Positions 1 to 64,000 of a stretch of 64,000 bases of DNA are shown in pieces. The stretch spans positions 4,836,001 through 4,900,000 of the forward strand of contig CAJFCV020000002.1 in the NCBI GenBank assembly GCA_904066235.2, in the 5' to 3' direction. Under the pieces are notes generated by a model that searched no databases, was not told the origin of the DNA, and worked only from the letters and a program-made list of their open reading frames with translations. Position numbers and translations under genes: made by a program. Every line of letters starts with the position of its first letter. Positions within the stretch are counted from its first letter, which is position 1. The DNA is from Bursaphelenchus xylophilus (taxonomy: Eukaryota > Nematoda > Chromadorea > Rhabditida > Aphelenchoididae).

Positions 1-3000
1 TGTTCGGCCGTTACGTTATTGGAAAGTCTGTAGAACACGTTGATTCCGGTCTGTCGCAGCATATCCGTTGCCTTCGATCCAAACCCGACTCCATTTCCGG
101 CTCCATAGACATTGGGGACGGCACTTTCCTTGGCAAAAGCGAGCAAAACAAAGCAAAGATGCTCCAGTTGGGCCGAATTGATGGCCATAAAGTCCAATTT
201 CCCCAGTAAATCGCCAATTTTATTCTCCCTTTCCTGCCGATTCTCATTCATTTTGACCGCGACCGTGTTATCGTAGACACTTTCCGTGACTGGGACACTT
301 CTTTGGGCGGGCTTTGGGCATTCCGAGTTTAGTAAATTTCCACATCGGAGTGTTACCGCCAAATTTGTCCTTCGTTCGTAGTAAAGTTTTTGGAAATCAA
401 CCGTATAATCCGTGTTGAGTCGTTCTACGGTCTCCTTGCATGCCAGGAAATCACTAAAATATCAAGTATAATATAAATTTTGCCCAGAAATGACCAAAAT
501 ATCAAGTATAACATAAGTTTTGCGCTCAAATCGCTCAATTTTCCTTCCCCGAGCTTACCGAGCCATGGCAGTTAGTTGATCGAGGTAGCTTTGGAATCTG
601 GACAGTATCATCGGCGAATTCTCGCAAGTTTGTCGACTCGGATTATCAGCCGAAGTGAGGTTTGGATGTGAAGGGACGGCCGGGAAGGCGACACAAGTCT
701 TGGCCGAGGAAGTCGAGTCGATCTGAGCGAAGAATTGGGTCAAATCCGTCGGTGGATTGAAGCCCTGTTGCAGATTTGCCTTCGAATTTGATTGTTTTAG
801 GTAGCAGAGGTAATTGAAGAACTAAAATTACAATGTATCCCTTGCTGATGACGCTTACCTTTGATTCATTACTCATGGCTTGCTCCATTTCCGAAATGCT
901 GATGAATTCCGTCCATATATGCTGAAGATTCTCAAATTATGACAAAAATTAAATTATTTTAGATACCGTATCATTGGAAGTGATCATTTGAACCAAATAA
1001 TCCATGGGTAGGTCGTTGTAATTCGAGAATTCGGGATTGTAAACGTCCTTATTGAATATCCACTGGCCTGTGGCCCTGATAAACCCGGCCAATCTTTCGT
1101 TCTCGGCGTCCTTCTCCGCTTGAGGCAATGATTTCTCCCTCAATTCGTCGAATAAAGGCTTTGCCGCCGGACATGAAAGATAACGGGCGCCTGGACAAAA
1201 CTTTTTCCTGCAAGTCACACCATTATACAACTCATTTTTCCACTTTACCTCTCAAAATTCTCTCTTTTCAACAAACAAATGCATAATTGTTGCAATGCCA
1301 GTGGATAAACTGCACTTTGAATTGCCTCAGGGGTGTTACAGAACTCAAGCCACCTGTAGAAAGCCGTACGGTTCACTCCGAGCATGATATTCGATTTGGA
1401 TTGGGCTCTCTAAACAACAGTCATCATGTATAATATAATCCTTACTTTGACACATTCTTCAAGTGACCTCGCCGGATGTTTTCCCATATTCTGATAGAGG
1501 ACTGCATAAAATTGAGTGTAGATTTGTGGCTCAGCTCTCAGAAGAAAGTACGTCAGCCAGGGAGAGACATTCATGAGGGTGGTGGAGATCAGTGGAGGGG
1601 GGATCTGGGTCGAGAACCAGCCCAACATTCCTTTCGGTGCATCTTTCCAGGCGTTGTATAGGGACTAAAAATAATATTGAAAAGTTTTCAGCTCTAAAAA
1701 ACAGCAATTTCAGACATCAATCTCAATTTTTTTATATCGCGTTCTACAGAAATTCAGTTTTCTGACCTTATAAAGCGCGACAAACTTCTCAATCATCCCA
1801 TCAAATTGATGTGTGGCCTTGACAAAGTGAATTCGAGCCATAATTCCCAACAAATACAGTACACTTTTGTCCTCATTCCACTCGATGCTCTTCTTCGAGG
1901 CCATTAATAAGAACCAACCATCCGATTTGTTGACCAACTCCTGGGGATTTTCAATTTCTCCAAGCTGACTCTATAAACATCAGTTTTATTCTAACTTTAT
2001 CATCACTACAATTCTCAAAAATAAACTCAATAATCAAAAATTTTATATTATCCTTACCGCAATAGCTGATCCAAGTAGTTTCAAAACAGGGCCCGGGAAT
2101 TTATCCGCCCCCATTAGGAACTGCACCGCAAAATGGGACTCATCGGCTCGTAGGAGACGTTCAAAGGCTTCTCGGAAGGAATTGTTGGCATTAAAGTAGG
2201 CCATTCTACCGTAGGCCCGCTTCACGAGGGATGCCAAGACAACTGCAGCTGCATTAAATGACCCGGAATTGACAAGTTCCACCCAATAATTAAGTCCATT
2301 CTCCATGAAGATCTCTGGCCTACAACAAAACAAAAATTGTCTATCAAAAATTTTAAAAATTATATTACACTAGCCATCATCTTTCCAAAAAATCCAAAAC
2401 TCACGTTGAAATTCCTTTTTGCATCAGGTAAATATAGAAGGCGGTGAGATCCGAAGTCGGTGTGTTTAATGAGGGCTAAAATTGTATTAAAACCGATAAA
2501 AATTATGTTATCCATGTTACCTTGATAGTAATTTTCAGCTTGACCAGGGTGTCCCAGCAAAATTTGTCAAAGTTTTGTTCCAGATCGGGGCATTTGCTGG
2601 CCATTTTTGCCGCTTTTTGGAATGATTTTGAAATCAGAGAGTTGCGGTTTTTACAATGAACAATGTGGGATTTCACGATGGTATCGGCGCAAATCTCATG
2701 AGATTCTGGCGGCAAAAAGTAGGGTTCCGAGGACCAATCCAGTGAGGAAAGGACTCTTCGGGCGATCGATGATGCCGGATGATCGACCGGTCGGTTGACA
2801 AGCCACTTTCCGAGGATCGATCCAATGTCGTCCGGGCTGATCTTACACTTTTTCAGGGATGCATTCGTCAAAATATCCACCGCGTATGCGTCGAGATGGT
2901 CGATCTGCCTGTCGACGTATCTTAGAATGGATGGGAGGAGTTCTGGCTTCCTCTCCAGCAGCACCGAAACGGCTTCGGATCCGGCTTTGTAATACTTTTC

Positions 3001-5548
3001 GCGGCTGAATTCATCCAGGAAACAGATTTCGATCAGCTCATCCATAAAAGTGCGAGCATCGAACTTCTCGCATTCCGCGACGACTGAGGCCAGGACCAGG
3101 ATACTGTAGGTCGAATCTTCTTCGTGCTGATCCAGACCTTCCAGCAATTTTCCTTCTAAAATAACATCACAAGTCACCAATTACACATTAATTGCCCCCA
3201 AAAACTACAAAATCAACTCACTCTTCACTTCCTCATTCAATTTGCAATCTTCGATCTCAAAAACTTTGGCAAAATCGTAAATTTTTGGAGCTTTTAACAT
3301 TAAAATAACCCGTAATCTCGCCTTCTCCGTCAATCCAACAAATGGAAAATCGACCAGATATTGCCACAGACCCACACTGAAATAAATATAGCCATTCACA
3401 CCATGTATCAATTGACAATTTGTAATTTTTTACCTTTTTTTAGATATAACATGGTTAACAGCTATGAGGATGACCCGATTAATCTCATTTTGAACCTGAC
3501 TTCTCATTGCATTTGACATCTCATCCTTGGAGAGCATCCAATAGCTCGATAAAAGTTGAGTCATTCTCCTAGAAATTATATTATTCGTTCTTTTGTCTTA
3601 CCTTATGTAATCACAAATTTTCTTTGATACATTTTTCAACGAATTATAGGTCCTGAGGCCCTGATTCAGAAGTTTGAGGACGATCAGAGTGAATGAGATA
3701 AGTGAGAGCATTATCTGATACTTGTTTCCTTCTAAAAAAATAAAAATATCATGTCAAGTACAATACAAAGAAACTCACGATGGACAAAAGTGAAGTGTTT
3801 TAGCGCCACTGAAAAAAGCGAGCTCATTGAAAATTGTCCAAATAGTGCTATTAGATCCAGTTCATTCATATCTGTCAGGTTTACATTCTCCTAAAAGCCA
3901 AAATTATATTACTTTAGAAGACCTACCGTATCCCCGTCCTCACTGACCACATTCCACTCATTATCGCCTTCGTAGAATCTTGCAAAATGGCTGAGAAACT
4001 CTTCTCGCTTCTGAATTGGATGCAAAACTAATGCTAAAAGGGCCAAAAATGTGTCTATTGCTCTCTTCGGTTCCAAAGTTGGTACTGTAATGAAAGTTTG
4101 TAGCAGAGGCACAGCCCAAGGATCGATTGGAGATGGGGAGCGCAAGATTTGGCACACAACAAACTTCTGATCCACGGGTGAGATGGCTTTCAGTAGAACC
4201 GAGGTCTAAAAACATAAAAATGATCTTATCCATCAAGTATAACATACCAATTCCACAATCCAATTGGTCACCGAATCTCTGAATCTTTTCGGCAGCATTG
4301 GAAATCTCAGAAAGTAGAAGAGATCCGACAAAGCTCCGATCAGTTCCGTCCTGTGAGGTTCGAAATTTCGTTGGGTTGAGACTACTGCAATATAATCAAA
4401 ATAAGAATTCAAATGATCTGCTTACAAGTCGGAAGTGAGTTCATATTGAGTTGTTGTGCACTCATGAAACGATTGTTCAAGTGAATTACGATCCACTGAA
4501 TCTGTAACGCCAATGATCGAGCTCTAATTTCCACACAAAAAAATTGTCCCAGCTCCAAAGAGGTCAAATCGTTTAATTCCGCTTGTAGTTGGACCAATTT
4601 CTCCGGCATTAAGGTGGCTTTCTTGTAGTAGGCTTCTCCATGAGCCGACCTGTCACATCCGCAACGTCCCGAATGAGCAATCTTATGATCCACCGTGTTC
4701 CAGACCTCATTATTCGTCTTGGAGAGCTGGATTCCCATCTGATTCTTGAGTTCGGAGTCTCTTTCTAATTGTTCACAGGCCGTCTTGAATCGATCCAACA
4801 GTTCGTAGAGTAAATTTCGAGGCCGAAGTTCTTTCTAAACGCAAAATAAAGATTTCAAACTTGTCTCACCTGATTGAAATGCTCAACAAAATCATCAACG
4901 GAGTCCAGCTCTTCGTTGTGATAGTACTGAAGCAAGTCCATTTCCTGCAGCAATTCCGTTTCATTCCTAACAATTACTTCTTCCCTGGCTGGAGCCGTAG
5001 CCAAAGCTCTTAGGTCCGGATAAAGATTCCTGGTTCTTTCGACCGGACTCGGCGGTTTCACATCAATTTCAGGGGTCTTCAGAGCTGTGAGATCAGGATA
5101 AGCGGGTGGGAGAACTCGAGTTTCCTCTCGACTGTGCTTGGGAAGAAGTGCGTCAAGCGGAAGTTCAATTAGACTTGAGCCTCTGGCAGCCTCCTTAGCC
5201 TTCGATTCCATCGCGTTTGTAGTCCTAAAGACCAAATAATAATATTAAAATACCAACATACCGTAATAGCCCTTCATCCAGCGACTTTTCCTTAATTTTT
5301 CCATTTATCTCTTCACTTTTGGCCCTGACTTCAACTTTCGGCTCCGGAGTTGTCTCCTTAACCTCTTCTTCATCCTCTATTGCCTCTTCTGCTACCTCAA
5401 TTTGAACCTCATTACCTTGTAATTGTGATGTATTTGGAAGATTCTCGGCCAACCCAAAGTCGGATAGAGTTACAGGTTCTGGGGGAGCCTCCTCAAGACT
5501 GGTTCTGGCTTTGGTCCTTCTCTTCGCTTTCGGTCGTTCCTTTTCCAT
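1..5548 (-). CDS. epg-5: EPG-5 autophagy tether, C-terminus beyond window
   Basis: Homologue of EPG5, the large Rab7-effector tether that promotes autophagosome-lysosome fusion. Nineteen exons can be read from an ATG at 5548: 5262-5548, 4870-5224, 4436-4834, 4248-4384, 3927-4205, 3779-3890, 3602-3731, 3434-3568, 3222-3376, 2521-3155, 2371-2475, 2058-2319, 1767-1970, 1446-1664, 1249-1409, 967-1207, 859-921, 559-779 and 1-453, about 1,500 residues. Family landmarks are visible: a basic/acidic N-terminus, a VDDFVEHFNQ-like helix, LRSPSPIDPWAVPLLQ, LIALFGQFSMSSLF and VGLWQYLVDFPF, in the same order as in vertebrate EPG5. The final exon is open at the window edge, so the C-terminal part is missing. 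It lies 294 bp downstream of cct-3 on the same strand, so an operon is possible. The acceptor at 779/780 is weak and that boundary is the least certain. Confidence 0.88.
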
Positions 5549-5842
5549 TCTCCAAACGACCTCATATATCCTTCAACTGATACCATGTATAATATAATTA
5601 ACTTTCCAAAAACCACACAATTCTCCCTTCCGTCCCCCAAATCCTCAAAATAAATGAACCAATGGACTTTATACCAATCTCCAATTTAATTACCATTCAA
5701 TCTTTTGTCAATTTATTTAGAAAAATGAAGCTTAGAGGCAACAAGAACATTGAGAAACAAAGCAAAAAACAAGACCAACATAAACATCGGAACGGAGATG
5801 CGGCGGGACTGAGATTTAGATGGATCAAAAGGGGAATTTGAA

Positions 5843-7908
5843 TTAGTTTTGGACTTCTTCTCGTTTCTTGGTTCCGCTGATGATGTCATCGATACGGAGA
5901 AGCATGATCGACGTCTCGATGGCCGTCTTGATAACCTGGATGCGGACGGAGAGGGAGTCCCAGATCTTGAGGTCATTAACATCAACCTGAAAGCAACAAA
6001 TTAATTTTTAACAGAAAATATCAAGTGTAATTTTAGTTACAATATCAAAATCTGCTCAAAACTCCTTGAAACCCTTACAATTTCCCCAGTTTCTCCGTTG
6101 ATTCCATAGGTCCAGTTATCGGGACTTTGCGCATGCTTAGCCCTCAGGGCAGTCAGCTGTCTGATGGTGGATCCTCCGCAATTTTGGACCAAAGTCCTTG
6201 GGATAACCTCCAAAGCGCGAGCAATCGCCTTATAAGGCCATTGTTGGACTCCTTCAATCGATTTTGACTGTTCGTTCAAGGCGTGAGACAACGCCATTTC
6301 CAAAGCGCCAGCTCCGGGCACAATCCTTGGGTTCAACAAGATGTTTCTGACACAAGCGACAGCATCTTGCAGATTTCTGTCGACTTCATTGATAATATCC
6401 TTGGAAGGTCCTCGAAGGAGAATAGTAACAGCAGTGGTCTTCTCTGAGGTTACGAAAGTAAAGTATTCGTCGCCAATCTTCTTGATCTCATAGAGATCAG
6501 CCAAGGTTCCGACGTCTTCCTCGCGGAGATCCGATGTGTCATTCAGAATTCGAGCACCGGTTACTCTGAAATGAATGAGTAAGACTTCTTTTACCTAAAC
6601 ACCAAATTCAAAAGAAATTGACAAAATCCCACCTGGCCAATCGATTGTTATCTGTCTTCTTCAGTCTTCTCAGGGCCGTGATTCCGGCCTTGACCAGGAA
6701 GTGCTGGGCCATATCGGAGATACCCTTTTCAGTGAAGACAAGATCCGGTTTGAGAGCAATGATCTCATCGCATTGCTTGCGGATGGCGAGTTCTTCCTAA
6801 AAAAAGAAAATTATATTGCGTTAGGCATCAAAAATTTCAAATCGCCATTTAATCCCTTACTTGTTCCAACGCTTTGCTGAAATCAGCCTCCTTAGACAAT
6901 TCCATGGCCGTTTGACTTTCTCCTTTCTTGTATTCCAAAGAACAATCAAGCAGAATAACTCTTGGTTTCTCGATTCTCCTCTTCATTTTTGGATGGACAA
7001 TGTCTTTGTTCAAGACAACTCCCTTCAATATCTGACTGTCCTCAATAGAACCACCGGGGATCTTCTCCACTCGGCAGTATCTCTTGATATCAATTTCTTT
7101 AGCACCATGCGATTCGACAAGGATGGTCTTGACTGCGTTCAGAGCAATATTGACGGCAAGATCCATGTATTCACTCATCATTTTGGTCGATAGACAAGAA
7201 CGAACGACCAGTTCAAGTTGCTTGTCATCTTTGATGTCAACTGGTTTGCTGAAAAGAGAGAAGATAATTGATGAAATCATCATATCTTTAGTGCAATATG
7301 AACTTATGGTCAAAACAAAAACTTAAAGCAATTTTCGAACAACCACAATTACCACTTACCTGAACTTCTCTTCAGCCCATACGATCATGTCTTCCAGAGC
7401 TCGTCGATAAGCCTAAAACAAGAATTGTATGAAATAACATGAACTTACTCTGATGATCAAGGTTGGATGCATATTCTGTTCCAGGAATTGCTCAGCTTGA
7501 GCCATAACTTCACCCGTCAGGACAATAACCGAAGTAGTTCCATCACCAGTCTCTTCATCTTGAGTTCTCGCAATTTCGATAATCGATTTGGCCGCTGGAT
7601 GTTTGACCGTGATCTCACGGAGGATGGCATTTCCATCGTTGGTCAACACGATTCCGCCCATGGGGTCCATCAACATTTTCAACATAGCCCGTGGGCCCAA
7701 GCTTGTCCTGATCACATCGGCAATGGTCTACAAAAATTAAAAAATATATTATCCATGATTCACCAACAAATTCCATCAATAAAATAAATGAAATCAGTAA
7801 ATATACCTTAGCGGTTGCGATGTTTTGCAGCTGAACCTTGTGACCCTGCTCTCGCTGAATCTTCTGATTCACAACAATGATAGGAACGCCACCACCACCA
7901 CGAATCAT
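5843..7908 (-). CDS. cct-3: T-complex chaperonin subunit gamma
   Basis: CCT3 is one of eight subunits of the cytosolic TRiC/CCT ring that folds actin, tubulin and WD40 proteins using ATP. Seven exons: 7807-7908, 7449-7727, 7360-7412, 6861-7248, 6633-6796, 6079-6565 and 5843-5986. The ATP-site motifs GDGTTSVIVLTGE and DPMGGIVLTNDGNAIL are intact. The gamma-subunit signatures KIPGGSIEDS, TEKGISDMAQHFL and EVIPRTLVQNCGGSTIR are present, and the C-terminus reads RIDDIISGTKKR. Length is about 535 residues, normal for the family. Start chosen at MIRGGGGVPIIVVN; an in-frame ATG at 7941 would add 11 residues. Introns carry imperfect copies of the dispersed AATATAA-type motif. Confidence 0.95.
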
Positions 7909-8484
7909 TTTGAAGTATTCAAGTTTCTGAAAATTTATCAATTAGAACTGGCCGAAGGGCAGAAACATGCAACCAACAAAAATTTCGCGAATGTCCGGAA
8001 AATCGAGAAGGTCCTCATTTCTCCTTTGGATAAAAAGGCCGGCCTATTTGACACTTCGTTCGAGCTCAGTTAGAAACCCCGATAATTGTTGTGGCATTTC
8101 GTCTTTTTGTAAAGAAAATAGCGTAAAACAGGTGGATAGTCATGAATAATTTAAAATACGGTTGAAGACCGAAATTCAGGCCCTTCCGTTGCATTTACAA
8201 TCAATTCTAACTACTCGGAGAGTAGTAAAACCTTCTAAAAGATGAATAATATAATTGATATAGGAAATCTGTTTTCTTATATAACAATTAGGCATGTAAT
8301 AGGATTATGATCATTTAAAATCTTTAGCTATCACATAACTGTCATATTTAGCTGTTTTACTTCATTCATATCTGCCATAATTTAGTCTGACCACGCTTCC
8401 CTGAAATTCATTTCTGTTGGCATTCTGCAAAATAAAAAAATGGGAATTTATCTTGCCGGAACTTGTCGCTGTTGAGTAACAACT
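7909..8484. promoter_or_regulatory. Divergent intergenic region between cct-3 and the 8485 gene
   Basis: A 576 bp gap between two divergently transcribed genes, so it presumably holds both promoters. It is AT-rich and contains a near-match of the dispersed motif at 8241-8254. No coding sequence or RNA gene is seen. Confidence 0.4.
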
Positions 8485-10290
8485 ATGTCTACGGCACCGA
8501 CATCCCATCCGGTAGCCTCAGATGTCCCGGGACCCTCAACAGAATCTCTAGAAGTCGAAAGATCCATCGGCTTTGATGAATTTGGTGTTGAATATATAAA
8601 TGAACCAATTGAAGGACAACAAATTAATGGAAATGTAGCATACAACATGGTAGGAACTTCTGGAGTGTTTGATGTTGTGTTTAGGAGATCAGAGAAAGTG
8701 AGAGATCGTTGATTGGGCATCCGAATGATCTCGAGAGTTTTGAGGAGAACCTCGAAATGCCTGCGCAATATTATGTAATGGACGACAACATGATGTCAGA
8801 TGGGGGTATGATGAACCTGGCAGAGAGCAGGTTCTTGCTGAACACGGAGGTTGGCAATATTTCAGTGAGTTTTCCCTTTTTGATATAAAAATTTGTAACG
8901 GATTTCTACTGCAATATAAAAAATTTTTTCTTATTCTGTTCAGTGATTATTTTCTGATATGCATGTCATATTACGACTTCAGGTAACCCGTGAAGACCTC
9001 ATTTCTGTTGGAGTGGACGTTTCCGACCCCACCAATATTAATGTAAATTCGGGCCAATCTGATGCCTTATTGTTAATGTGCCAAGAGCGTGGAGATGGGA
9101 TCCAATCAGAATATGGAGATTATGAGATGATGAATGACTTGGGCTATCCACCGCATCTCAAACCTGAAGATCATGAGTCAGAAATCTTTTATCAAAACTC
9201 CGCTCCAGGCCCATCAACTTCATCTATCGGAGACCAAAGCAAAGGCGATGAATTGTATGCTTATATCACTGATGAAGGGAGTTTGACGTTAATGGGGAAG
9301 AACGGAAGGTGTGTAGCGACGGTAAGTCAAATTTAAAAAATATTTTGTTCATTATTTAGTACCATCGCGATGATCTTCGGGAAATGGGAGTGACTGATGC
9401 CACGGCTCTCAGCGAAACCGAAATGCAAGATCTTGTACATAATTTGAGTAATAATGAAGAGGTCCCGGTGAACTATGCTGCATATTCTGCCGGTCCAGCT
9501 ACGCCAGTATCATATCAGCCTCCTCCAACTCCTCAGCCACGCGTTCAACATGTCCCACATCCACCGCAAAAGACTCAGGCTCAAGTCAATGGACATGTTG
9601 GAGAAGTGGTAGAGGTTAATAAAGGAAGATTAGGACCGAGACCAGCGGTGATTAGGTACTTTCGAGACAACGGGACCTTCAAAGTTCAGTTTGATGTAAG
9701 TTTTTTTGTAGTAGTCTATTGCAATGTATAGGATGGACATTTTGAATGGGTGAAAGAATCCGAAATCACAAGGAAAACGAAAAATAAGAGGATGGTAGAG
9801 AAGGTGAAGATTCAACCGGGTCAAAAACGACCGCATCTTGTCAGAAATGGTAGGATTTAGATATGTGATGTCAAGTGTAATATAGGAAACGCCAAAATAA
9901 CATCATTTTCTTACAGATTCTTCTGCAGAACATCATTTAGCCACCGGACCAATCGAAAAGCCCACATTAATACACGCGAATTCCGGATATTGCGCCTTGT
10001 GTGACAAGAAAATCCCGAATGCCCGTCCTGCATTCATTGTCATCAGAATCCCGGCCTGCAGGTGTTGTGCTGAGAATAAAGCACTCCTCGTGGAGGATAT
10101 AATAGGCCCTGTGGCTAAAAGATCACGTCAACCCAGTGGAAATAAGGACGGAGAAAGAACTCGGAACACTTCGGAGTCAAATTTGGTGATACTAAAGGAG
10201 CCGAAAGCGATGAAGATGGTGAAGAATCCGAGCACCGACATCGATGAGCGTGAGGTCACCGAACCTCCGCCAGATTTAGAACCGAATTAG
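8485..10290 (+). CDS. Unrecognised protein with Tudor-like segment and Cys cluster
   Basis: Not recognised. Six exons join in frame: 8485-8649, 8685-8864, 8983-9321, 9360-9695, 9732-9849 and 9917-10290, about 500 residues. The N-terminal half is acidic and low in complexity. Two short helical segments look like internal repeats, starting VTREDLISVGV and YHRDDLREMGV. A Pro-rich linker follows. A segment around AVIRYFRDNGTFKVQFDDGHFEW resembles a Tudor/chromo-barrel fold (inference). Near the C-terminus there is a Cys cluster, CALCDKKIP...ACRCC, that could bind zinc, followed by a basic stretch. This suggests a nuclear or chromatin role but does not establish one. Two introns are only 35 and 36 nt. 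The gene is convergent with the ECI2 homologue. Confidence 0.7.
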
Positions 10291-10518
10291 GTATCTTTTT
10301 ATTTTTTTGTAAAGAATTTTAGGTGACATTTGTTGAATTTTCCATCTCTAACGGGTTTTTTGTTGATCTTTTTTGACTAATATTTAAGATATAATGCTAT
10401 TACATACTTTTTTATGTATTTGTATGTATAATAAACGATATTTACTCGAACGTCGAAATAAAAACACAATTATTTTTATATTACACTAGGCGTGTTTAAT
10501 ATAACTATAGTCATAAAT

Positions 10519-11762
10519 CTACTTCTTTCTGGCCATGAACTTCTGGAAGGCGGCAGCACAGTCCTTCCCTCTCCATCGTTCGGCAATCAGTTTGGCTTCA
10601 TCCGCATTGGCCTTGTGAAGAGCAGCCCTAGTCACATCCCTGACCATGGTCTTGTTGATTCTCAACGACTCCGCTGGCAATTCGGTTATTTCTTTGAGGA
10701 AACGTTCAGTCTCTTCGGCAAACTGATTATGCGGGATGACTCGGGAGACCAGTCCCCAATCATAGGCTTCTTGCGCGGTCAGAGTTTTTCCTAATAACAG
10801 CATTTCCGTGGCTTTGGAAACTCCCATAATTGCAGGGAAAGTAAAGGATGAACAGCCTTCTGGACTGTAGCCAAGAGCGGTAAACGGAGTTTGGAAGGTG
10901 GCTTTGTCGGAACAAACAACCACATCACATAGGGCAAGGGTTGTAACGGCGATTCCAATAGCTGGACCTTGTACTAGAGCGATGAGTGGTTTTTGATGGT
11001 CGATGAAGGTTCCCACATATTCTTTCATGAACTCAGCTGCAGCCTCTGTCGCAGGCTTCAAGTCGGCCGGGGATTTGACTTGAAGGAAAGACTTCAGATC
11101 ATTTCCAGCGCAATAATAGGGTCCATTGGCTAAAATAAGGTAACATTAATTTAAAAAAAGACTACTTAATACCTGAAATAACTGTGATCTTGGTGTTCTT
11201 GTCCTGGTCACTCGCTTTCAGAGCCTCTCTGATTCCGGTGTACATCTCTGTTGTGATGGCGTTGAATTTATCGGGTCTGTTCAACTTGATGTTATAAACA
11301 CTTCCATCTGGTCCAGTCTTCAAACCAGCAACTTGTCCGGGCTCCACAACCTCTGGTGCCGCAGGCTCAGCACTAGCCAACTCATTGACCAATGCCACAT
11401 ACTTTCCTCGAGCTTCTTCCTACAAATGATACAATCCTTGAACATCCCATACCTTCGAAAGACCTTTGTATTCGTTCCAGGCGTCATATTTCGCTCTTGC
11501 CACAAAGTTGATGGCACTTGGACGATCGCCCGAGGCATCTCCAGTGGTCGCTTGCTTGAACAGTCCATAAACCTTCAGTTTGACATCATTTCCGACATCC
11601 GTGGTCAATGAATTTAATTTCTTCTGCGCAGATTCGAACTCGGCTTCGGTGGCCAGCCCTCTAAACACAAAAATAAAGAGCAAAAAGATCTCACCTCACC
11701 ATGTTGAAGTTCCCACGAGGGATCCGACCCAGAATTTGAGAGATTTTAGTGGCGCGGAACAT
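10519..11762 (-). CDS. ECI2: Enoyl-CoA delta isomerase with ACBP domain (ECI2 type)
   Basis: Bifunctional ECI2 family protein. An N-terminal acyl-CoA-binding domain (ATEAEFESAQKKLNSL..., KYDAWNEYKGLSK) is fused to a crotonase-fold isomerase (NRPDKFNAI, YYCAGNDL, QGPAIGIAVTTLALCD, FTALGYSPEGCSS). It moves 3-enoyl double bonds to the 2-trans position during beta-oxidation of unsaturated fatty acids. The start at 11762 gives a basic amphipathic leader (MFRATKISQILGRIPRGNF), typical of a mitochondrial targeting peptide. The C-terminus ends ARKK rather than the peroxisomal SKL of mammalian ECI2, so mitochondrial location is favoured. Introns lie near 11697-11659, 11449-11420 and 11171-11131. It is divergent from DHCR24, another lipid gene. 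Confidence 0.92.
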
Positions 11763-12608
11763 CTCGGACAGCGATTCAGATTGCTCCCTTCAATTCGACC
11801 GTCGATTTCTCTTCGGTAATGATCTGCAAAAGACGTCTAACGGTTATTTACTTTTTATCTCGCGTCTATAAACGGCTAAACAACGCCGAATGGTAAAAAA
11901 TCAGGGGAAACAAGTGGTCAAGATCTGAATAGAAAACACAAGGTACGAAGTCCGCAGCATCTCTATGCAATCAGGGAGAAAAACAACTGAGAACTGTGAA
12001 CTAAAAAAATGTTTGGCAGCAAAATTGACGAGATATTTGAGAAAAATTATGTTATACATGGCAAACATTTTATCAAACAGAATATTTATGTGAAATGAAG
12101 TGAAAAAACTGTAATTTGATTGATGAAAACGACAATGACAGCTTGTAAACAGCTAATCAACCCATTTTATCAAGAGAGAAACAACTTGCAAGTTCTGTTT
12201 TTTTATTTTTCTCGAAAAAAAGAAAAATCTGCATAAGAGAAAAATTTTGATTATGAGGAAGATTTGCCATAGTTTTCATACGCTTTTGGATGTTGACCTT
12301 GGTTCTGAGAAGGTCCGTTCCACTCCATAATCTACCCTTTTTTGTTATCACTTATCAACGATAACAAAATTCTTCGTTTTCAATTATTTCTTCAATCTTT
12401 GTGCACATTTACTGCATTGTTTTTCCTAAGTCTTGCAAAGTTTAGAACGATCTCTTCCATGTTTCATCAGATGAAAGCGTATCAGTTATTTTTTGACGAA
12501 TTTGTTATCTAAAATGTCAAGTATAATATAAAATAATTTTGGCCAAACGTGTTATTCGAGAGGTTCTTGATGGTTCGGTAGTTTACAAGTCATCATTTTC
12601 AGGTGATA
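11763..12608. promoter_or_regulatory. Divergent intergenic region ECI2/DHCR24
   Basis: An 846 bp AT-rich gap with no coding sequence. It contains an exact copy of the dispersed 14-mer at 12518-12531. A splice-acceptor-like TTTTCAG ends at 12602, only 6 nt before the DHCR24 ATG, consistent with a trans-splice site or a 5' UTR intron. Confidence 0.45.
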
Positions 12609-14601
12609 ATGGGTAAAAGCCAGGGGGTTCCATTGTCGGAGCAGTTTCTGGAATGGTTTCTCTTCAGATTTCGATGGATTTTTGTGATTTTCTTCATTTT
12701 ACCGGCGAGTCTGCTCTACGATGGCTACTATCTGATCAGAAATTACTTGATATTCAAGTTGAATTCGGCTCCGAAGGCGCATGATCGGAAAGTGGCGGTT
12801 ATTCAGAAGCAGGTGAGAGCTGATGCCTAGTGTAATATAAGGTTGTTGTAGATCCGTGAATGGAACGATGGAGGGAGGAAAAAGAAGCTGTGCACAGCTC
12901 GAGCTGGATTCTTGACTATGAGCTTCAGATTTCCGAAATATAAGAAGGGGATGCTCGGGATCAAGACGGATCAGCTGGTGGACATCCTGGAGGTAAGAAT
13001 AATATGAGTTTTTTTTAACGGAAAGCGGGCTTTCTTGATCTCCAGTTGTAGCACGGTGCTCTTTGTAAGGTTCAGGCCCAATCTGACCTCGTTTTGTTAC
13101 TGAAAATTCTATTATACTACCTAAAAGCACCGATTTTTTAATGAAATTAATATTTTTTCAGATTGACACCGAAAAGCGCACAGTTCGAGTGGAGCCAATG
13201 GTCACAATGGGCCAATTGACCAGATTCCTGATTCCCTTGGGTTACACTCTTCCCATTGTCCCAGAACTGGACGATCTTACAGTAGGAGGAATGGTGAATG
13301 GATGTGGAGTAGAGTCAAGTGGAAGGAAGTATGGCCTCTTCCAACACATTTGCCTTCAATTCGAGATTGTGACGGCTACTGGAGAGTTGGTTATAGCCAG
13401 AAAAGATGGTTCGGATCACCAAAGTCTGTTCTACGGGATTCCCTGGAGTCACGGGACTCTCGGATTCCTAGTAGCGGCGACTATCAAGATCATTCCTTGT
13501 AAACCCTACGTCAAATTGCATTACAAACCGGTTAGAGGGTTGGCGGTAAGATTTTTTGCATTTATTTTGTTATATTTTTTTCCATGAATAGTGAAATTTT
13601 GTGGAGTTCAATAAAAAAAAGAAAATGCTAAAATGTAATGTAATATTTGCAGGAGATCACAAACGTCCTTCGCGACTTTTCCACCACCCCATCCAACGAA
13701 TTTGTGGAGGGTATCTTGTATAATAAAGAGTCGGCTGTTATCATGAGTGGCCAGTTCGCCGAGGAGCCCCCAAAGAATGGAACTCTGAACGCGATTGGCA
13801 AATGGTATAAGCCCTGGTTCTTCAAGCACGTCGAGAACATCCTCAACAAAAATCAAGTGGGTTTGTCAAAAGTGTAAAAAGTAGTGTCATGTGTAATGTA
13901 ATTTTTTGTCCAAAATTTGATGTTTGATATTTCAGGAGGTTACGGAGTACATCCCATTGAGGGACTACTACCATCGGCATTCTAAAAGCATATTTTGGGA
14001 GTTGAGAGTGAGTGTTTGAAACTTGATATCAATTTCTGACATGAATAATATAATTTTGGGTCTATTTTAGGATCTGATTCCATTTGGAAACAATGTAATC
14101 TACCGGTACCTTCTCGGATGGGCTCTCCCACCAAAAGTTTCGCTTCTGAAGTTGACAACTCCAGCTCCAATCAGACGTCTTTACAATCGTCATCACATAA
14201 TCCAAGACATGCTGGTCCCACTGACTGCCCTCGAAGACTCGGTCGACCTGTTTGATAAGGAAGTTGGATGCTACCCGATCTGGTTGTGCCCGTTTAATCT
14301 CCCATCCATGCCTGGATTACTAAGAAATCGAACCGGGGCCAACGTTTTATTTGTTGATGTTGGAGTATATGGAAATGCAGAAAGGAAGGGATACGATCCA
14401 AGAGAGACCACCAGAAAGCTGGAGAAGTTCGTTCGAGATGTGAAAGGGGCTCAGATGTTGTATGCGGACACGTATATGACAGCTGCAGAGTTCTGGGAGA
14501 TGTTTGACAACACCTTGTATGACTGGTTGAGAGTAACATACGACTGCCAAGATGCCTTCCCAAATGTCTTTCAGAAGGTCTGCAGAGAAGCCAGGGAGTA
14601 G
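12609..14601 (+). CDS. DHCR24: Delta(24)-sterol reductase (DHCR24)
   Basis: FAD-dependent oxidoreductase that reduces the C24 double bond of sterols at the ER membrane. Six exons (12609-12812, 12852-12992, 13162-13545, 13653-13856, 13936-14007, 14071-14601) give 511 residues, close to the human length of 516. A membrane anchor lies at about residues 15-40 ([21 protein letters not shown]). The FAD_binding_4 domain follows, with [41 protein letters not shown] and [12 protein letters not shown]. The C-terminal part, including [12 protein letters not shown], is also conserved. Nematodes cannot make sterols de novo, so this enzyme probably acts in converting dietary plant sterols to cholesterol-type sterols (family knowledge plus inference). 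Three introns carry sense-oriented copies of the dispersed motif (12827, 13888 variant, 14040). Confidence 0.95.
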
Positions 14602-15057
14602 TACTGTCATATGGCGGAATGGGCTATATTGCGAAGGATTATGCTCCATGTTCTCCTTGGTTTAGGTCTTTTTCTCATTATTTTGCCCGTTTATATCCTA
14701 AAATTACTTCTTTTTTAGCAAATTACTGTAGAGTTAAGCATTTTGATTACTGTAGAATGAAGTTTATGACTTTTTATACCATGAACTGTTAGAATTAAAA
14801 GCCAAGATTACTGTATTTCACCCTAAATTTGTATTGTTCGGTATTTAGTCAACCATAACCAGAATACTACTAATAAGTTTTATTAACAATAAATTATTTG
14901 TCAGATTTATACAGCCAATGGAGAAGGATGATATCAAGAGTGTTTTTGTAGAGTTTTGAGCCGCTTACAGTAATTCGAAATGATTTTAGGGTATATGTTA
15001 CAGTAGGTAAAAAAGATACCGGGATAGGAAAGGGAAATGTAGAGTGAGGTCGAGCGT
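14602..15057. other. Convergent 3' intergenic region
   Basis: A 456 bp gap between the convergent DHCR24 and MADF/BESS genes. It holds 3' UTR-like AT-rich sequence (AATAAA-like at about 14888) and several 'ACTGTA' repeats. Nothing else is recognised. Confidence 0.4.
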
Positions 15058-16864
15058 TCAACTGAGTCCGCGTTCATGGCGTTCGAAGATTTTTTCGATC
15101 GAGATCTTGATCTGAAAATAGAAGTTAAGCAAGGATAATATAAATGTTGATTATAGGTTGTTTATTATTGCCATGAATAGGGTCCTTACTTGTTTTTTAG
15201 TCGCAGCAGGCAATGATCGAAGTCTGAGAGCCACAATCTTCCCGAAGAGCATGTCCTCGTCCTCCAGCCAATCAAAAGAACGGCCATGATCCGCCTCCAA
15301 ATCATCGATCGGCTTCGATCTGGTGGGTGTCGATTTCCGTGGTCTTTTAGAAGGGACTTCCAGCAGAGCCTGATCATCGTTTTTCTCATGTAAAAGATGG
15401 GAAATATTGAGAATATTGGCTGGCTTTTGCTCATTCTCATCGGCATCATTTTCCGAAGTCGATGCGATTGCCGAATCCGTGGATTCGGCCTCATTATCGA
15501 CGGAATCTGGTGACGACTGTTGGGCACAAGCCGAGAAAATATTAGTCAGGAGATTTGAGGCCGATTCGTCAAGCAAATTTTGGAAATCTAAAATAATTAT
15601 GATTAGAAGAGTGATTACCTAGAGTAATATAAAAATTAGAATATGTTTATCATGACAATTTACCATTGTTATTTCCATTTTCGCTCTTTCTTTTCTCCGG
15701 GGGTCTGACGCCAACATTCGTTCTCTCCGCGGTATCTCGGAGGTGTTCGTCCAGAAATCCGAGATCCCAAAAATACGGCCATTTTGGTTCGTAGGCAAAA
15801 TTATCGCGGATTGCAAATTTAAGCTCTTTTCGGTAGCGATCTCGGATTTGAAGCCAACGTTTCTTCACTGACTCAACTGAAACTGAAGGCGTTAGGTCTG
15901 GAGAGGAATATGTCCCAGAGGATGAGAATTTGAGTAATTTCGTCTAGCAAAATATATTTTTGAAAAATTTGATTGTAAATTATTATGACTACTTGATCAG
16001 CAAGTGGTCGGATCAAAAATTGTATAAACATTCTGTTTCTGACAGTAAAAAATGAATGTTTCTAGAATGTTCAAAAATATTCTCCATGATGACATAAGTT
16101 TTGCCTTTATCAAGTGACAGTTTTGAGCAACAATATTTGTGCTGTTCTTATCAGCAGGGCTAATAACTTTCAAAAAGAAACTTTGACAAAAACTTGAATA
16201 AACCCAAGTTTAAAATCTATTTTACATTATCCATGATGACCTAGCTCAATATCTTCAAACCCTTACCTGTAACTCCCTCTCCAATCTCATTCGCAACACT
16301 CTCCCAGATTGTCCCCAAGTCCTCATCCGAGCCGGCTCTCATTTTCACATCGAATATTTCCGGGCGACTTCTGACAGCCTTGATCAGGGATATGTTAAAC
16401 CCATTTTTCTTTCCCCAATGCTGATTATCCTCGTCCTGTTGTCTCTCCAGATCCTCAGGCTCGACCTTTGGTTTTGGTTTCACTTTCTTTCCTCCCTTGT
16501 TCATCTTTATGTCATCATCCTTTGCTTGCTGAATGAAGATAAATTGTTCTCGATGGTACATCTTCAAATGATGACTTAAAGAGGTCGTCGATTGCTTGGG
16601 ACCTCGATTAAACACCGCTCCACAAGTATAGCACATTGCTGTGTTGGTTTCGGTCTGCTTTTGAAAGTAGCGCCACCAGGATTTGGCCGGTTGATTCAGG
16701 TCATAACTTTTTGGGAATTCGCCGGAAGCAAAGCGTGATCTTTGTTGAGGTCGGCGGGGAGGTGGCGACGAAGCGGTCGTCGTGTCTAAGAGCTTGTTGG
16801 TGCCAATAATGTTGAGGAAGAGATCAAAGGGTTGTGAGGTCTCATTGTTCGCGATATCCACCAT
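15058..16864 (-). CDS. BED finger / MADF / BESS DNA-binding regulator
   Basis: Five exons: 16267-16864, 15664-15876, 15190-15587 and 15058-15111, with an upstream in-frame ATG at 16894. The first exon encodes a BED-type zinc finger (AMCYTCGAVF...SLSHHLKMYH, C-C-H-H). A MADF (Myb/SANT-like) domain follows and runs across the intron at 15877-16266 (FNISLIKAVRSRPEIFDVK..., VESVKKRWLQIRDRYRKEL, PKWPYFWDLGFL). The C-terminus carries a BESS-like motif split by an intron (DEDMLFGKIVALRLRSLP / KISIEKIFERHERG). BED, MADF and BESS domains belong to sequence-specific transcription factors, so a nuclear DNA-binding role is inferred. The TCCTAG just before the 16864 ATG could be a trans-splice acceptor, which would make 16864 the true start. 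(Four exons are certain; the first may be split further.). Confidence 0.85.
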
Positions 16865-19800
16865 ATCTAGGATAGATGAAGGGATAAGTAACATACGAGA
16901 AAAGTCGCGGAAATTGATATAAAACTCAGGAAAACCGCGGCGAAATAGGAAGTATGGAGCTCGAGTTTTATAACAGAACCGGTTTTGCCTTAGTTGGGGC
17001 CCCTAGCCAGCCAAAAACGGGGCTGATATTATACTAGCCATCTATGTCATCATGCGCAATATACTGCCCAAAACTGACGACAAAGTGAACAAAAAAGACG
17101 TTTCGATTGTCTTAGGCTCATAAAAAAGATTACTGTAGCCTGAGCTTCACCAAAAACTTGTCTATTTCATCCACACTGACCGATATGTCATGTACAATAT
17201 CTCACATCGTCAGGTGAACTTTGATTCAATCCGTCTCCATTCCCAAGATTCTAATTATTTCCACACTATCCAAGGGCCTTATTACCACAGCTATTGTCTT
17301 ACTTGGCCCAACGGTTCCCTCAAATCACACCTTTTCTTCTCGTTAATTCGAGTGTAACCGGCCGGAGGTGTAAGAGTTGTAATAAATACGGGCGGCCCCC
17401 CAATTATTTGACTCCGAAAACGAAAGGTCTCTGAAGGGCGGGGTTTCGGTTGCCCGGGCCGACAGAATTAAGAGGTCCTTCCTGCATTATGAAGGGCCGC
17501 AGGGCATGCCGGTAGAAAAGGCTGCAGATGTTATACGACGCTACCGGTCCAAAGATACGAACTTTCGATGAAACGGAGAGCAGAGAGCGGGAGGAGGGTT
17601 GGCAAGAGGAGATTATTAGGAGGGATGGTTTGGCTAATTGCAGGGAGATTACAGAAGGTGTAATGTGTAATTATGGAGCGCGGTCAAGAAAAGAGGAGCT
17701 ACACAAGGTAAAATAAGGTACAAATACAGGCGAAAAAATAAAATCTGAAAACCAATTAGAGCAAACAGGTCGCCCTACCGTATTTTACTGTAGTATCGAC
17801 TGAAAATTATTGTGATGGGGAAGCCAGACCGGAATTCTAGAAAATTCGTCATCGTGCCAGAAGTCTTAAAACATTTTTTACAGTAATCCTAGTCGACATT
17901 GGAAATTTTAACCCGGCAGAGTCCAACATGGTGCCACCTACTCCATTCAAGATGTCATCACGACACATTGTTTGCAAGTTTATCCCAATCCACTAAACCA
18001 TCACTTATGATAAGATGACTTATAAAACGCCCAAATGAGCCCATCCAACACCTCAGAACGGGAGAAACGAGCGCCATATGAAGTTGTGGATGTTCTCCTT
18101 CTCGCCAAAACCTCGGCGTGACATGAAACACCACGGAAAGAAGGGGGGACGTGTCATTCTCTCGCCTCAAAAAAGTTCTAATCCGGCGCCGGAATCCGGG
18201 CCCTCGGCTCCGGTGCGCACTCATTAGCAGGCCCGACCCCCCAACGCCTCGGCGTTATTTCCTCAGGGCATATCTTCGCAAACTCAGGAAATCCGCTCTC
18301 CTTTCCTTTCGCTCTTCATCTCTTAATTCGGGGCTCCACTTGGCCGTGAAATGGGCCCAGAAGACGAGAAATGAGAGGAGGAGGACGAGGACGAGGAGGC
18401 GACCATCAACATGACAAACTTTGCCGCGAAAACAAATTTCACGGGAGTTATCAGAGACGCCGTTCTAAGACGATCGGATGGACCCTGATTGAAGGAAGAG
18501 GAAATGATCCAAAAACGAGGGACTCGTCCGGGATAAATTAGAGCCCTATCTGAGACTTGAGATGCAAAAACAGGACCAAGGGTTATGGTAATGGCAAGTG
18601 AGGGCGGCCAGCCCTAGAGAAAAGAGAAAGTGAAATAAATATCCAACAGATCTATCAAATAAAACAGCAAAAGTTTCTGTACTTCAGGGACACTGTAATT
18701 TACCGTAATCCCATTAAATTTATCTTGGAGTCTGCTATAAGATAACCAAAATAAGTCGCGCGATTTGAGAGTTGTAAAGCTCGAAAGCCTTGTTACCCCA
18801 TCTCCGACCCTCCACACACTGTAGAACTACGGTATCTACCCAAGCAATTCCTGCAACCCCGAATTATTTGGGTCCACCAAAGTTTTATGCCTCCTCCATT
18901 TCAAGTCCAATATTCTGCATAAACGCGCGAATGTTATTCGAATATATCTATTCAGAAGGCCCAAAGAAATGCCCCCCCCCTTCATTCGGCTCCGGGCCAC
19001 CTGATAAATGACTCCCGAACATTATATTATACATGGAAGGTCCGCACATTTCCGGCCGAATTAATTGAGAGCAGGATTATGGGGCGTCGTCGCCGGATGT
19101 CTGCAGCCTTCCCCCGAGTCACACACACTTCCGGCAACCAAGGTGTGCCTCCGCGATAAGCGCGCCGGAAGCGATAAGCGATCGTTAATTAAAGGCCCTC
19201 ATGGGGCGAGGCACGGTAGGATCGGTCGTTCCGAACTATTCGAAGCACTTGAAATATTCGAAATCTTGGGCCCCATTCCTTGAGGTGGCGTCTGATTCCG
19301 CTTTCCGACCCTGTTTCCGGTTCCGGGAGAAACCCCGTCTCTCTCTCTCTTCCGGCCTCAAGTCGCCCGACAAATTCGGACGATATTTTCGCAATTTATG
19401 GGCCGTAACGCAGAAGGAGAAGGGAGGGGATGAATAAGACCGCGATCAACGTGATCCGGTTTCGACTTGTCCTTATTTCCCGCTTAAAATTAAAAAAAAT
19501 ATATTGGACTATGTTTCCGCAGTAAAATTTTTGTTACCATTGCCCTTCAATGTGAGGCCAAAAGGTCTTTCCGTGGCCGAAAAGTTGCCGAAATCCCCCT
19601 TAATACCTCAAAACAAAACCATAGCTTCTCATTTTTAGCTTATCTTTGCTTGAACGGGAAGAAGATAAGAAAACGAAATAAAAGATGGTTTATGACGTCT
19701 TATAGAGTACTGTCAATTATGAGGTCCAGCAATCAACATCCGAAACGATGACTCAAGAAAGAGTGGAATCGAAATTTTGAAAATCTAGAAAAGCCGTAAT

Positions 19801-22800
19801 CGCAATTGGTGACGAAAAAAATTATGTAATTACCGTAGGATCTACAGTTTGGGTACTTGCTGAGCCTAAAGTAATCAAAATGAAATTTATTACATATTTG
19901 TGAGAACGCAGATTCAAAAATTTTGAGCAATATCCTTCACTTCTACCATGTACAATATAAATTGAAGTCATAATTTTCAAAAAATTTCGTCTACCGTTTA
20001 CCCAGTGAGCGCGAAATAAAGCAATGCCTTCGAAACCCGTAAAGCTAAAACGCGGCAGTCACCGTTCTCCGGAAGATCAAGTTCAAGTTCTTTTTTCCGA
20101 TCGCCCAAAAAATAAAAAAGATGTCTTCTCGCAATTAGAAACAACAACAACACGCTCGTGGATCTTCTTCAATCCGGATCGCCTCCATAAACGTCTCGCG
20201 CGAAGGGAAAACCGATTCCAGTTCCCTTTTCCTGCGACGCTGCTTGAAGTCCGGGGTAACGGAAGTTGGAGAGGGGAAAACGCGTGAAAAAAAAGTGAAA
20301 AAAACCAGCCGGAACCGAATATTCGATATGGGATCATCTTCGGAGAAGAATATTCAATCGAGGAAGAGGCGATCTTCCGATTGTAATAGCAGATTCGGAT
20401 TACGATCAAAGGGTTTCGTGCTGGGAAGGGAAAAGTTATATGAGACGTGGCATTCGCGTAGGTAATGTAAGAAAGAATGAGTTTTAAGTGCGACTTTAAG
20501 AGTATAAAACAGCGTTTGGATTTTTACAGACCTTATGAGACACATATAATCAATATGCGACATCAAAACTGCAGTTTATTATATTACACTTGACCTTCAG
20601 ATATCAAAAGTAAAAATAATAATATTCTTTGAGTAAAAAAATAAAATCATAACCGAATAGTACTAAAATGACCTTTAGGACATATTTTTACAGTTCTATT
20701 TATTACTTTTTTCAACCAAATCCGTCATGATGACATACGTATTTTTTTGAAAAATCACGTTCGCGCAAACTGAACCTGTAACTCCGCAAAACATACGCCA
20801 AAGCAATAAAATCGCGGCAGAGATTCCTGGAATTCCGCTTTCGTTCCAACAAAGTTACAAGTTGCATTACACTTGCGATCTTTTTATAGTCAAAACATGA
20901 GAACTCGCTTGAAATTAATAATTTCGAGATGGAAACTTTCGACCGAACTTGTTTCGGGATCCGGAAAGATGCTTTTCGCGCGTCAAGAATCCTGCGTGGA
21001 GATCCGAAGTCGAGTTCACAGCCATTTTTTCATGTTATACTAGCCACCGACTACGATAGCTCCTTTTCAATTTCCTTTGACAACGTTCGAAACCTACCTA
21101 ACGCTTCCCAGGAAATCCCCGAACCGGAATAAGCGCCCCGCTCGTTACTGATGCGAAACCGGGCGAGGGGACTGATTCCGGATTCTGGGGATTCTCACGG
21201 ACCATCTTCTTTCATCCATCTTCCTGTTTCCCGTCTCTGACACCTCTTCGGGCCGGAAATTCCCGGAAGAAGCGTATGGCTCAAAATGAAGGACATCTTA
21301 TGACCTTTCTAATTAATTTCTACCGCCTCAGGGAATGTTTCGAGCTGGTTTCCGAATATGCAAATGTAATGCAAACACTGTGGACAAGAGAAAAACAAGT
21401 TATACGGAGAAATGGTTGAGGAGTGACGAGTTTTAGGCCCAAAAATTACTGTAACTCGAAAAAAAGCACAAAATTCTTTGAAAAAATCAGAAAGTTCAAT
21501 GAATCAAAGCTCGAAGGAAGGAAAATGCAGAAATTATGATAAAAACCTAACAAAAATTTACCCTGTAATTTTTTATGACGTATGCGAAAGTTTTAGTTCA
21601 CATTCCGCCTTAATAGAGGTTTTCAGGCCCGAAAGTGTCCAAAAAATCCGCGTCACGACACTTCCGGATTTTGGACACTTCCGGAAAGGCGGAATAGTGA
21701 CACTTCCGGACTGCGGAGAAGTGACATTTCCGGAAACGGGGAAAAAAACAAAAGATAAGGCCTAATCCTTATCTTTTGTTTCGAGGAAGAGACGATCTTC
21801 TTGCTAACACTTCCATCTAAACTATTTATCTGGATGGATTTACTGTTATTAATCTCAAAAAGTTGGTTCATTTTTTTTCGATTGTTACTTTTTTTCGTAA
21901 ATAGTACTGTTAAGTAAGTAGTATTTTTTTCTAAAAATACTCGATTTAGGGATTTTCGAGGTCGCTGATTATGAAACCACGTGTGAGACTTTTTTCCCTG
22001 CCGACTTGGGCCGAGTTCTTATCAGAATTGATAAGAGTAAATCTTATCAAATCCATTCAGATGTATAGTTTAGATGGCAGTGCAAAGCCGTACCTTTTCT
22101 TTTTTCCCCGCTTCCGGAAATGTCACTTCTCCGTATTCCGGAAGTGTCACCATTCCGCCTGCCGGAAGTGTCCAAATTCCGGAAATGCCGCGGCGTCAAA
22201 AAATCGGGACGTTTAGGGAATTTAAATATATTAAAATAGGGTAAACTGGCGGTCTTTTCGAAGCGGTGACGTTAAGTTTGAAACAAATAAGCTTCAAAAA
22301 TATAAAAAGCAGTTTTAAGTTTAAAATAAGCTTAAAGAGTTGTAAAAAATTTGGCTTATAGTCGCAATTTCATCCTGAATTCACAACGTATAATTTTTTA
22401 TAAGCACTTGGAGCAAGCTTAAAACATTTTTACCTGGTGAAAAAAGAAAATAAAATCTCCGAAATGGACTATTCCGCCGGAATTCTCGCGGTTCCGGAAT
22501 CGTCTCGGTCCGGAGATTTTTGGGTCAGCAGAATTGAAGGGCTGGAGAATAAAAAAATATTTTTTTCGAGCAGTTCATAAGGTCATGGGGACAAATCCCT
22601 GGCCATCTCTTCTCATTTTCAATTTCCATTCTCTCGTCAAAAAGATTCAGAAATTTCTCGCAAGTTTTTATGTGAGCCATTTTAGGGGAGATTCGCAGAC
22701 TTCGAAGGTAGGTTGAAGAGTCCCACTGAGGATACTTTCCTTAGTCATCAAGTACAATATTAGAACTTTAGAAGCGAATAAAACTTTAGATTTTATATGA

Positions 22801-23384
22801 AAATTCATCTCAGGCCCGTTAAATTCAAAACCGTGACTTCGGTAGATCAGAAATGGCATCAAAATACCCAAAATCTATCTTACTCTTCATCAAGATCTAG
22901 TCCAACATAAAAATTTCAAATTTCTCTTTCAAAAGTATACTGTAAACCGACTCCGCCACCTGCAAATTACCCCCGAAGCCTCCGGTTGCTCGAATCAAAG
23001 CCGGTTTTTCCTTTCGTCTTCACGCCCTGCGGCTAATTTTAATGGAAATGGCGGCCGAACCGGGTGGATTGGAATGCACACGATCCGGTTGCCAAGGTGA
23101 CTTCGTATTAAGTGCCTGACGGGAAATGAATTAAACCGGAACCAAAAACTAGATTATGGCCACAAATGGGGCCAGGAGAATTGTGGAGGGCAACAACGTC
23201 GGGCCGGGTGTTTTCGTGACAAGAGCCAGGGCTCCGCGCCAAAAAAATTATGGAAATATGGGGACTCAACTATATCTGGACGTTGGACACCTTGTTTGAG
23301 ACTTTAGAATTGCACGTTTTAATACACTAACATAGCAAAAAATATTCACAATATATACAAACCAAAAATAATTACAAAATCATA
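16865..23384. other. 6.5 kb gene-poor region
   Basis: No open reading frame here joins into a credible gene; the ORFs are short, low in complexity and lack family resemblance. The stretch alternates AT-rich DNA with unusually GC-rich blocks (about 17.3-17.5, 18.0-18.4, 19.0-19.4 and 22.9-23.25 kb). Paired GATAAG sites occur at 19155 and 19173, both in a CGATAAGCG or GCGATAAGCG context. Copies of the dispersed motif lie at 17026, 17189, 19022, 19947, 20579, 21033 and 22746. An inverted-repeat element occupies 21641-22205. It may be long-range regulatory DNA or hold an unseen noncoding RNA. Confidence 0.5.
21641..22205. mobile_element. Inverted-repeat (MITE-like) element with ACTTCCGG repeats
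   Basis: The left arm (about 21641-21843) and right arm (about 22040-22205) are imperfect inverted repeats. Paired landmarks are TTTGGACACTTCCGG, GTGACACTTCCGG, CGGAGAAGTGACATTTCCGG and CCATCTAAACTAT. Each arm contains four or so copies of ACTTCCGG or ATTTCCGG spaced about 25-30 bp. A nested hairpin (AAAAGATAAGG / CCTTATCTTTT) sits near 21751-21779. No transposase is encoded, so it is non-autonomous. Ends and target duplication are not clear. Confidence 0.65.
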
Positions 23385-24939
23385 TTATACATGATCTTCG
23401 ACCTTAATACTCCTTAAGGCACGTTGATTTTCTGTTGAATTTGCAAATTCTTTTGGCCAAAACTGCACCTTCCCATCACCAGTGATAGCCACGAGATCTC
23501 CGTCCAAATATTCCGTCTAAAATATCGCAAATTATATTATACTTGACCCTTACATTAATTATCATATCCTTGCAAGGGATCTTTGCATAAAGCTGAGGTT
23601 TTCGTCCCGGCATATAAGCCGACAATTCATAGGCAGTGGAGTAAAATACGACTCCATTGGAGCACCTGGTTGTGATATTATTTATGACTTCATATGAATT
23701 CTCGACCTTCCAAGTGAAATCTGTCTTTATAGTCTTTGGATTGAAGTAAGAGACATCTCCATTCTTCAGTGAGATCAGTAAATGGTCTTGATTTACGTCT
23801 AACGAGGAGCAAGCCTCACCTTCACGCAACCGAAATGTAGTTAAGACTCTGAAAATGCATTTTTGTCATGTACAATATAAAACTTTTATAATTTCTAAAC
23901 TTTTCATGCCCAGAATGCTGGATGCCACCCATATTTTCCTTCATTAACCCACCTGAATTCTCTTTTGTCGATTTGTGCGATGGGAGTGGATTTTCCTTGA
24001 CCATGTGCCACGAAGAGATCATTCCTCAAAGGATCATGAGCCATAATCGACAAGATGAGAGATCCAATTTTGTCTTTGCAGGTTCTCACAGGCGATAATC
24101 CAACTCTCGGATCAACCATATGTACACCTTGTTTTAGCGTCGATATATACAAAAGATTGTTGTCGAGGACGGTTCGAAATAGAATTTGCCCGTAATTCAT
24201 ACTTGCCGTCTCCTGGAAATATCATATATAATTTTGCCGACTACTTTTCAGGACATTGGACATTAACTTCGACATTATTTTCTTATATTACACTCGAAAT
24301 AAATTTAGATAAAACTCACTCTCAACCCACTTTCTGTAAGTTCATGTTGTCGTAAACAGTAATCAAATCCGCAACTATATACAGTTTTATCATCATCAGA
24401 CACTTCCAAACCATAGACCCATCCACCTTGGACTTCTCCCGAGTCGATACACCATTCTTCTTGGTCTTCCCTTTCCGCCACCTTTTTTATATCCCATAAA
24501 ACAACTTTTCGATCTCGAGACCCAGTCACAGCCAACCTTTGACCACTTTTCGTCTTGTGCAACCTTAGCGCATCAATGGTTCCAATATTTTTTACTCCAA
24601 ATTTGTATTTGGTAAGTCCATTATTATTCATCCACCGATTTTTTTCTCTTTCAATCGCTAACGCCCTTGTCATTGGATCTGCATCCAAAGTTCGCCGTTG
24701 GATGGGCGAATATTGAAACTCAAACTAAAACTTCATGTTTTATATCTAAATTCAAAAGCAACCAAAATCAATAAAACACATACCTTCAAATATTTATGCC
24801 AAAAACCAGGACTATACGAGAGATTTCTAAGCTTCCTCGAGGTATTTCGGATATTTGTGCAGACATCTTCAGCTGGAATGTATTGAAAAATTGTCTCCAA
24901 GGTTTCATTGGCCAAATCGCCAAGTCCGATAGTGCTCAT
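23385..24939 (-). CDS. F-box / WD40 protein, FBXW9 (MEC-15)-like
   Basis: Five exons: 24784-24939, 24320-24724, 23953-24212, 23554-23848 and 23385-23516, about 415 residues. Exon 1 encodes an F-box (LANETLETIFQYIPAEDVCTNI..LRNLSYSPGFW), which would bind SKP1 in an SCF ubiquitin ligase. The rest is WD40-like (LAVTGSRDRKVVLWDIK, TVYSCGFDYCLRQHEL, DHLLISLKNGDVSYF, VAITGDGKVQFW). Architecture matches FBXW9 and C. elegans MEC-15, but the assignment is by architecture rather than alignment. The stop codon is embedded in a near-copy of the dispersed motif (23381-23394). It lies 257 bp downstream of rpn-11 on the same strand, an operon-like spacing. Confidence 0.78.
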
Positions 24940-25196
24940 TCCGAGCTAAAATAATATAAATTAATAAATATACGAAAAAGATATTCAAAAAGGAAGATTT
25001 TACGCAAAAACACGAGTTATCGACTGCGATCTCGACCTTTTTCTCGAGACTTTTTACGCGAGAAAAATTTTTTATTATTTTTTTTCGCAATCTGCGCAAA
25101 GGTCGGGCGCAAGCTGCAAAATGAAAAGTCGCGGAAATTGAGGATTCAAAGAAAGAATTTTATTCCAGTACAACGTAAAGCCAAAAGGAGTAAGGT

Positions 25197-26410
25197 TTAA
25201 TGAAAAACAGCCGAATTGATGGCGTTTCTGGTCTGTCCGACGATGTTTTCCTCCAATAATTTCCGACTCAGATCTTCCAATCTCCTTTTCGGATTCAATC
25301 TTCCCACAGCCTTGATTTGAGCCTCATCCTTGGTGACATCCTGATTCAGTTCAATGTCCTTTGTGAACATTTTGACCATCTTGAGCATCTCCTTTCCCGT
25401 CTCCAGGTTTTCTTGACCTTGTTTCGAAAAGGCGAGGCCATGGAAGGGGACACTCCAGTCCTTCTTGTGGACGCATTGAAGCATTTTCTGGGCGTACGAA
25501 CTCAGCTTGTAGGACAGGGGGAGGGAGTAGTAGCGGGAGCCAAGGCCGCGCATTTGAGCGACATAACTTGACCGGACCAAGTGACCTGAGAAAAAAAGGT
25601 TTTTAAAAGGCCATGGATAATATAAAATAAGGTCATAAAATTTTTGAAAATGAATGGGTAGATAAAGCATGGCTCTTACCCAAATTTGAGGTCATTTGTC
25701 GAGGCTCTGCAGTGGGAGCCAACGCCCGGCCAGGGTTCAAGCCCATGGTACTGATGGATCGGAAGACATCGATTACGACCTAAATTAAGGTCGATTTTAG
25801 TGGGGAAAAATATACTTTACAAGCTCAAAAAACAGGAAAACAAGAACGGCTCGACTATCGTCTTCGCCACTACTCAAGAGCAACATTGTTTTATCACCGA
25901 AAAACCAATCTTACCTTTCCCTTTACACTCTGAATAGGATCAATCACAACAGCGACGGCTCTGGGCGAGAGCGCCTCGAAACTCTGCTGAGTATTCACAT
26001 CCACACTAGAAAGCCAACATCCGAAACCGGGATGGGAGTGATACCATCCCACGACCATCTCCGTTCTTCCAGTTTGCTTCAATAGATCCAGCATCTTGGT
26101 CTGAAAGACCGGGTCCACAGCTTCCACTGACACTCCAGTTCCCGACTGAGGCATTGCAAACACATCGAGCACACTGATTGTGTAGTCGTCGACGAATTCA
26201 CCCAGCATCAGTCCCATTACTTCCATCGGAACACCCGATCTGGAATGACGGAGCATCTTCAGAAGGGCCAAAGCGGAAATGTAGACGGTCTCCGAGGAAT
26301 CCGGATGACTTGGCTTGTCCACGGCCGGAGATGGAGTTTGAGTTAACTGTAAAACAAACGGTGGATGATGATGTGGAGAAGGAACTTACATTTTGTAACA
26401 GCGAAAGCAT
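25197..26410 (-). CDS. rpn-11: 26S proteasome lid deubiquitinase RPN11/PSMD14
   Basis: The intrinsic JAMM/MPN+ zinc metalloprotease of the proteasome lid, which removes ubiquitin chains as substrate is engaged. The MPN domain is intact: [19 protein letters not shown], then the metal site [20 protein letters not shown] with both His residues and the Asp, then [17 protein letters not shown]. The C-terminal part ([20 protein letters not shown]... to VFH) is more divergent than usual. The start lies in a short first exon at 26390-26410 (MLSLLQN), spliced over a 43 nt intron to [14 protein letters not shown]. The apparent start at 26322 is a GTG and is not needed. It is divergent from the gene at 26644 across only 233 bp. 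Confidence 0.93.
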
Positions 26411-26643
26411 TGCCACAACCGGCCTTTAGCTGTCTCAGGCAAGAAAATGAATGATTTCGAATGGAAATTCACATTTCAACGTGATTATTTAGGCTTCTCA
26501 AAGTTGTATATACTTACCAAACCATCTAAAGTCGCGACTTTTGCCCAACGGTTTTTGCATTACGCAACTTTTTAATCGATTTTTTTCAAATTTTCGTTTT
26601 TTACACAAATTTTATTTTTTTCTGGTTTTGATGGAGATTAAAG

Positions 26644-28152
26644 ATGGAGGAGAGTGTTGTAGTCTCTCCCGATGATACGATCATCTTGGACACCACCGAC
26701 GAGAGTATTATTTTTGAAAAACTGGTCTGGTCCAAGCCCAGACCTCGACTTATGGAAAGACAAAGAAGATGCTTCCTTTTTCATTGTCTCCTTCGATGGA
26801 ACGATCGCAAATTCGAAGATGTATACGATGAACTCCTTATCAAAGTCATGGCAAGTGGTTTGGTTAAGAACGTTTAATTTCTTAGAACATTGATACCTAC
26901 CACAAAGTAATTTCCCCGGTTTTAGGGTGTTTCAAAGCCGTTTTTGGAGACAATTTGTGAATTGCTGAATAACAGCCATCTCGAATTTTGTGCAAATTGG
27001 AATCCAGTGCGAATTCTGACAAAATATGGAAACCAAATTGTGATGGACTCAAGGATAACTTTAATTTTGCATCTGTTGGTTCGATTTTACGTTTCTTCGT
27101 TAGATCTCTCAATGCATTTCCGAAACAAGCTAAAAAACAAGATGGTTTCCACACTAGAATGCGTGAAAGGTCTGATTTTTATTGTCTTATCTAAGTTTAG
27201 GTAACAAATTTTAAAAATCATCTAAAATAAGCAATTTTGTCGTATTTTAGTGCTCCAAATGGATCATTCAGTTACTTCAAGGCTGGATTATGATGTATTC
27301 AAGTTGCTTTTATTCGGAAGGGTTCTCAAATGCAATTCGGAGTTCAATTTGATTAGTTGTTACCCAAATCACTTGAAAGATATCCCTCATAACGTCCGAA
27401 CAAAGGTCTTACGATTAGAATACTCTACTCGAAGTCCGTCTGCTCAGATCACGGCTGATTTTTACGCGCAACGAATCAGTTTACCTTACTTTAGGGATCC
27501 AAATTTGGCCAAAAAGATGATACCAAGGTAAGTAGTTTAAAAAAAAGTTTAGACTAATTACGAGTGCTCTCAGATTGTTTATTATATAATTCGCGCTAAA
27601 TCCAAATATTTTTTTCAGCGGAGCCATCCAAACTTCCATCAGTGAATTTGAAATTATGATGACATTGGACTGCACAGGCCCTGTTGAATATGATTACTTC
27701 CAAAGTTTTAACGAATATCGGGCTTGCTTCCCCCATGTGAAAAAATTTATCGTTAAATTGTTGCTCCAGATTTATCCAACAAGTCCTTTGGTAAGATTTT
27801 TCTCATCTGAGATCAAGCGCCATATAAGTTTTATTCTGAATTTGTGCCAAGTTTCATCCAAATCTGAGCATCGCACTACTTCCCTGTAAATTTTAATATT
27901 TAGAATGCCCAAACATCCCACTCGCTCATGTCCCTGATCCTTCGTCGATGGAGAAGCGCTGGTCTCCACATTACAGTAGAAGTTAGATATTTTATTATCC
28001 AATCCGCCGATATTACTTTAGATGAAAACTATGTTGTAGCAGAATTAAATCGCCTTATTTTTGGAGAAAACGGCTTTCAAACTCTCCGAGGAGGCTCCGT
28101 ATGTCAATTACAAGACTTGAATACTGTTGTGACTGTAAAATTATTACACTAA
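26644..28152 (+). CDS. Unrecognised protein
   Basis: Not recognised. Exons that join in one frame: 26644 to about 26860, about 26932-27165, about 27251-27528, 27619-27789 and 27904-28152, roughly 370 residues. The protein has a short acidic N-terminus (SPDDTIILDTTDESIIFEKL) and then alternating hydrophobic/charged sequence without a signal peptide or clear membrane segment. Such sequence, with motifs like FPHVKKFIVKLLLQ and SLILRRWRSAGLHITVEV, is reminiscent of the fast-evolving nematode F-box-associated (FTH/FBA) proteins, but no F-box was identified. The first donor is uncertain (GC-AG at 26851 or GT at about 26863). Convincing ORFs also run in other frames at 26900-27200, so exon 2 is the least sure part. 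Confidence 0.55.
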
Positions 28153-28915
28153 CGTTATTGTTTTAAGTTGTTTTTTTTGTTACGTTACTCATAAATCAGT
28201 TGTTTTCCTAAGGTCGCCTACTCGATTTCAGCTTTTGGTTTGCTTTTCCAGCAGTCGTTGTCTTTTGTGTTAACGGTTGTATCATTTACAGCCGATCTTT
28301 GGCCAAATTCCCTAAGGGCATTTTGATGGGGAATGTCTTTGGAAAATGATCGAACGGAATGGCGATGAATAATGTATGAGGAATCAATGGACCAAATGCC
28401 ATACATTCGAACGAAAATGGAGCCATTACAACTCGACTGAGTTGTTTGCTTTGTACTTTTCTCACAAACTGAGTTTACTGAGGGTACTTTTATTGCAAAT
28501 TGATGGTCAGAGACTGTTTTGGACAGAGCCATGTGATCGCCAGTGACCCTCGGTGTCTCCCCTCCAAGAAGGGGCTCAATTTCCTCTCCAACTTCCAAAA
28601 ACATGACGTCATTTTGTCAACATTCTCACGTTTCCACCTCCACGGAACGCTCCTGCAGAACCTCCGACGGCTATTTTTACGGATTCTGCATGTGTAATCA
28701 GCCCCCCACGCTGGGCCGCTGGAACAAAGTTCGGGGCGGGGAAAGCGGAGCAAAAAGACGATGCCTTTTTGTGACTTGATTCCCAGAACCCTTATCAATT
28801 TTGATTAAGTTGAACAAAAAAGGAGGCCCCCTTTAATCTCCCACACAAATAAGCCACGGGACGGACCGAGCACTTATCTAATCAAGGGATATCTGACCGA
28901 AAGCAGGGCCGCTTC
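28153..28915. promoter_or_regulatory. Upstream region of nucleoside hydrolase gene
   Basis: A 763 bp gap between two same-strand genes. The second half (28530-28900) is markedly GC-richer than the surroundings. No coding sequence is supported. Confidence 0.35.
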
Positions 28916-31443
28916 ATGGATAAGGTCCGGCTGGTCATTGATACGGACGGCGTTTCGGACGATGTCAGGGCCATCTCCTTGGCTCTACAGCACCCAAAGG
29001 CCGAAGTAAGTCATAATCTTACACTATTTTAACTTGACAAAAAAATTGCAAAATTCTCGTTCAAAATTCAAACTTTTTTCCACATTTTTTAAATTCCGTA
29101 TTTTAGGTAGTAGCGATCTCAACAGTAGCTGGTTGTGTGCCGGTGGATCAAGCGGTGGCCAATGTGGTCCGTACCCTCAGGGCAAATTTGGTTTCTGGTG
29201 TGAGTTTTCCGTTTAAACTTCGGTTTCCCGCATTAATTTTTCATTAAACTAGAATTGAATATCCCACAATTGCTATTGGGATGGCGAAGATAAGGAGCGG
29301 AAGAGGTCATCATCATACATAATGCGATTAATATTGTGTCTAAACACAAAAAACAAAGAAAAAGTTTTAGGCTGGATCATCTAAAATAATAAGAGTGAAA
29401 AAAGAGTTTATAAAATCCGGCATGATGACAATATCGAATTGCTAGTATAGAATGAATACTGTAAACAACATATTTCAAAAAAATTCCGCGCGAAATGGCA
29501 CATCTTGTATATATTTTCGGCGAAAACTTCAAAATTCCCGCCAAGATTTTGGTCCCTTGGACTCGAAAGTTCAGAGTCATCAATTCCGCTACTATTTACA
29601 TAGAAGCTTGTTCCTGCCGTGAGTAATCAGAAGCGCCCTCGACCACCTTCTTCCTCCTCTCTTATCATGCCGAACTGCTAAATTTTCTGTCTGGTTTCAT
29701 TCCTCCGCCGATTACACCCAAAAATAGACCGAGCAAGCTCCTTTTCTCTGCGGCCTTACCGGCATCACAAGTCCTCAAACACGACGATAAACAGATTAAT
29801 GCAACATAGAGCCGCTTATGCCCTGCGGACCTTGAGACATTCCCAACAAAAGGTCACCACAAAAACGACGTCAACAGGCGATGGGCCCATTAATCTAAAG
29901 TGGAAGGTTTGGACGGAAAAAAAACAATGCTATGTTACAACCGATGGTCCGGCGAGCTGCGGCTATTCATCAAGCGAGCGGAGAGTGGTGGAAAAGAATG
30001 CCAAGTCCAAAAAGTTGCACGTCAACAGCAAAATTTTCGATAAAAGACCATTAATGACCTTAAACAATATAAGAAATGTGAAAAACTTGTGATTCGTGCC
30101 CGTAAAACGGTAAATTAGAATAGAAGAACTTTAGAGATACCATCGTATCTTAAAAATTGAATGTGTCATCATGACGGATTTTTAGATTTTCGCAACAAAA
30201 AATCAAAAATTGTGGTGATTCCTAATCTAACCGATAAGCTTCCTCGCGTAACCGATAACGGGCTCAATTACTGTTCTGTACCACCAGTAGTACATGTTTG
30301 TTTTTGTAAACAACGTCATTAAAAAAATGTTTGTTGACTTTTTAGCGGAATTTAAAGTTTCATTTAAAAGGTCATTCCCATAAATATTAAATGAGCAATG
30401 ACTGCAAAAAAGCCGTTAAACAACCCCTTTTCAGGTGCCAATTTTCAAAGGAGCCGCGAACCCGATGATAACAAGTCATCACATTCGTCGAAATGAGAAG
30501 ATTTTGTTCGGAGAAGATGGCCTCGGCGATTTTCCCGAGGAATTTCCCTCGGTTCAGCCCTCCGATTCCAATGGCCACGAACCGGAAATGCCTGCGGCAT
30601 GGGCATTGGTCAATTTGTTTCGAGAGCAACGAGATATGACATTGGTTTGCCTGGGGCCATTGACCAATATCGCACTTGCTTTGAAACTAGAACCTCGATT
30701 TGCTGAGTACCCCAAGAACATTGTGATTATGGGAGGAAACATCTATGGAAAGGGCAACATGTGTCCCAATTCCACGGCCGAGTTCAACTTTGCCCATGAT
30801 CCAGAGGCCGCCTATATTGTTTTAAACGAGATGAGATGCCCAGTTACAGTAATCCCTTGGGAATCATTTCTACATGAGAGCAAGATCACCAAGGTCGACT
30901 TCCACGCCCACTTATGGCTGGATGTCCCATTGGCCAAGTTCTTTGAGATGGCCACCAGAAAAGGGCGATCGGTCTTGCAGAGTGTGGAGAGACAGTATGG
31001 GTATTGCGACGAGGTCGCCATGGGGATCGCCATTGACCCGGAGGGCATGATTTTGCAGGACGAGATTATGCAAGCCTCCGTGGAACTGCAAGGAGCTTTA
31101 ACACGGTAAGAAGCAAAAAATATGGCCAATTATACTGTTAATATTGTCTAGAAATTGTTTCGGAATCCCTGGCAATCAGTTAAACTCATCTCAGACTAAA
31201 AATATAGGCCATCTAAAAAAATTGTTTTTACCCATCATGAATAATATAAAAAACCGAAACTTCAGAGGCCAAATCGCGATAGATTGGATGGAAGGAATCT
31301 GGCCCGAGACTATGAGCTCCCCGATTCACAGGATAAACAATCAAGTTCGGTTCGTGCTCGCTTATAACGTGGCAGTACTTGATAAGATGATATTCGATAC
31401 GATAAAAAGGTCGGAAGAGCGGAGGATCAAGCTCTCTTCATAA
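28916..31443 (+). CDS. Inosine-uridine preferring nucleoside hydrolase
   Basis: Member of the IUNH family, calcium-dependent N-ribohydrolases that split nucleosides into base and ribose for purine/pyrimidine salvage. Exons 28916-29005, 29107-29199, 30435-31105 and 31266-31443 give about 343 residues. The N-terminal Ca-binding motif reads [10 protein letters not shown], which keeps the four Asp of the canonical DTDPGIDD but replaces P, G and I. Other landmarks are [29 protein letters not shown] and, near the end, the His-bearing [12 protein letters not shown]. Intron 2 (29200-30434) is 1.2 kb, unusually long here, with no recognised content. The gene is convergent with FAM50, 48 bp apart. Confidence 0.9.
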
Positions 31444-31491
31444 TATTAATAAATGTACAGTTGCATGGTAACAACGAATTTATTAGTCTCA

Positions 31492-33317
31492 CTAAATTTC
31501 ATTCAAATCCACCGTGGTTCTTTGATAATCTTTGTTGGCAACGAACGCCTCCCATCGACTGGCTGGATAAATGTGCTTGTTCTTTTCGTACCAGTTCCTC
31601 ATTACAACTTTGACTGGATGGGACTCCCCAATATCCAGAGCCGCGTCTTGTCTGAAATTATCAACATTAAACTTCCGTTTGAAGGAGAGAAAAAATTACT
31701 AATATCCGGCTAGTACAATATAAAAAAAATGAAATGAGAAACTCCTTTATATTCTGACCTCAATCTGATCTCTCCGACCGCGTCAAACTGCCATAAAGGT
31801 CCGGTTTTTCCCATCGTTCTCGTGGCGATAAAGTCTTGGAAACTGAAATTTTTCAAACTCTGACAATAAGTCAAAACAGAGCTGGACATACGTGTAAAAG
31901 TGAGGGATGATCAGATCTTCCTTGACAAACATCAGGCCTTCAGTTGTGACTGTGCGGAACTCCGCGAAATCTTTTCGGAGAATCTGAAATATTGTACATG
32001 GTTAACGTACATAATCGCCAAGAAATGGGAAGCAATATCAAATTAGGCTGTGAAATCATTGTTAACGACAGCAAAGGAAAAAATAACTCTTGAGAACACA
32101 TGTTACAGCAAAATAAATGTTGTTTCCACCAGTTATCCAGCATTTATAAAGAAAACACCAGCACCCAACTGAATGAAAAACTTGATCTACCATCCGTTCC
32201 GAAGAGATCAAGCATCGAATCGACTTGGTCTAAAGCCGAGATGCCGCGAGTATTACGTCACAGCCCTCAAGACTTCTTCCTCATCTCTTCTCTTGATCCC
32301 TTTCCCAAAGGCAATGACCGAAGTCCGAGAGCGTCAGAATCCGAAGATTCCGTCGCCGAGATCCGAAAATCTAATTCTTAGGCTTAGAGTAAGGGCCAAT
32401 GGGACGAACAGATGGAGAAGCAACAACCACAATACCAAAACATAAATTTCGAGACAAAAATTACATTATCAATCGACTTACTTCGATTGCTCTGACCAAA
32501 AATTGAGAGATGGTGGCTCCTTTCTTCATCTTGGTATCCCTCCTGTGGCTAGAACCGTCCCAATAACAAAAAGCGACGTTGATTTCTTCATTTTTTTCCT
32601 TCTCAGTTTTCTCCTTGAATTCTTTGGCCAATTCTTCTCGTTTTCTGAAGAAAAATACCTTCTCAATTAATACCTTGAGGGAAATCCTACTTTATCATTG
32701 CTAGTTCTCGTTCTCTATCGGGCAAAAAGGAAGTGTCGACATCAGGATTCATACCCAACCTCTTCTTTGGCAAGACAATCGGCTCTTCTTCTCCATCATC
32801 ATCAAATCCGAAGGACAAAACTCTTTTCTAAACTACAACAGATCAAAAAAAGAAAAATAAAACTATACCTGAATCTTGATGGGCTTCTCCTCTTCCTCTT
32901 TGACCGTCTTCTCAACAACATTGCCATTAGATTCTTCCTTTGGTTCCACCTTTAAAGCCATCTTTTGCTCTCGAATCTTCTCCAAAGTTATTAAACCAGC
33001 CGTGCTTGGCATCAGCGGGTCCTCTGTGCTCACCACATTGGCCGTGAATTTGTCGGTAATGCCGTTTTGAACTGTAAATAAACGCTAAGGTCATTGTTTA
33101 CAACAACATCATTGACGCCTACTACAATATTACAATACAAAATAAGGCAAACGTCATAATACAAATATAAAAGCTATTAGGGAAGCGAAAGGATACTAAA
33201 AAACCTACTGGCTCTTCTTTCGTCCTCCAGCTTCTTCTTCTGCATCTCAATATCCTCTTTGGCCCGCTCTCGTTGAGCTGCCAAGTGGACAATTCGAGCT
33301 CTCTCCGGCTTCGACAT
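31492..33317 (-). CDS. FAM50 / XAP5 family nuclear protein
   Basis: Homologue of FAM50A/B (XAP5 domain), a nuclear protein associated with the spliceosome. Exon order shows the family layout. The N-terminus is a charged coiled coil ([22 protein letters not shown]). The linker [12 protein letters not shown]...[13 protein letters not shown] is followed by [21 protein letters not shown]. The XAP5 domain contains [52 protein letters not shown] and [20 protein letters not shown]. Length is about 330 residues, normal. The start at 33317 is chosen by family comparison. The frame is open upstream to 33539, into the terminal repeat of the adjacent transposon. The introns near 31709-31741 and 33080-33207 carry the dispersed motif or variants. 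Confidence 0.92.
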
Positions 33318-33487
33318 CTTGTAGATTGACCGATCAGAGTTGTGGAGGAAAGATTCTTCGGAATCGACGCGCTCGTCTAGAACAATTTTTTGTTTCGGGC
33401 GCGTTGGGACATTTCGTCCACATTTAGGACGAAGTGCCAAAGAAAAAGAAAAATTATTTTCAGAAAATCTGAAGGATAAGTTTCTAA

Positions 33488-34058
33488 CAAGGAAAGTACT
33501 TCTATGGGGTGTGGAATTACCGGTCGAGATATATATCAAAAAATTCGCAAAAATTTTCTGATTCAGAATGTATATAAATTAGCTGCCTAATTTTGGTCTA
33601 TCAGCGAGTTTTTTCAATAAATGTTTTTCTCGAGGAAAAAAATCTGCGGCAACAAAAGCGCGCTCGGTCTCTTCCTTCGGAAGAGAGCGGTGTGGCCGAG
33701 TGGTTAGAGCGCTGGGTTGGAAATCCGAGGGAAACGGGTTCGATTCTTTTTGCCACACTAGAACCCATTTTTTACGTTGGAACTACTTTTAAGGTGTAGT
33801 TGTAATCCAATTTGATATTTTAAGGCTTGTCAAGGCCTCAGAATTTATTTTAGCACAAAACAAAATTTTTTTATTGGTAAAAACACGGTCAAAAAGACAC
33901 TTGCATGGTGTCGCGAGAAAACTTCCGAGGACAAAAACATGTCATTAGACCAAAATTAGGCAGCTAATTTATATATATTCTGAATCAGAAAATTTTTGCG
34001 AATTTTTTGATATATATCTCGACCGGTAATTCCACACCCCATAGAAGTACTTTCCTTG
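33488..34058. mobile_element. Tourist/Harbinger-like MITE carrying tRNA-Ser-like unit, copy 1
   Basis: A 571 bp element bounded by long, almost perfect terminal inverted repeats of about 110 bp, starting CAAGGAAAGTACTTCTATGG and ending with its complement. The only mismatch noted by eye is at 33569 relative to the right arm. It is flanked by TAA on both sides (33485-33487, 34059-34061), the target duplication expected of PIF/Harbinger elements. No transposase is encoded. The centre holds a 19 nt perfect stem-loop (33668-33686) followed directly by a tRNA-Ser-like sequence. It lies 170 bp upstream of the FAM50 start codon. Confidence 0.85.
33687..33758 (+). tRNA. tRNA-Ser(GGA)-like sequence inside MITE, degenerate
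   Basis: Contains a consensus Pol III A box (TGGCCGAGTGG) and B box (GGTTCGATTC). The anticodon loop TTGGAAA gives GGA, a serine anticodon. The D arm matches serine tRNAs. The T stem and variable arm are degenerate and the acceptor stem is shifted: GTGTGGC at 33690 pairs perfectly with GCCACAC at 33752 instead of the normal register. It is likely transcribable but unlikely to be a normal charged tRNA. Confidence 0.55.
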
Positions 34059-34580
34059 TAAAATACGAGTCAGAAGTGCTGCTAAGTGCTGGTTTTATTT
34101 TATCTTTGATTATTTTTGATTAAAATAATTTTAGGAATATTTATTATATTATACTTGATGTCTCTTATTTCTTCAGGACAAATTTTGTGTCTAAAATCTT
34201 TGAAAGCTTGGTAAATTAGTAGTTAATGCATGCGTGTTTTTCTTTGCATTTTATGGATTATATCTAACAATATTGTAAGATGTTTTTGACCTCAAAACAT
34301 AGGTTTAATCAGGATATTCGGTTGGCTGAATCCGAGCGACATCGGAAATGCCTGAAGAATTTGTGTTGTTGTCAAGACAACCTCGCTACTTTCTTGGCTT
34401 TTCAGCCCTACTTTTAATCCTCAGGGCGAGTATTTTATTTCGGTTTCGCTTACTTTTATTTTAATTGCCCTTAGGGCACGACACGCACAGTGCAGTTTAT
34501 TTTTAAAAGTGTTCGTGAAGTTGTCTCCAATGTCAAAATACAACTAAAGACTGATATACAGACTTTTTTTAGGGCTTTCC

Positions 34581-35388
34581 ATGTTCCATAACACCTTTCA
34601 AAGCGGTTTGTTGTCAGTTCTCTACAGTTTGGGAAGTAAACCATTACAATTATGGGAGAAAACGGTAAGAAACGGGCACATAAAACGAGTGACTGATGAT
34701 GAAATACAAAGTCTAGTTATCGAGGTGATTGGAGCTAATGTTAGGTGAGTTTGCCCAATCAGTAAGCATTTATCGTCAAAAATAATTTTAGTCATCATGA
34801 ATAATATAAATTTATAGTACAACTTACATATCATGTCCATTGGACCCTAAGAAGACGCTCGGCATCAAATTGCCCATCTTTGTTATGACTTTGAAGAATC
34901 TTAAGAAGTATTTTACCTTTGAAATTCAGGTAGGTGTCTATGTCAGAAATATAAAGTTTCTCTTAATTTATGGAGTAATACTTTCTTCTTTCAGGTATTG
35001 GATGATAAAGGTATGAAACGTCGTTTCCGAGCGTCAAACTTCCAATCGACCACTCGGATCAAACCATTTATATGCACCATGCCAATGAGATTGGATGATG
35101 GCTGGAATCAAGTGCAGTTTAATCTGATCGACTTTGTAAAACGAGCGTATGGAACCAATTACGTAGAGACATTGAGGATACAGGTTGGTGCCATCTTTGA
35201 GATATTAAAACGATCTCTTTCAATTTTACGCTTGGCTTCTTTAGATCCACGCCAACTGTCGGATTCGTCGAATCTACTTTGCGGACCGTATCTATACCGA
35301 AGAAGAGTTGCCTCCAGAATTCAAACTGTATTTACCCGTTGGACGATCAAATAATCCAGAGGTTTCCGAAGTGTCGACAGCAGCGTGA
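34581..35388 (+). CDS. CFAP20: CFAP20 cilia and flagella associated protein
   Basis: Highly conserved axonemal doublet inner-junction protein, also found in basal bodies. Exons 34581-34744, 34818-34929, 34995-35183 and 35245-35388 give 202 residues, close to the 193 of human CFAP20. Near-identity is visible throughout: [88 protein letters not shown] and [17 protein letters not shown]. Nematodes have only non-motile sensory cilia, so a role in sensory cilium architecture is inferred. A T-rich TTTTTTTAG lies 9 nt before the ATG and may be a trans-splice acceptor. Intron 1 has an exact dispersed motif at 34796. Confidence 0.96.
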
Positions 35389-35464
35389 TCTCATTTTTAT
35401 TATTATTTATATTTTAACGGTAATGTTCTTAACGGATTTTATTAAAAGACAACAAAACAGTTCA

Positions 35465-36995
35465 TTAAAACATACATACGGTATCCACTATTTTCAACAA
35501 GGGACAACTCTCCTCTCCCACGCAGATATGGGCCTTCAAATTGGTGCTTTCCACATTAAAATAGACCGAAGATTGGTCACTTCGGGTTCCATGGGCAGCG
35601 AATTGAGCGTTGGCAGAGAAATGAGGGATCAGAAGTTTGACATAGTGCACCAGCACTTCTTCGCATGGGTTGTTTTCCTCATAAATTTCTTCGATCGGGA
35701 CATGAAGAATGAGATCGACTTGAACGTCGTGTCTGATCAGGTAATGGATCTCATTGAAGAGGAGTTGGATCGGTCCTGGACGTTCCCAGACTTCTGTCGA
35801 GTTATCTATCTGCAATATTAGACGTTATACTTCACAAAAAACTCAATCTAAAGGATAAAGATTTGAAAAAATTATATTATCCTTACCGCAGATTGAATTC
35901 GAAGAGTCAATTTCTGGAGTCCTGCGTAATTATCCTTTAGCCTCGATACAGCGCCTTCTGGCACAACATCGTACAGTACCAGTTTGAGGTTAATCTCGAG
36001 TTCTTTCAAACTTTTATTCATCAAAGTTCCGCTAAAACATCAGCAAATTACGCCATGATCAAACAAACATTACGTCGACAGTGATTTTTGGAGGAAAATC
36101 ACCGTGATTACTCTCCCAATAGCTAATCCTTTACCTCCCAACAATCTTACACCAAAGTACAATACATTTTAACGTCGAATAAACGAAAAGCATGGGTTAT
36201 ATTACACCAAACCGTCCAGCACTTACGTCGGCAGGCCATTGAGGCTCGAATACAGTTGAGGCCTGTTCCACCAAACAGTCATCTTCTCCACAATCAGGAA
36301 ATCAGTACTTTCTGGGGATTCCGAGCTGGTCGTTGAGTGCAGAAATGACCTAAACATCAAAAAATCAATCATACAAATATCTCAACTTAATTATTATTGA
36401 CCAGTATCAAGTTTTTAATCCTTATCTGCTTTGTCAGTTTGGTTATAACCCTCAGTTTCTCTGTGAATAACGTTTCCAAGTCATTGATCACTTCCAATAG
36501 ACGAGTGATGACTAAAAAAAGAGCTCACTATTTACAATTTACATTTGCAATGCCTACCCGGTATCGTCGTGACTCCTTGCTCAGTGTTCACTTGGATCAC
36601 CTCTGTCAAATCGCAACTGCTGGGAATTCCAATACTTTTTACAGCAAAATAAGAGTTGGAAAGGAAATGTAAAGCATGACCAAGCTTCATTGTAAAGATT
36701 CGGTTGGGGTGGTAGAATCTGACAGTCCTATTGTTCATTCGAATCTCGCATCCGGCACAAGCTCTATTCACTCCACGCTTCATGTTAGGTGTTGACATCT
36801 AAAATAATAAATAAAAAATGGAAGTACACTTACTAATAACCTCAGAAGAATTTCGTAATTATAGTAGCGGGTCCTAGGTAAGTAGTGTTCAATAAAGCAA
36901 TCAATCACACAAGGGTTCATCTTCGGGGATACTGTAACTTTCGATTTCTTACTGGGATCATTGGGACAAATACCAGAAAGACTTCTTTTAAACAT
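35465..36995 (-). CDS. Unrecognised protein, tandem paralogue A
   Basis: Function not recognised. Exon 1 (36834-36995) starts with a basic stretch, then NPCVIDCFIEHYLPRTRYYNYEIL. Exon 2 (36558-36798) holds RVNRACAGCEIRMNN-type sequence with several Cys. Further exons lie near 36402-36511, 36234-36350, 35890-36032 and 35465-35810. The last contains LLFNEIHYLIRHDVQVDLIL and ends CMF. The same layout, opening motif (NPxVIDxFxExY) and last-exon pattern recur in the next gene (37130-38476), so the two are tandem duplicates. The opening motif may be a short F-box-like helix pair (inference). The junction between 36402 and 36350 could not be brought into frame by eye and may be misread or broken. 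Confidence 0.6.
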
Positions 36996-37129
36996 AACTA
37001 ATCCATTATTCAGCTTTAGAATCTAAACTAAAAATAAACACGGATATAACGCCAATTCTATCAAGGCAAATCAACCTTAACAACAAGTTTATACAACAAT
37101 ATAAGTCGGTAAATATTACGCGTAGGAAA

Positions 37130-38476
37130 TTAATACTGGAAACTGAACAACTCTATTCCACGATCATCAATCACCGGGCATCCACAGTCGGTAAAACAGA
37201 AGTGCCACTTCGCTCCGTTGAATTCGAGTTCATGCCATGGGCAATATTGTTCTTCAAAATGACTCGCGTATTCAAACGGATGATTGTGGTTGGGAATAAG
37301 GCGTTCGACGGAAAAATGGAGCAGTTGCCGGAAGTATTCATCATATACTCCACCCATCTCCTCATATTTACCTTCAACAGTTGCTTCGACTTGAACTCCG
37401 GCTTCGATTACTGGGAGAATTCCTTTATAGATCTTGTTGAAGAACTGGGGAGGACGTCCTGCCAAGAAGCTTGAGTCCTATATTTCGATATACATTAAAC
37501 TCTTCAAGACCTAAATCCAAAAGAACGAATCAACACTTACCACAAAAGTCACATAAATCTTTGCCTTCTCAAGATTCGGGTATATCTTTTTGAGACGAGC
37601 GATTTCTGACGGAAATGTGGCAATTTTTACGTCATAAAACACAAAGATTTCTATCTCCCGAATTCCCGGTTTGACCCCTTCACCTCTAAAAATTAGATAT
37701 CAACAATTTCCACAAAAAATACATTATACATTGTAATCATCTTACTTTGGCAGCTTCTTCTTGTTTCTGTTCTCATTGACCACGCCATAATTAAATACCA
37801 GACGTTCCACTGTCAGATGTTTGTTCTTATACGCTTCGATTCTAAAAATTGTAAAAACTTGTACTTTGTTTTAGATTACATACCTCTGATCGTTGAGAAT
37901 CATTTCCAAGACGACCACAGGAGTTTTCAAATAATCGAGAATGTGGACCGCCTCCACATAGACCCATGGCCAAGCCGGTCTTGTCTCAAAAATCGTAGTC
38001 GCTGCTAAAAACCAATTTACATTGTTCATGATCAACCTACTTGGTTTTGGTTTGGTCCGGATGCAATTACACTTATTGTCATAAATCGAGGAAGAACACT
38101 TTGCAAAGACAAAGAGCCGACCAATAGCAAACTCTGAGTGAGCAAGCAGATGAAGACATGTTTTTTGCAAGACAATTTTGGACCGGCCATTAGGAAAACA
38201 GAATTTTGCCCAAGTCTCATTTAACTTAAGGTCACATCCTTCAAAAAAGTTGTGCAATCTGTTGTAATAGTACTTGGACACCGCCTAAACACACGACAGA
38301 TTGTAGGAACGTTGACTTACGTAAAGAGCATCCAATCTTGTGTTCTTATCTTCCTGGAGAACATAGAACTCCACAAAATGGTCGATAACGAGTGGATTCA
38401 GTCGTTTTTTCAGGGTCTTCTGCTGCTTTTCAGGGACATCAATCTCGTCTTCATCGTGCTTTCGTTTGGTAGCCAT
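37130..38476 (-). CDS. Unrecognised protein, tandem paralogue B
   Basis: Six exons join in frame: 38321-38476, 38041-38284, 37884-38004, 37746-37851, 37541-37685 and 37130-37477, about 375 residues. The N-terminus is highly charged (MATKRKHDEDEIDVPEKQQK), followed by NPLVIDHFVEFYVLQEDKN, which parallels the opening motif of paralogue A. Later landmarks are FAIGRLFVFAKCSSS and, in the last exon, a paired-aromatic region (HFEEQYCPWHELEF, WHFCFTDCG). No signal peptide or membrane segment is seen. It sits 134 bp upstream of paralogue A on the same strand, a spacing typical of nematode operons. The family is probably lineage-specific. Confidence 0.65.
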
Positions 38477-38785
38477 TTTGACAACCCGTTTTGTGACTGC
38501 AAATTTTTTGCAAAAGAACACCGAGAATCTAGAAAATCCGACAGAAATTACGCATTTTCTGGATTTTTTGAAAGTTCAAATCTCCGCCAAATCGCGTTGT
38601 CAAAATTCGCGAGTCCTAAGAAAGAAACATGCACGCATTGTATCTTCGTTTTTTATTCATTGGCGAGGTTGGACAGTCCTTGGTTCTTTTGTACATTTGT
38701 GTATATTGCACTACACGATAAGTCTTCAAAAAATATTCAAGCTTGCACAAGAATAACTGTATTTATTCTGCAAATTAGTAAAAAG

Positions 38786-41700
38786 TCAAGTTTTCGTTCT
38801 TTTCGTTGATTCTTTCAAGCAAATTCCATCGATTTCTGCATAATCTTGCGGACAATCAGCTTCTGAAACGAGGAAAGTTATTTTTAGCTGCTAGAAATCT
38901 AAAAAAAAGTTGTGGAAATGAATTTTACACACAATCACCGATTATGACTCAACGCTGTAAGTAGTTGGCTAATATTCTAGCCTTTCCACAAAGTACGGAG
39001 CCTTTTGTCGCCAAAATTTTGCTCTTTTTGCACAGTGCAAACTTCGAAAAGACATTTACACTGTGCAATGTTAAAAACAACTGTTATTATTTAGGATGGT
39101 TAGTTGTAATCAGAGATTGTCACGGTCAAAATTTCGGCTCCGGCTCTTAGCTCCCAGAGCCGGAGCCGAGGCCAAATTTACAGCTCCGGCTCCCATGAAA
39201 AATTTAAAAAGGTCTCCGAATCCCGGCTCCCGTGTAAAAAAATTTTTTAAAATATTTTTCCGAAAATAAAAGTTATTAGTGCCAGAGATCATACGCTCAA
39301 CGTTTTTGAAGCCAAATCTTATGCAACGCATCCTTCCCAGTATTTTTCAAGCAATTTGGATTAAAAAGATCACGAAATTTTTACTTTTCTGAACGCTGAG
39401 AAATCGTGGCAATCTCTGGTTGTAATCGATGTTTGTGGGTCCCAATCGGAGGTTTTGTTGAACAATTTCCCTTACCGCATTTCCCCTGATACGCTTTCAA
39501 GTTCCCCGGGCATTTGCACCTTCCTTTGTCACATCGGGCATTCGGGAAGATGATTTCACACTGGGTGTCTGAGATACAGCCATGTCCACCCGGGAGGATT
39601 CCACTCCACAGTTTGGGAGAGGAGTTATTTTCGATTTTTAACATTCCTTCCAAGGAATTTGGTGCGCAACAGACAAAGTTTTCGTGCTCCTGACTGTACT
39701 TGCACTCTCCAAATTTATGACAAGAGGTGACCACTTCCTCTGGATCACAAAAAACAGGGGCTCCCTCCGAATCCAGATGAATATCAAAGCCGGAAGAGCA
39801 AGTTGACTGATATCCGACGGTGGGAGAGTTGGTTGGACAGCATTGATACCTTCCCAGGTAATCGTCCAGCTCGCAGAAATACCCATTCGGACATTCGAGC
39901 TCTTTTCCGGGGATACAAATCTGAATTTCGTCGTCTGGCGCCTTCAGAGGGGCTTTGTTATTTGAGCATCTGGGTGTATAAATGGGTCGGGCCTTGGGTA
40001 GATTGCGAATAATCGGTAAAGGCGAAGGCATGGGGACGGGAGGAGGGGGTTGGGCACAGCAATGGCCCATGGAATGATAGTTAGGACGATGACATTCGAA
40101 GGAATTCGGGCATTCCGAGGATTTGTGACATTCCACTGGCCTTCCTTTCACAATATAAGGTTTCTGGTCGGCGGGACAGATCTCGAAATTCTCTGAAATC
40201 AACGCCCGTGACTCTCGTGGGCTTATAGAAGAGTTTTGCGGCATTAAAATTATTTTAAGATTACTGTAGCATACCAATATTCGGGCAACAAAAATTGCCT
40301 CTATCTGTTGAATGACAACTGTATTCATCCAGCGGGCATGGCTGATGCTCAGAGCAAGTGGCCATGTTCCCGTTGGCCAAACGAAGAGCCGATCCAACAG
40401 GGCAAATACCTAAAAAATAAAAAAAATATCTACTATAATATAAAATAATATAAAAAAGGTGTCTAACAAGGAAAGTACTTTTATGGGGGCTCCTACTTTT
40501 TGACGGGACATATCTCAAAAAATCAGGAAAAATGTGCTGGTCAAGAATATAGAAATCTTAGCTGCCCATTTTAGGTTTTTAGGGGTGAAAAATCCATCGC
40601 AAGTTGATTTAAAGTCCTATATAAAGCCCTTTTCGCTTAATTTTTCAAAGGTTTACAATTTTTATTTTGGCTTAAAATAATGTTTATTTTGTTTCTAAGA
40701 CGGAATAAATCATTCTTGGCACAAAAATTTATTTTTCCGACCTTCAACTTCAAAAAAAGTTGATTCGGCCCAAAAGGGAAATCGAACCCGTGCGGCGTCC
40801 TCCCTCTTGATTCCCAGACTACGGCACTAACCACTCGGCCACACCGCTCTCTTCCGAAGGAAGAGACCGATTGCGCTTTTTATCGTTTCGAATGCCTGCG
40901 CCTTTTGTAGGGAAATTAAGCCAGTTTTGGGGCATTTTCACCCATAAAAACCTAAAATGGGCAGCTAAGATTTATATATCCTTGATCAGCACATTTTTTC
41001 TGATTTTTTGAGATATGTCCCGTCAAAAAGTAGGAGCCCCCATAAAAGTACTTTCCTTGTAAAATAATATCTTACTGGCCAGATGACAATGATCTTCACA
41101 TTGTCGGATGGTCTCAAATCGATTGTCGTTCCCCGAGCATCCCGTGTAAATAAACGGACGACATTCGCCGGATTCGGAGTGATAAAAAAAGAATTTTTTG
41201 GATTTTGCGATCAAACAATGGAGTCCAATGTTGACTGGCTGGCTGCAGACGTGCTCTGAAATACGAGAATAACGTAATATGAATTGGTCAACTCACCAGT
41301 GCTGGGACAACAGACACTTTTCCGAAATCTTTTCGTACAAGTGTAGCCCTTGGGGCAGCTCTGCTCACAGTATCGCGCTTTTCCATCGCTGTTTATGAAA
41401 GGCAGTCCCTGCTCGCATATCCCAGCAGTCGGCTCCAAACTGCAACAGGTGTGACTACTCTTGTGGCAGTAGAAGCCCTCAGGGCATCCGGAAAGAGTGC
41501 CGCAGCTCACTTTTCGTTGTTTCGGACCCATTAAGACGGCCGAATTGGAGGGACAGTAACCTCTGTTCATCCCACAACAAATGTAACGTTGGAAGCGACG
41601 CGATCGGTAGCACTGGAAACCCGGAGGGCAAGTTACTGAAAAGAAAAAATTTATTTGCGGAGACTGCACAGACCAGTCAAGTTATGGGCTTTTGATTGCA

Positions 41701-43346
41701 CGGTGCAATCAAATTTTGCACAGTGCAGTCAATTGCACAGTGCAAGTCGACAAAGTTTTTGGGGGAACGCACAGTGCGGAAGAATGAATGATTATGATTT
41801 TAGAGGTGTTTGACATAAAAAAGCAGAGTAAAAAATGAAAATAAATATACAGTAAGAAGGGTCTACGTATGCATCATACCCTTATCAGCGGTGCACTCCA
41901 TCGCGCCTTTATTTTGATCCAAGAAGGGGATCTCCCCACCTCTACACCCATTAATTTCCTCAATGTCCTTCGAATATTTGCGTGGTCGGCCAATATATTT
42001 GGGTGGTCTCAATTGGTTAGTCATCCCAATGGCCAGATAATTCATTGTGCTCGCTTCTAGCTCGTCTTCTTCGTCCTCATACTCACTCATATCCACTTGG
42101 CAACAATGGAAATCGCCCTGCTCTTCATCGAAAACACAAACCGACCCTTCTGTGCGACAAGAACCAACGCGGCGAGGGTTACAGGCACGGGCCTGGAGAA
42201 AAAATTGTGTCAGAAGAGATTGCGCTTGATTTCAAAATCTCAATTATATTGTAGTATGTGAAAATTGGTATCCCAAAAAAGTGTGCTGATCTTGATAGTA
42301 TTTGGGTGATACAAAACTTGGAGCTCTATTAGAATCTTTGGAAGTTTTCAGACCGGACTTTGCAGAAAGCGCCCAGAAAACGCACTTTATTTTGGAAAAG
42401 TCATCCTTTCTTTTGTTTTTCGAAAAGACGATTATTTAACCTTCGGCAGTTTTATTTCGAAGCTGCATAATGTCAGAAACTTTTTTTAAATCACATTTCC
42501 CTTACATTTCCATCCTTTTCCATGACCGGACCCATCCTGGGCGGGCATTTTATCTGTTTCTTCTCCAATTTCTCGCAACAAATCCCTCTGTCGCCGATTT
42601 TCGAGAAGAAAGAACACCGAAAATGGCCATCAGGGCCACAGTGCAGGACACTGGGGTCGTCTTGCCCTGGGGCAGCACTGCATTCGACCGGTTTTCCCTT
42701 CAGTTTTAGGGCATTTCGACCCTGCGGGCATTGGAGTTCGTCGAATTCGTAACGCGTCCGTGGCGGTTCTGGGAGTCGCCCAAGGATTTTTTGACCAATT
42801 GTGGAGAGATTTGGGATAGTTCCGAAAGAATGCCGGGGAGGATGACTCAAATTATTATCGGAGAGATTGGAATTGAAAGTCTTGTTCCTGAGGGCACATT
42901 TCTGAAGAAGGAAATCAAATTCCTTCTGAATCCCACTCTCCGAGCCACATTCATCCAGCTGGTAAACTCTGAAGACCGTAAGATTATTTAATTTTTAATT
43001 ATCAACATTTTTTATATAACTTTAGGTAAGTTTTTTACGAATCCACTTACTTTTTGGTAGGATGACAAAAAAAGAACTTTGTCGATTCATTCTGCACCGG
43101 ATACCAATGCTTATTCAAGTCCGGGTCACACTCTCCACTCGTCCCGAACACCAGTTTGATCTAAAATTTCTTTTTCTGCACCTAGTGTAATATAATTAAC
43201 GCCCATTTTCACCCCTTTGCTTGATTTCCCTTCGATCAAGAGCCTATAAGTCGAGAATCAACCCGTATCGTAATCAGATAGCCGACCACGACGTCGCTAT
43301 AAATAAATAAACTCACCTGTAATAACAAGCCGAGCAGCCAGATCAT
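38786..43346 (-). CDS. Secreted cysteine-rich lustrin/Kunitz multidomain protein
   Basis: Nine exons join in frame: 43317-43346, 43051-43160, 42506-42968, 41880-42192, 41297-41635, 41076-41255, 40275-40409, 39476-40192 and 38786-38862, about 780 residues. Exon 1 encodes a hydrophobic signal peptide (MIWLLGLLLQ). The body consists of repeated lustrin-type cysteine modules with the pattern C-P-x-G-x(4)-C...CC (CPPGFQCYRS..YICCG, CPEGFYCHKSSHTCC, CPKGYTCTKRF..CC, CPNGYFCELDD..CC). One Kunitz/BPTI-like domain lies in the 41076-41255 exon (FYHSESGECRPFIYTGCSGNDNRFETIRQCEDHC). An EGF-like tail (CDKGRCKCPGNLKAYQGKC) crosses a 613 bp intron into a small last exon (ADCPQDYAEIDGIC). Likely extracellular or cuticle-associated, possibly a protease inhibitor. 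A MITE sits in the 40410-41075 intron. Confidence 0.85.
39135..39168. repeat. Perfect 13-bp hairpin in intron
   Basis: CGGCTCCGGCTCT (39135-39147) pairs perfectly with AGAGCCGGAGCCG (39156-39168) around an 8 nt loop. GGCTCC-rich degenerate repeats follow to about 39230. It lies in the last intron of the lustrin/Kunitz gene. Confidence 0.75.
40467..41059. mobile_element. Tourist/Harbinger-like MITE carrying tRNA-Ser-like unit, copy 2
   Basis: A 593 bp relative of the element at 33488. It shares the terminal CAAGGAAAGTACTT and its complement, the TAA flanks (40464-40466 and 41060-41062) and an AGCTGCC landmark inside each arm. The central hairpin plus tRNA-like unit is also shared, here on the minus strand. 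The long inverted repeats pair with each other almost perfectly but differ from copy 1 (for example CTCCTACTTTTTGACGGGAC in place of TGTGGAATTACCGGTCGAG). Thus the two arms of each copy have evolved together. It sits inside an intron of the lustrin/Kunitz gene and leaves the splice sites intact. Confidence 0.85.
40763..40847 (-). tRNA. tRNA-Ser-like sequence inside MITE copy 2, degenerate
   Basis: On the minus strand it starts GCGGTGTGGCCGAGTGGTTAG, identical to copy 1 including the A box, and has the same CGGGTTCGATT B box. The anticodon arm and variable region differ from copy 1 and no clear anticodon can be read. A perfect 19 nt stem-loop, the complement of that in copy 1, lies immediately upstream (40848-40866). 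Confidence 0.5.
41693..41778. repeat. Cluster of GCACAGTGC palindromes
   Basis: Four palindromic sites lie in 86 bp of an intron of the lustrin/Kunitz gene. They are TGATTGCACGGTGCAATCA (41693-41711), TTGCACAGTGCA (about 41716), TTGCACAGTGCAA (about 41733) and CGCACAGTGCG (about 41768). A fifth, TTTGCACAGTGCAAA, is at 39027-39041 in another intron of the same gene, with a half-similar TACACTGTGCAA just after it. Confidence 0.7.
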
Positions 43347-43860
43347 TCAGAAATCGGACAAAGGAGCGTGAGAAATGATAGGGGTCGCGACTTTTACCTC
43401 AAAATTAGCGTTTTTAACCTGATCTCGCACTCTTCGCACTTCACCTCACCCCGCACCAACGCTCAGCCATATGTATTGGGGTCTTTGTTGACTGAAGTTT
43501 AAGTTGGGCCATTCGTTTCCGGTGGGTATTCAAATTTTGCGGGTCCGCGCGAGCGGCTCTAAATCTGCGGCGTCAACAAACACCAGATTCTCGGTTATGA
43601 CTGTAGTTTATTAGGTTCCGAGAACATATTTTATAATTAAATTTACCTCATACTTAAAACTCAAGTATAAGGTAAATTTAACTGTCATTCACTTATCCTC
43701 GTATCTCACAAGTCTCTGGAAACCTCTAGAAAAAAACTTCAACCTCATTGTAGTACAAGGTTTTCTAAAATCATCATTTTTTACATCTAGCACGTAGTAA
43801 AATATAAATAAATAGATCAACCCTTTTTAAACAAACTTCTTTCGCCTTTATTCTCAACAA
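43347..43860. promoter_or_regulatory. Intergenic region with inverted repeat
   Basis: A 514 bp gap upstream of the lustrin/Kunitz gene and downstream of METTL2. Arms 43637-43655 (TTAAATTTACCTCATACTT) and 43663-43681 pair with one mismatch over 19 bp around a 7 nt loop. A variant of the dispersed motif lies near 43791-43806. No coding sequence is seen. Confidence 0.45.
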
Positions 43861-44840
43861 TTAACAATCAGGCTTTCTGTATTTACATTGCATCCACCTC
43901 CTGTACATGGTCACCTTTTTCGCCCTGTTCACGACCAATCTTTTATCAACCCAATTTTCCACCTTCTCCAAACCAGCTTTTTCAAAGAGATCATGAAGCT
44001 CATCTTGCGTGAAAAAGTAGACTAGAGTCCCATCGCCTCGGCAGTAAAAATTATCGTCGATATAACGCTGCTTTTTGAATCGTAATTGAGTGAGATCATG
44101 TCTAAAGTAATATAATATAAAATAAATACAAAAATTGACACAAGCATTAGCAAAATAAGGACAAAACACACCTGCCATAGTCCTTTACACATATCATACC
44201 ACCAGGTTTCAATAACCTCACTAGATTCTTTACTCCATCCAAAGCTTTTTCCGGAGGTAGAGCTGACAAAACATAGACGCAAAAGATGTAATCCAGGCTC
44301 TTCTCTTCTACTGGCAATACTGCATCCCCATCCGTAATATCCCACACAAAAGCACAACATCTATCGTCGCTATACTCCTCCGATTTCTTCAGGATTTCGA
44401 TGGCGTTTGCTGCGAAATCGGTTGAATACATGAACAAATTCGGATTGGCCGCCAGCAAAGGGAAAGTGGTGTTCCCAACTCCACAACCAACGTCCATACA
44501 TCGTATTTTGCCCTAACAACGTAAAAATAATAGAGAAATATTTTACCGTTGACTGGAAAACTTCAGGGAACTCTCGGGTTAACCATTTCCGATCCTTGAA
44601 GAATTTGTCGCTGTGTGTTTCGTAAAAGGAATCCCACTTCCCTTGAGCATCTTTCCTCAATTCATCGGCCAATTTGTCGTCCACCGCTGAAAGTTTCTGA
44701 TTCTCCAAGGCTGCTTCGACTTCTGCGAGTTTTTCTTCAGGAAAGTCGACTCCATCCCACGCATTATAATCAAAGACAGCTTCTTCATCCCTCAGAAAAC
44801 GCTGCCCAAATGGATCTTCACGTGGAGGTCGTGCTGTCAT
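43861..44840 (-). CDS. METTL2: tRNA N3-methylcytidine methyltransferase, METTL2 type
   Basis: S-adenosylmethionine-dependent enzyme that makes m3C32 in the anticodon loop of certain tRNAs. Exons 44547-44840, 44172-44512 and 43861-44101 give about 291 residues. The family N-terminus [14 protein letters not shown] and [20 protein letters not shown] are present. The SAM site [15 protein letters not shown] is intact, followed by [65 protein letters not shown] and [12 protein letters not shown]. All match METTL2 better than METTL6 or METTL8. It is divergent from the kleisin gene across 250 bp. Confidence 0.93.
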
Positions 44841-45090
44841 ATTAGAAACACAAAAATACTACCAAAACGCCACTTCCAGGTTATTGGAAAAAAAGATTCC
44901 CAAAAAAAATGAAAATAGGGCGCAGACTGCCGGACTTGAAAGCTGCGCCCTAGCTTCTGCAGTTTACGTTTTTGAAGATGCAATTTGTCTCGAAACGAAA
45001 TTATGATAACAAAAGTACTGGTCGGCGTCTGTTTTTGGCACAGCACGTTGCGCATTTGAGCATGCTCGATGCTTGAACAGTACTAACACT

Positions 45091-47374
45091 ATGTTTTACT
45101 CACTGAATATACTCAAGAGAAAGAATGCGCAATTTTATCTCATCTGGTAAGATAAAGTCGGAAAAATGTTATGTAATCTTGCAGGAAATTGGCGCACAAT
45201 GGTAATGTAAGCAAAAAGGAAGTGGAAAATGTGGATATCGAGAAGTACTGGTCAGTTTTGAACATCGTGGATAATATAAAAGTTCCAAGAGTAATATAAT
45301 TTGTGTTTTAGTCAGGATCTGAGAAGCTACATTCCGACGGGAAGCTCCAAAGATGTTCGCAATGAAGTGAAAACGAAGATGTCTCTCTATCTTTTGTCCA
45401 TTTTATACTATGGAATTGTAGTTACCCATCACAAGAAGGTCGAGGCTTTTCTCAGCAAACTGGAGCATTTTTTGGATTCGCTGAAGCCGCAGATTGTTGT
45501 ACAGATCAAGAAGCAAGTCCTGGTTGTTTAATGGTTTTATTGAACAATTTTAGACGTCCTCCGCTTCTTGAGGAACAAGAGGAAACTCGGCCAAAGAAGC
45601 GTCGCAGACATCTGCAGATGCTCGAATTTGAAGGCGATCCTTTGTCGATTCTCACTCATGATGAATATCGGGAACTCAATCGACAGGTAACTTTTATTTC
45701 CAATTATTTATTTTATTTTAGATTACTCTTCCCGATGACATTCATGATCGACCTCTGGATGCCGAAGAGTTTATGCAAGAGTTGATGTAAGTGCACCTTT
45801 AGTCTAGTCACTTTCTTTTTTTAGACGCGACATGTATCAAGATCCTCAACAAAATTTGGATTCTTTGCTTCCTGAAGTTCCTCCGTTTGTCCAAGAGGAA
45901 ATTATTCAAGAACATGAAATGCAGTTTCCTCAGGAAAGGGAGAGAAGTTACGATGGCGAAGTGAAGTAAGCATTTCCTTATTGTTCCTTATTTTTTAGGT
46001 ATAATTCTTTGATGGACTTTGAAATGCCGACCTATCAAGAAGCTCGTGATTGGAATAATTTTTTGGACACTGTGAATCAGGTTGGTGTCTTGTATTCCTC
46101 CTATTAATCAATGAGTTCGTTCAGCCATCACTTTTCGAATTAGATGCAGGTCCGTTGCGCACGGAGAACTCGGTTGATATCTCCATCGATGGGAATTACG
46201 AGTTTTTGGAGTCGAGTAATCGAATTGTTTTGCCTCAAATCGAGACGGCTCCACGAAATACGACTGGTCGAAGAAATCCACCAGCCCGCAGACCCAGAAG
46301 ACATGCCAGAATTATTTATGACGAGAAAACTTCCCTGGACGACGTAGGATCTTATTTTAGGTATCTATTGTTTGAATTTTTAGGACGAGATCGCCAATGG
46401 ACTTCAAGACTTTTTTGATTGCATTGAACCTTTGAAAAGACCCTCAAAGGCTGTCAAAAGTGGCGTTCCTCGGCTTTTCCAAATGACCAGCAATCTTCCG
46501 GAATGTAAGTTTTATATAGTTTATTTTATAAAAATTTTAGATGTTCTCGACAAATATGAAGAGGTTTTGGATCGCGCTGAACTTGGAGAGCTTCGTCAAC
46601 TGCTGAATGATATTTCACGGCTTTCAACTCCCGTTAATGGAAGACTATCTCCAAAAGAAGAGCGAAATATCCCAGAAGAGCCGATCCCTGAAGTCCAGCA
46701 TGAAATGGGAATGCAATTTCCAGCAGAAGAACAAGTACATCCATATGAAAATGTTGAGAACGTTCCACCTCAAGATGAGCTTCAAATTCAAATGGAAAAC
46801 CTTGATGAAATTGAAGAGCGCCGTCGATCTTCAATCGGCCCGTCGTTTTATCATCGCTCAAGTGAATTAGAACAACCTCAGTTGGATGTAATTGATGAGT
46901 CCAGATTGAATGATGAGAATATTCCTCCTGGACATCCAGCAATTGTTCAAGGAGAGAAGACTCTGACTCGTCAGCAAACCATTTTTGAGTCTCCTACTCA
47001 AGAAAGAGCTCGCGAAGAACGCAACATCCACCTCAATTCGCCATCGGAGACTAGATTTGATCTCCATCGGTAAGATTTTTAAAATTTGCCCAAAGAATGT
47101 ACCTTTTTTATGGAAAATGATATTATTTTCAGTCGAATTTATGAAAAGGCCCATTCCCAACCAGTTGTTCATCTCGACGAAGTGTTCACTGACCCTCAAT
47201 CCACCCGTGAAAAGGCCAGGGATTTTTCTAATTTGTTATGTAAGTCATTTTTATCTGTAATATTGGAATTTTTTAATCTTAGGGCTTTTGAAAGAGCAGA
47301 AACTTGAATCCGAACAAGATGAGCCCTACGGTCGAATCAAATTGATGTCCGTTAAAGAGCCGGAGGCAGTCTAA
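45091..47374 (+). CDS. rec-8: REC8-like alpha-kleisin cohesin subunit
   Basis: Kleisins close the SMC1-SMC3 cohesin ring; REC8 is the meiotic form. The N-terminal Rad21/Rec8 domain is assembled from exons 45091-45146, 45185-45250 and 45312 onward (MFYSLNILKRKNAQFYLIWK, KKEVENVDIEKYCQDL, MSLYLLSILYYGIVVTHHKK). The C-terminal winged-helix region is in the last exons (QSTREKARDFSNLL, LLKEQKLESEQDEPYGRIKL). The middle is acidic and disordered, as usual for kleisins. The first segment looks closer to REC8 than to RAD21. About ten exons, some introns under 50 nt. The junction at 45500-45580 is ambiguous: the only frame-preserving acceptor found is inside CTTCTTGAG near 45568. It is convergent with the kinase gene, 118 bp apart. 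Confidence 0.8.
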
Positions 47375-47492
47375 TCCCCGTTTTAATAGCGTGTTCGACG
47401 TCTAATGTTATTGTTGTTTGTTTTTTTTTGTTTTCCCCTAATTACTCACGTTATGTTGTTGAAATAAAGTTTGAAAAAGGAGATTTAGCACT

Positions 47493-49427
47493 TTATCTTG
47501 TTTCATTTAGATATTCCAAGCTTGGTAACGCAGATCCATCTGGCATTTTGGCAGTCGGTTTCCTCAAAGAATTGAAAAAAGGATGCCTGAGGGCATCTAA
47601 GCCACGAAGACGTTTGTTGCATTCGTATCGAAGGATTCTGAACATAATTTTTAGAGATAATGGAACCAATCGACGGCATGGATAATATAAAACTATTAAA
47701 ACTCACGCTCCCACCATATCTGCGTGAACTTGTGTCGCGTTCCGATTGTATCTCTTCAAAATTTTAAACCAATTGGCAGCCGGAAACTGGTCCCTCAAGA
47801 TGATTGGGTCCAGTTCATGCCCCGGGACACATTCCTTCAGCTGATCCATATTCGGAGTCCCGCAGATTCTGAAGATTTTCTTCAGCTGATCCGCATTGTC
47901 CTCCCCATAAAAGATGATCCGATTGGTCAACATCTCCGCCAGAATACACCCAGCCGCCCAGATGTCGACCGTCGTATCGTATTTGGTATATTTCATACAA
48001 AGTTCGGGAGCGCGGTAGTATCGAGTCACCTGATACGCCGTGTTTTTCTCGTATGGACGATAGCGACGAGCACTTCCAAAGTCGCCAATCTTCAAGCAGC
48101 CGGAGGCCATGTTCACCAACAAATTGTCCGGCTTGATATCGCGATGAAAGTATCTCACCTTCTCCAAATACAGTAAGCCGCAGAAGGTCTGATACATGAA
48201 CAACTAAAAAAATTTCACAGTGAAAAAATGGATGATAAAAAGCTTACAATCTCCGAAATTATTTGTGAAATTTTCAGCTTGCGTCTTACAGTAATCCAAA
48301 AATAGTTGCCCTTTTTTTCTTTCTAAAAAAATTATTTCTTCTTCCGCCATTTCAGAAATTGACCTATGGCCTTGATCTAATGTCTATGCCATATTTGACG
48401 AAAATCCTTTTTTCCCTCGACAAATCCATAGCTGGAAACCGCTTACTTTGACGTACAACGAAGGCAGAAGGGTTCCCCGATCCATTCTTTTCCCCTGTTC
48501 TTGAGCCACAGTCGATGGCATTAGCTCCAAAATCAACGACCACATCGTTTGCTTGGTCTCGGGATGGACGCAAACGTAATAATACAGCAATTTGATCAGA
48601 TTCTGGTGGTCCAATTTTCTGTGAATCGCGATCTGACGGTCTTCCCTTGACGGATCCGGCCAGATTTTCTTTATGGCCACGGTCAATTCTTGAGATCCTT
48701 TTTTGTCCTTTGGCTTTACTGTGCCCTTGTAGACGTCTAAAAGCTGCTAGGTCTGCAACTTCTCTTATATACCTGAGAACGCGCCACTTCCGAGGTATGC
48801 CTGTTGTTTTACCGTCAATTTACATCTGATGTCCTTGTTTTTACTGACCTTCTTTGCGATCACCTCCACCTCCAATTCGCCCAATTCTACCATAGCTTCG
48901 GCTTGCGTGCTGTTCAGCGGTCGCTTGGCTTGATCGTGTTGTCTCATGGCCACTTGATTCTTATAAAATACGGGGTCAAAGTGCTCGTTCTCCTCCACAT
49001 CTTTTTCACATCCCTTTCCGGCCGCTTTCAATTCGTTTCGGGAAAAGACAATCGGTGAGAAATTACGGGCGCTAGCTGATACAACAACAGGGCTTGATCT
49101 GACAGAAATTTCATCGGCATCGCTATTGAGGTCCGCTGAAATTGCCCACCAGATGAAGCAAAAATAATTAAGTATCTTTAGACTAAGATTTTCTTACTCT
49201 CAGGCTGTTTCTCTTGATTCTTGTCCGCGGGTTTTTCAGAAGCAGCAGTTTTCTTGGAAATGTTGCTTCCGTTACTCTGCAAGCAAAATATCACATAAAT
49301 TATATTACACTAGTCGTCCAGTTTTAAATTTCAGTGTAAAACATGTTGAAAGTACATGAATTTTTCTGATTCTTACGTCTTTGACAATTGAGACACTTGA
49401 CTTTTTACTGGTATCCACTGGTGGCAT
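47493..49427 (-). CDS. Divergent GSK3-like protein kinase
   Basis: CMGC-group kinase closest to glycogen synthase kinase 3, of the divergent GSKL type known in nematodes. A disordered Ser/Lys-rich N-terminus (MPPVDTSKKSSVS) spans three small exons. The kinase core follows: glycine loop YLGSGAFSGIVYKG, catalytic Lys in LTVAIKKIW, HRDIKPDNLLVN, IGDFGSARR, and the activation-loop Tyr context VTRYYRAPEL. WAAGCILAEMLTNRIIF and a short C-terminal lobe ending LRHPFFNSLRKPTAKM come last. Catalytic residues are present, so it should be active. Splicing YVK (48448) to LFMYQTF (48208) reproduces the GSK3 order; a possible 25-residue exon inside that intron is not needed. GSKL proteins are often germline or sperm-enriched, which is only a suggestion here. 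Confidence 0.85.
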
Positions 49428-49743
49428 ATCCAGTCCAGGCCAGAGTCAAGACTGTAACTCGGAAAAAGCTAATGGAAATTTTAAAAACGGCTAACTGCAC
49501 GGCCAGGAATGAGTGGAAATGAATGTAATTAGCCGTTTCGTGACCATTTTGGCACTATGCAAATGTATTTCCCTTTTTTTTTTGAAAATCACATTTTTCC
49601 CAATTTCAAAAAAACCCCACCACGAAAACAAGAATTTTGGCATTCTGTTTTAATCATCAAAAAACAAATTTTTTGGTTTCTTTTCTAAAATTTGGTCTGT
49701 TTTTCCGAAGATAAGTGTAAATTTTGATCAGTAGCTGTAAATA
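49428..49743. promoter_or_regulatory. Divergent promoter region GSK3-like/rpn-5
   Basis: A 316 bp AT-rich gap between two divergent start codons, with a long T run at about 49571. No dispersed motif and no coding sequence is seen. Confidence 0.4.
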
Positions 49744-51450
49744 ATGGAGAACCGCGAGCCGATCCCGGTCGAGCCCATCCAGGTGGATAAGCCAGAGAGA
49801 AAAGGAAAGGAGCCGGACGATTTTACTCTCGCGCAGTTCACTTCTGCCAACTTCGGAGATGGCCGACTCGTCAAGATGGATGTGGACTATGCTCCACAGG
49901 TCGATGAGGCTCTGCCAAAAGCCAGCAACATTGCCAAGGTAGATTAATGTTATTTTATATCTTAGTTTTTGGTTTTTAGATAGATTTGGTTATTGTAATG
50001 ACGTTTCAGACAAGTCCTTTGGGTGCCATCGAATCCCTGTCGTTGTTGGAAAAACAAACTCGGCTTGGCGCTGATATGAGATCTAATTCTCGTATTCTAC
50101 GACACATGGTGAAGATTGCTTTCGAAGCAAAGGATTGGAAACTTCTCAACGACACAATTGTCGCCATGTCCAAGAAGAGGTCTCTGATCAAGTTCGCCAT
50201 CAAGAATATGGTCCAAGACTGCTGCGAATTCGTAGATCAGGTCCCAACTGAAGAAGATCGTAACAAATTGGTGGATGTTCTCCGAACTGTGACTGCCGGA
50301 AAGATTTATGTTGAAGTAGAAAGAGCCCGACTGACCAAGAGGGTTGTGAAGAAACTGGAGGCCGAAGGAAAGATCGAAGAGGCCTGGAATAACATGATCG
50401 AACTTCAAGTTGAGACTTTTGGATCAATGGAAATGCCAGAGAAAGTCAGATTTTTGTTGGATCAGATTAGATTGTCAATTCAACGGAATGATTTTGTCAG
50501 AGGAAATATTATTTCCAACAAAATCAGTGTCAAGTTCTTTGACAGCAAGGCTGATGATGTGAGTAAATTAATATTTTTCATCATGGGTAATATAAAATTA
50601 TTTTTTGTTATTTTTAGGTACAAGATCTGAAACTTGAGTTCTATACCTACAAAATTGCTATTGGACTTAATGAAGGAAACTATTTGGATGTCTGCAAGCA
50701 TTATAGATCTGTTTTTGACACTCCAAAGGTCCAGAAAGATGATGATAAAGTTAAAGAAGTAAGTTAAACTACTTGTCTTATTTTTCTGCGTGTAGATCCT
50801 GAAGAATGTCGTTCTCTACGTCTTGCTCTCTCCCCATGGAAATGAGCAATGGGATCAAGTCCATCGTATTCATGCCATCAGACAGCTCGAATTGGTCCCA
50901 GAATATAATAATCTTCTTGAATTGTTCATCAATGAAGAGATTATTGCCTGGAAAGATTCGATACTCAAGACTTACGAAACATTGTTGAGAAAGGGAACTG
51001 CTACCTCGCCTGCACCCCAGGTGTTCTCCGTTACGGATGAAGGTGAGAAAAGATGGAAGACCTTCAAAGAGAGAGTTGGAGAACATAACATGAGGATGAT
51101 CGCCAAGTACTATACCCAGATCACTTTTGATAGAATGGCTGAGATCCTCGAATTCCCGGTGGAGGTGAGTTTTAGCCTTGATGTTTGGGTAATAGTTATG
51201 GATAATATAAAAATTTATTTTTTAGGAAATGGAATCGTTCTTGTGTAATTTAATTGTGACTGGTGTAATCCCTGATGCCAAGATCCACCGTCCTTCACGA
51301 ATTGTGAATCTCCGAGCCCGTAAAGCGAACGTGGAAACCTTGGACCAATGGGGATCAAACGTCCGAAAACTGACCGATATCTTGAATAAGGTCTCTCATC
51401 TGATACTCAAAGAAGAGATGGTTCATAAGCATCTGGAAGCCGGAAAATAA
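49744..51450 (+). CDS. rpn-5: 26S proteasome lid subunit RPN5/PSMD12
   Basis: Non-ATPase PCI-domain subunit of the 19S lid. Exons 49744-49938, 50010-50558, 50618-50758, 50796-51164 and 51225-51450 give about 493 residues. Helical repeats (LEKQTRLGADMRSNSRILRH, IYVEVERARLTKRVVKKLE, IEEAWNNMIELQVETFGSM) precede a C-terminal PCI domain. That domain includes RMIAKYYTQITFDRMAEILE, MESFLCNLIVTGVIPDAKI and the closing helix KVSHLILKEEMVHK. All family blocks are present. Introns 2 and 4 hold copies of the dispersed motif in sense orientation (50582, 51197). It is the second lid subunit in this window. Confidence 0.95.
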
Positions 51451-51870
51451 CTGTGCTAATTATTTATTTTGGAATAAATATACAACTTTATAAATGAGAT
51501 CAGATTGGATGGGGAATATAATTTAATTTCGGATTACACCTTCTCATATCCAGATCCAATAATCCTATTAATAGCATTACTGTTGCCGCAGGTTGCCATG
51601 GACACCTTTGCCGGCGGCTCTTGTTTTCGGAGCGGTCAGTGGTCATTCGAGAAGCGAGCGCACCTTCACGGACTATTTCCAGTCGGTCACGGGGACAAAA
51701 CAAACACCACCGAAGAGGAATAAGGCCCTCTTTCCCCTTCCCGACCATTTGAATCATACCCTCAATTGATTTCCCTTACCCATTTTGCGATTTTTGATTC
51801 TTTTGAATCGAAATCGGACACCTACGATAAAATGATATTGTAACTGTTTTGGAAGTGGAGCAATAATGTA

Positions 51871-53188
51871 ATGACTGACCCGTACTATTGTCTACGCTGT
51901 TCCTCAATAGCGATTGGAGTTTATAACTTGGTAAAGACTAAGTTTTGTCAACAATACTTTTGCTGATAACAAACCAAATAAATAGAATTTTTAGATCTAT
52001 TGTCTATTCCAATTTGGGGTGTTGGGATGGCAAACACATGTCGTAAAGACGTTCCAATGGGAGTACGAGAATCGGCAGTTACCTCCGACTCACGCGTAAG
52101 CCACTTTCCTATTTGTGCCTACAACAATATAACTTATCTAAAATAGTATTCTTTAGTGTTGATGGGTTCCAAGCGCGGTTTCCCGGTCTCTATGCCATCT
52201 ATACCGAGACTCCGGAGAGACGAAAGATCAATGGTAAGGCCCTCCCCTATCTGTACCTTATTGTTTTCAGCTCTTTATGTCATCGTTTTGATAAGTATCG
52301 GAGTAACTTTTGTACATCTACTTACCACTTGTCTCTTATTATATGGAGTCATCAAGGTGAGTGAACCCCAAAATAGCTTTATTGAACATTTAGAGGAACC
52401 ATTCGTTGATTTGCCCGTGGTTTTTCACCTGTGCGCCCTTAATCATCCTCACCACGGCTTATGCGATTCTCTGGTGGAGTGGCGACATTTTTAACGAACA
52501 ACTGACCGCCTCGGTCGCTGAATTCGTCTTCTCTTTGGCGATTAATGGGCCTTGCTTCATTGTGGTGCTAATGTATTATTTGCGGATAACGGGATCGCTG
52601 ACATCCGATAAAATTGGGAAGAATCAGGAGAAGAGGGACAAGAATCTGCCGTCCGATGTCCCGTCTTTCTATCCAAAAATGCCTCCACAACCACCATATG
52701 AGATGAGGAGGAAGTTGAGACGGCGCGAGTCCAGATCTCCACTTCGACCTCAGTCTGAGCCAAGAAGGGGAGTTCCAATTGGTCAGGGGTACAAGAACAA
52801 CCAAGGACAATATCCAAGACCGGATTTCAGATATCCCGGAGAAGAATACAGATATCCAAGCCCTTATGAAGTGAGGAGTCGACAGCAAATGTCTCGAGCT
52901 GACTCTAGACAGCCTCTGCAACGATTAGAAGGCTATAATCAGCCAACTCAGTCAGTTGGAAGACCCGTGGATACCCGACAAAATAGGCCTAGTACCAGAC
53001 AATCCAAGCGATCGTCTAGCCGCAGAACCCAATCCAGATCCACGTCAGCCGCTCCATATTACAACCAGCAGTTGAAACGGCGGAGTCCTCAGCGAGTTTC
53101 GTTCAGCAATCGGCCCAGAGTTTATCAGCGGACCCCTTCAGACTCCACTTCCAATGGGCCGAAATTGGAAATCCAAACTGTCATATAA
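51871..53188 (+). CDS. Multi-pass membrane protein with basic Arg/Ser-rich tail
   Basis: Family not recognised. Five exons join in one frame: 51871-51930, 51995-52095, 52157-52233, 52271-52356 and 52394-53188, about 370 residues. The N-terminus is MTDPYYCLRCSSIAIGVYNL. Four hydrophobic segments follow, at about residues 8-30, 80-105, 112-135 and 150-172 (INALYVIVLISIGVTFVHLL, PWFFTCAPLIILTTAYAIL, FVFSLAINGPCFIVVLMYYL). A long cytosolic-type tail rich in Arg, Ser, Pro and Gln ends the protein. Intron 3 is only 37 nt; removing it keeps the frame, while reading through gives a different N-terminus. The 4-TM layout with a short N-terminal Cys motif resembles small tetraspan families of nematodes; no function is claimed. 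Confidence 0.72.
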
Positions 53189-53353
53189 AGCCATTCGATG
53201 TCAGATGACATCCTTCATTTGCGCAATCTTTGATTTGTACCTCATTTTTGATCTCAGCTACTTTGAACTGCTTAGACAATAAATAGACTTGAATAAATAA
53301 GGTTATATTATACATGGCTATGAAATACCCGTTTTGTAGAACAAGTCAATTCC

Positions 53354-54599
53354 CTAATACTGTACATTACATTGCAATGCGTGTGTTTGGAGTTGGACCA
53401 TGTCTTCAAAGTCTGTTTTTTGGCATCCGAGACATCTGAGATCGTCATCTTTTATTATGTCATCCTTCGAGATCTTGGTGTAATTCAGGGGAAAGGAGTG
53501 ATTTTCTACCTGAAATTGAACTTAACATTATTTTCCTCTTTCTATTTCGTCTGTTTCCAGAGCATTTTTTATAAAAGCTCAGTTTTAACATTTTTTTAAT
53601 ATGCTTTTTGATAAAACATGGCATTTTCCAAACTTACTATGACCGTCATGTCGTTATTTGGGTTGGCGCAGTTGTCTGATACGTACAGATGATCATCAAA
53701 CTCCTTGTAGTTTTGATATTGCCCTCCACAATTGAGACAAATGTAGCAAACTTCTTTTTCCCTTAAAATTTCCCCTGAATTTTCCTTTGAATTTGTAAAA
53801 ACCGGAAGTAAAAGATCGCTGCTGCTTTCTCGAAACATCTTGGGGATCCTTTGGCTAAAATTCCGCTCAATTAACAGCCATTTGAATATAAATTTACCGA
53901 GTAATCCTCCTTTCTTTCCCGAGGTTCTTCTGATATTCCACGTTCAATTTTTCGATTACAAATTTGGATGGATTGTCAATGCTTTCCATAGTCCTTAATG
54001 GGTTCCTGAGTCCACTCTTGTGTCCATTATCTATTGCTTTCTGAATTTCCTCCTGATTCAATTCTCTCCTTTTCCTTCGTCGACAGTTATGTGCCTTGAT
54101 CGTGACTAAATTATGGGAACTGAGGGCGCATTTTGAGCAAGCAAAGGGGCGAAATCGAGGCATCGGCTGATAAAATCTGTATTTCTGACTGATCTTTTGG
54201 CCAACCGAAAGATTTCGGTTCGACTTTACTCTGATCATCCTAAAAATTATATTACAGTACCTAGTCTAAAAATAAAAATTTAGGCAAAATAAGTCAAATC
54301 ATAGATCTAATGACAATAATGGAGCTAATATGAATCCCTGAAGTCCCTAGGCTATATAAAAAACTTCTTATAGTTATATTCAAACAATATCAGCTCTTTT
54401 GAACATGTTTTTGACCTTGGACTGACCTCCATCCCAAATGGACCATGACGGGATGCAGCAAACTCCTCGACTCTTCCTTCCCCATCATCAGTTTGACCAA
54501 TTTCCACTTGTTTCTGATCTCCTTGCATCGCTCCTTGAAGGATTTACTATGCCTGGAGATGGGTATATTATCTATGAAGTTGAGATGAGGTGCATTCAT
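53354..54599 (-). CDS. Zinc-finger protein with atypical C2H2/C2HC fingers
   Basis: Four exons join in frame: 54427-54599, 53898-54238, 53638-53854 and 53354-53509, about 295 residues. Finger-like units are ACSKCALSSHNLVTIKAHNC in exon 2, CLNCGGQYQNYKEFDDHLYVSDNC in shortened form in exon 3, and CLGCQKTDFEDMVQLQTHALQC in the last exon (each quoted piece has C-x2-C then H and a terminal C or H). The last exon is easily missed because it is short and lies 128 bp downstream. A basic stretch (RRRKRRELN) follows the first finger and could serve nuclear localisation. Likely a nucleic-acid-binding protein; target unknown. Intron 1 carries a variant of the dispersed motif (54247). Confidence 0.65.
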
Positions 54600-55551
54600 C
54601 AGATTTATTTGATTCCGCCCTGCAAATATTCAGATTGCATAACAAAGGAGGGAAGAGGCGAGAAGAAAACGAGGAAGCGGATGCTTCAAACGATCTTAAG
54701 TGTCATTTCATACGTTCGAATATACTATAATATTCGGTTCTTTTGTAAGCATAGATGATAGATGGCGAGAGGAGGAGTCTGTTTATTCTATGGTTCCAAA
54801 ATTACTCCGCGGTGAAAATTATTCAATAATCACTGCGGGGTCTTTCTCAAAGTAAAGTCGACTTCCTTTAAATTTTTTACATTAATCATGACCTTATAGT
54901 AGATCATAATTTGAGGTCGTTTAACTAAGTGGGAAAACGGTATAAAACTTTAGAAGCAAAGGAAATTACACTCTCTATTATTTAAAATTTGCGCCAGCTA
55001 AATGTATCGACAGCGAGTTCTCTTCAAGGAATTAAGACCTAAGGTAATAAAGTGACTAAATTAATACAACCCCAAGGTTCGCATTCTCAACAAAGTTGAG
55101 AATTACATACTTTGGAGCAAATTACTCTTTGTATCACCCTCGATTACCCTGATTTACCCGTACTTTTCGGATTATCATCATCCATTTGAATAGATGCCTA
55201 TAGTAATATATTGATCCCTCTGCCTCCCCCTTTTCGGCATTCATATTTCCACGCATAGATGCCTAGCGACGAGCCGAGTGCTGTCCCTCGCTCTCTCGAC
55301 CCATCTACCTGCGCGAGTGACCCAGGCCCGAGTGTTTCCCCCAAAAAAATGGACTCTTTTCTTCCGCTCTTCTGATAGTTCCCATTGAATCCAGACAGAT
55401 AAATATGAGTCATTCGCTCGCTTCAGGGTGTGGTCCTGATGAGCTTAGTGTCTAATGTTAGACATTTATCGTATCACACAACATCTTGTATTACTTTAGA
55501 CGTATAATCTAATTTAAGCTAATGTTAACTATGGTATTATTCCAGGGCATG
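54600..55551. other. Intergenic/upstream region of M6 gene
   Basis: A 952 bp gap between a minus-strand and a plus-strand gene. A GC-rich block lies at 55210-55340 and contains a short ORF from 55262 without family resemblance. Motif-like TAGTAATATA occurs at about 55201. No gene is supported, though a 5' exon of the M6 gene could lie here, because the acceptor TTCCAG at 55541-55546 precedes its first clear exon. Confidence 0.4.
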
Positions 55552-56726
55552 CTCAAACATCCCTCAGCCGAGCACTTGGGAATGTATCGATCGTCCTCGT
55601 ATTATGCGGACGATGGATGTCTCAGCAGGATACCCTATTTCTCGGCCATGGGCTTCTTTATGTGTTTTGTTGGAGTTGTTCTGTTCTCGTCGATGATGTG
55701 GTTCGCTGTGAATGCGAGCGTGGAGCAATTCAGAAGAGCCTTGGATCTGACGGATCTCCCATGGCTAGATAAGGTAACACATTTCCCGGTATCAAGGTTA
55801 AAAAGAGGGCCCAAAGTAATGTCAAGTGGAACATCGAGGTTTCTACAATTTTTTAAACCAAAAATTACTACTAATCCGTCCTTAATCGTGTCTAAATTTC
55901 AGATCAACCTTGCATTCCTAATCATGGCCTTTATAATGGCACTATTTGCCATCTTTTTGCTAGCCATTGCCATTGTTAGTACGGGTCGAACGAGAGAGCA
56001 AATCTACAAACGAGAGAGCGCGAGGAGAGGTGGAGAATGCTTCGGGATCACCGCTATGGTCTGCTCTTACATCCTGAACATCCTATGGATGTTCGTATTC
56101 GCTACAACAGCGATCCTAAGTGCTGGTTACTATGTCTTAAGTCGATTATGTGCCTCTCTAGCGGCCTACAACGAATCAAATTGCTTGGATTTCAGCGTTT
56201 TCCAACCAATCTTCAAGAACACACCGAAAGAGGTAAGTGATTTTCTTTTTGAATCCGTATTTTAGAAGGTTTGATTATAGTAGCCATCTGATCCATCCGT
56301 TTTCAGAATTTGATTCTCTGTGGTGGGAATGCTCAACAATTCTGTGCGGCGACAAACTCCGTGGTGGCGTGGTACTTCATTGGCTTCCTCGGATCAGGCA
56401 TTGTTTGTCTTGGACTGGTCCAATTTTTAGCCAGCAGCACTGCCAATCACTCAAGAGTCAAGAACGAAAAACGTTACAATGAACTCAGGAATGCCGTATT
56501 CGGCGATTCCCTCCCCGAATTCACTCCATACGTCCCCAACAGTTACTACCCACCCCCTCCAATCCAAGGTACCCTCCCGTCTTACCATGGCACCCACCCT
56601 CGGAAACCGAATATTATCCCTCCATCGCCTATCCGACCTACCGGAACCCTCCCGTACAACTCGTATTCACGACGAAACTCTTATCACAACTCAATGGGAG
56701 AAGCGCACTGGGGTCGAGACTATTGA
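55552..56726 (+). CDS. Neuronal M6 / proteolipid protein (PLP family)
   Basis: Four-transmembrane PLP/DM20/M6 family protein, which acts at the plasma membrane of neurons or glia in shape and adhesion. Exons 55552-55773, 55903-56232 and 56307-56726 give about 324 residues. The N-terminal Cys-bearing CLSRIPYFSAMGFFMCFVG matches the first PLP membrane segment. TM2 is INLAFLIMAFIMALFAIFLL, TM3 is CFGITAMVCSYILNILWMF, and TM4 is AWYFIGFLGSGIVCLGLV. The second extracellular loop keeps paired Cys (NCLD, LCGGNAQQFC). The cytosolic tail is Pro/Tyr/Ser-rich and longer than in vertebrates. The start is uncertain: ATG at 55552 follows an acceptor at 55546, so an upstream exon or trans-splicing is possible. 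Comparable to C. elegans nmgp-1 by family. Confidence 0.85.
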
Positions 56727-57224
56727 GTTATGTGGATGAAGGCTTTAGACCCCCGCTTTTCTTTCGCTTAGAGATCTGTCTGTATATACCTCACAACTGA
56801 ATAAACTTACTTTCCGTTTGGACCTGATCGATAAACAATGTTGACACCGCCATGGGAAGTGGCTGGGATGATAGTTTATACGAAACAAAGCCGTTTACCA
56901 TAAATCCGATAAGACCTGCAGAGAAGACCGTGTTTTTGACATTTCGTTTGAAAGTCGATATTGACATTCCGTCTTAACGTATAGAAAAGATGTCATTGAT
57001 ACCTGCAAATTTCACAGTAACAAAGGTTAAAATCTACGAATGTATACGACATCGGAAGCGAATTTAATGCTTTTCCTAGTCTAATTTTTTTCTATTAGTA
57101 TACTTTTTTTCAGTCGGGTCATAATGACGAATTTTGTGGAGAAAGAAGAATATTTTTGCGCGAATTTTCATGAGCCTCTTTATTTTACTCCTAGACCTTT
57201 GCAGGACGACAAAGCGGACTTATC
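56727..57224. other. Intergenic region
   Basis: A 498 bp gap with an AATAAA at about 56801 serving the M6 gene. Acceptor TTTGCAG at about 57203 precedes the next ATG. Nothing else is recognised. Confidence 0.4.
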
Positions 57225-57821
57225 ATGGCCAAATTACCGTTGAAAAGTGAGTTTTATCATTTTTATTTTATACTTGCTCTTTAGATGCTCGTCCCAAGTC
57301 TTACGAACAGAAATTGGAAGAAAGGAGACGCCGGCTGAAGAATCTAGAAGTCCCCGTGGTCGTGTCGATGCCTGGAGGGGAAAGCGACGATGAGCCAGCA
57401 GAGCAGATAACCAAAAAAGAAGAGAATCCGCTGGACTTTGATAAAGAACCTTCTCCATTGCCTGAAGTTGTGCTAAAACCAAAGAAAGAGAAGACAACAA
57501 AGAAAGTCGTCAAGAAGGTGGCTCAAGGAGAATACAAAGTTGTTGTTGGGTAAGTTATACTAATTTTTTTTGAATTCTTCTGTGTTTAGTGAAAGTGAAT
57601 TCAAAGTGATGACAGCAAAAGCAAAGCCATTAGCTCAACCAGCAGCCACATCTTACCGAGAGTCCATATTAGAGTTGACGACAGCCAGAAAGAAGAGACA
57701 CAGCGGTCGTAAGTCGAGATTGCTTTTAAATCCTTTTCTTGGTTGGCTTGCCTAGTACAATATTATTTTAGTGGTAAAAATTCGGAGTCATGTGGATAAA
57801 TGGGTTAATCGTCGCGTATGA
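57225..57821 (+). CDS. Small charged protein, unrecognised
   Basis: Four exons (57225-57246, about 57285-57550, about 57590-57710, about 57772-57821) join to about 150 residues. The sequence is highly charged. An Arg-rich helix (PKSYEQKLEERRRRLKNLE) precedes an acidic Pro-rich part (SMPGGESDDEPAEQI) and a Lys-rich part (KPKKEKTTKKVVKKVAQG). The end is moderately hydrophobic/basic (HSGLVKIRSHVDKWVNRRV). No domain is recognised; such composition is common in small nuclear or ribosome-associated proteins. A TTTGCAG 22 nt upstream of the ATG is a plausible trans-splice acceptor. Confidence 0.6.
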
Positions 57822-57971
57822 AATCTTCTACCTTCATTTGTTGGATTTTTGTTGACGTTATTGTTGAAAATGCCTGGATAAATTGTAAAAAGTTTATATT
57901 ACACTAGATCCTTAGTATCCAAATTAGATGTTAAAAGTTTATTATTATCTAATATACTATAATCTCCTCTC

Positions 57972-58818
57972 TCATTTGAGTTCTTTTTGCTTTTCGGCCA
58001 TTATGGCCTTGTTTCGCCGGGTCAGATGCTTCTGGATATGTGGCAGTAACCGTTGTTTGGTGCTGAATCCTTGTTCACAAAAGTTGCAATGGAAATGAAC
58101 TCGCTTTTTCAATTTGCAAAATGGCCTCAGGCATTCGGTCGAGGAGGATTTGTGCGGTTTGTGGATGGTCTTCTCAAGCTTTTGAATATTCTCTGATTTG
58201 CTGAAAGAAGGAATGATGAGACAGACCACTTAAATATTCATTTGTATCCCTGTTCGTAGTCTTTTCAATGCCTTTTTTGTTTTTTTGGCGCGGCCAAAAA
58301 TCCAAAGTCGTTGGGCCTAACAAAAATGGTTGGGTTGGCCTGGCAACCGGTATACTGTAGAAGATTCCGGGGACTTGAGGTTAAAGTTTGGGGTCATGGA
58401 CGGGGAGAATAACGATTTTGGTAACAACGTGAACATGATCTAATAGTGATTTCAACAGCCAATAAACATGAAACAGCGATATGGCTTAAAAAATTTAATG
58501 AGTGAATCAGAGCTTTGAATTGACTGAAATCATGATTTTTAAGGCCAAAAGAGAGTTTGATTTGAATTAGTTATGATCTTGCAAGTTTAAACTTACTTAC
58601 TTGTTAAAAGCGAAATTTTTTGACTTTTTGAAATTTTCGGCTGCCCCAATCCAGTATAACATCGGCTGTCCTTACCTTGATTTATCATCCTCTATGCCAT
58701 TCTCTGCACTCAACAGAAACTCCACGCTGAACTTATTTTTGCCCATATCCGCCTGCTTGCTGCTCCACAATCGCTGGCATATGTGATCCAAACGACGCGA
58801 CTCGTAATTGGAGAGCAT
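57972..58818 (-). CDS. Small Castor-type zinc-finger protein
   Basis: Two exons (58676-58818 and 57972-58200) join in frame to about 123 residues. Exon 2 encodes one zinc finger with the Castor signature [21 protein letters not shown]....LLPHIQKH, that is C-x4-C-x(n)-HFHC-x2-C...H...H, as in CASZ1/Castor transcription factors. Those proteins are usually much larger and carry several such fingers. Exon 1 starts at [17 protein letters not shown]. The frame remains open upstream to an in-frame stop near 58965, so a longer form spliced to unseen exons cannot be excluded. A DNA-binding role is inferred from the family. It is divergent from the ABCG transporter. Confidence 0.65.
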
Positions 58819-59377
58819 GGACAACAACGTGCCGTGAATGCGAGCGCCGAGCCAGGTTCGAAGTGAATGGGAGGAGGGGAGAAGCGCCGGGGACCCACCG
58901 ACCGGATGTCCGGCGCTCGGGTTTGTTGCCAAGACATCCGAGACCGCTTCTATTTATGCGAAATCCGGCACACCCAGCCCTTTTTCCGACTCTTTATTGT
59001 GTTTTCTTGGAGGTCGGGGTTGAAGCCACGACCCCCGTCACCTGTAGTCGGGGACAACGCCGCCAACGCAACCGCGTCGGCTCGGCCCAAAAAAAGCACG
59101 AACATACCTGGGGGGAAAGCAATTATTTAGATCAACAAAGTAGACAAAAAACGGCTAAAAATAGTAAAAACATCAACTCAGAATACAGAAGGCCCTCTGA
59201 AACTTGGTAAGGATCCAAATGCAGCGTTGGTTTTAGTCATAACAGCAAATTTGACACAAAACTTGGCTAAAAAATAGTAATAATCTCCTAAAATAAAATA
59301 ATTTTTATTTCCAAATTTTGGAAACTGGTTCAGTTTTCTCATTAGTCTTATAAAACCTCATTCGGAGTCGGTTGATC
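58819..59377. promoter_or_regulatory. Divergent region zinc finger/ABCG with GC-rich block
   Basis: A 559 bp region whose first half (58819-59100) is strongly GC-rich (CCGGCGCTCGGG-like content) against an AT-rich background; the second half is AT-rich. It presumably holds two promoters. Short ORFs in several frames here are composition artefacts. Confidence 0.4.
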
Positions 59378-61867
59378 ATGTCTAAATCACTGTTGGATAA
59401 GGGTAAACAAACCTCTGGTATTGAACATGTCACCATGACCTGGGAGAACGTGACAGTCGTTTCGAAGGCCGGAAGAAATATTCTGGATGGTGTGAGTGGG
59501 ATCGCATTACCCGGAGAGACGCTGGCTTTGATGGGAGCAAGGTGATTTACTCTTTTCACCGGATTAGACAAGTTTTTGGACTATGTTTACACTATCCATA
59601 ACATTATCTAACATAATTTTTGTAGTGGTGCCGGAAAGACGACCTTGCTGAACACGTTGTTACAGAGAAATCTGAAGGGTTTGGATGTGACTGGCAACAT
59701 CTTATGCAATGGTCATAGTCTTGGGAAACGGGTTACTTGTGTTTCTTCCTATATCCAACAAGAGGATTTGTTTGTGGGAACATTGACGGTCAGGGAACAT
59801 CTGATGATCCAAGCGATGCTGAAGATCCCCCATTCGACGGCTGAAGAGAGAAGGGCTCGAGTTGAAGAGGTAAAATTCTTTGTTTTATATTAGACATGAT
59901 GTAAAGTCATCATTTTTCAAATATAGAATTTGTTTTCAGGTTCTACTTGAACTAGGGCTCAAGGACAGTGAGAACTCTCGGATTGGGATCAGCGGGATTA
60001 AGAAGGGAATTTCGGGAGGGGAAGCGAAACGTTTGGCCTTTGCCGGAGAACTCTTGGCCAATCCGGCCATTTTGTTCTGTGACGAGCCGACTACTGGACT
60101 GGACTCGTTCATGGCGGCTCAGGTGGTTACTGTAGGTGCTAGCTGTGATGTCAGTTACCGGTTTTGTAGACTCTGCATCATCTGGCCAGAAATGGAATGA
60201 AAACAATCATCTGCACAATTCATTCGCCCGCGGCTGAAGTTTTTGAAAAATTTGATAAGGTAAGTAAAGGTTCAAAATATGTTTCAGGTAGGTCAAATGG
60301 GATGAAGTGATCTATCGAATTGGGCGGATAGGCTAAAAAAATTTATGGACCTTTTTATATTGTGCATGTGCTGATCTAATCCTTGGAATAAAACTTTGGA
60401 TTTTCAGGTAATGTTCCTGGCCGGTGGTCGAGTAGCCTATCTTGGGACTCCAGAAGGGTCTTATCAATACTTTGCGAACAAAAATTTTATTGTGATTCCT
60501 CCAAATTGTAATGCCGCCGATGTCATCATCCATCGACTGGCGGTGAATCCCGCGAAAAGAGAGGAATCGAAGGCTTCGATCAAGAGGATTTGTGATAATG
60601 TGAGCGTTTTTTTGGTATAGCTGGGATCAAAAATTTGATCTGAAATAGTTAAAAAGCATGAAATAATGTCTTATGCCATGTGTAACTTAATAATGTTTGT
60701 TTTTTCAGTACCTGAAGAGTGATAACTATCAGAGCATCAAAGATGAGATTGAGGGAAACAACGCTTCACATCCAAGGCCATTGAAAGGAAGAGAATCAGT
60801 CTCAATTTTTATGCTTTTATTCGCTTTATGGAGAAGAACGACCAAAGATGTGTTCAGGAATCCGGCATTGGCCAGGGCCAAGCTCTTCCAGAAATGTTTC
60901 ATGGGTGTCTTCTTGGGACTACTTTACCTTAATGGCGAGTTGAATCAGGTTAGCACTGCTTTAAGAGTTTTTTTTTCTCATAGTATATCTAGTACAATAT
61001 AGTGATGATTCGACTTTTAGGATGGGGTAATGTCTATGAAAGGGGCCTTGTTCTACTACATCGCCGAGTTGACTTATTCCACTATCTTTGGAATTCAATC
61101 ATTTGTCCCGAAGGCGTTCCCGTTGTTGGCCAGAGAATATCATGACGGTGTATATCCAGTTTGGTGCTATTATGTCTCAATGGTATGAGTTAGGCTAATT
61201 TTTTTGAGCTTGGTGGACTGTATGTCACCTTTTATTTCTTTGATATCAATTGCAGATCTTCGCCTACCTTCCTCTGTTCACAATCGATGGAATTATCATG
61301 GTCACCATCAGCTATTGGATGATGGGACTTCAGAAGAAAATTACAGTTTTTTTGACTGCGTTGCTTACGACAATATTGATTGAATGGTCCGCTGTGAGCA
61401 TTGGGATCGCTGTGAGTGCTGCCGCGCCTTCCTACGCCTTCGCTGTCTCTGTTTCTGGACCTTTATTAACGGTCTTCTCACTTACCGGAGGATTATACAC
61501 AAACGTCGCCAAGATGCATGAATTCGTTAGATGGGTACAGTATCTGAGCTGGTAAGTGCGAGGAAACTGTTTGAGTTTGATACTCTTGATTTAGTTTTTG
61601 GGTAACTTTTTATATTATTTCAGGTTCCGATTTGGATACGAATCTCTGATCATAAATCAATGGAAAGATATCGATAGAATCTCTTGTACGGGCTTTGATG
61701 GAAAGAATGTCAGCTATTGCGAGTCTGACGGTCCCACGATCATTCATAACCTCAACTTTGAAGAGAAGAACATCTACTTCAACCATATCTGCATGTTCTT
61801 TTATATCATTGGGGTCTATATGATCGGCTATATTGGGCTGACTATCAAAGTCATTGTCAATAGATAA
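59378..61867 (+). CDS. ABC transporter G family half-transporter (white-like)
   Basis: Half-transporter with one nucleotide-binding domain before one transmembrane domain, as in White/ABCG proteins that export lipids or pigment precursors. Nine exons: 59378-59541, 59626-59869, 59940-60132, 60170-60259, 60408-60599, 60709-60948, 61021-61182, 61256-61551 and 61624-61867, about 607 residues. Walker A spans an intron ([16 protein letters not shown]). The Q loop is SYIQQEDLF, the signature [13 protein letters not shown], Walker [15 protein letters not shown], and the H-loop [14 protein letters not shown]. About six membrane segments follow ([49 protein letters not shown]). All catalytic motifs are intact. 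One intron is only 37 nt (60133-60169). Confidence 0.93.
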
Positions 61868-62121
61868 ATATCATTTTAATAAAGTTGGCCGTATAAAAGT
61901 TGAGCGCAGACAAAAGAAGGGTGATGACAACAACAGCGGTGCATAACGTTTTAATTGAATCCGCGAACGGGGCGTTTTCGGTGTACTTTTGTATGATTGT
62001 GCCGATAAGTGCCATCATGTTCAGAATGATGTCGTTTTTCTGTAGCTGGTCATAAGGTGATGCAATTGTTTTTGGCCATGTGCAGTAAGTTATCGCGTAC
62101 ATAATAGCCGATAAAGTCGTC
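61857..62121 (-). CDS. Possible terminal exon of an unrecognised membrane protein
   Basis: A minus-strand open frame starts after a good acceptor (TTGTTTTCAG) and reads TLSAIMYAITYCTWPKTIAS... to KMIFIY. It has one hydrophobic segment near the end (LCTAVVVITLLLSALNFY). Its stop overlaps the last codons of the ABCG gene by 11 bp in convergent orientation. No upstream exon with a matching donor was found before the repeats begin, so it may be the remnant of a gene cut by the repeat, or spurious. Confidence 0.35.
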
Positions 62122-62464
62122 TGAAAACAAGTTCAATTTATATTTGTTTTAAAACACGTTTTTTCTAAGGGTCGAGCGAGGCTCAACTACAGCTGCGACG
62201 TTAAATTCAGCGTTGTTCAATTTTGTTCAAACTTTCAAATATTAGTTGCCTATGAACCCTTATTACGATTTCACAAAAAAATTTCGAAAAAGTTACTGTA
62301 GCTGGGCGTACTGTGGTGGAGGTCCATTTTCAGTATCTCGGAAAGTACGCCCCGTAGAGACAAGCGGTCTTCACCATCATCTTTGTCGTGTTCCAAAACC
62401 TATTTTTGTAATTTTCGTCCAGGTCCTAACTCATCGGAAAGCATGTGAAATTTGCATATTTTTG

Positions 62465-63235
62465 CCCTTAATTTTAATAATCATAACTTTTCTCAAAAAA
62501 TTTGAATAAATTTCCAGTGATTTTATCTCATATAAAGAAACTAGAGGTCTTCACGGTTCGAATGACACCAAAAACTCCAAAATCTGATTCGACACGGTTG
62601 CAAACGGCTCGACTGAAATTGACGACCCAAAAATTTGGATTTTTAATTTTTTTATGTTTCAAATTTCAACGAGCCTAATTGTTAAAATCAGAAGCCTACT
62701 GCTCATTTAGATCTGAAAAATCGATTTTTACTCATTTTTGCATGTATTAGGCATTAAACAAAATTTTTGAAATATGAAAATTAATAATTTTAATAATCAT
62801 AACTTTTCTCAAAAAATTTGAATAAATTTCCAGTGATTTTATTTCATATAAAGAAACTAGAAGTCTTCACGGTTCGAATGACACCAAAAACTCCAAAATC
62901 TGATTCGACACGGTTGCAAACGTCTCGACTGAAATTTATCACCCAAAAATTTCGATTTTTATTTATTCAAATTTCAAATTTTAACGAGCCTAATTTTTAA
63001 AATCAGATGAATACTGCTCACTCAAGGCTGAAAACCCGATTCTTACTCATTTTTTTGCATGTATTAGGTATAAAATTTTTTTATTTGAAAATTATTCATT
63101 TTAGTAATCGTAAGTTTTTTAAAAAAATTTGAATAAATTTCCAGTGATTTTTTCTTGGATTCTGTGACTAGAAATCATTGCGGTTCAAATGAGCCTAAAA
63201 ATGACAAAATCTAGCTCGACACGGTTGCAAACTTG
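62465..63235. repeat. Tandem repeat, about 2.5 copies of a 311-316 bp unit
   Basis: The landmark TTTGAATAAATTTCCAGTGA occurs at 62501, 62817 and 63128. In each copy it is followed by CGGTTCGAATGACACCAAAA-like sequence and GACACGGTTGCAAAC. Unit 1 and unit 2 are about 85-90 percent alike by eye; unit 3 stops at about 63235. Confidence 0.85.
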
Positions 63236-63721
63236 TAGTTTGAAGTCGGCTGCACTTGGCTCAATAACCTGTGTATTAATTCAGGCATTCTGGGGTGTAG
63301 CATATATCGTACAACTATAAAAAGCTTAACAAAGTCCGCTTTCAACCTTTTCGTGGCAATTGCGCGTCATTTGTGGAGGTTTTGGGGTCAGACGTTCAAA
63401 ACAGGGTTGCACAAGATAAAATCGCTCTATTTTCTTTGCTAGCCCATTTTCTGGGCAGAAAAAATTTTAATGCGGTGCGACAAATGTGAAAGCCTAGGAA
63501 ACACATGCTTTTCTACCTTAGCCTACTCAAATTTTGCATTTAGATATTATACTTGTCATCTATCGACCGGAAAAATAAATAAGCGATTGCGCTTTGCGTA
63601 AAAATTTTGGTGCTTTTGATTGAACTTTTTTTTGAGCAGGATATTATCTTTGTAACATCTGATTTATATGATGCACCAAACAGCATATCTACAGGTCTAT
63701 AAAATTTATTTATGGAATATA

Positions 63722-64000
63722 ATAATTTTCAAATTAAAATTTTTTTATACCTAATACATGCAAAAAAAATGAGTAAGAATCGGGTTTTCAGCCTTGAGTG
63801 AGCAATATTCATCTGATTTTAAAAATTAGGCTCATTAAAATTTGCAATTTGAATAAATAAAAATGGAAAATTTTGGGTGGTCAATTTCAGTCGAGACGTT
63901 TGCAACCGTGTCGAATCAGATTTTGGAGTTTTTGGTATCATTCGAACCGCGAAGACTTCTAGTTTTTTTATATGAAATAAAATCACTGGAAATTTATTCA
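63722..64000. repeat. Inverted copy of the tandem unit, continues past window end
   Basis: This is the reverse complement of the second unit (about 62817-63100), with landmarks GTTTGCAACCGTGTCGAATC and TCACTGGAAATTTATTCA. Together with 62465-63235 it forms a large foldback structure around a unique 63236-63721 spacer. No transposase ORF was seen in the spacer. Confidence 0.85.

Follow-up and report, generated by a model that had tools for sequence, protein, structure and literature searches.

The 14-mer CWWGDRYAATATAA, hereafter the A box, occurs 6,415 times exactly in the genome of Bursaphelenchus xylophilus (3,403 + 3,012 on the two strands), against 55 occurrences (27 + 28) of the reversed pattern used as a control, and it has the look of a signal, not described before, that organises chromatin, more than of a transposon or of a promoter for piRNAs. 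It lies in non-coding DNA between flanks of unrelated sequence whose A/T content is coherent at 10.2 bp, recurs at a spacing of about 140 bp, tends to mark where tandem arrays begin and end, and is joined by a second box, the M box, with a ladder of its own. The spacing and phasing of the A box point to chromatin organisation. The explanation that we favour, though slightly short of calling it probable, takes the A box from its sequence setting to be a nucleosome-border site for a putative chromatin protein, at which exchange between neighbouring boxes may also seed satellites.

Distribution of the A box

In the window, that is, the whole 64-kb stretch of DNA analysed, there are 27 exact A boxes (18 on the + and 9 on the - strand) and 33 more with one mismatch, against a chance level of 0.02 exact matches in 100 dinucleotide shuffles and no exact or one-mismatch match to the reversed consensus. 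These counts bear out the first-pass annotation, which had located about 27 exact and 20 or more near copies on either strand, with fewer than one expected; the 27 lie where it had placed them. The genome-wide frequency, also far above the shuffled level, leaves its claim of strong enrichment standing. Fragments of the box also topped the 9-mer ranking of the window in unprompted counting. Conservation extends beyond the 14-mer (R-Y before, W-W-T-T after), and the base choice within the motif is structured. The AATATAA part had been described as nearly fixed, which is partly a product of the search pattern; the one-mismatch sites vary mostly at position 4 (8 of the 33) and then at position 11 (5). 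The A box is present on C1 to C6, and its variant CAAGTGCAATATAA, the only one listed in full for C1-C3, is scarce in their middle thirds (5/84).

With regard to genes, exon and intron calls came from a crude gene finder of our own, whose predicted exons cover 27.7% of the window and contain none of the 27 exact boxes (p = 1.6e-4); in six 10-kb pieces of C1, predicted exons contain 2 of 47. Eight of the 27 fall in predicted introns, and the remaining 19 elsewhere. The earlier statement that nearly every gene has the motif in its introns or gaps, usually one to an intron, thus holds only in part: no exact box lies in a predicted exon, and predicted introns account for only these eight. Three of them are sense (14040-14053, +, 63-bp intron; 49300-49313, -, 100-bp intron; 50582-50595, +, 59-bp intron) and five antisense, all on the + strand (15130-15143, 15619-15632, 25612-25625, 31710-31723 and 43182-43195). 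A role as splicing or branch-point element was rejected because the box occurs both ways round in predicted introns.

A one-mismatch box at 13888-13901 (+) lies in a predicted 79-bp intron and the next box stands 152 bp on, with a predicted exon between them. By eye, four other exact sites look like short introns overlooked by the gene finder: the intron-like gaps at 12827-12840 and 45286-45299 (both +), and two boxes on the - strand, 2360-2373 and 23532-23545, each with a one-mismatch partner on the same strand (2503-2516, at 143 bp, and 152 bp downstream, respectively) and a spacer unlike its neighbours. The exact copy CAAGTATAATATAA at 463-476 (+) and a one-mismatch copy at 503-516 (+) are the first and second copies of a 40-bp direct repeat (447-523). 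The other exact matches are at 1425-1438, 5584-5597, 12518-12531, 19947-19960, 23867-23880, 31236-31249, 34796-34809 and 47677-47690 on the + strand, and at 10476-10489, 19022-19035, 20579-20592, 34144-34157, 53303-53316 and 57894-57907 on the - strand.

Spacing, phasing and flanks

Spacing was controlled by the reversed pattern and by a sample of 47 pieces (295,096 bases), from which overlapping loci were left out though some overlap remains, and in which pieces L001-L008, L039-L044, L058 and L061 had been chosen for containing boxes. In this sample, 29 of the 30 same-strand pairs of A boxes 45-260 bp apart were spaced at 125-165 bp; pairs closer than 45 bp, with distances including 20, 25, 40 and 43, were left out of the count. 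Genome-wide, 862 pairs lie at 130-160 bp and the reversed control gives none, while even placement predicts about 8 by hand arithmetic and several times more given clustering. Most of the 6,415 boxes stand outside such exact pairs. The spacers, compared for A-box pairs, were unlike the adjacent units in 17 of the 29 spaced pairs (z of 4 or less) and the other 12 were plain tandem duplicates; very old duplicates would likewise appear unrelated in this comparison. The usual nucleosome repeat exceeds ~140 bp, which counts against the nucleosome reading given below. Quantisation of the spacing in 10.2-bp steps, suggested by eye, was rejected (Rayleigh z = 0.83); the z values of 6.3 at a step of 8 bp and of 3.8 at 9.5 bp may stem from related arrays.

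The M box, AATGCCAARAATGGCGGGAA, was discovered through its fixed offset from the A box, often 134-138 bp downstream, and its ladder is similar: same-strand distances between M boxes are 128-149, 273-298, 412-441 and 554. Eight of the nine M boxes in the sample lie 134-164 bp from a same-strand A box, in the order A then M in six of these eight.

Around the A box, A/T content shows a 10.2-bp phasing that starts near -140 and stops near +140, and GC dinucleotides run in antiphase. At T = 10.2, from -145 to +164, the phasing power per site was 0.64 (n = 177 sites of the piece sample), compared with 0.06 and 0.08 for TATAAA and AAATTT and 0.004 for two-mismatch A-box sites; intact box and phased setting therefore go together. 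With -17 to +20 left out, all 177 sites together gave a random-phase p of 2e-18, and the 87 that have no neighbour within 450 bp gave 5e-5. Within the window alone the phasing was weak (60 sites, p = 4e-4), and isolated boxes there showed no significant phasing (36 sites, p = 0.36). Moreover, the box may merely occupy a fixed register, because 10.2-bp phasing is a general feature of non-coding DNA in this genome. Coherence was also found for the dispersed words TACAGTAAYC (0.52 on 27 sites) and CGTATTTTAC (0.41 on 21), which form no lattice with the A box in the piece sample.

The flanks themselves are unrelated in sequence. Among 94 unique sites, five were excluded as redundant (flanks at least 50% identical), leaving 89 for the profiles of the flanks and of downstream T. 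In addition, the 66-base flanks of 48 array units were compared, these being the 100 listed pairs minus 52 removed by eye, of which 42 were additional copies of the C1 satellite and 10 were near-identical repeats; 5 of the 1,128 comparisons exceeded the 99.9% null, with about 1 expected, and three of these five joined units from one neighbourhood. A MITE or other transposon family was rejected on these two comparisons, which reveal no homologous body around the box. The earlier suggestion of a protein-binding site rather than a transposon remnant fits the unrelated flanks, the structured base choice and the helical phase; flanks aligning as decayed copies of one transposon, the outcome that it had named as refuting it, were not seen in the array units.

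A candidate nucleosome-border site

The 14-mer would be the core of a box of ~30 bp (about -16 to +15), bound between nucleosomes by a putative sequence-specific chromatin protein. The flanks, whatever their sequence, are phased in A/T at 10.2 bp over about one nucleosome length, which would give the bound protein and the adjacent nucleosomes a fixed rotational setting. Where several marks in succession were needed, boxes would follow one another at ~140 bp, for the most part pointing the same way, and an M box could occupy a lattice position in place of an A box. With the box often the sole sequence in common, unequal exchange from one box to the next could expand a box-spacer-box segment into a short tandem array or, occasionally, a satellite. 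The likeliest purpose would be to keep chromatin open or licensed, perhaps in the germline, as proposed for the PATCs of C. elegans.

PATCs are defined by periodicity and are characterised by a place in the introns of germline genes within repressive regions. Like the tracts described here, they and the 10-bp WW periodicity at C. elegans germline promoters occur in non-coding sequence, introns included, and follow about one helical turn in A/T on a nucleosome scale; an A/T period near 10 bp across nucleosome-scale tracts is thus a trait in common. Unlike in PATCs, the phase here is anchored on a sequence box, and the boxes form a ladder.

A wider proposal, which we put forward as a tentative possibility, is that the non-coding DNA contains a ruler graduated in nucleosome lengths. 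Its marks, drawn from two or more box families with no relation to each other (A and M), would fall on one common ~140-bp lattice with fixed orientation and helical register; dedicated putative proteins would read them and set nucleosome arrays, with satellites as a by-product of exchange between marks. If true, a major forest pest would offer a case of nucleosome-scale spacing encoded by discrete sequence boxes and not solely by periodicity, and one system would join three subjects that tend to be treated separately: dispersed binding sites, DNA with PATC-like periodicity and the origin of box-sharing satellites.

Alternative explanations

The A box may be a functionless mutational or selfish product, recombinogenic or fork-stalling, that makes ~140-bp tandem duplications, with single boxes as worn old arrays; we regard this as rather unlikely. 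Array ends do coincide with the box: in 5/5 arrays the end falls +10 to +20 from a box or from the point one period further along, two of the five reaching the box position only after reduction by one period, and the starts fall at -17 to +3 in 4/5. Moreover, a satellite with 159-160-bp monomers is built on the A box and supplies no fewer than 43 of the 862 pairs found genome-wide (43 among the 100 listed), box-less tandem repeats of 110-175-bp period are common in the piece sample, and satellites of C. elegans are also described as rarer in chromosome centres (PMC4595182). On the other hand, the phase retained around the 87 isolated boxes of the piece sample, the 17 of 29 spacers unlike their neighbours and the missing coherence at two-mismatch sites all speak against a functionless product. 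The same holds for nine alignable duplicate pairs below 95% identity, in which the box was changed once against 20.8 changes expected, though this is not taken as proof, since an intact box was what the pieces had been selected for and one array supplied six of the nine pairs.

In C. elegans, the HIM-17 and CERP2 repeats are transposon-spread elements that were co-opted as germline promoters or enhancers. A similar origin of the A box, as a regulatory sequence that former transposons dispersed, is in our judgement improbable. The spacing between recurring A and M boxes is fixed, as this would have it, and the coherent W-phasing resembles that of C. elegans germline promoters with phased -1/+1 nucleosomes (PMC7706728). 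Against it, common flanks were not seen and the genome has only 6 cases of two boxes head to head across a 5-base gap, a count on which a palindromic dimer site was also rejected.

In Meloidogyne, divergent tandem repeats have a conserved box in common (PMC9673304, PMC3694981), namely the 17-bp CENP-B-box-like Box 1 and the 19-bp box of CENH3-associated repeats. By description, as distinct from box letters, the A box is alike: a short box stands in otherwise unrelated tandem units (862 pairs at 130-160 bp; 48 spacer starts, related in 5 of 1,128 comparisons), and array or monomer junctions lie at the box, here in the ends and starts counted above. The first-pass annotation had named holocentric chromosome and nuclear-organisation sites among its candidates. 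By analogy with Meloidogyne, whose architecture it matches, the A box could belong to holocentric chromosomes as a box linked to CENH3 or similar to the CENP-B box, though we think this even less probable than co-option. Unlike the Meloidogyne boxes, most A boxes lie outside exact arrays, in introns and intergenic DNA, with ~140-bp spacing and 10.2-bp phased flanks, and the scarcity of CAAGTGCAATATAA in the middle thirds of C1-C3 is unlike an even holocentric spread.

The meiotic pairing-centre motifs of C. elegans are short, dispersed and clustered, with zinc-finger proteins as their presumed readers. Unlike them, the A box is not confined to one end: it is on C1 to C6, one variant occurs in both arms of C1-C3, and no single-end cluster was seen there.

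Finally, the first-pass candidate that the A boxes are promoters of motif-driven piRNA-type units scattered through introns appears very improbable. The box resembles the nematode Ruby motif, or SNAPc site, in being short and scattered in introns in either orientation, and differs from it in lacking a GTTTC core. In favour of the candidate, Pristionchus-type piRNA loci are likewise intronic and on either strand (PMC6436959), and a 2010 study left ~14% of B. xylophilus small-RNA reads unclassified (PMC2953492). Bursaphelenchus belongs to clade IV, and this membership counts against piRNA promoters. For nematodes of that clade, loss of the piRNA pathway has been put forward (PMC6436959). Among 35 Piwi-domain pieces, a PIWI signature was recognised in none of the 20 translated, and when five Argonaute pieces were matched to solved structures the top place went each time to AGO2 or AGO10, in one ambiguous case by 0.3 bits over a PIWI. 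Downstream of the 89 non-redundant exact sites T stayed at or below 44% at every position from +21 to +144, without a spike at fixed distance, in a profile that would blur if the distance varied by several bases. A SNAPc/snRNA promoter element was likewise rejected, the A box being missing from the 95 bases upstream of U2 (10 readable of 11) and of U6 (2/2); the element common to 9 of the 10 readable U2 promoters is instead TCTAACTTCC.

Abundance and genomic setting of the A box

The A box, the dispersed 14-mer CWWGDRYAATATAA, is a real and strong signal, as the first-pass annotation had claimed: the window holds 27 exact copies against a mean of 0.02 in 100 dinucleotide shuffles, with 33 one-mismatch sites beyond them, and the genome (counts covering 78,253,340 bases in 8 contigs) holds 6,415 matches against 55 with the reversed pattern. 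Pieces of the A box also rank top in an unprompted 9-mer count of the window. When exons and introns were predicted by a self-made gene finder, the predicted exons held none of the 27 exact window copies and 2 of the 47 sites in six 10-kb pieces of contig C1. With exact and one-mismatch boxes of the window pooled, those inside predicted introns were 10 sense and 6 antisense. Thus the placement in non-coding DNA on either strand holds, and the accompanying picture of nearly all genes with single copies in their introns holds only partly. A literature search with AATATAA plus nematode or Bursaphelenchus, covering open-licence papers, returned no description of the motif.

One A box variant, CAAGTGCAATATAA, fully listed for contigs C1 to C3, has 5 of its 84 sites in the middle thirds, as do 5 of 69 M boxes (the second box type, treated below) among the matches listed, and the exact A box is absent from two 10-kb chromosome-middle pieces (L059 and L060). 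The window (C2:4,836,001-4,900,000) sits at 0.40 of C2 and is rich in A boxes, so a position in the chromosome middle does not in itself mean a lack of boxes. In C. elegans, satellites too are scarcer in chromosome centres, according to a passage of a published study (PMC4595182).

Spacing ladder of A boxes and linked M boxes

Of the 30 same-strand A box pairs that lie 45-260 bp apart in the fetched sequence (295 kb), 29 are spaced at 125-165 bp. Opposite-strand pairs are scarcer there than same-strand ones: exact pairs under 260 bp are absent, and allowing one mismatch gave five divergent (13, 13, 171, 178 and 187 bp) and four convergent (11, 142, 144 and 149 bp) pairs under 200 bp. Genome-wide, 862 A box pairs lie at 130-160 bp and none with the reversed pattern; even placement would give about 8 by an arithmetic estimate, or several-fold more if the boxes cluster. 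A single C1 satellite accounts for 43 of the 100 listed pairs at this distance. In the fetched sequence, 17 of 29 same-strand spacers are unlike neighbouring units (z <= 4, some among the 17 at 2 to 3), and when 48 units, including one of the C1 satellite, were compared over 66 bases of flank next to the box, only 5 of 1,128 pairs were related. A predicted exon lies between the paired A boxes at window 13,888 and 14,040.

The heptamer AATGCCA is over-represented between +126 and +139 of the A box and is part of a longer box, about AAACASAATGCCAARAATGGCGGGAAWTT (M box), which may resemble an E2F site. M boxes were located in four fetched pieces, at 3842, 7926 and 8220 of L040, 8433 and 8146 of L039, 1379, 1675 and 5647 of L043, and 1381 of L029. 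In the sample of 47 pieces (295,096 bases), eight of nine M boxes lie 134-164 bp from a same-strand A box, a proportion that includes mutual copies (two in L039, two in L043) and is biased upward because the M box was found through its offset from the A box and several pieces were fetched for their A boxes. The order A then M at 134-138 bp is seen in six of the eight A-linked M boxes, and the spacers of independent pairs look unrelated, except for two comparisons with modest scores. The genome contains 358 M boxes matching AATGCCAARAATGGCGGGAA with up to one mismatch, against 0 for the control. Among 100 matches listed, with spacers of any similarity, the M-M distances below 700 bp are only 128-149, 273-298, 412-441 and 554 bp on the same strand, and 134, 141, 270 and 481 bp on opposite strands; the step of this ladder is about 139 bp.

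Phased flanks, array limits and a putative nucleosome border

At 89 non-redundant exact sites, the A box core has R-Y on its 5' side and W-W-T-T on its 3' side. Its bases are coupled, position 5 being T in 54 of 59 boxes with CTAG or CAAG and in 14 of 48 with CATG. Among 36 tandem-repeat rows of period at least 30 in the sample, six contain the A box and represent five arrays. In three of these five the homology spans from -17 to -15 at its start to +13 to +20 at its end, which suggests a full box length of about 30 bp. Relative to the A box, the arrays start at -16, -17, -15, +3 and -89, and relative to the last A box they end at +20, +13 and +16, and at +11 and +10 after one-period reduction. 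Because these limits mostly fall at the box, the duplications mostly extend from A box to A box, and unequal exchange between two pre-existing A boxes would produce such duplications. Similarly, monomer junctions of Meloidogyne satellites are placed within conserved motifs in a passage of PMC3694981. In the satellite of 159-160-bp monomers at C1:9,191,207-9,222,996, each listed monomer begins with CTAGTATAATATAA; this satellite may belong to the large repeat regions described for the largest scaffold in the assembly paper.

The A box flanks are unrelated in sequence from site to site, and their A/T content is non-random. The average of 177 non-redundant sites has A/T peaks at 10.2-bp intervals, with a phase that stays nearly constant between about -140 and +140; beyond this range the coherence is gone. 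The 10.2-bp power per site is 0.64 at the A box, against 0.06 for TATAAA, 0.08 for AAATTT and 0.004 for two-mismatch A box sites; two other dispersed words gave 0.52 and 0.41 with few sites. With -17 to +20 excluded and random phases as the null, p was 2e-18 for all A box sites, 5e-5 for 87 boxes without a neighbour within 450 bp and 4e-4 for 60 window sites; the 36 isolated window boxes gave p = 0.36. The periodicity itself is general in the non-coding DNA of this genome, both near and far from A boxes, and the notable feature is that the A box sits in it in a fixed register. The A box is best read as a putative nucleosome-border box of a candidate chromatin protein, which also seeds satellites.

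A piRNA-type promoter had been offered as another explanation. No T spike was found at any position downstream of 89 boxes, and the A box is absent from 10 readable U2 promoters, nine of which carry TCTAACTTCC, and from two U6 promoters. A Piwi-domain search gave 35 pieces, of which 20 were translated; when Argonaute pieces were compared with solved structures, AGO ranked top in all five, one by a margin of just 50.3 vs 50.0 bits. An independent loss of the piRNA pathway is proposed for clade IV in a portion of PMC6436959, and one section of a 2010 small-RNA study of B. xylophilus names Piwi-interacting RNAs as possible content of its unclassified 14% of reads (PMC2953492).

Other dispersed words and features

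The word TACAGTAAYC (window 17879, 30845, 48287, 40259, 17128, 14806 and 14745, and other loci) occurs 30 times in the sample with A/T-phased flanks, and shows no lattice with the A box there. The flanks of CGTATTTTAC (window 17779, 34058 and 23641, and other loci; 23 in the sample) are phased too. Two inverted repeats, each about 600 bp long, at window 33480-34066 (arm 134 nt, 93% complementary) and 40459-41060 (arm 126 nt, 96% complementary) are related; they have end sequence in common and form a MITE-like family. Window 62469-64000 holds 198-nt direct repeats and inverted repeats (arm 238 nt, 96% complementary) extending to the window end. A zf-BED domain protein is encoded on the minus strand at window 16241-17002; this domain is frequent in transposon-derived DNA-binding proteins. 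All 11 U2 snRNA matches are on contig C4, eight of them clustered at 3.95-4.05 Mb. The PLP-like gene at window 55,513-56,265 has a B. okinawaensis protein 77% identical, and the genome contains seventeen GH45 matches.
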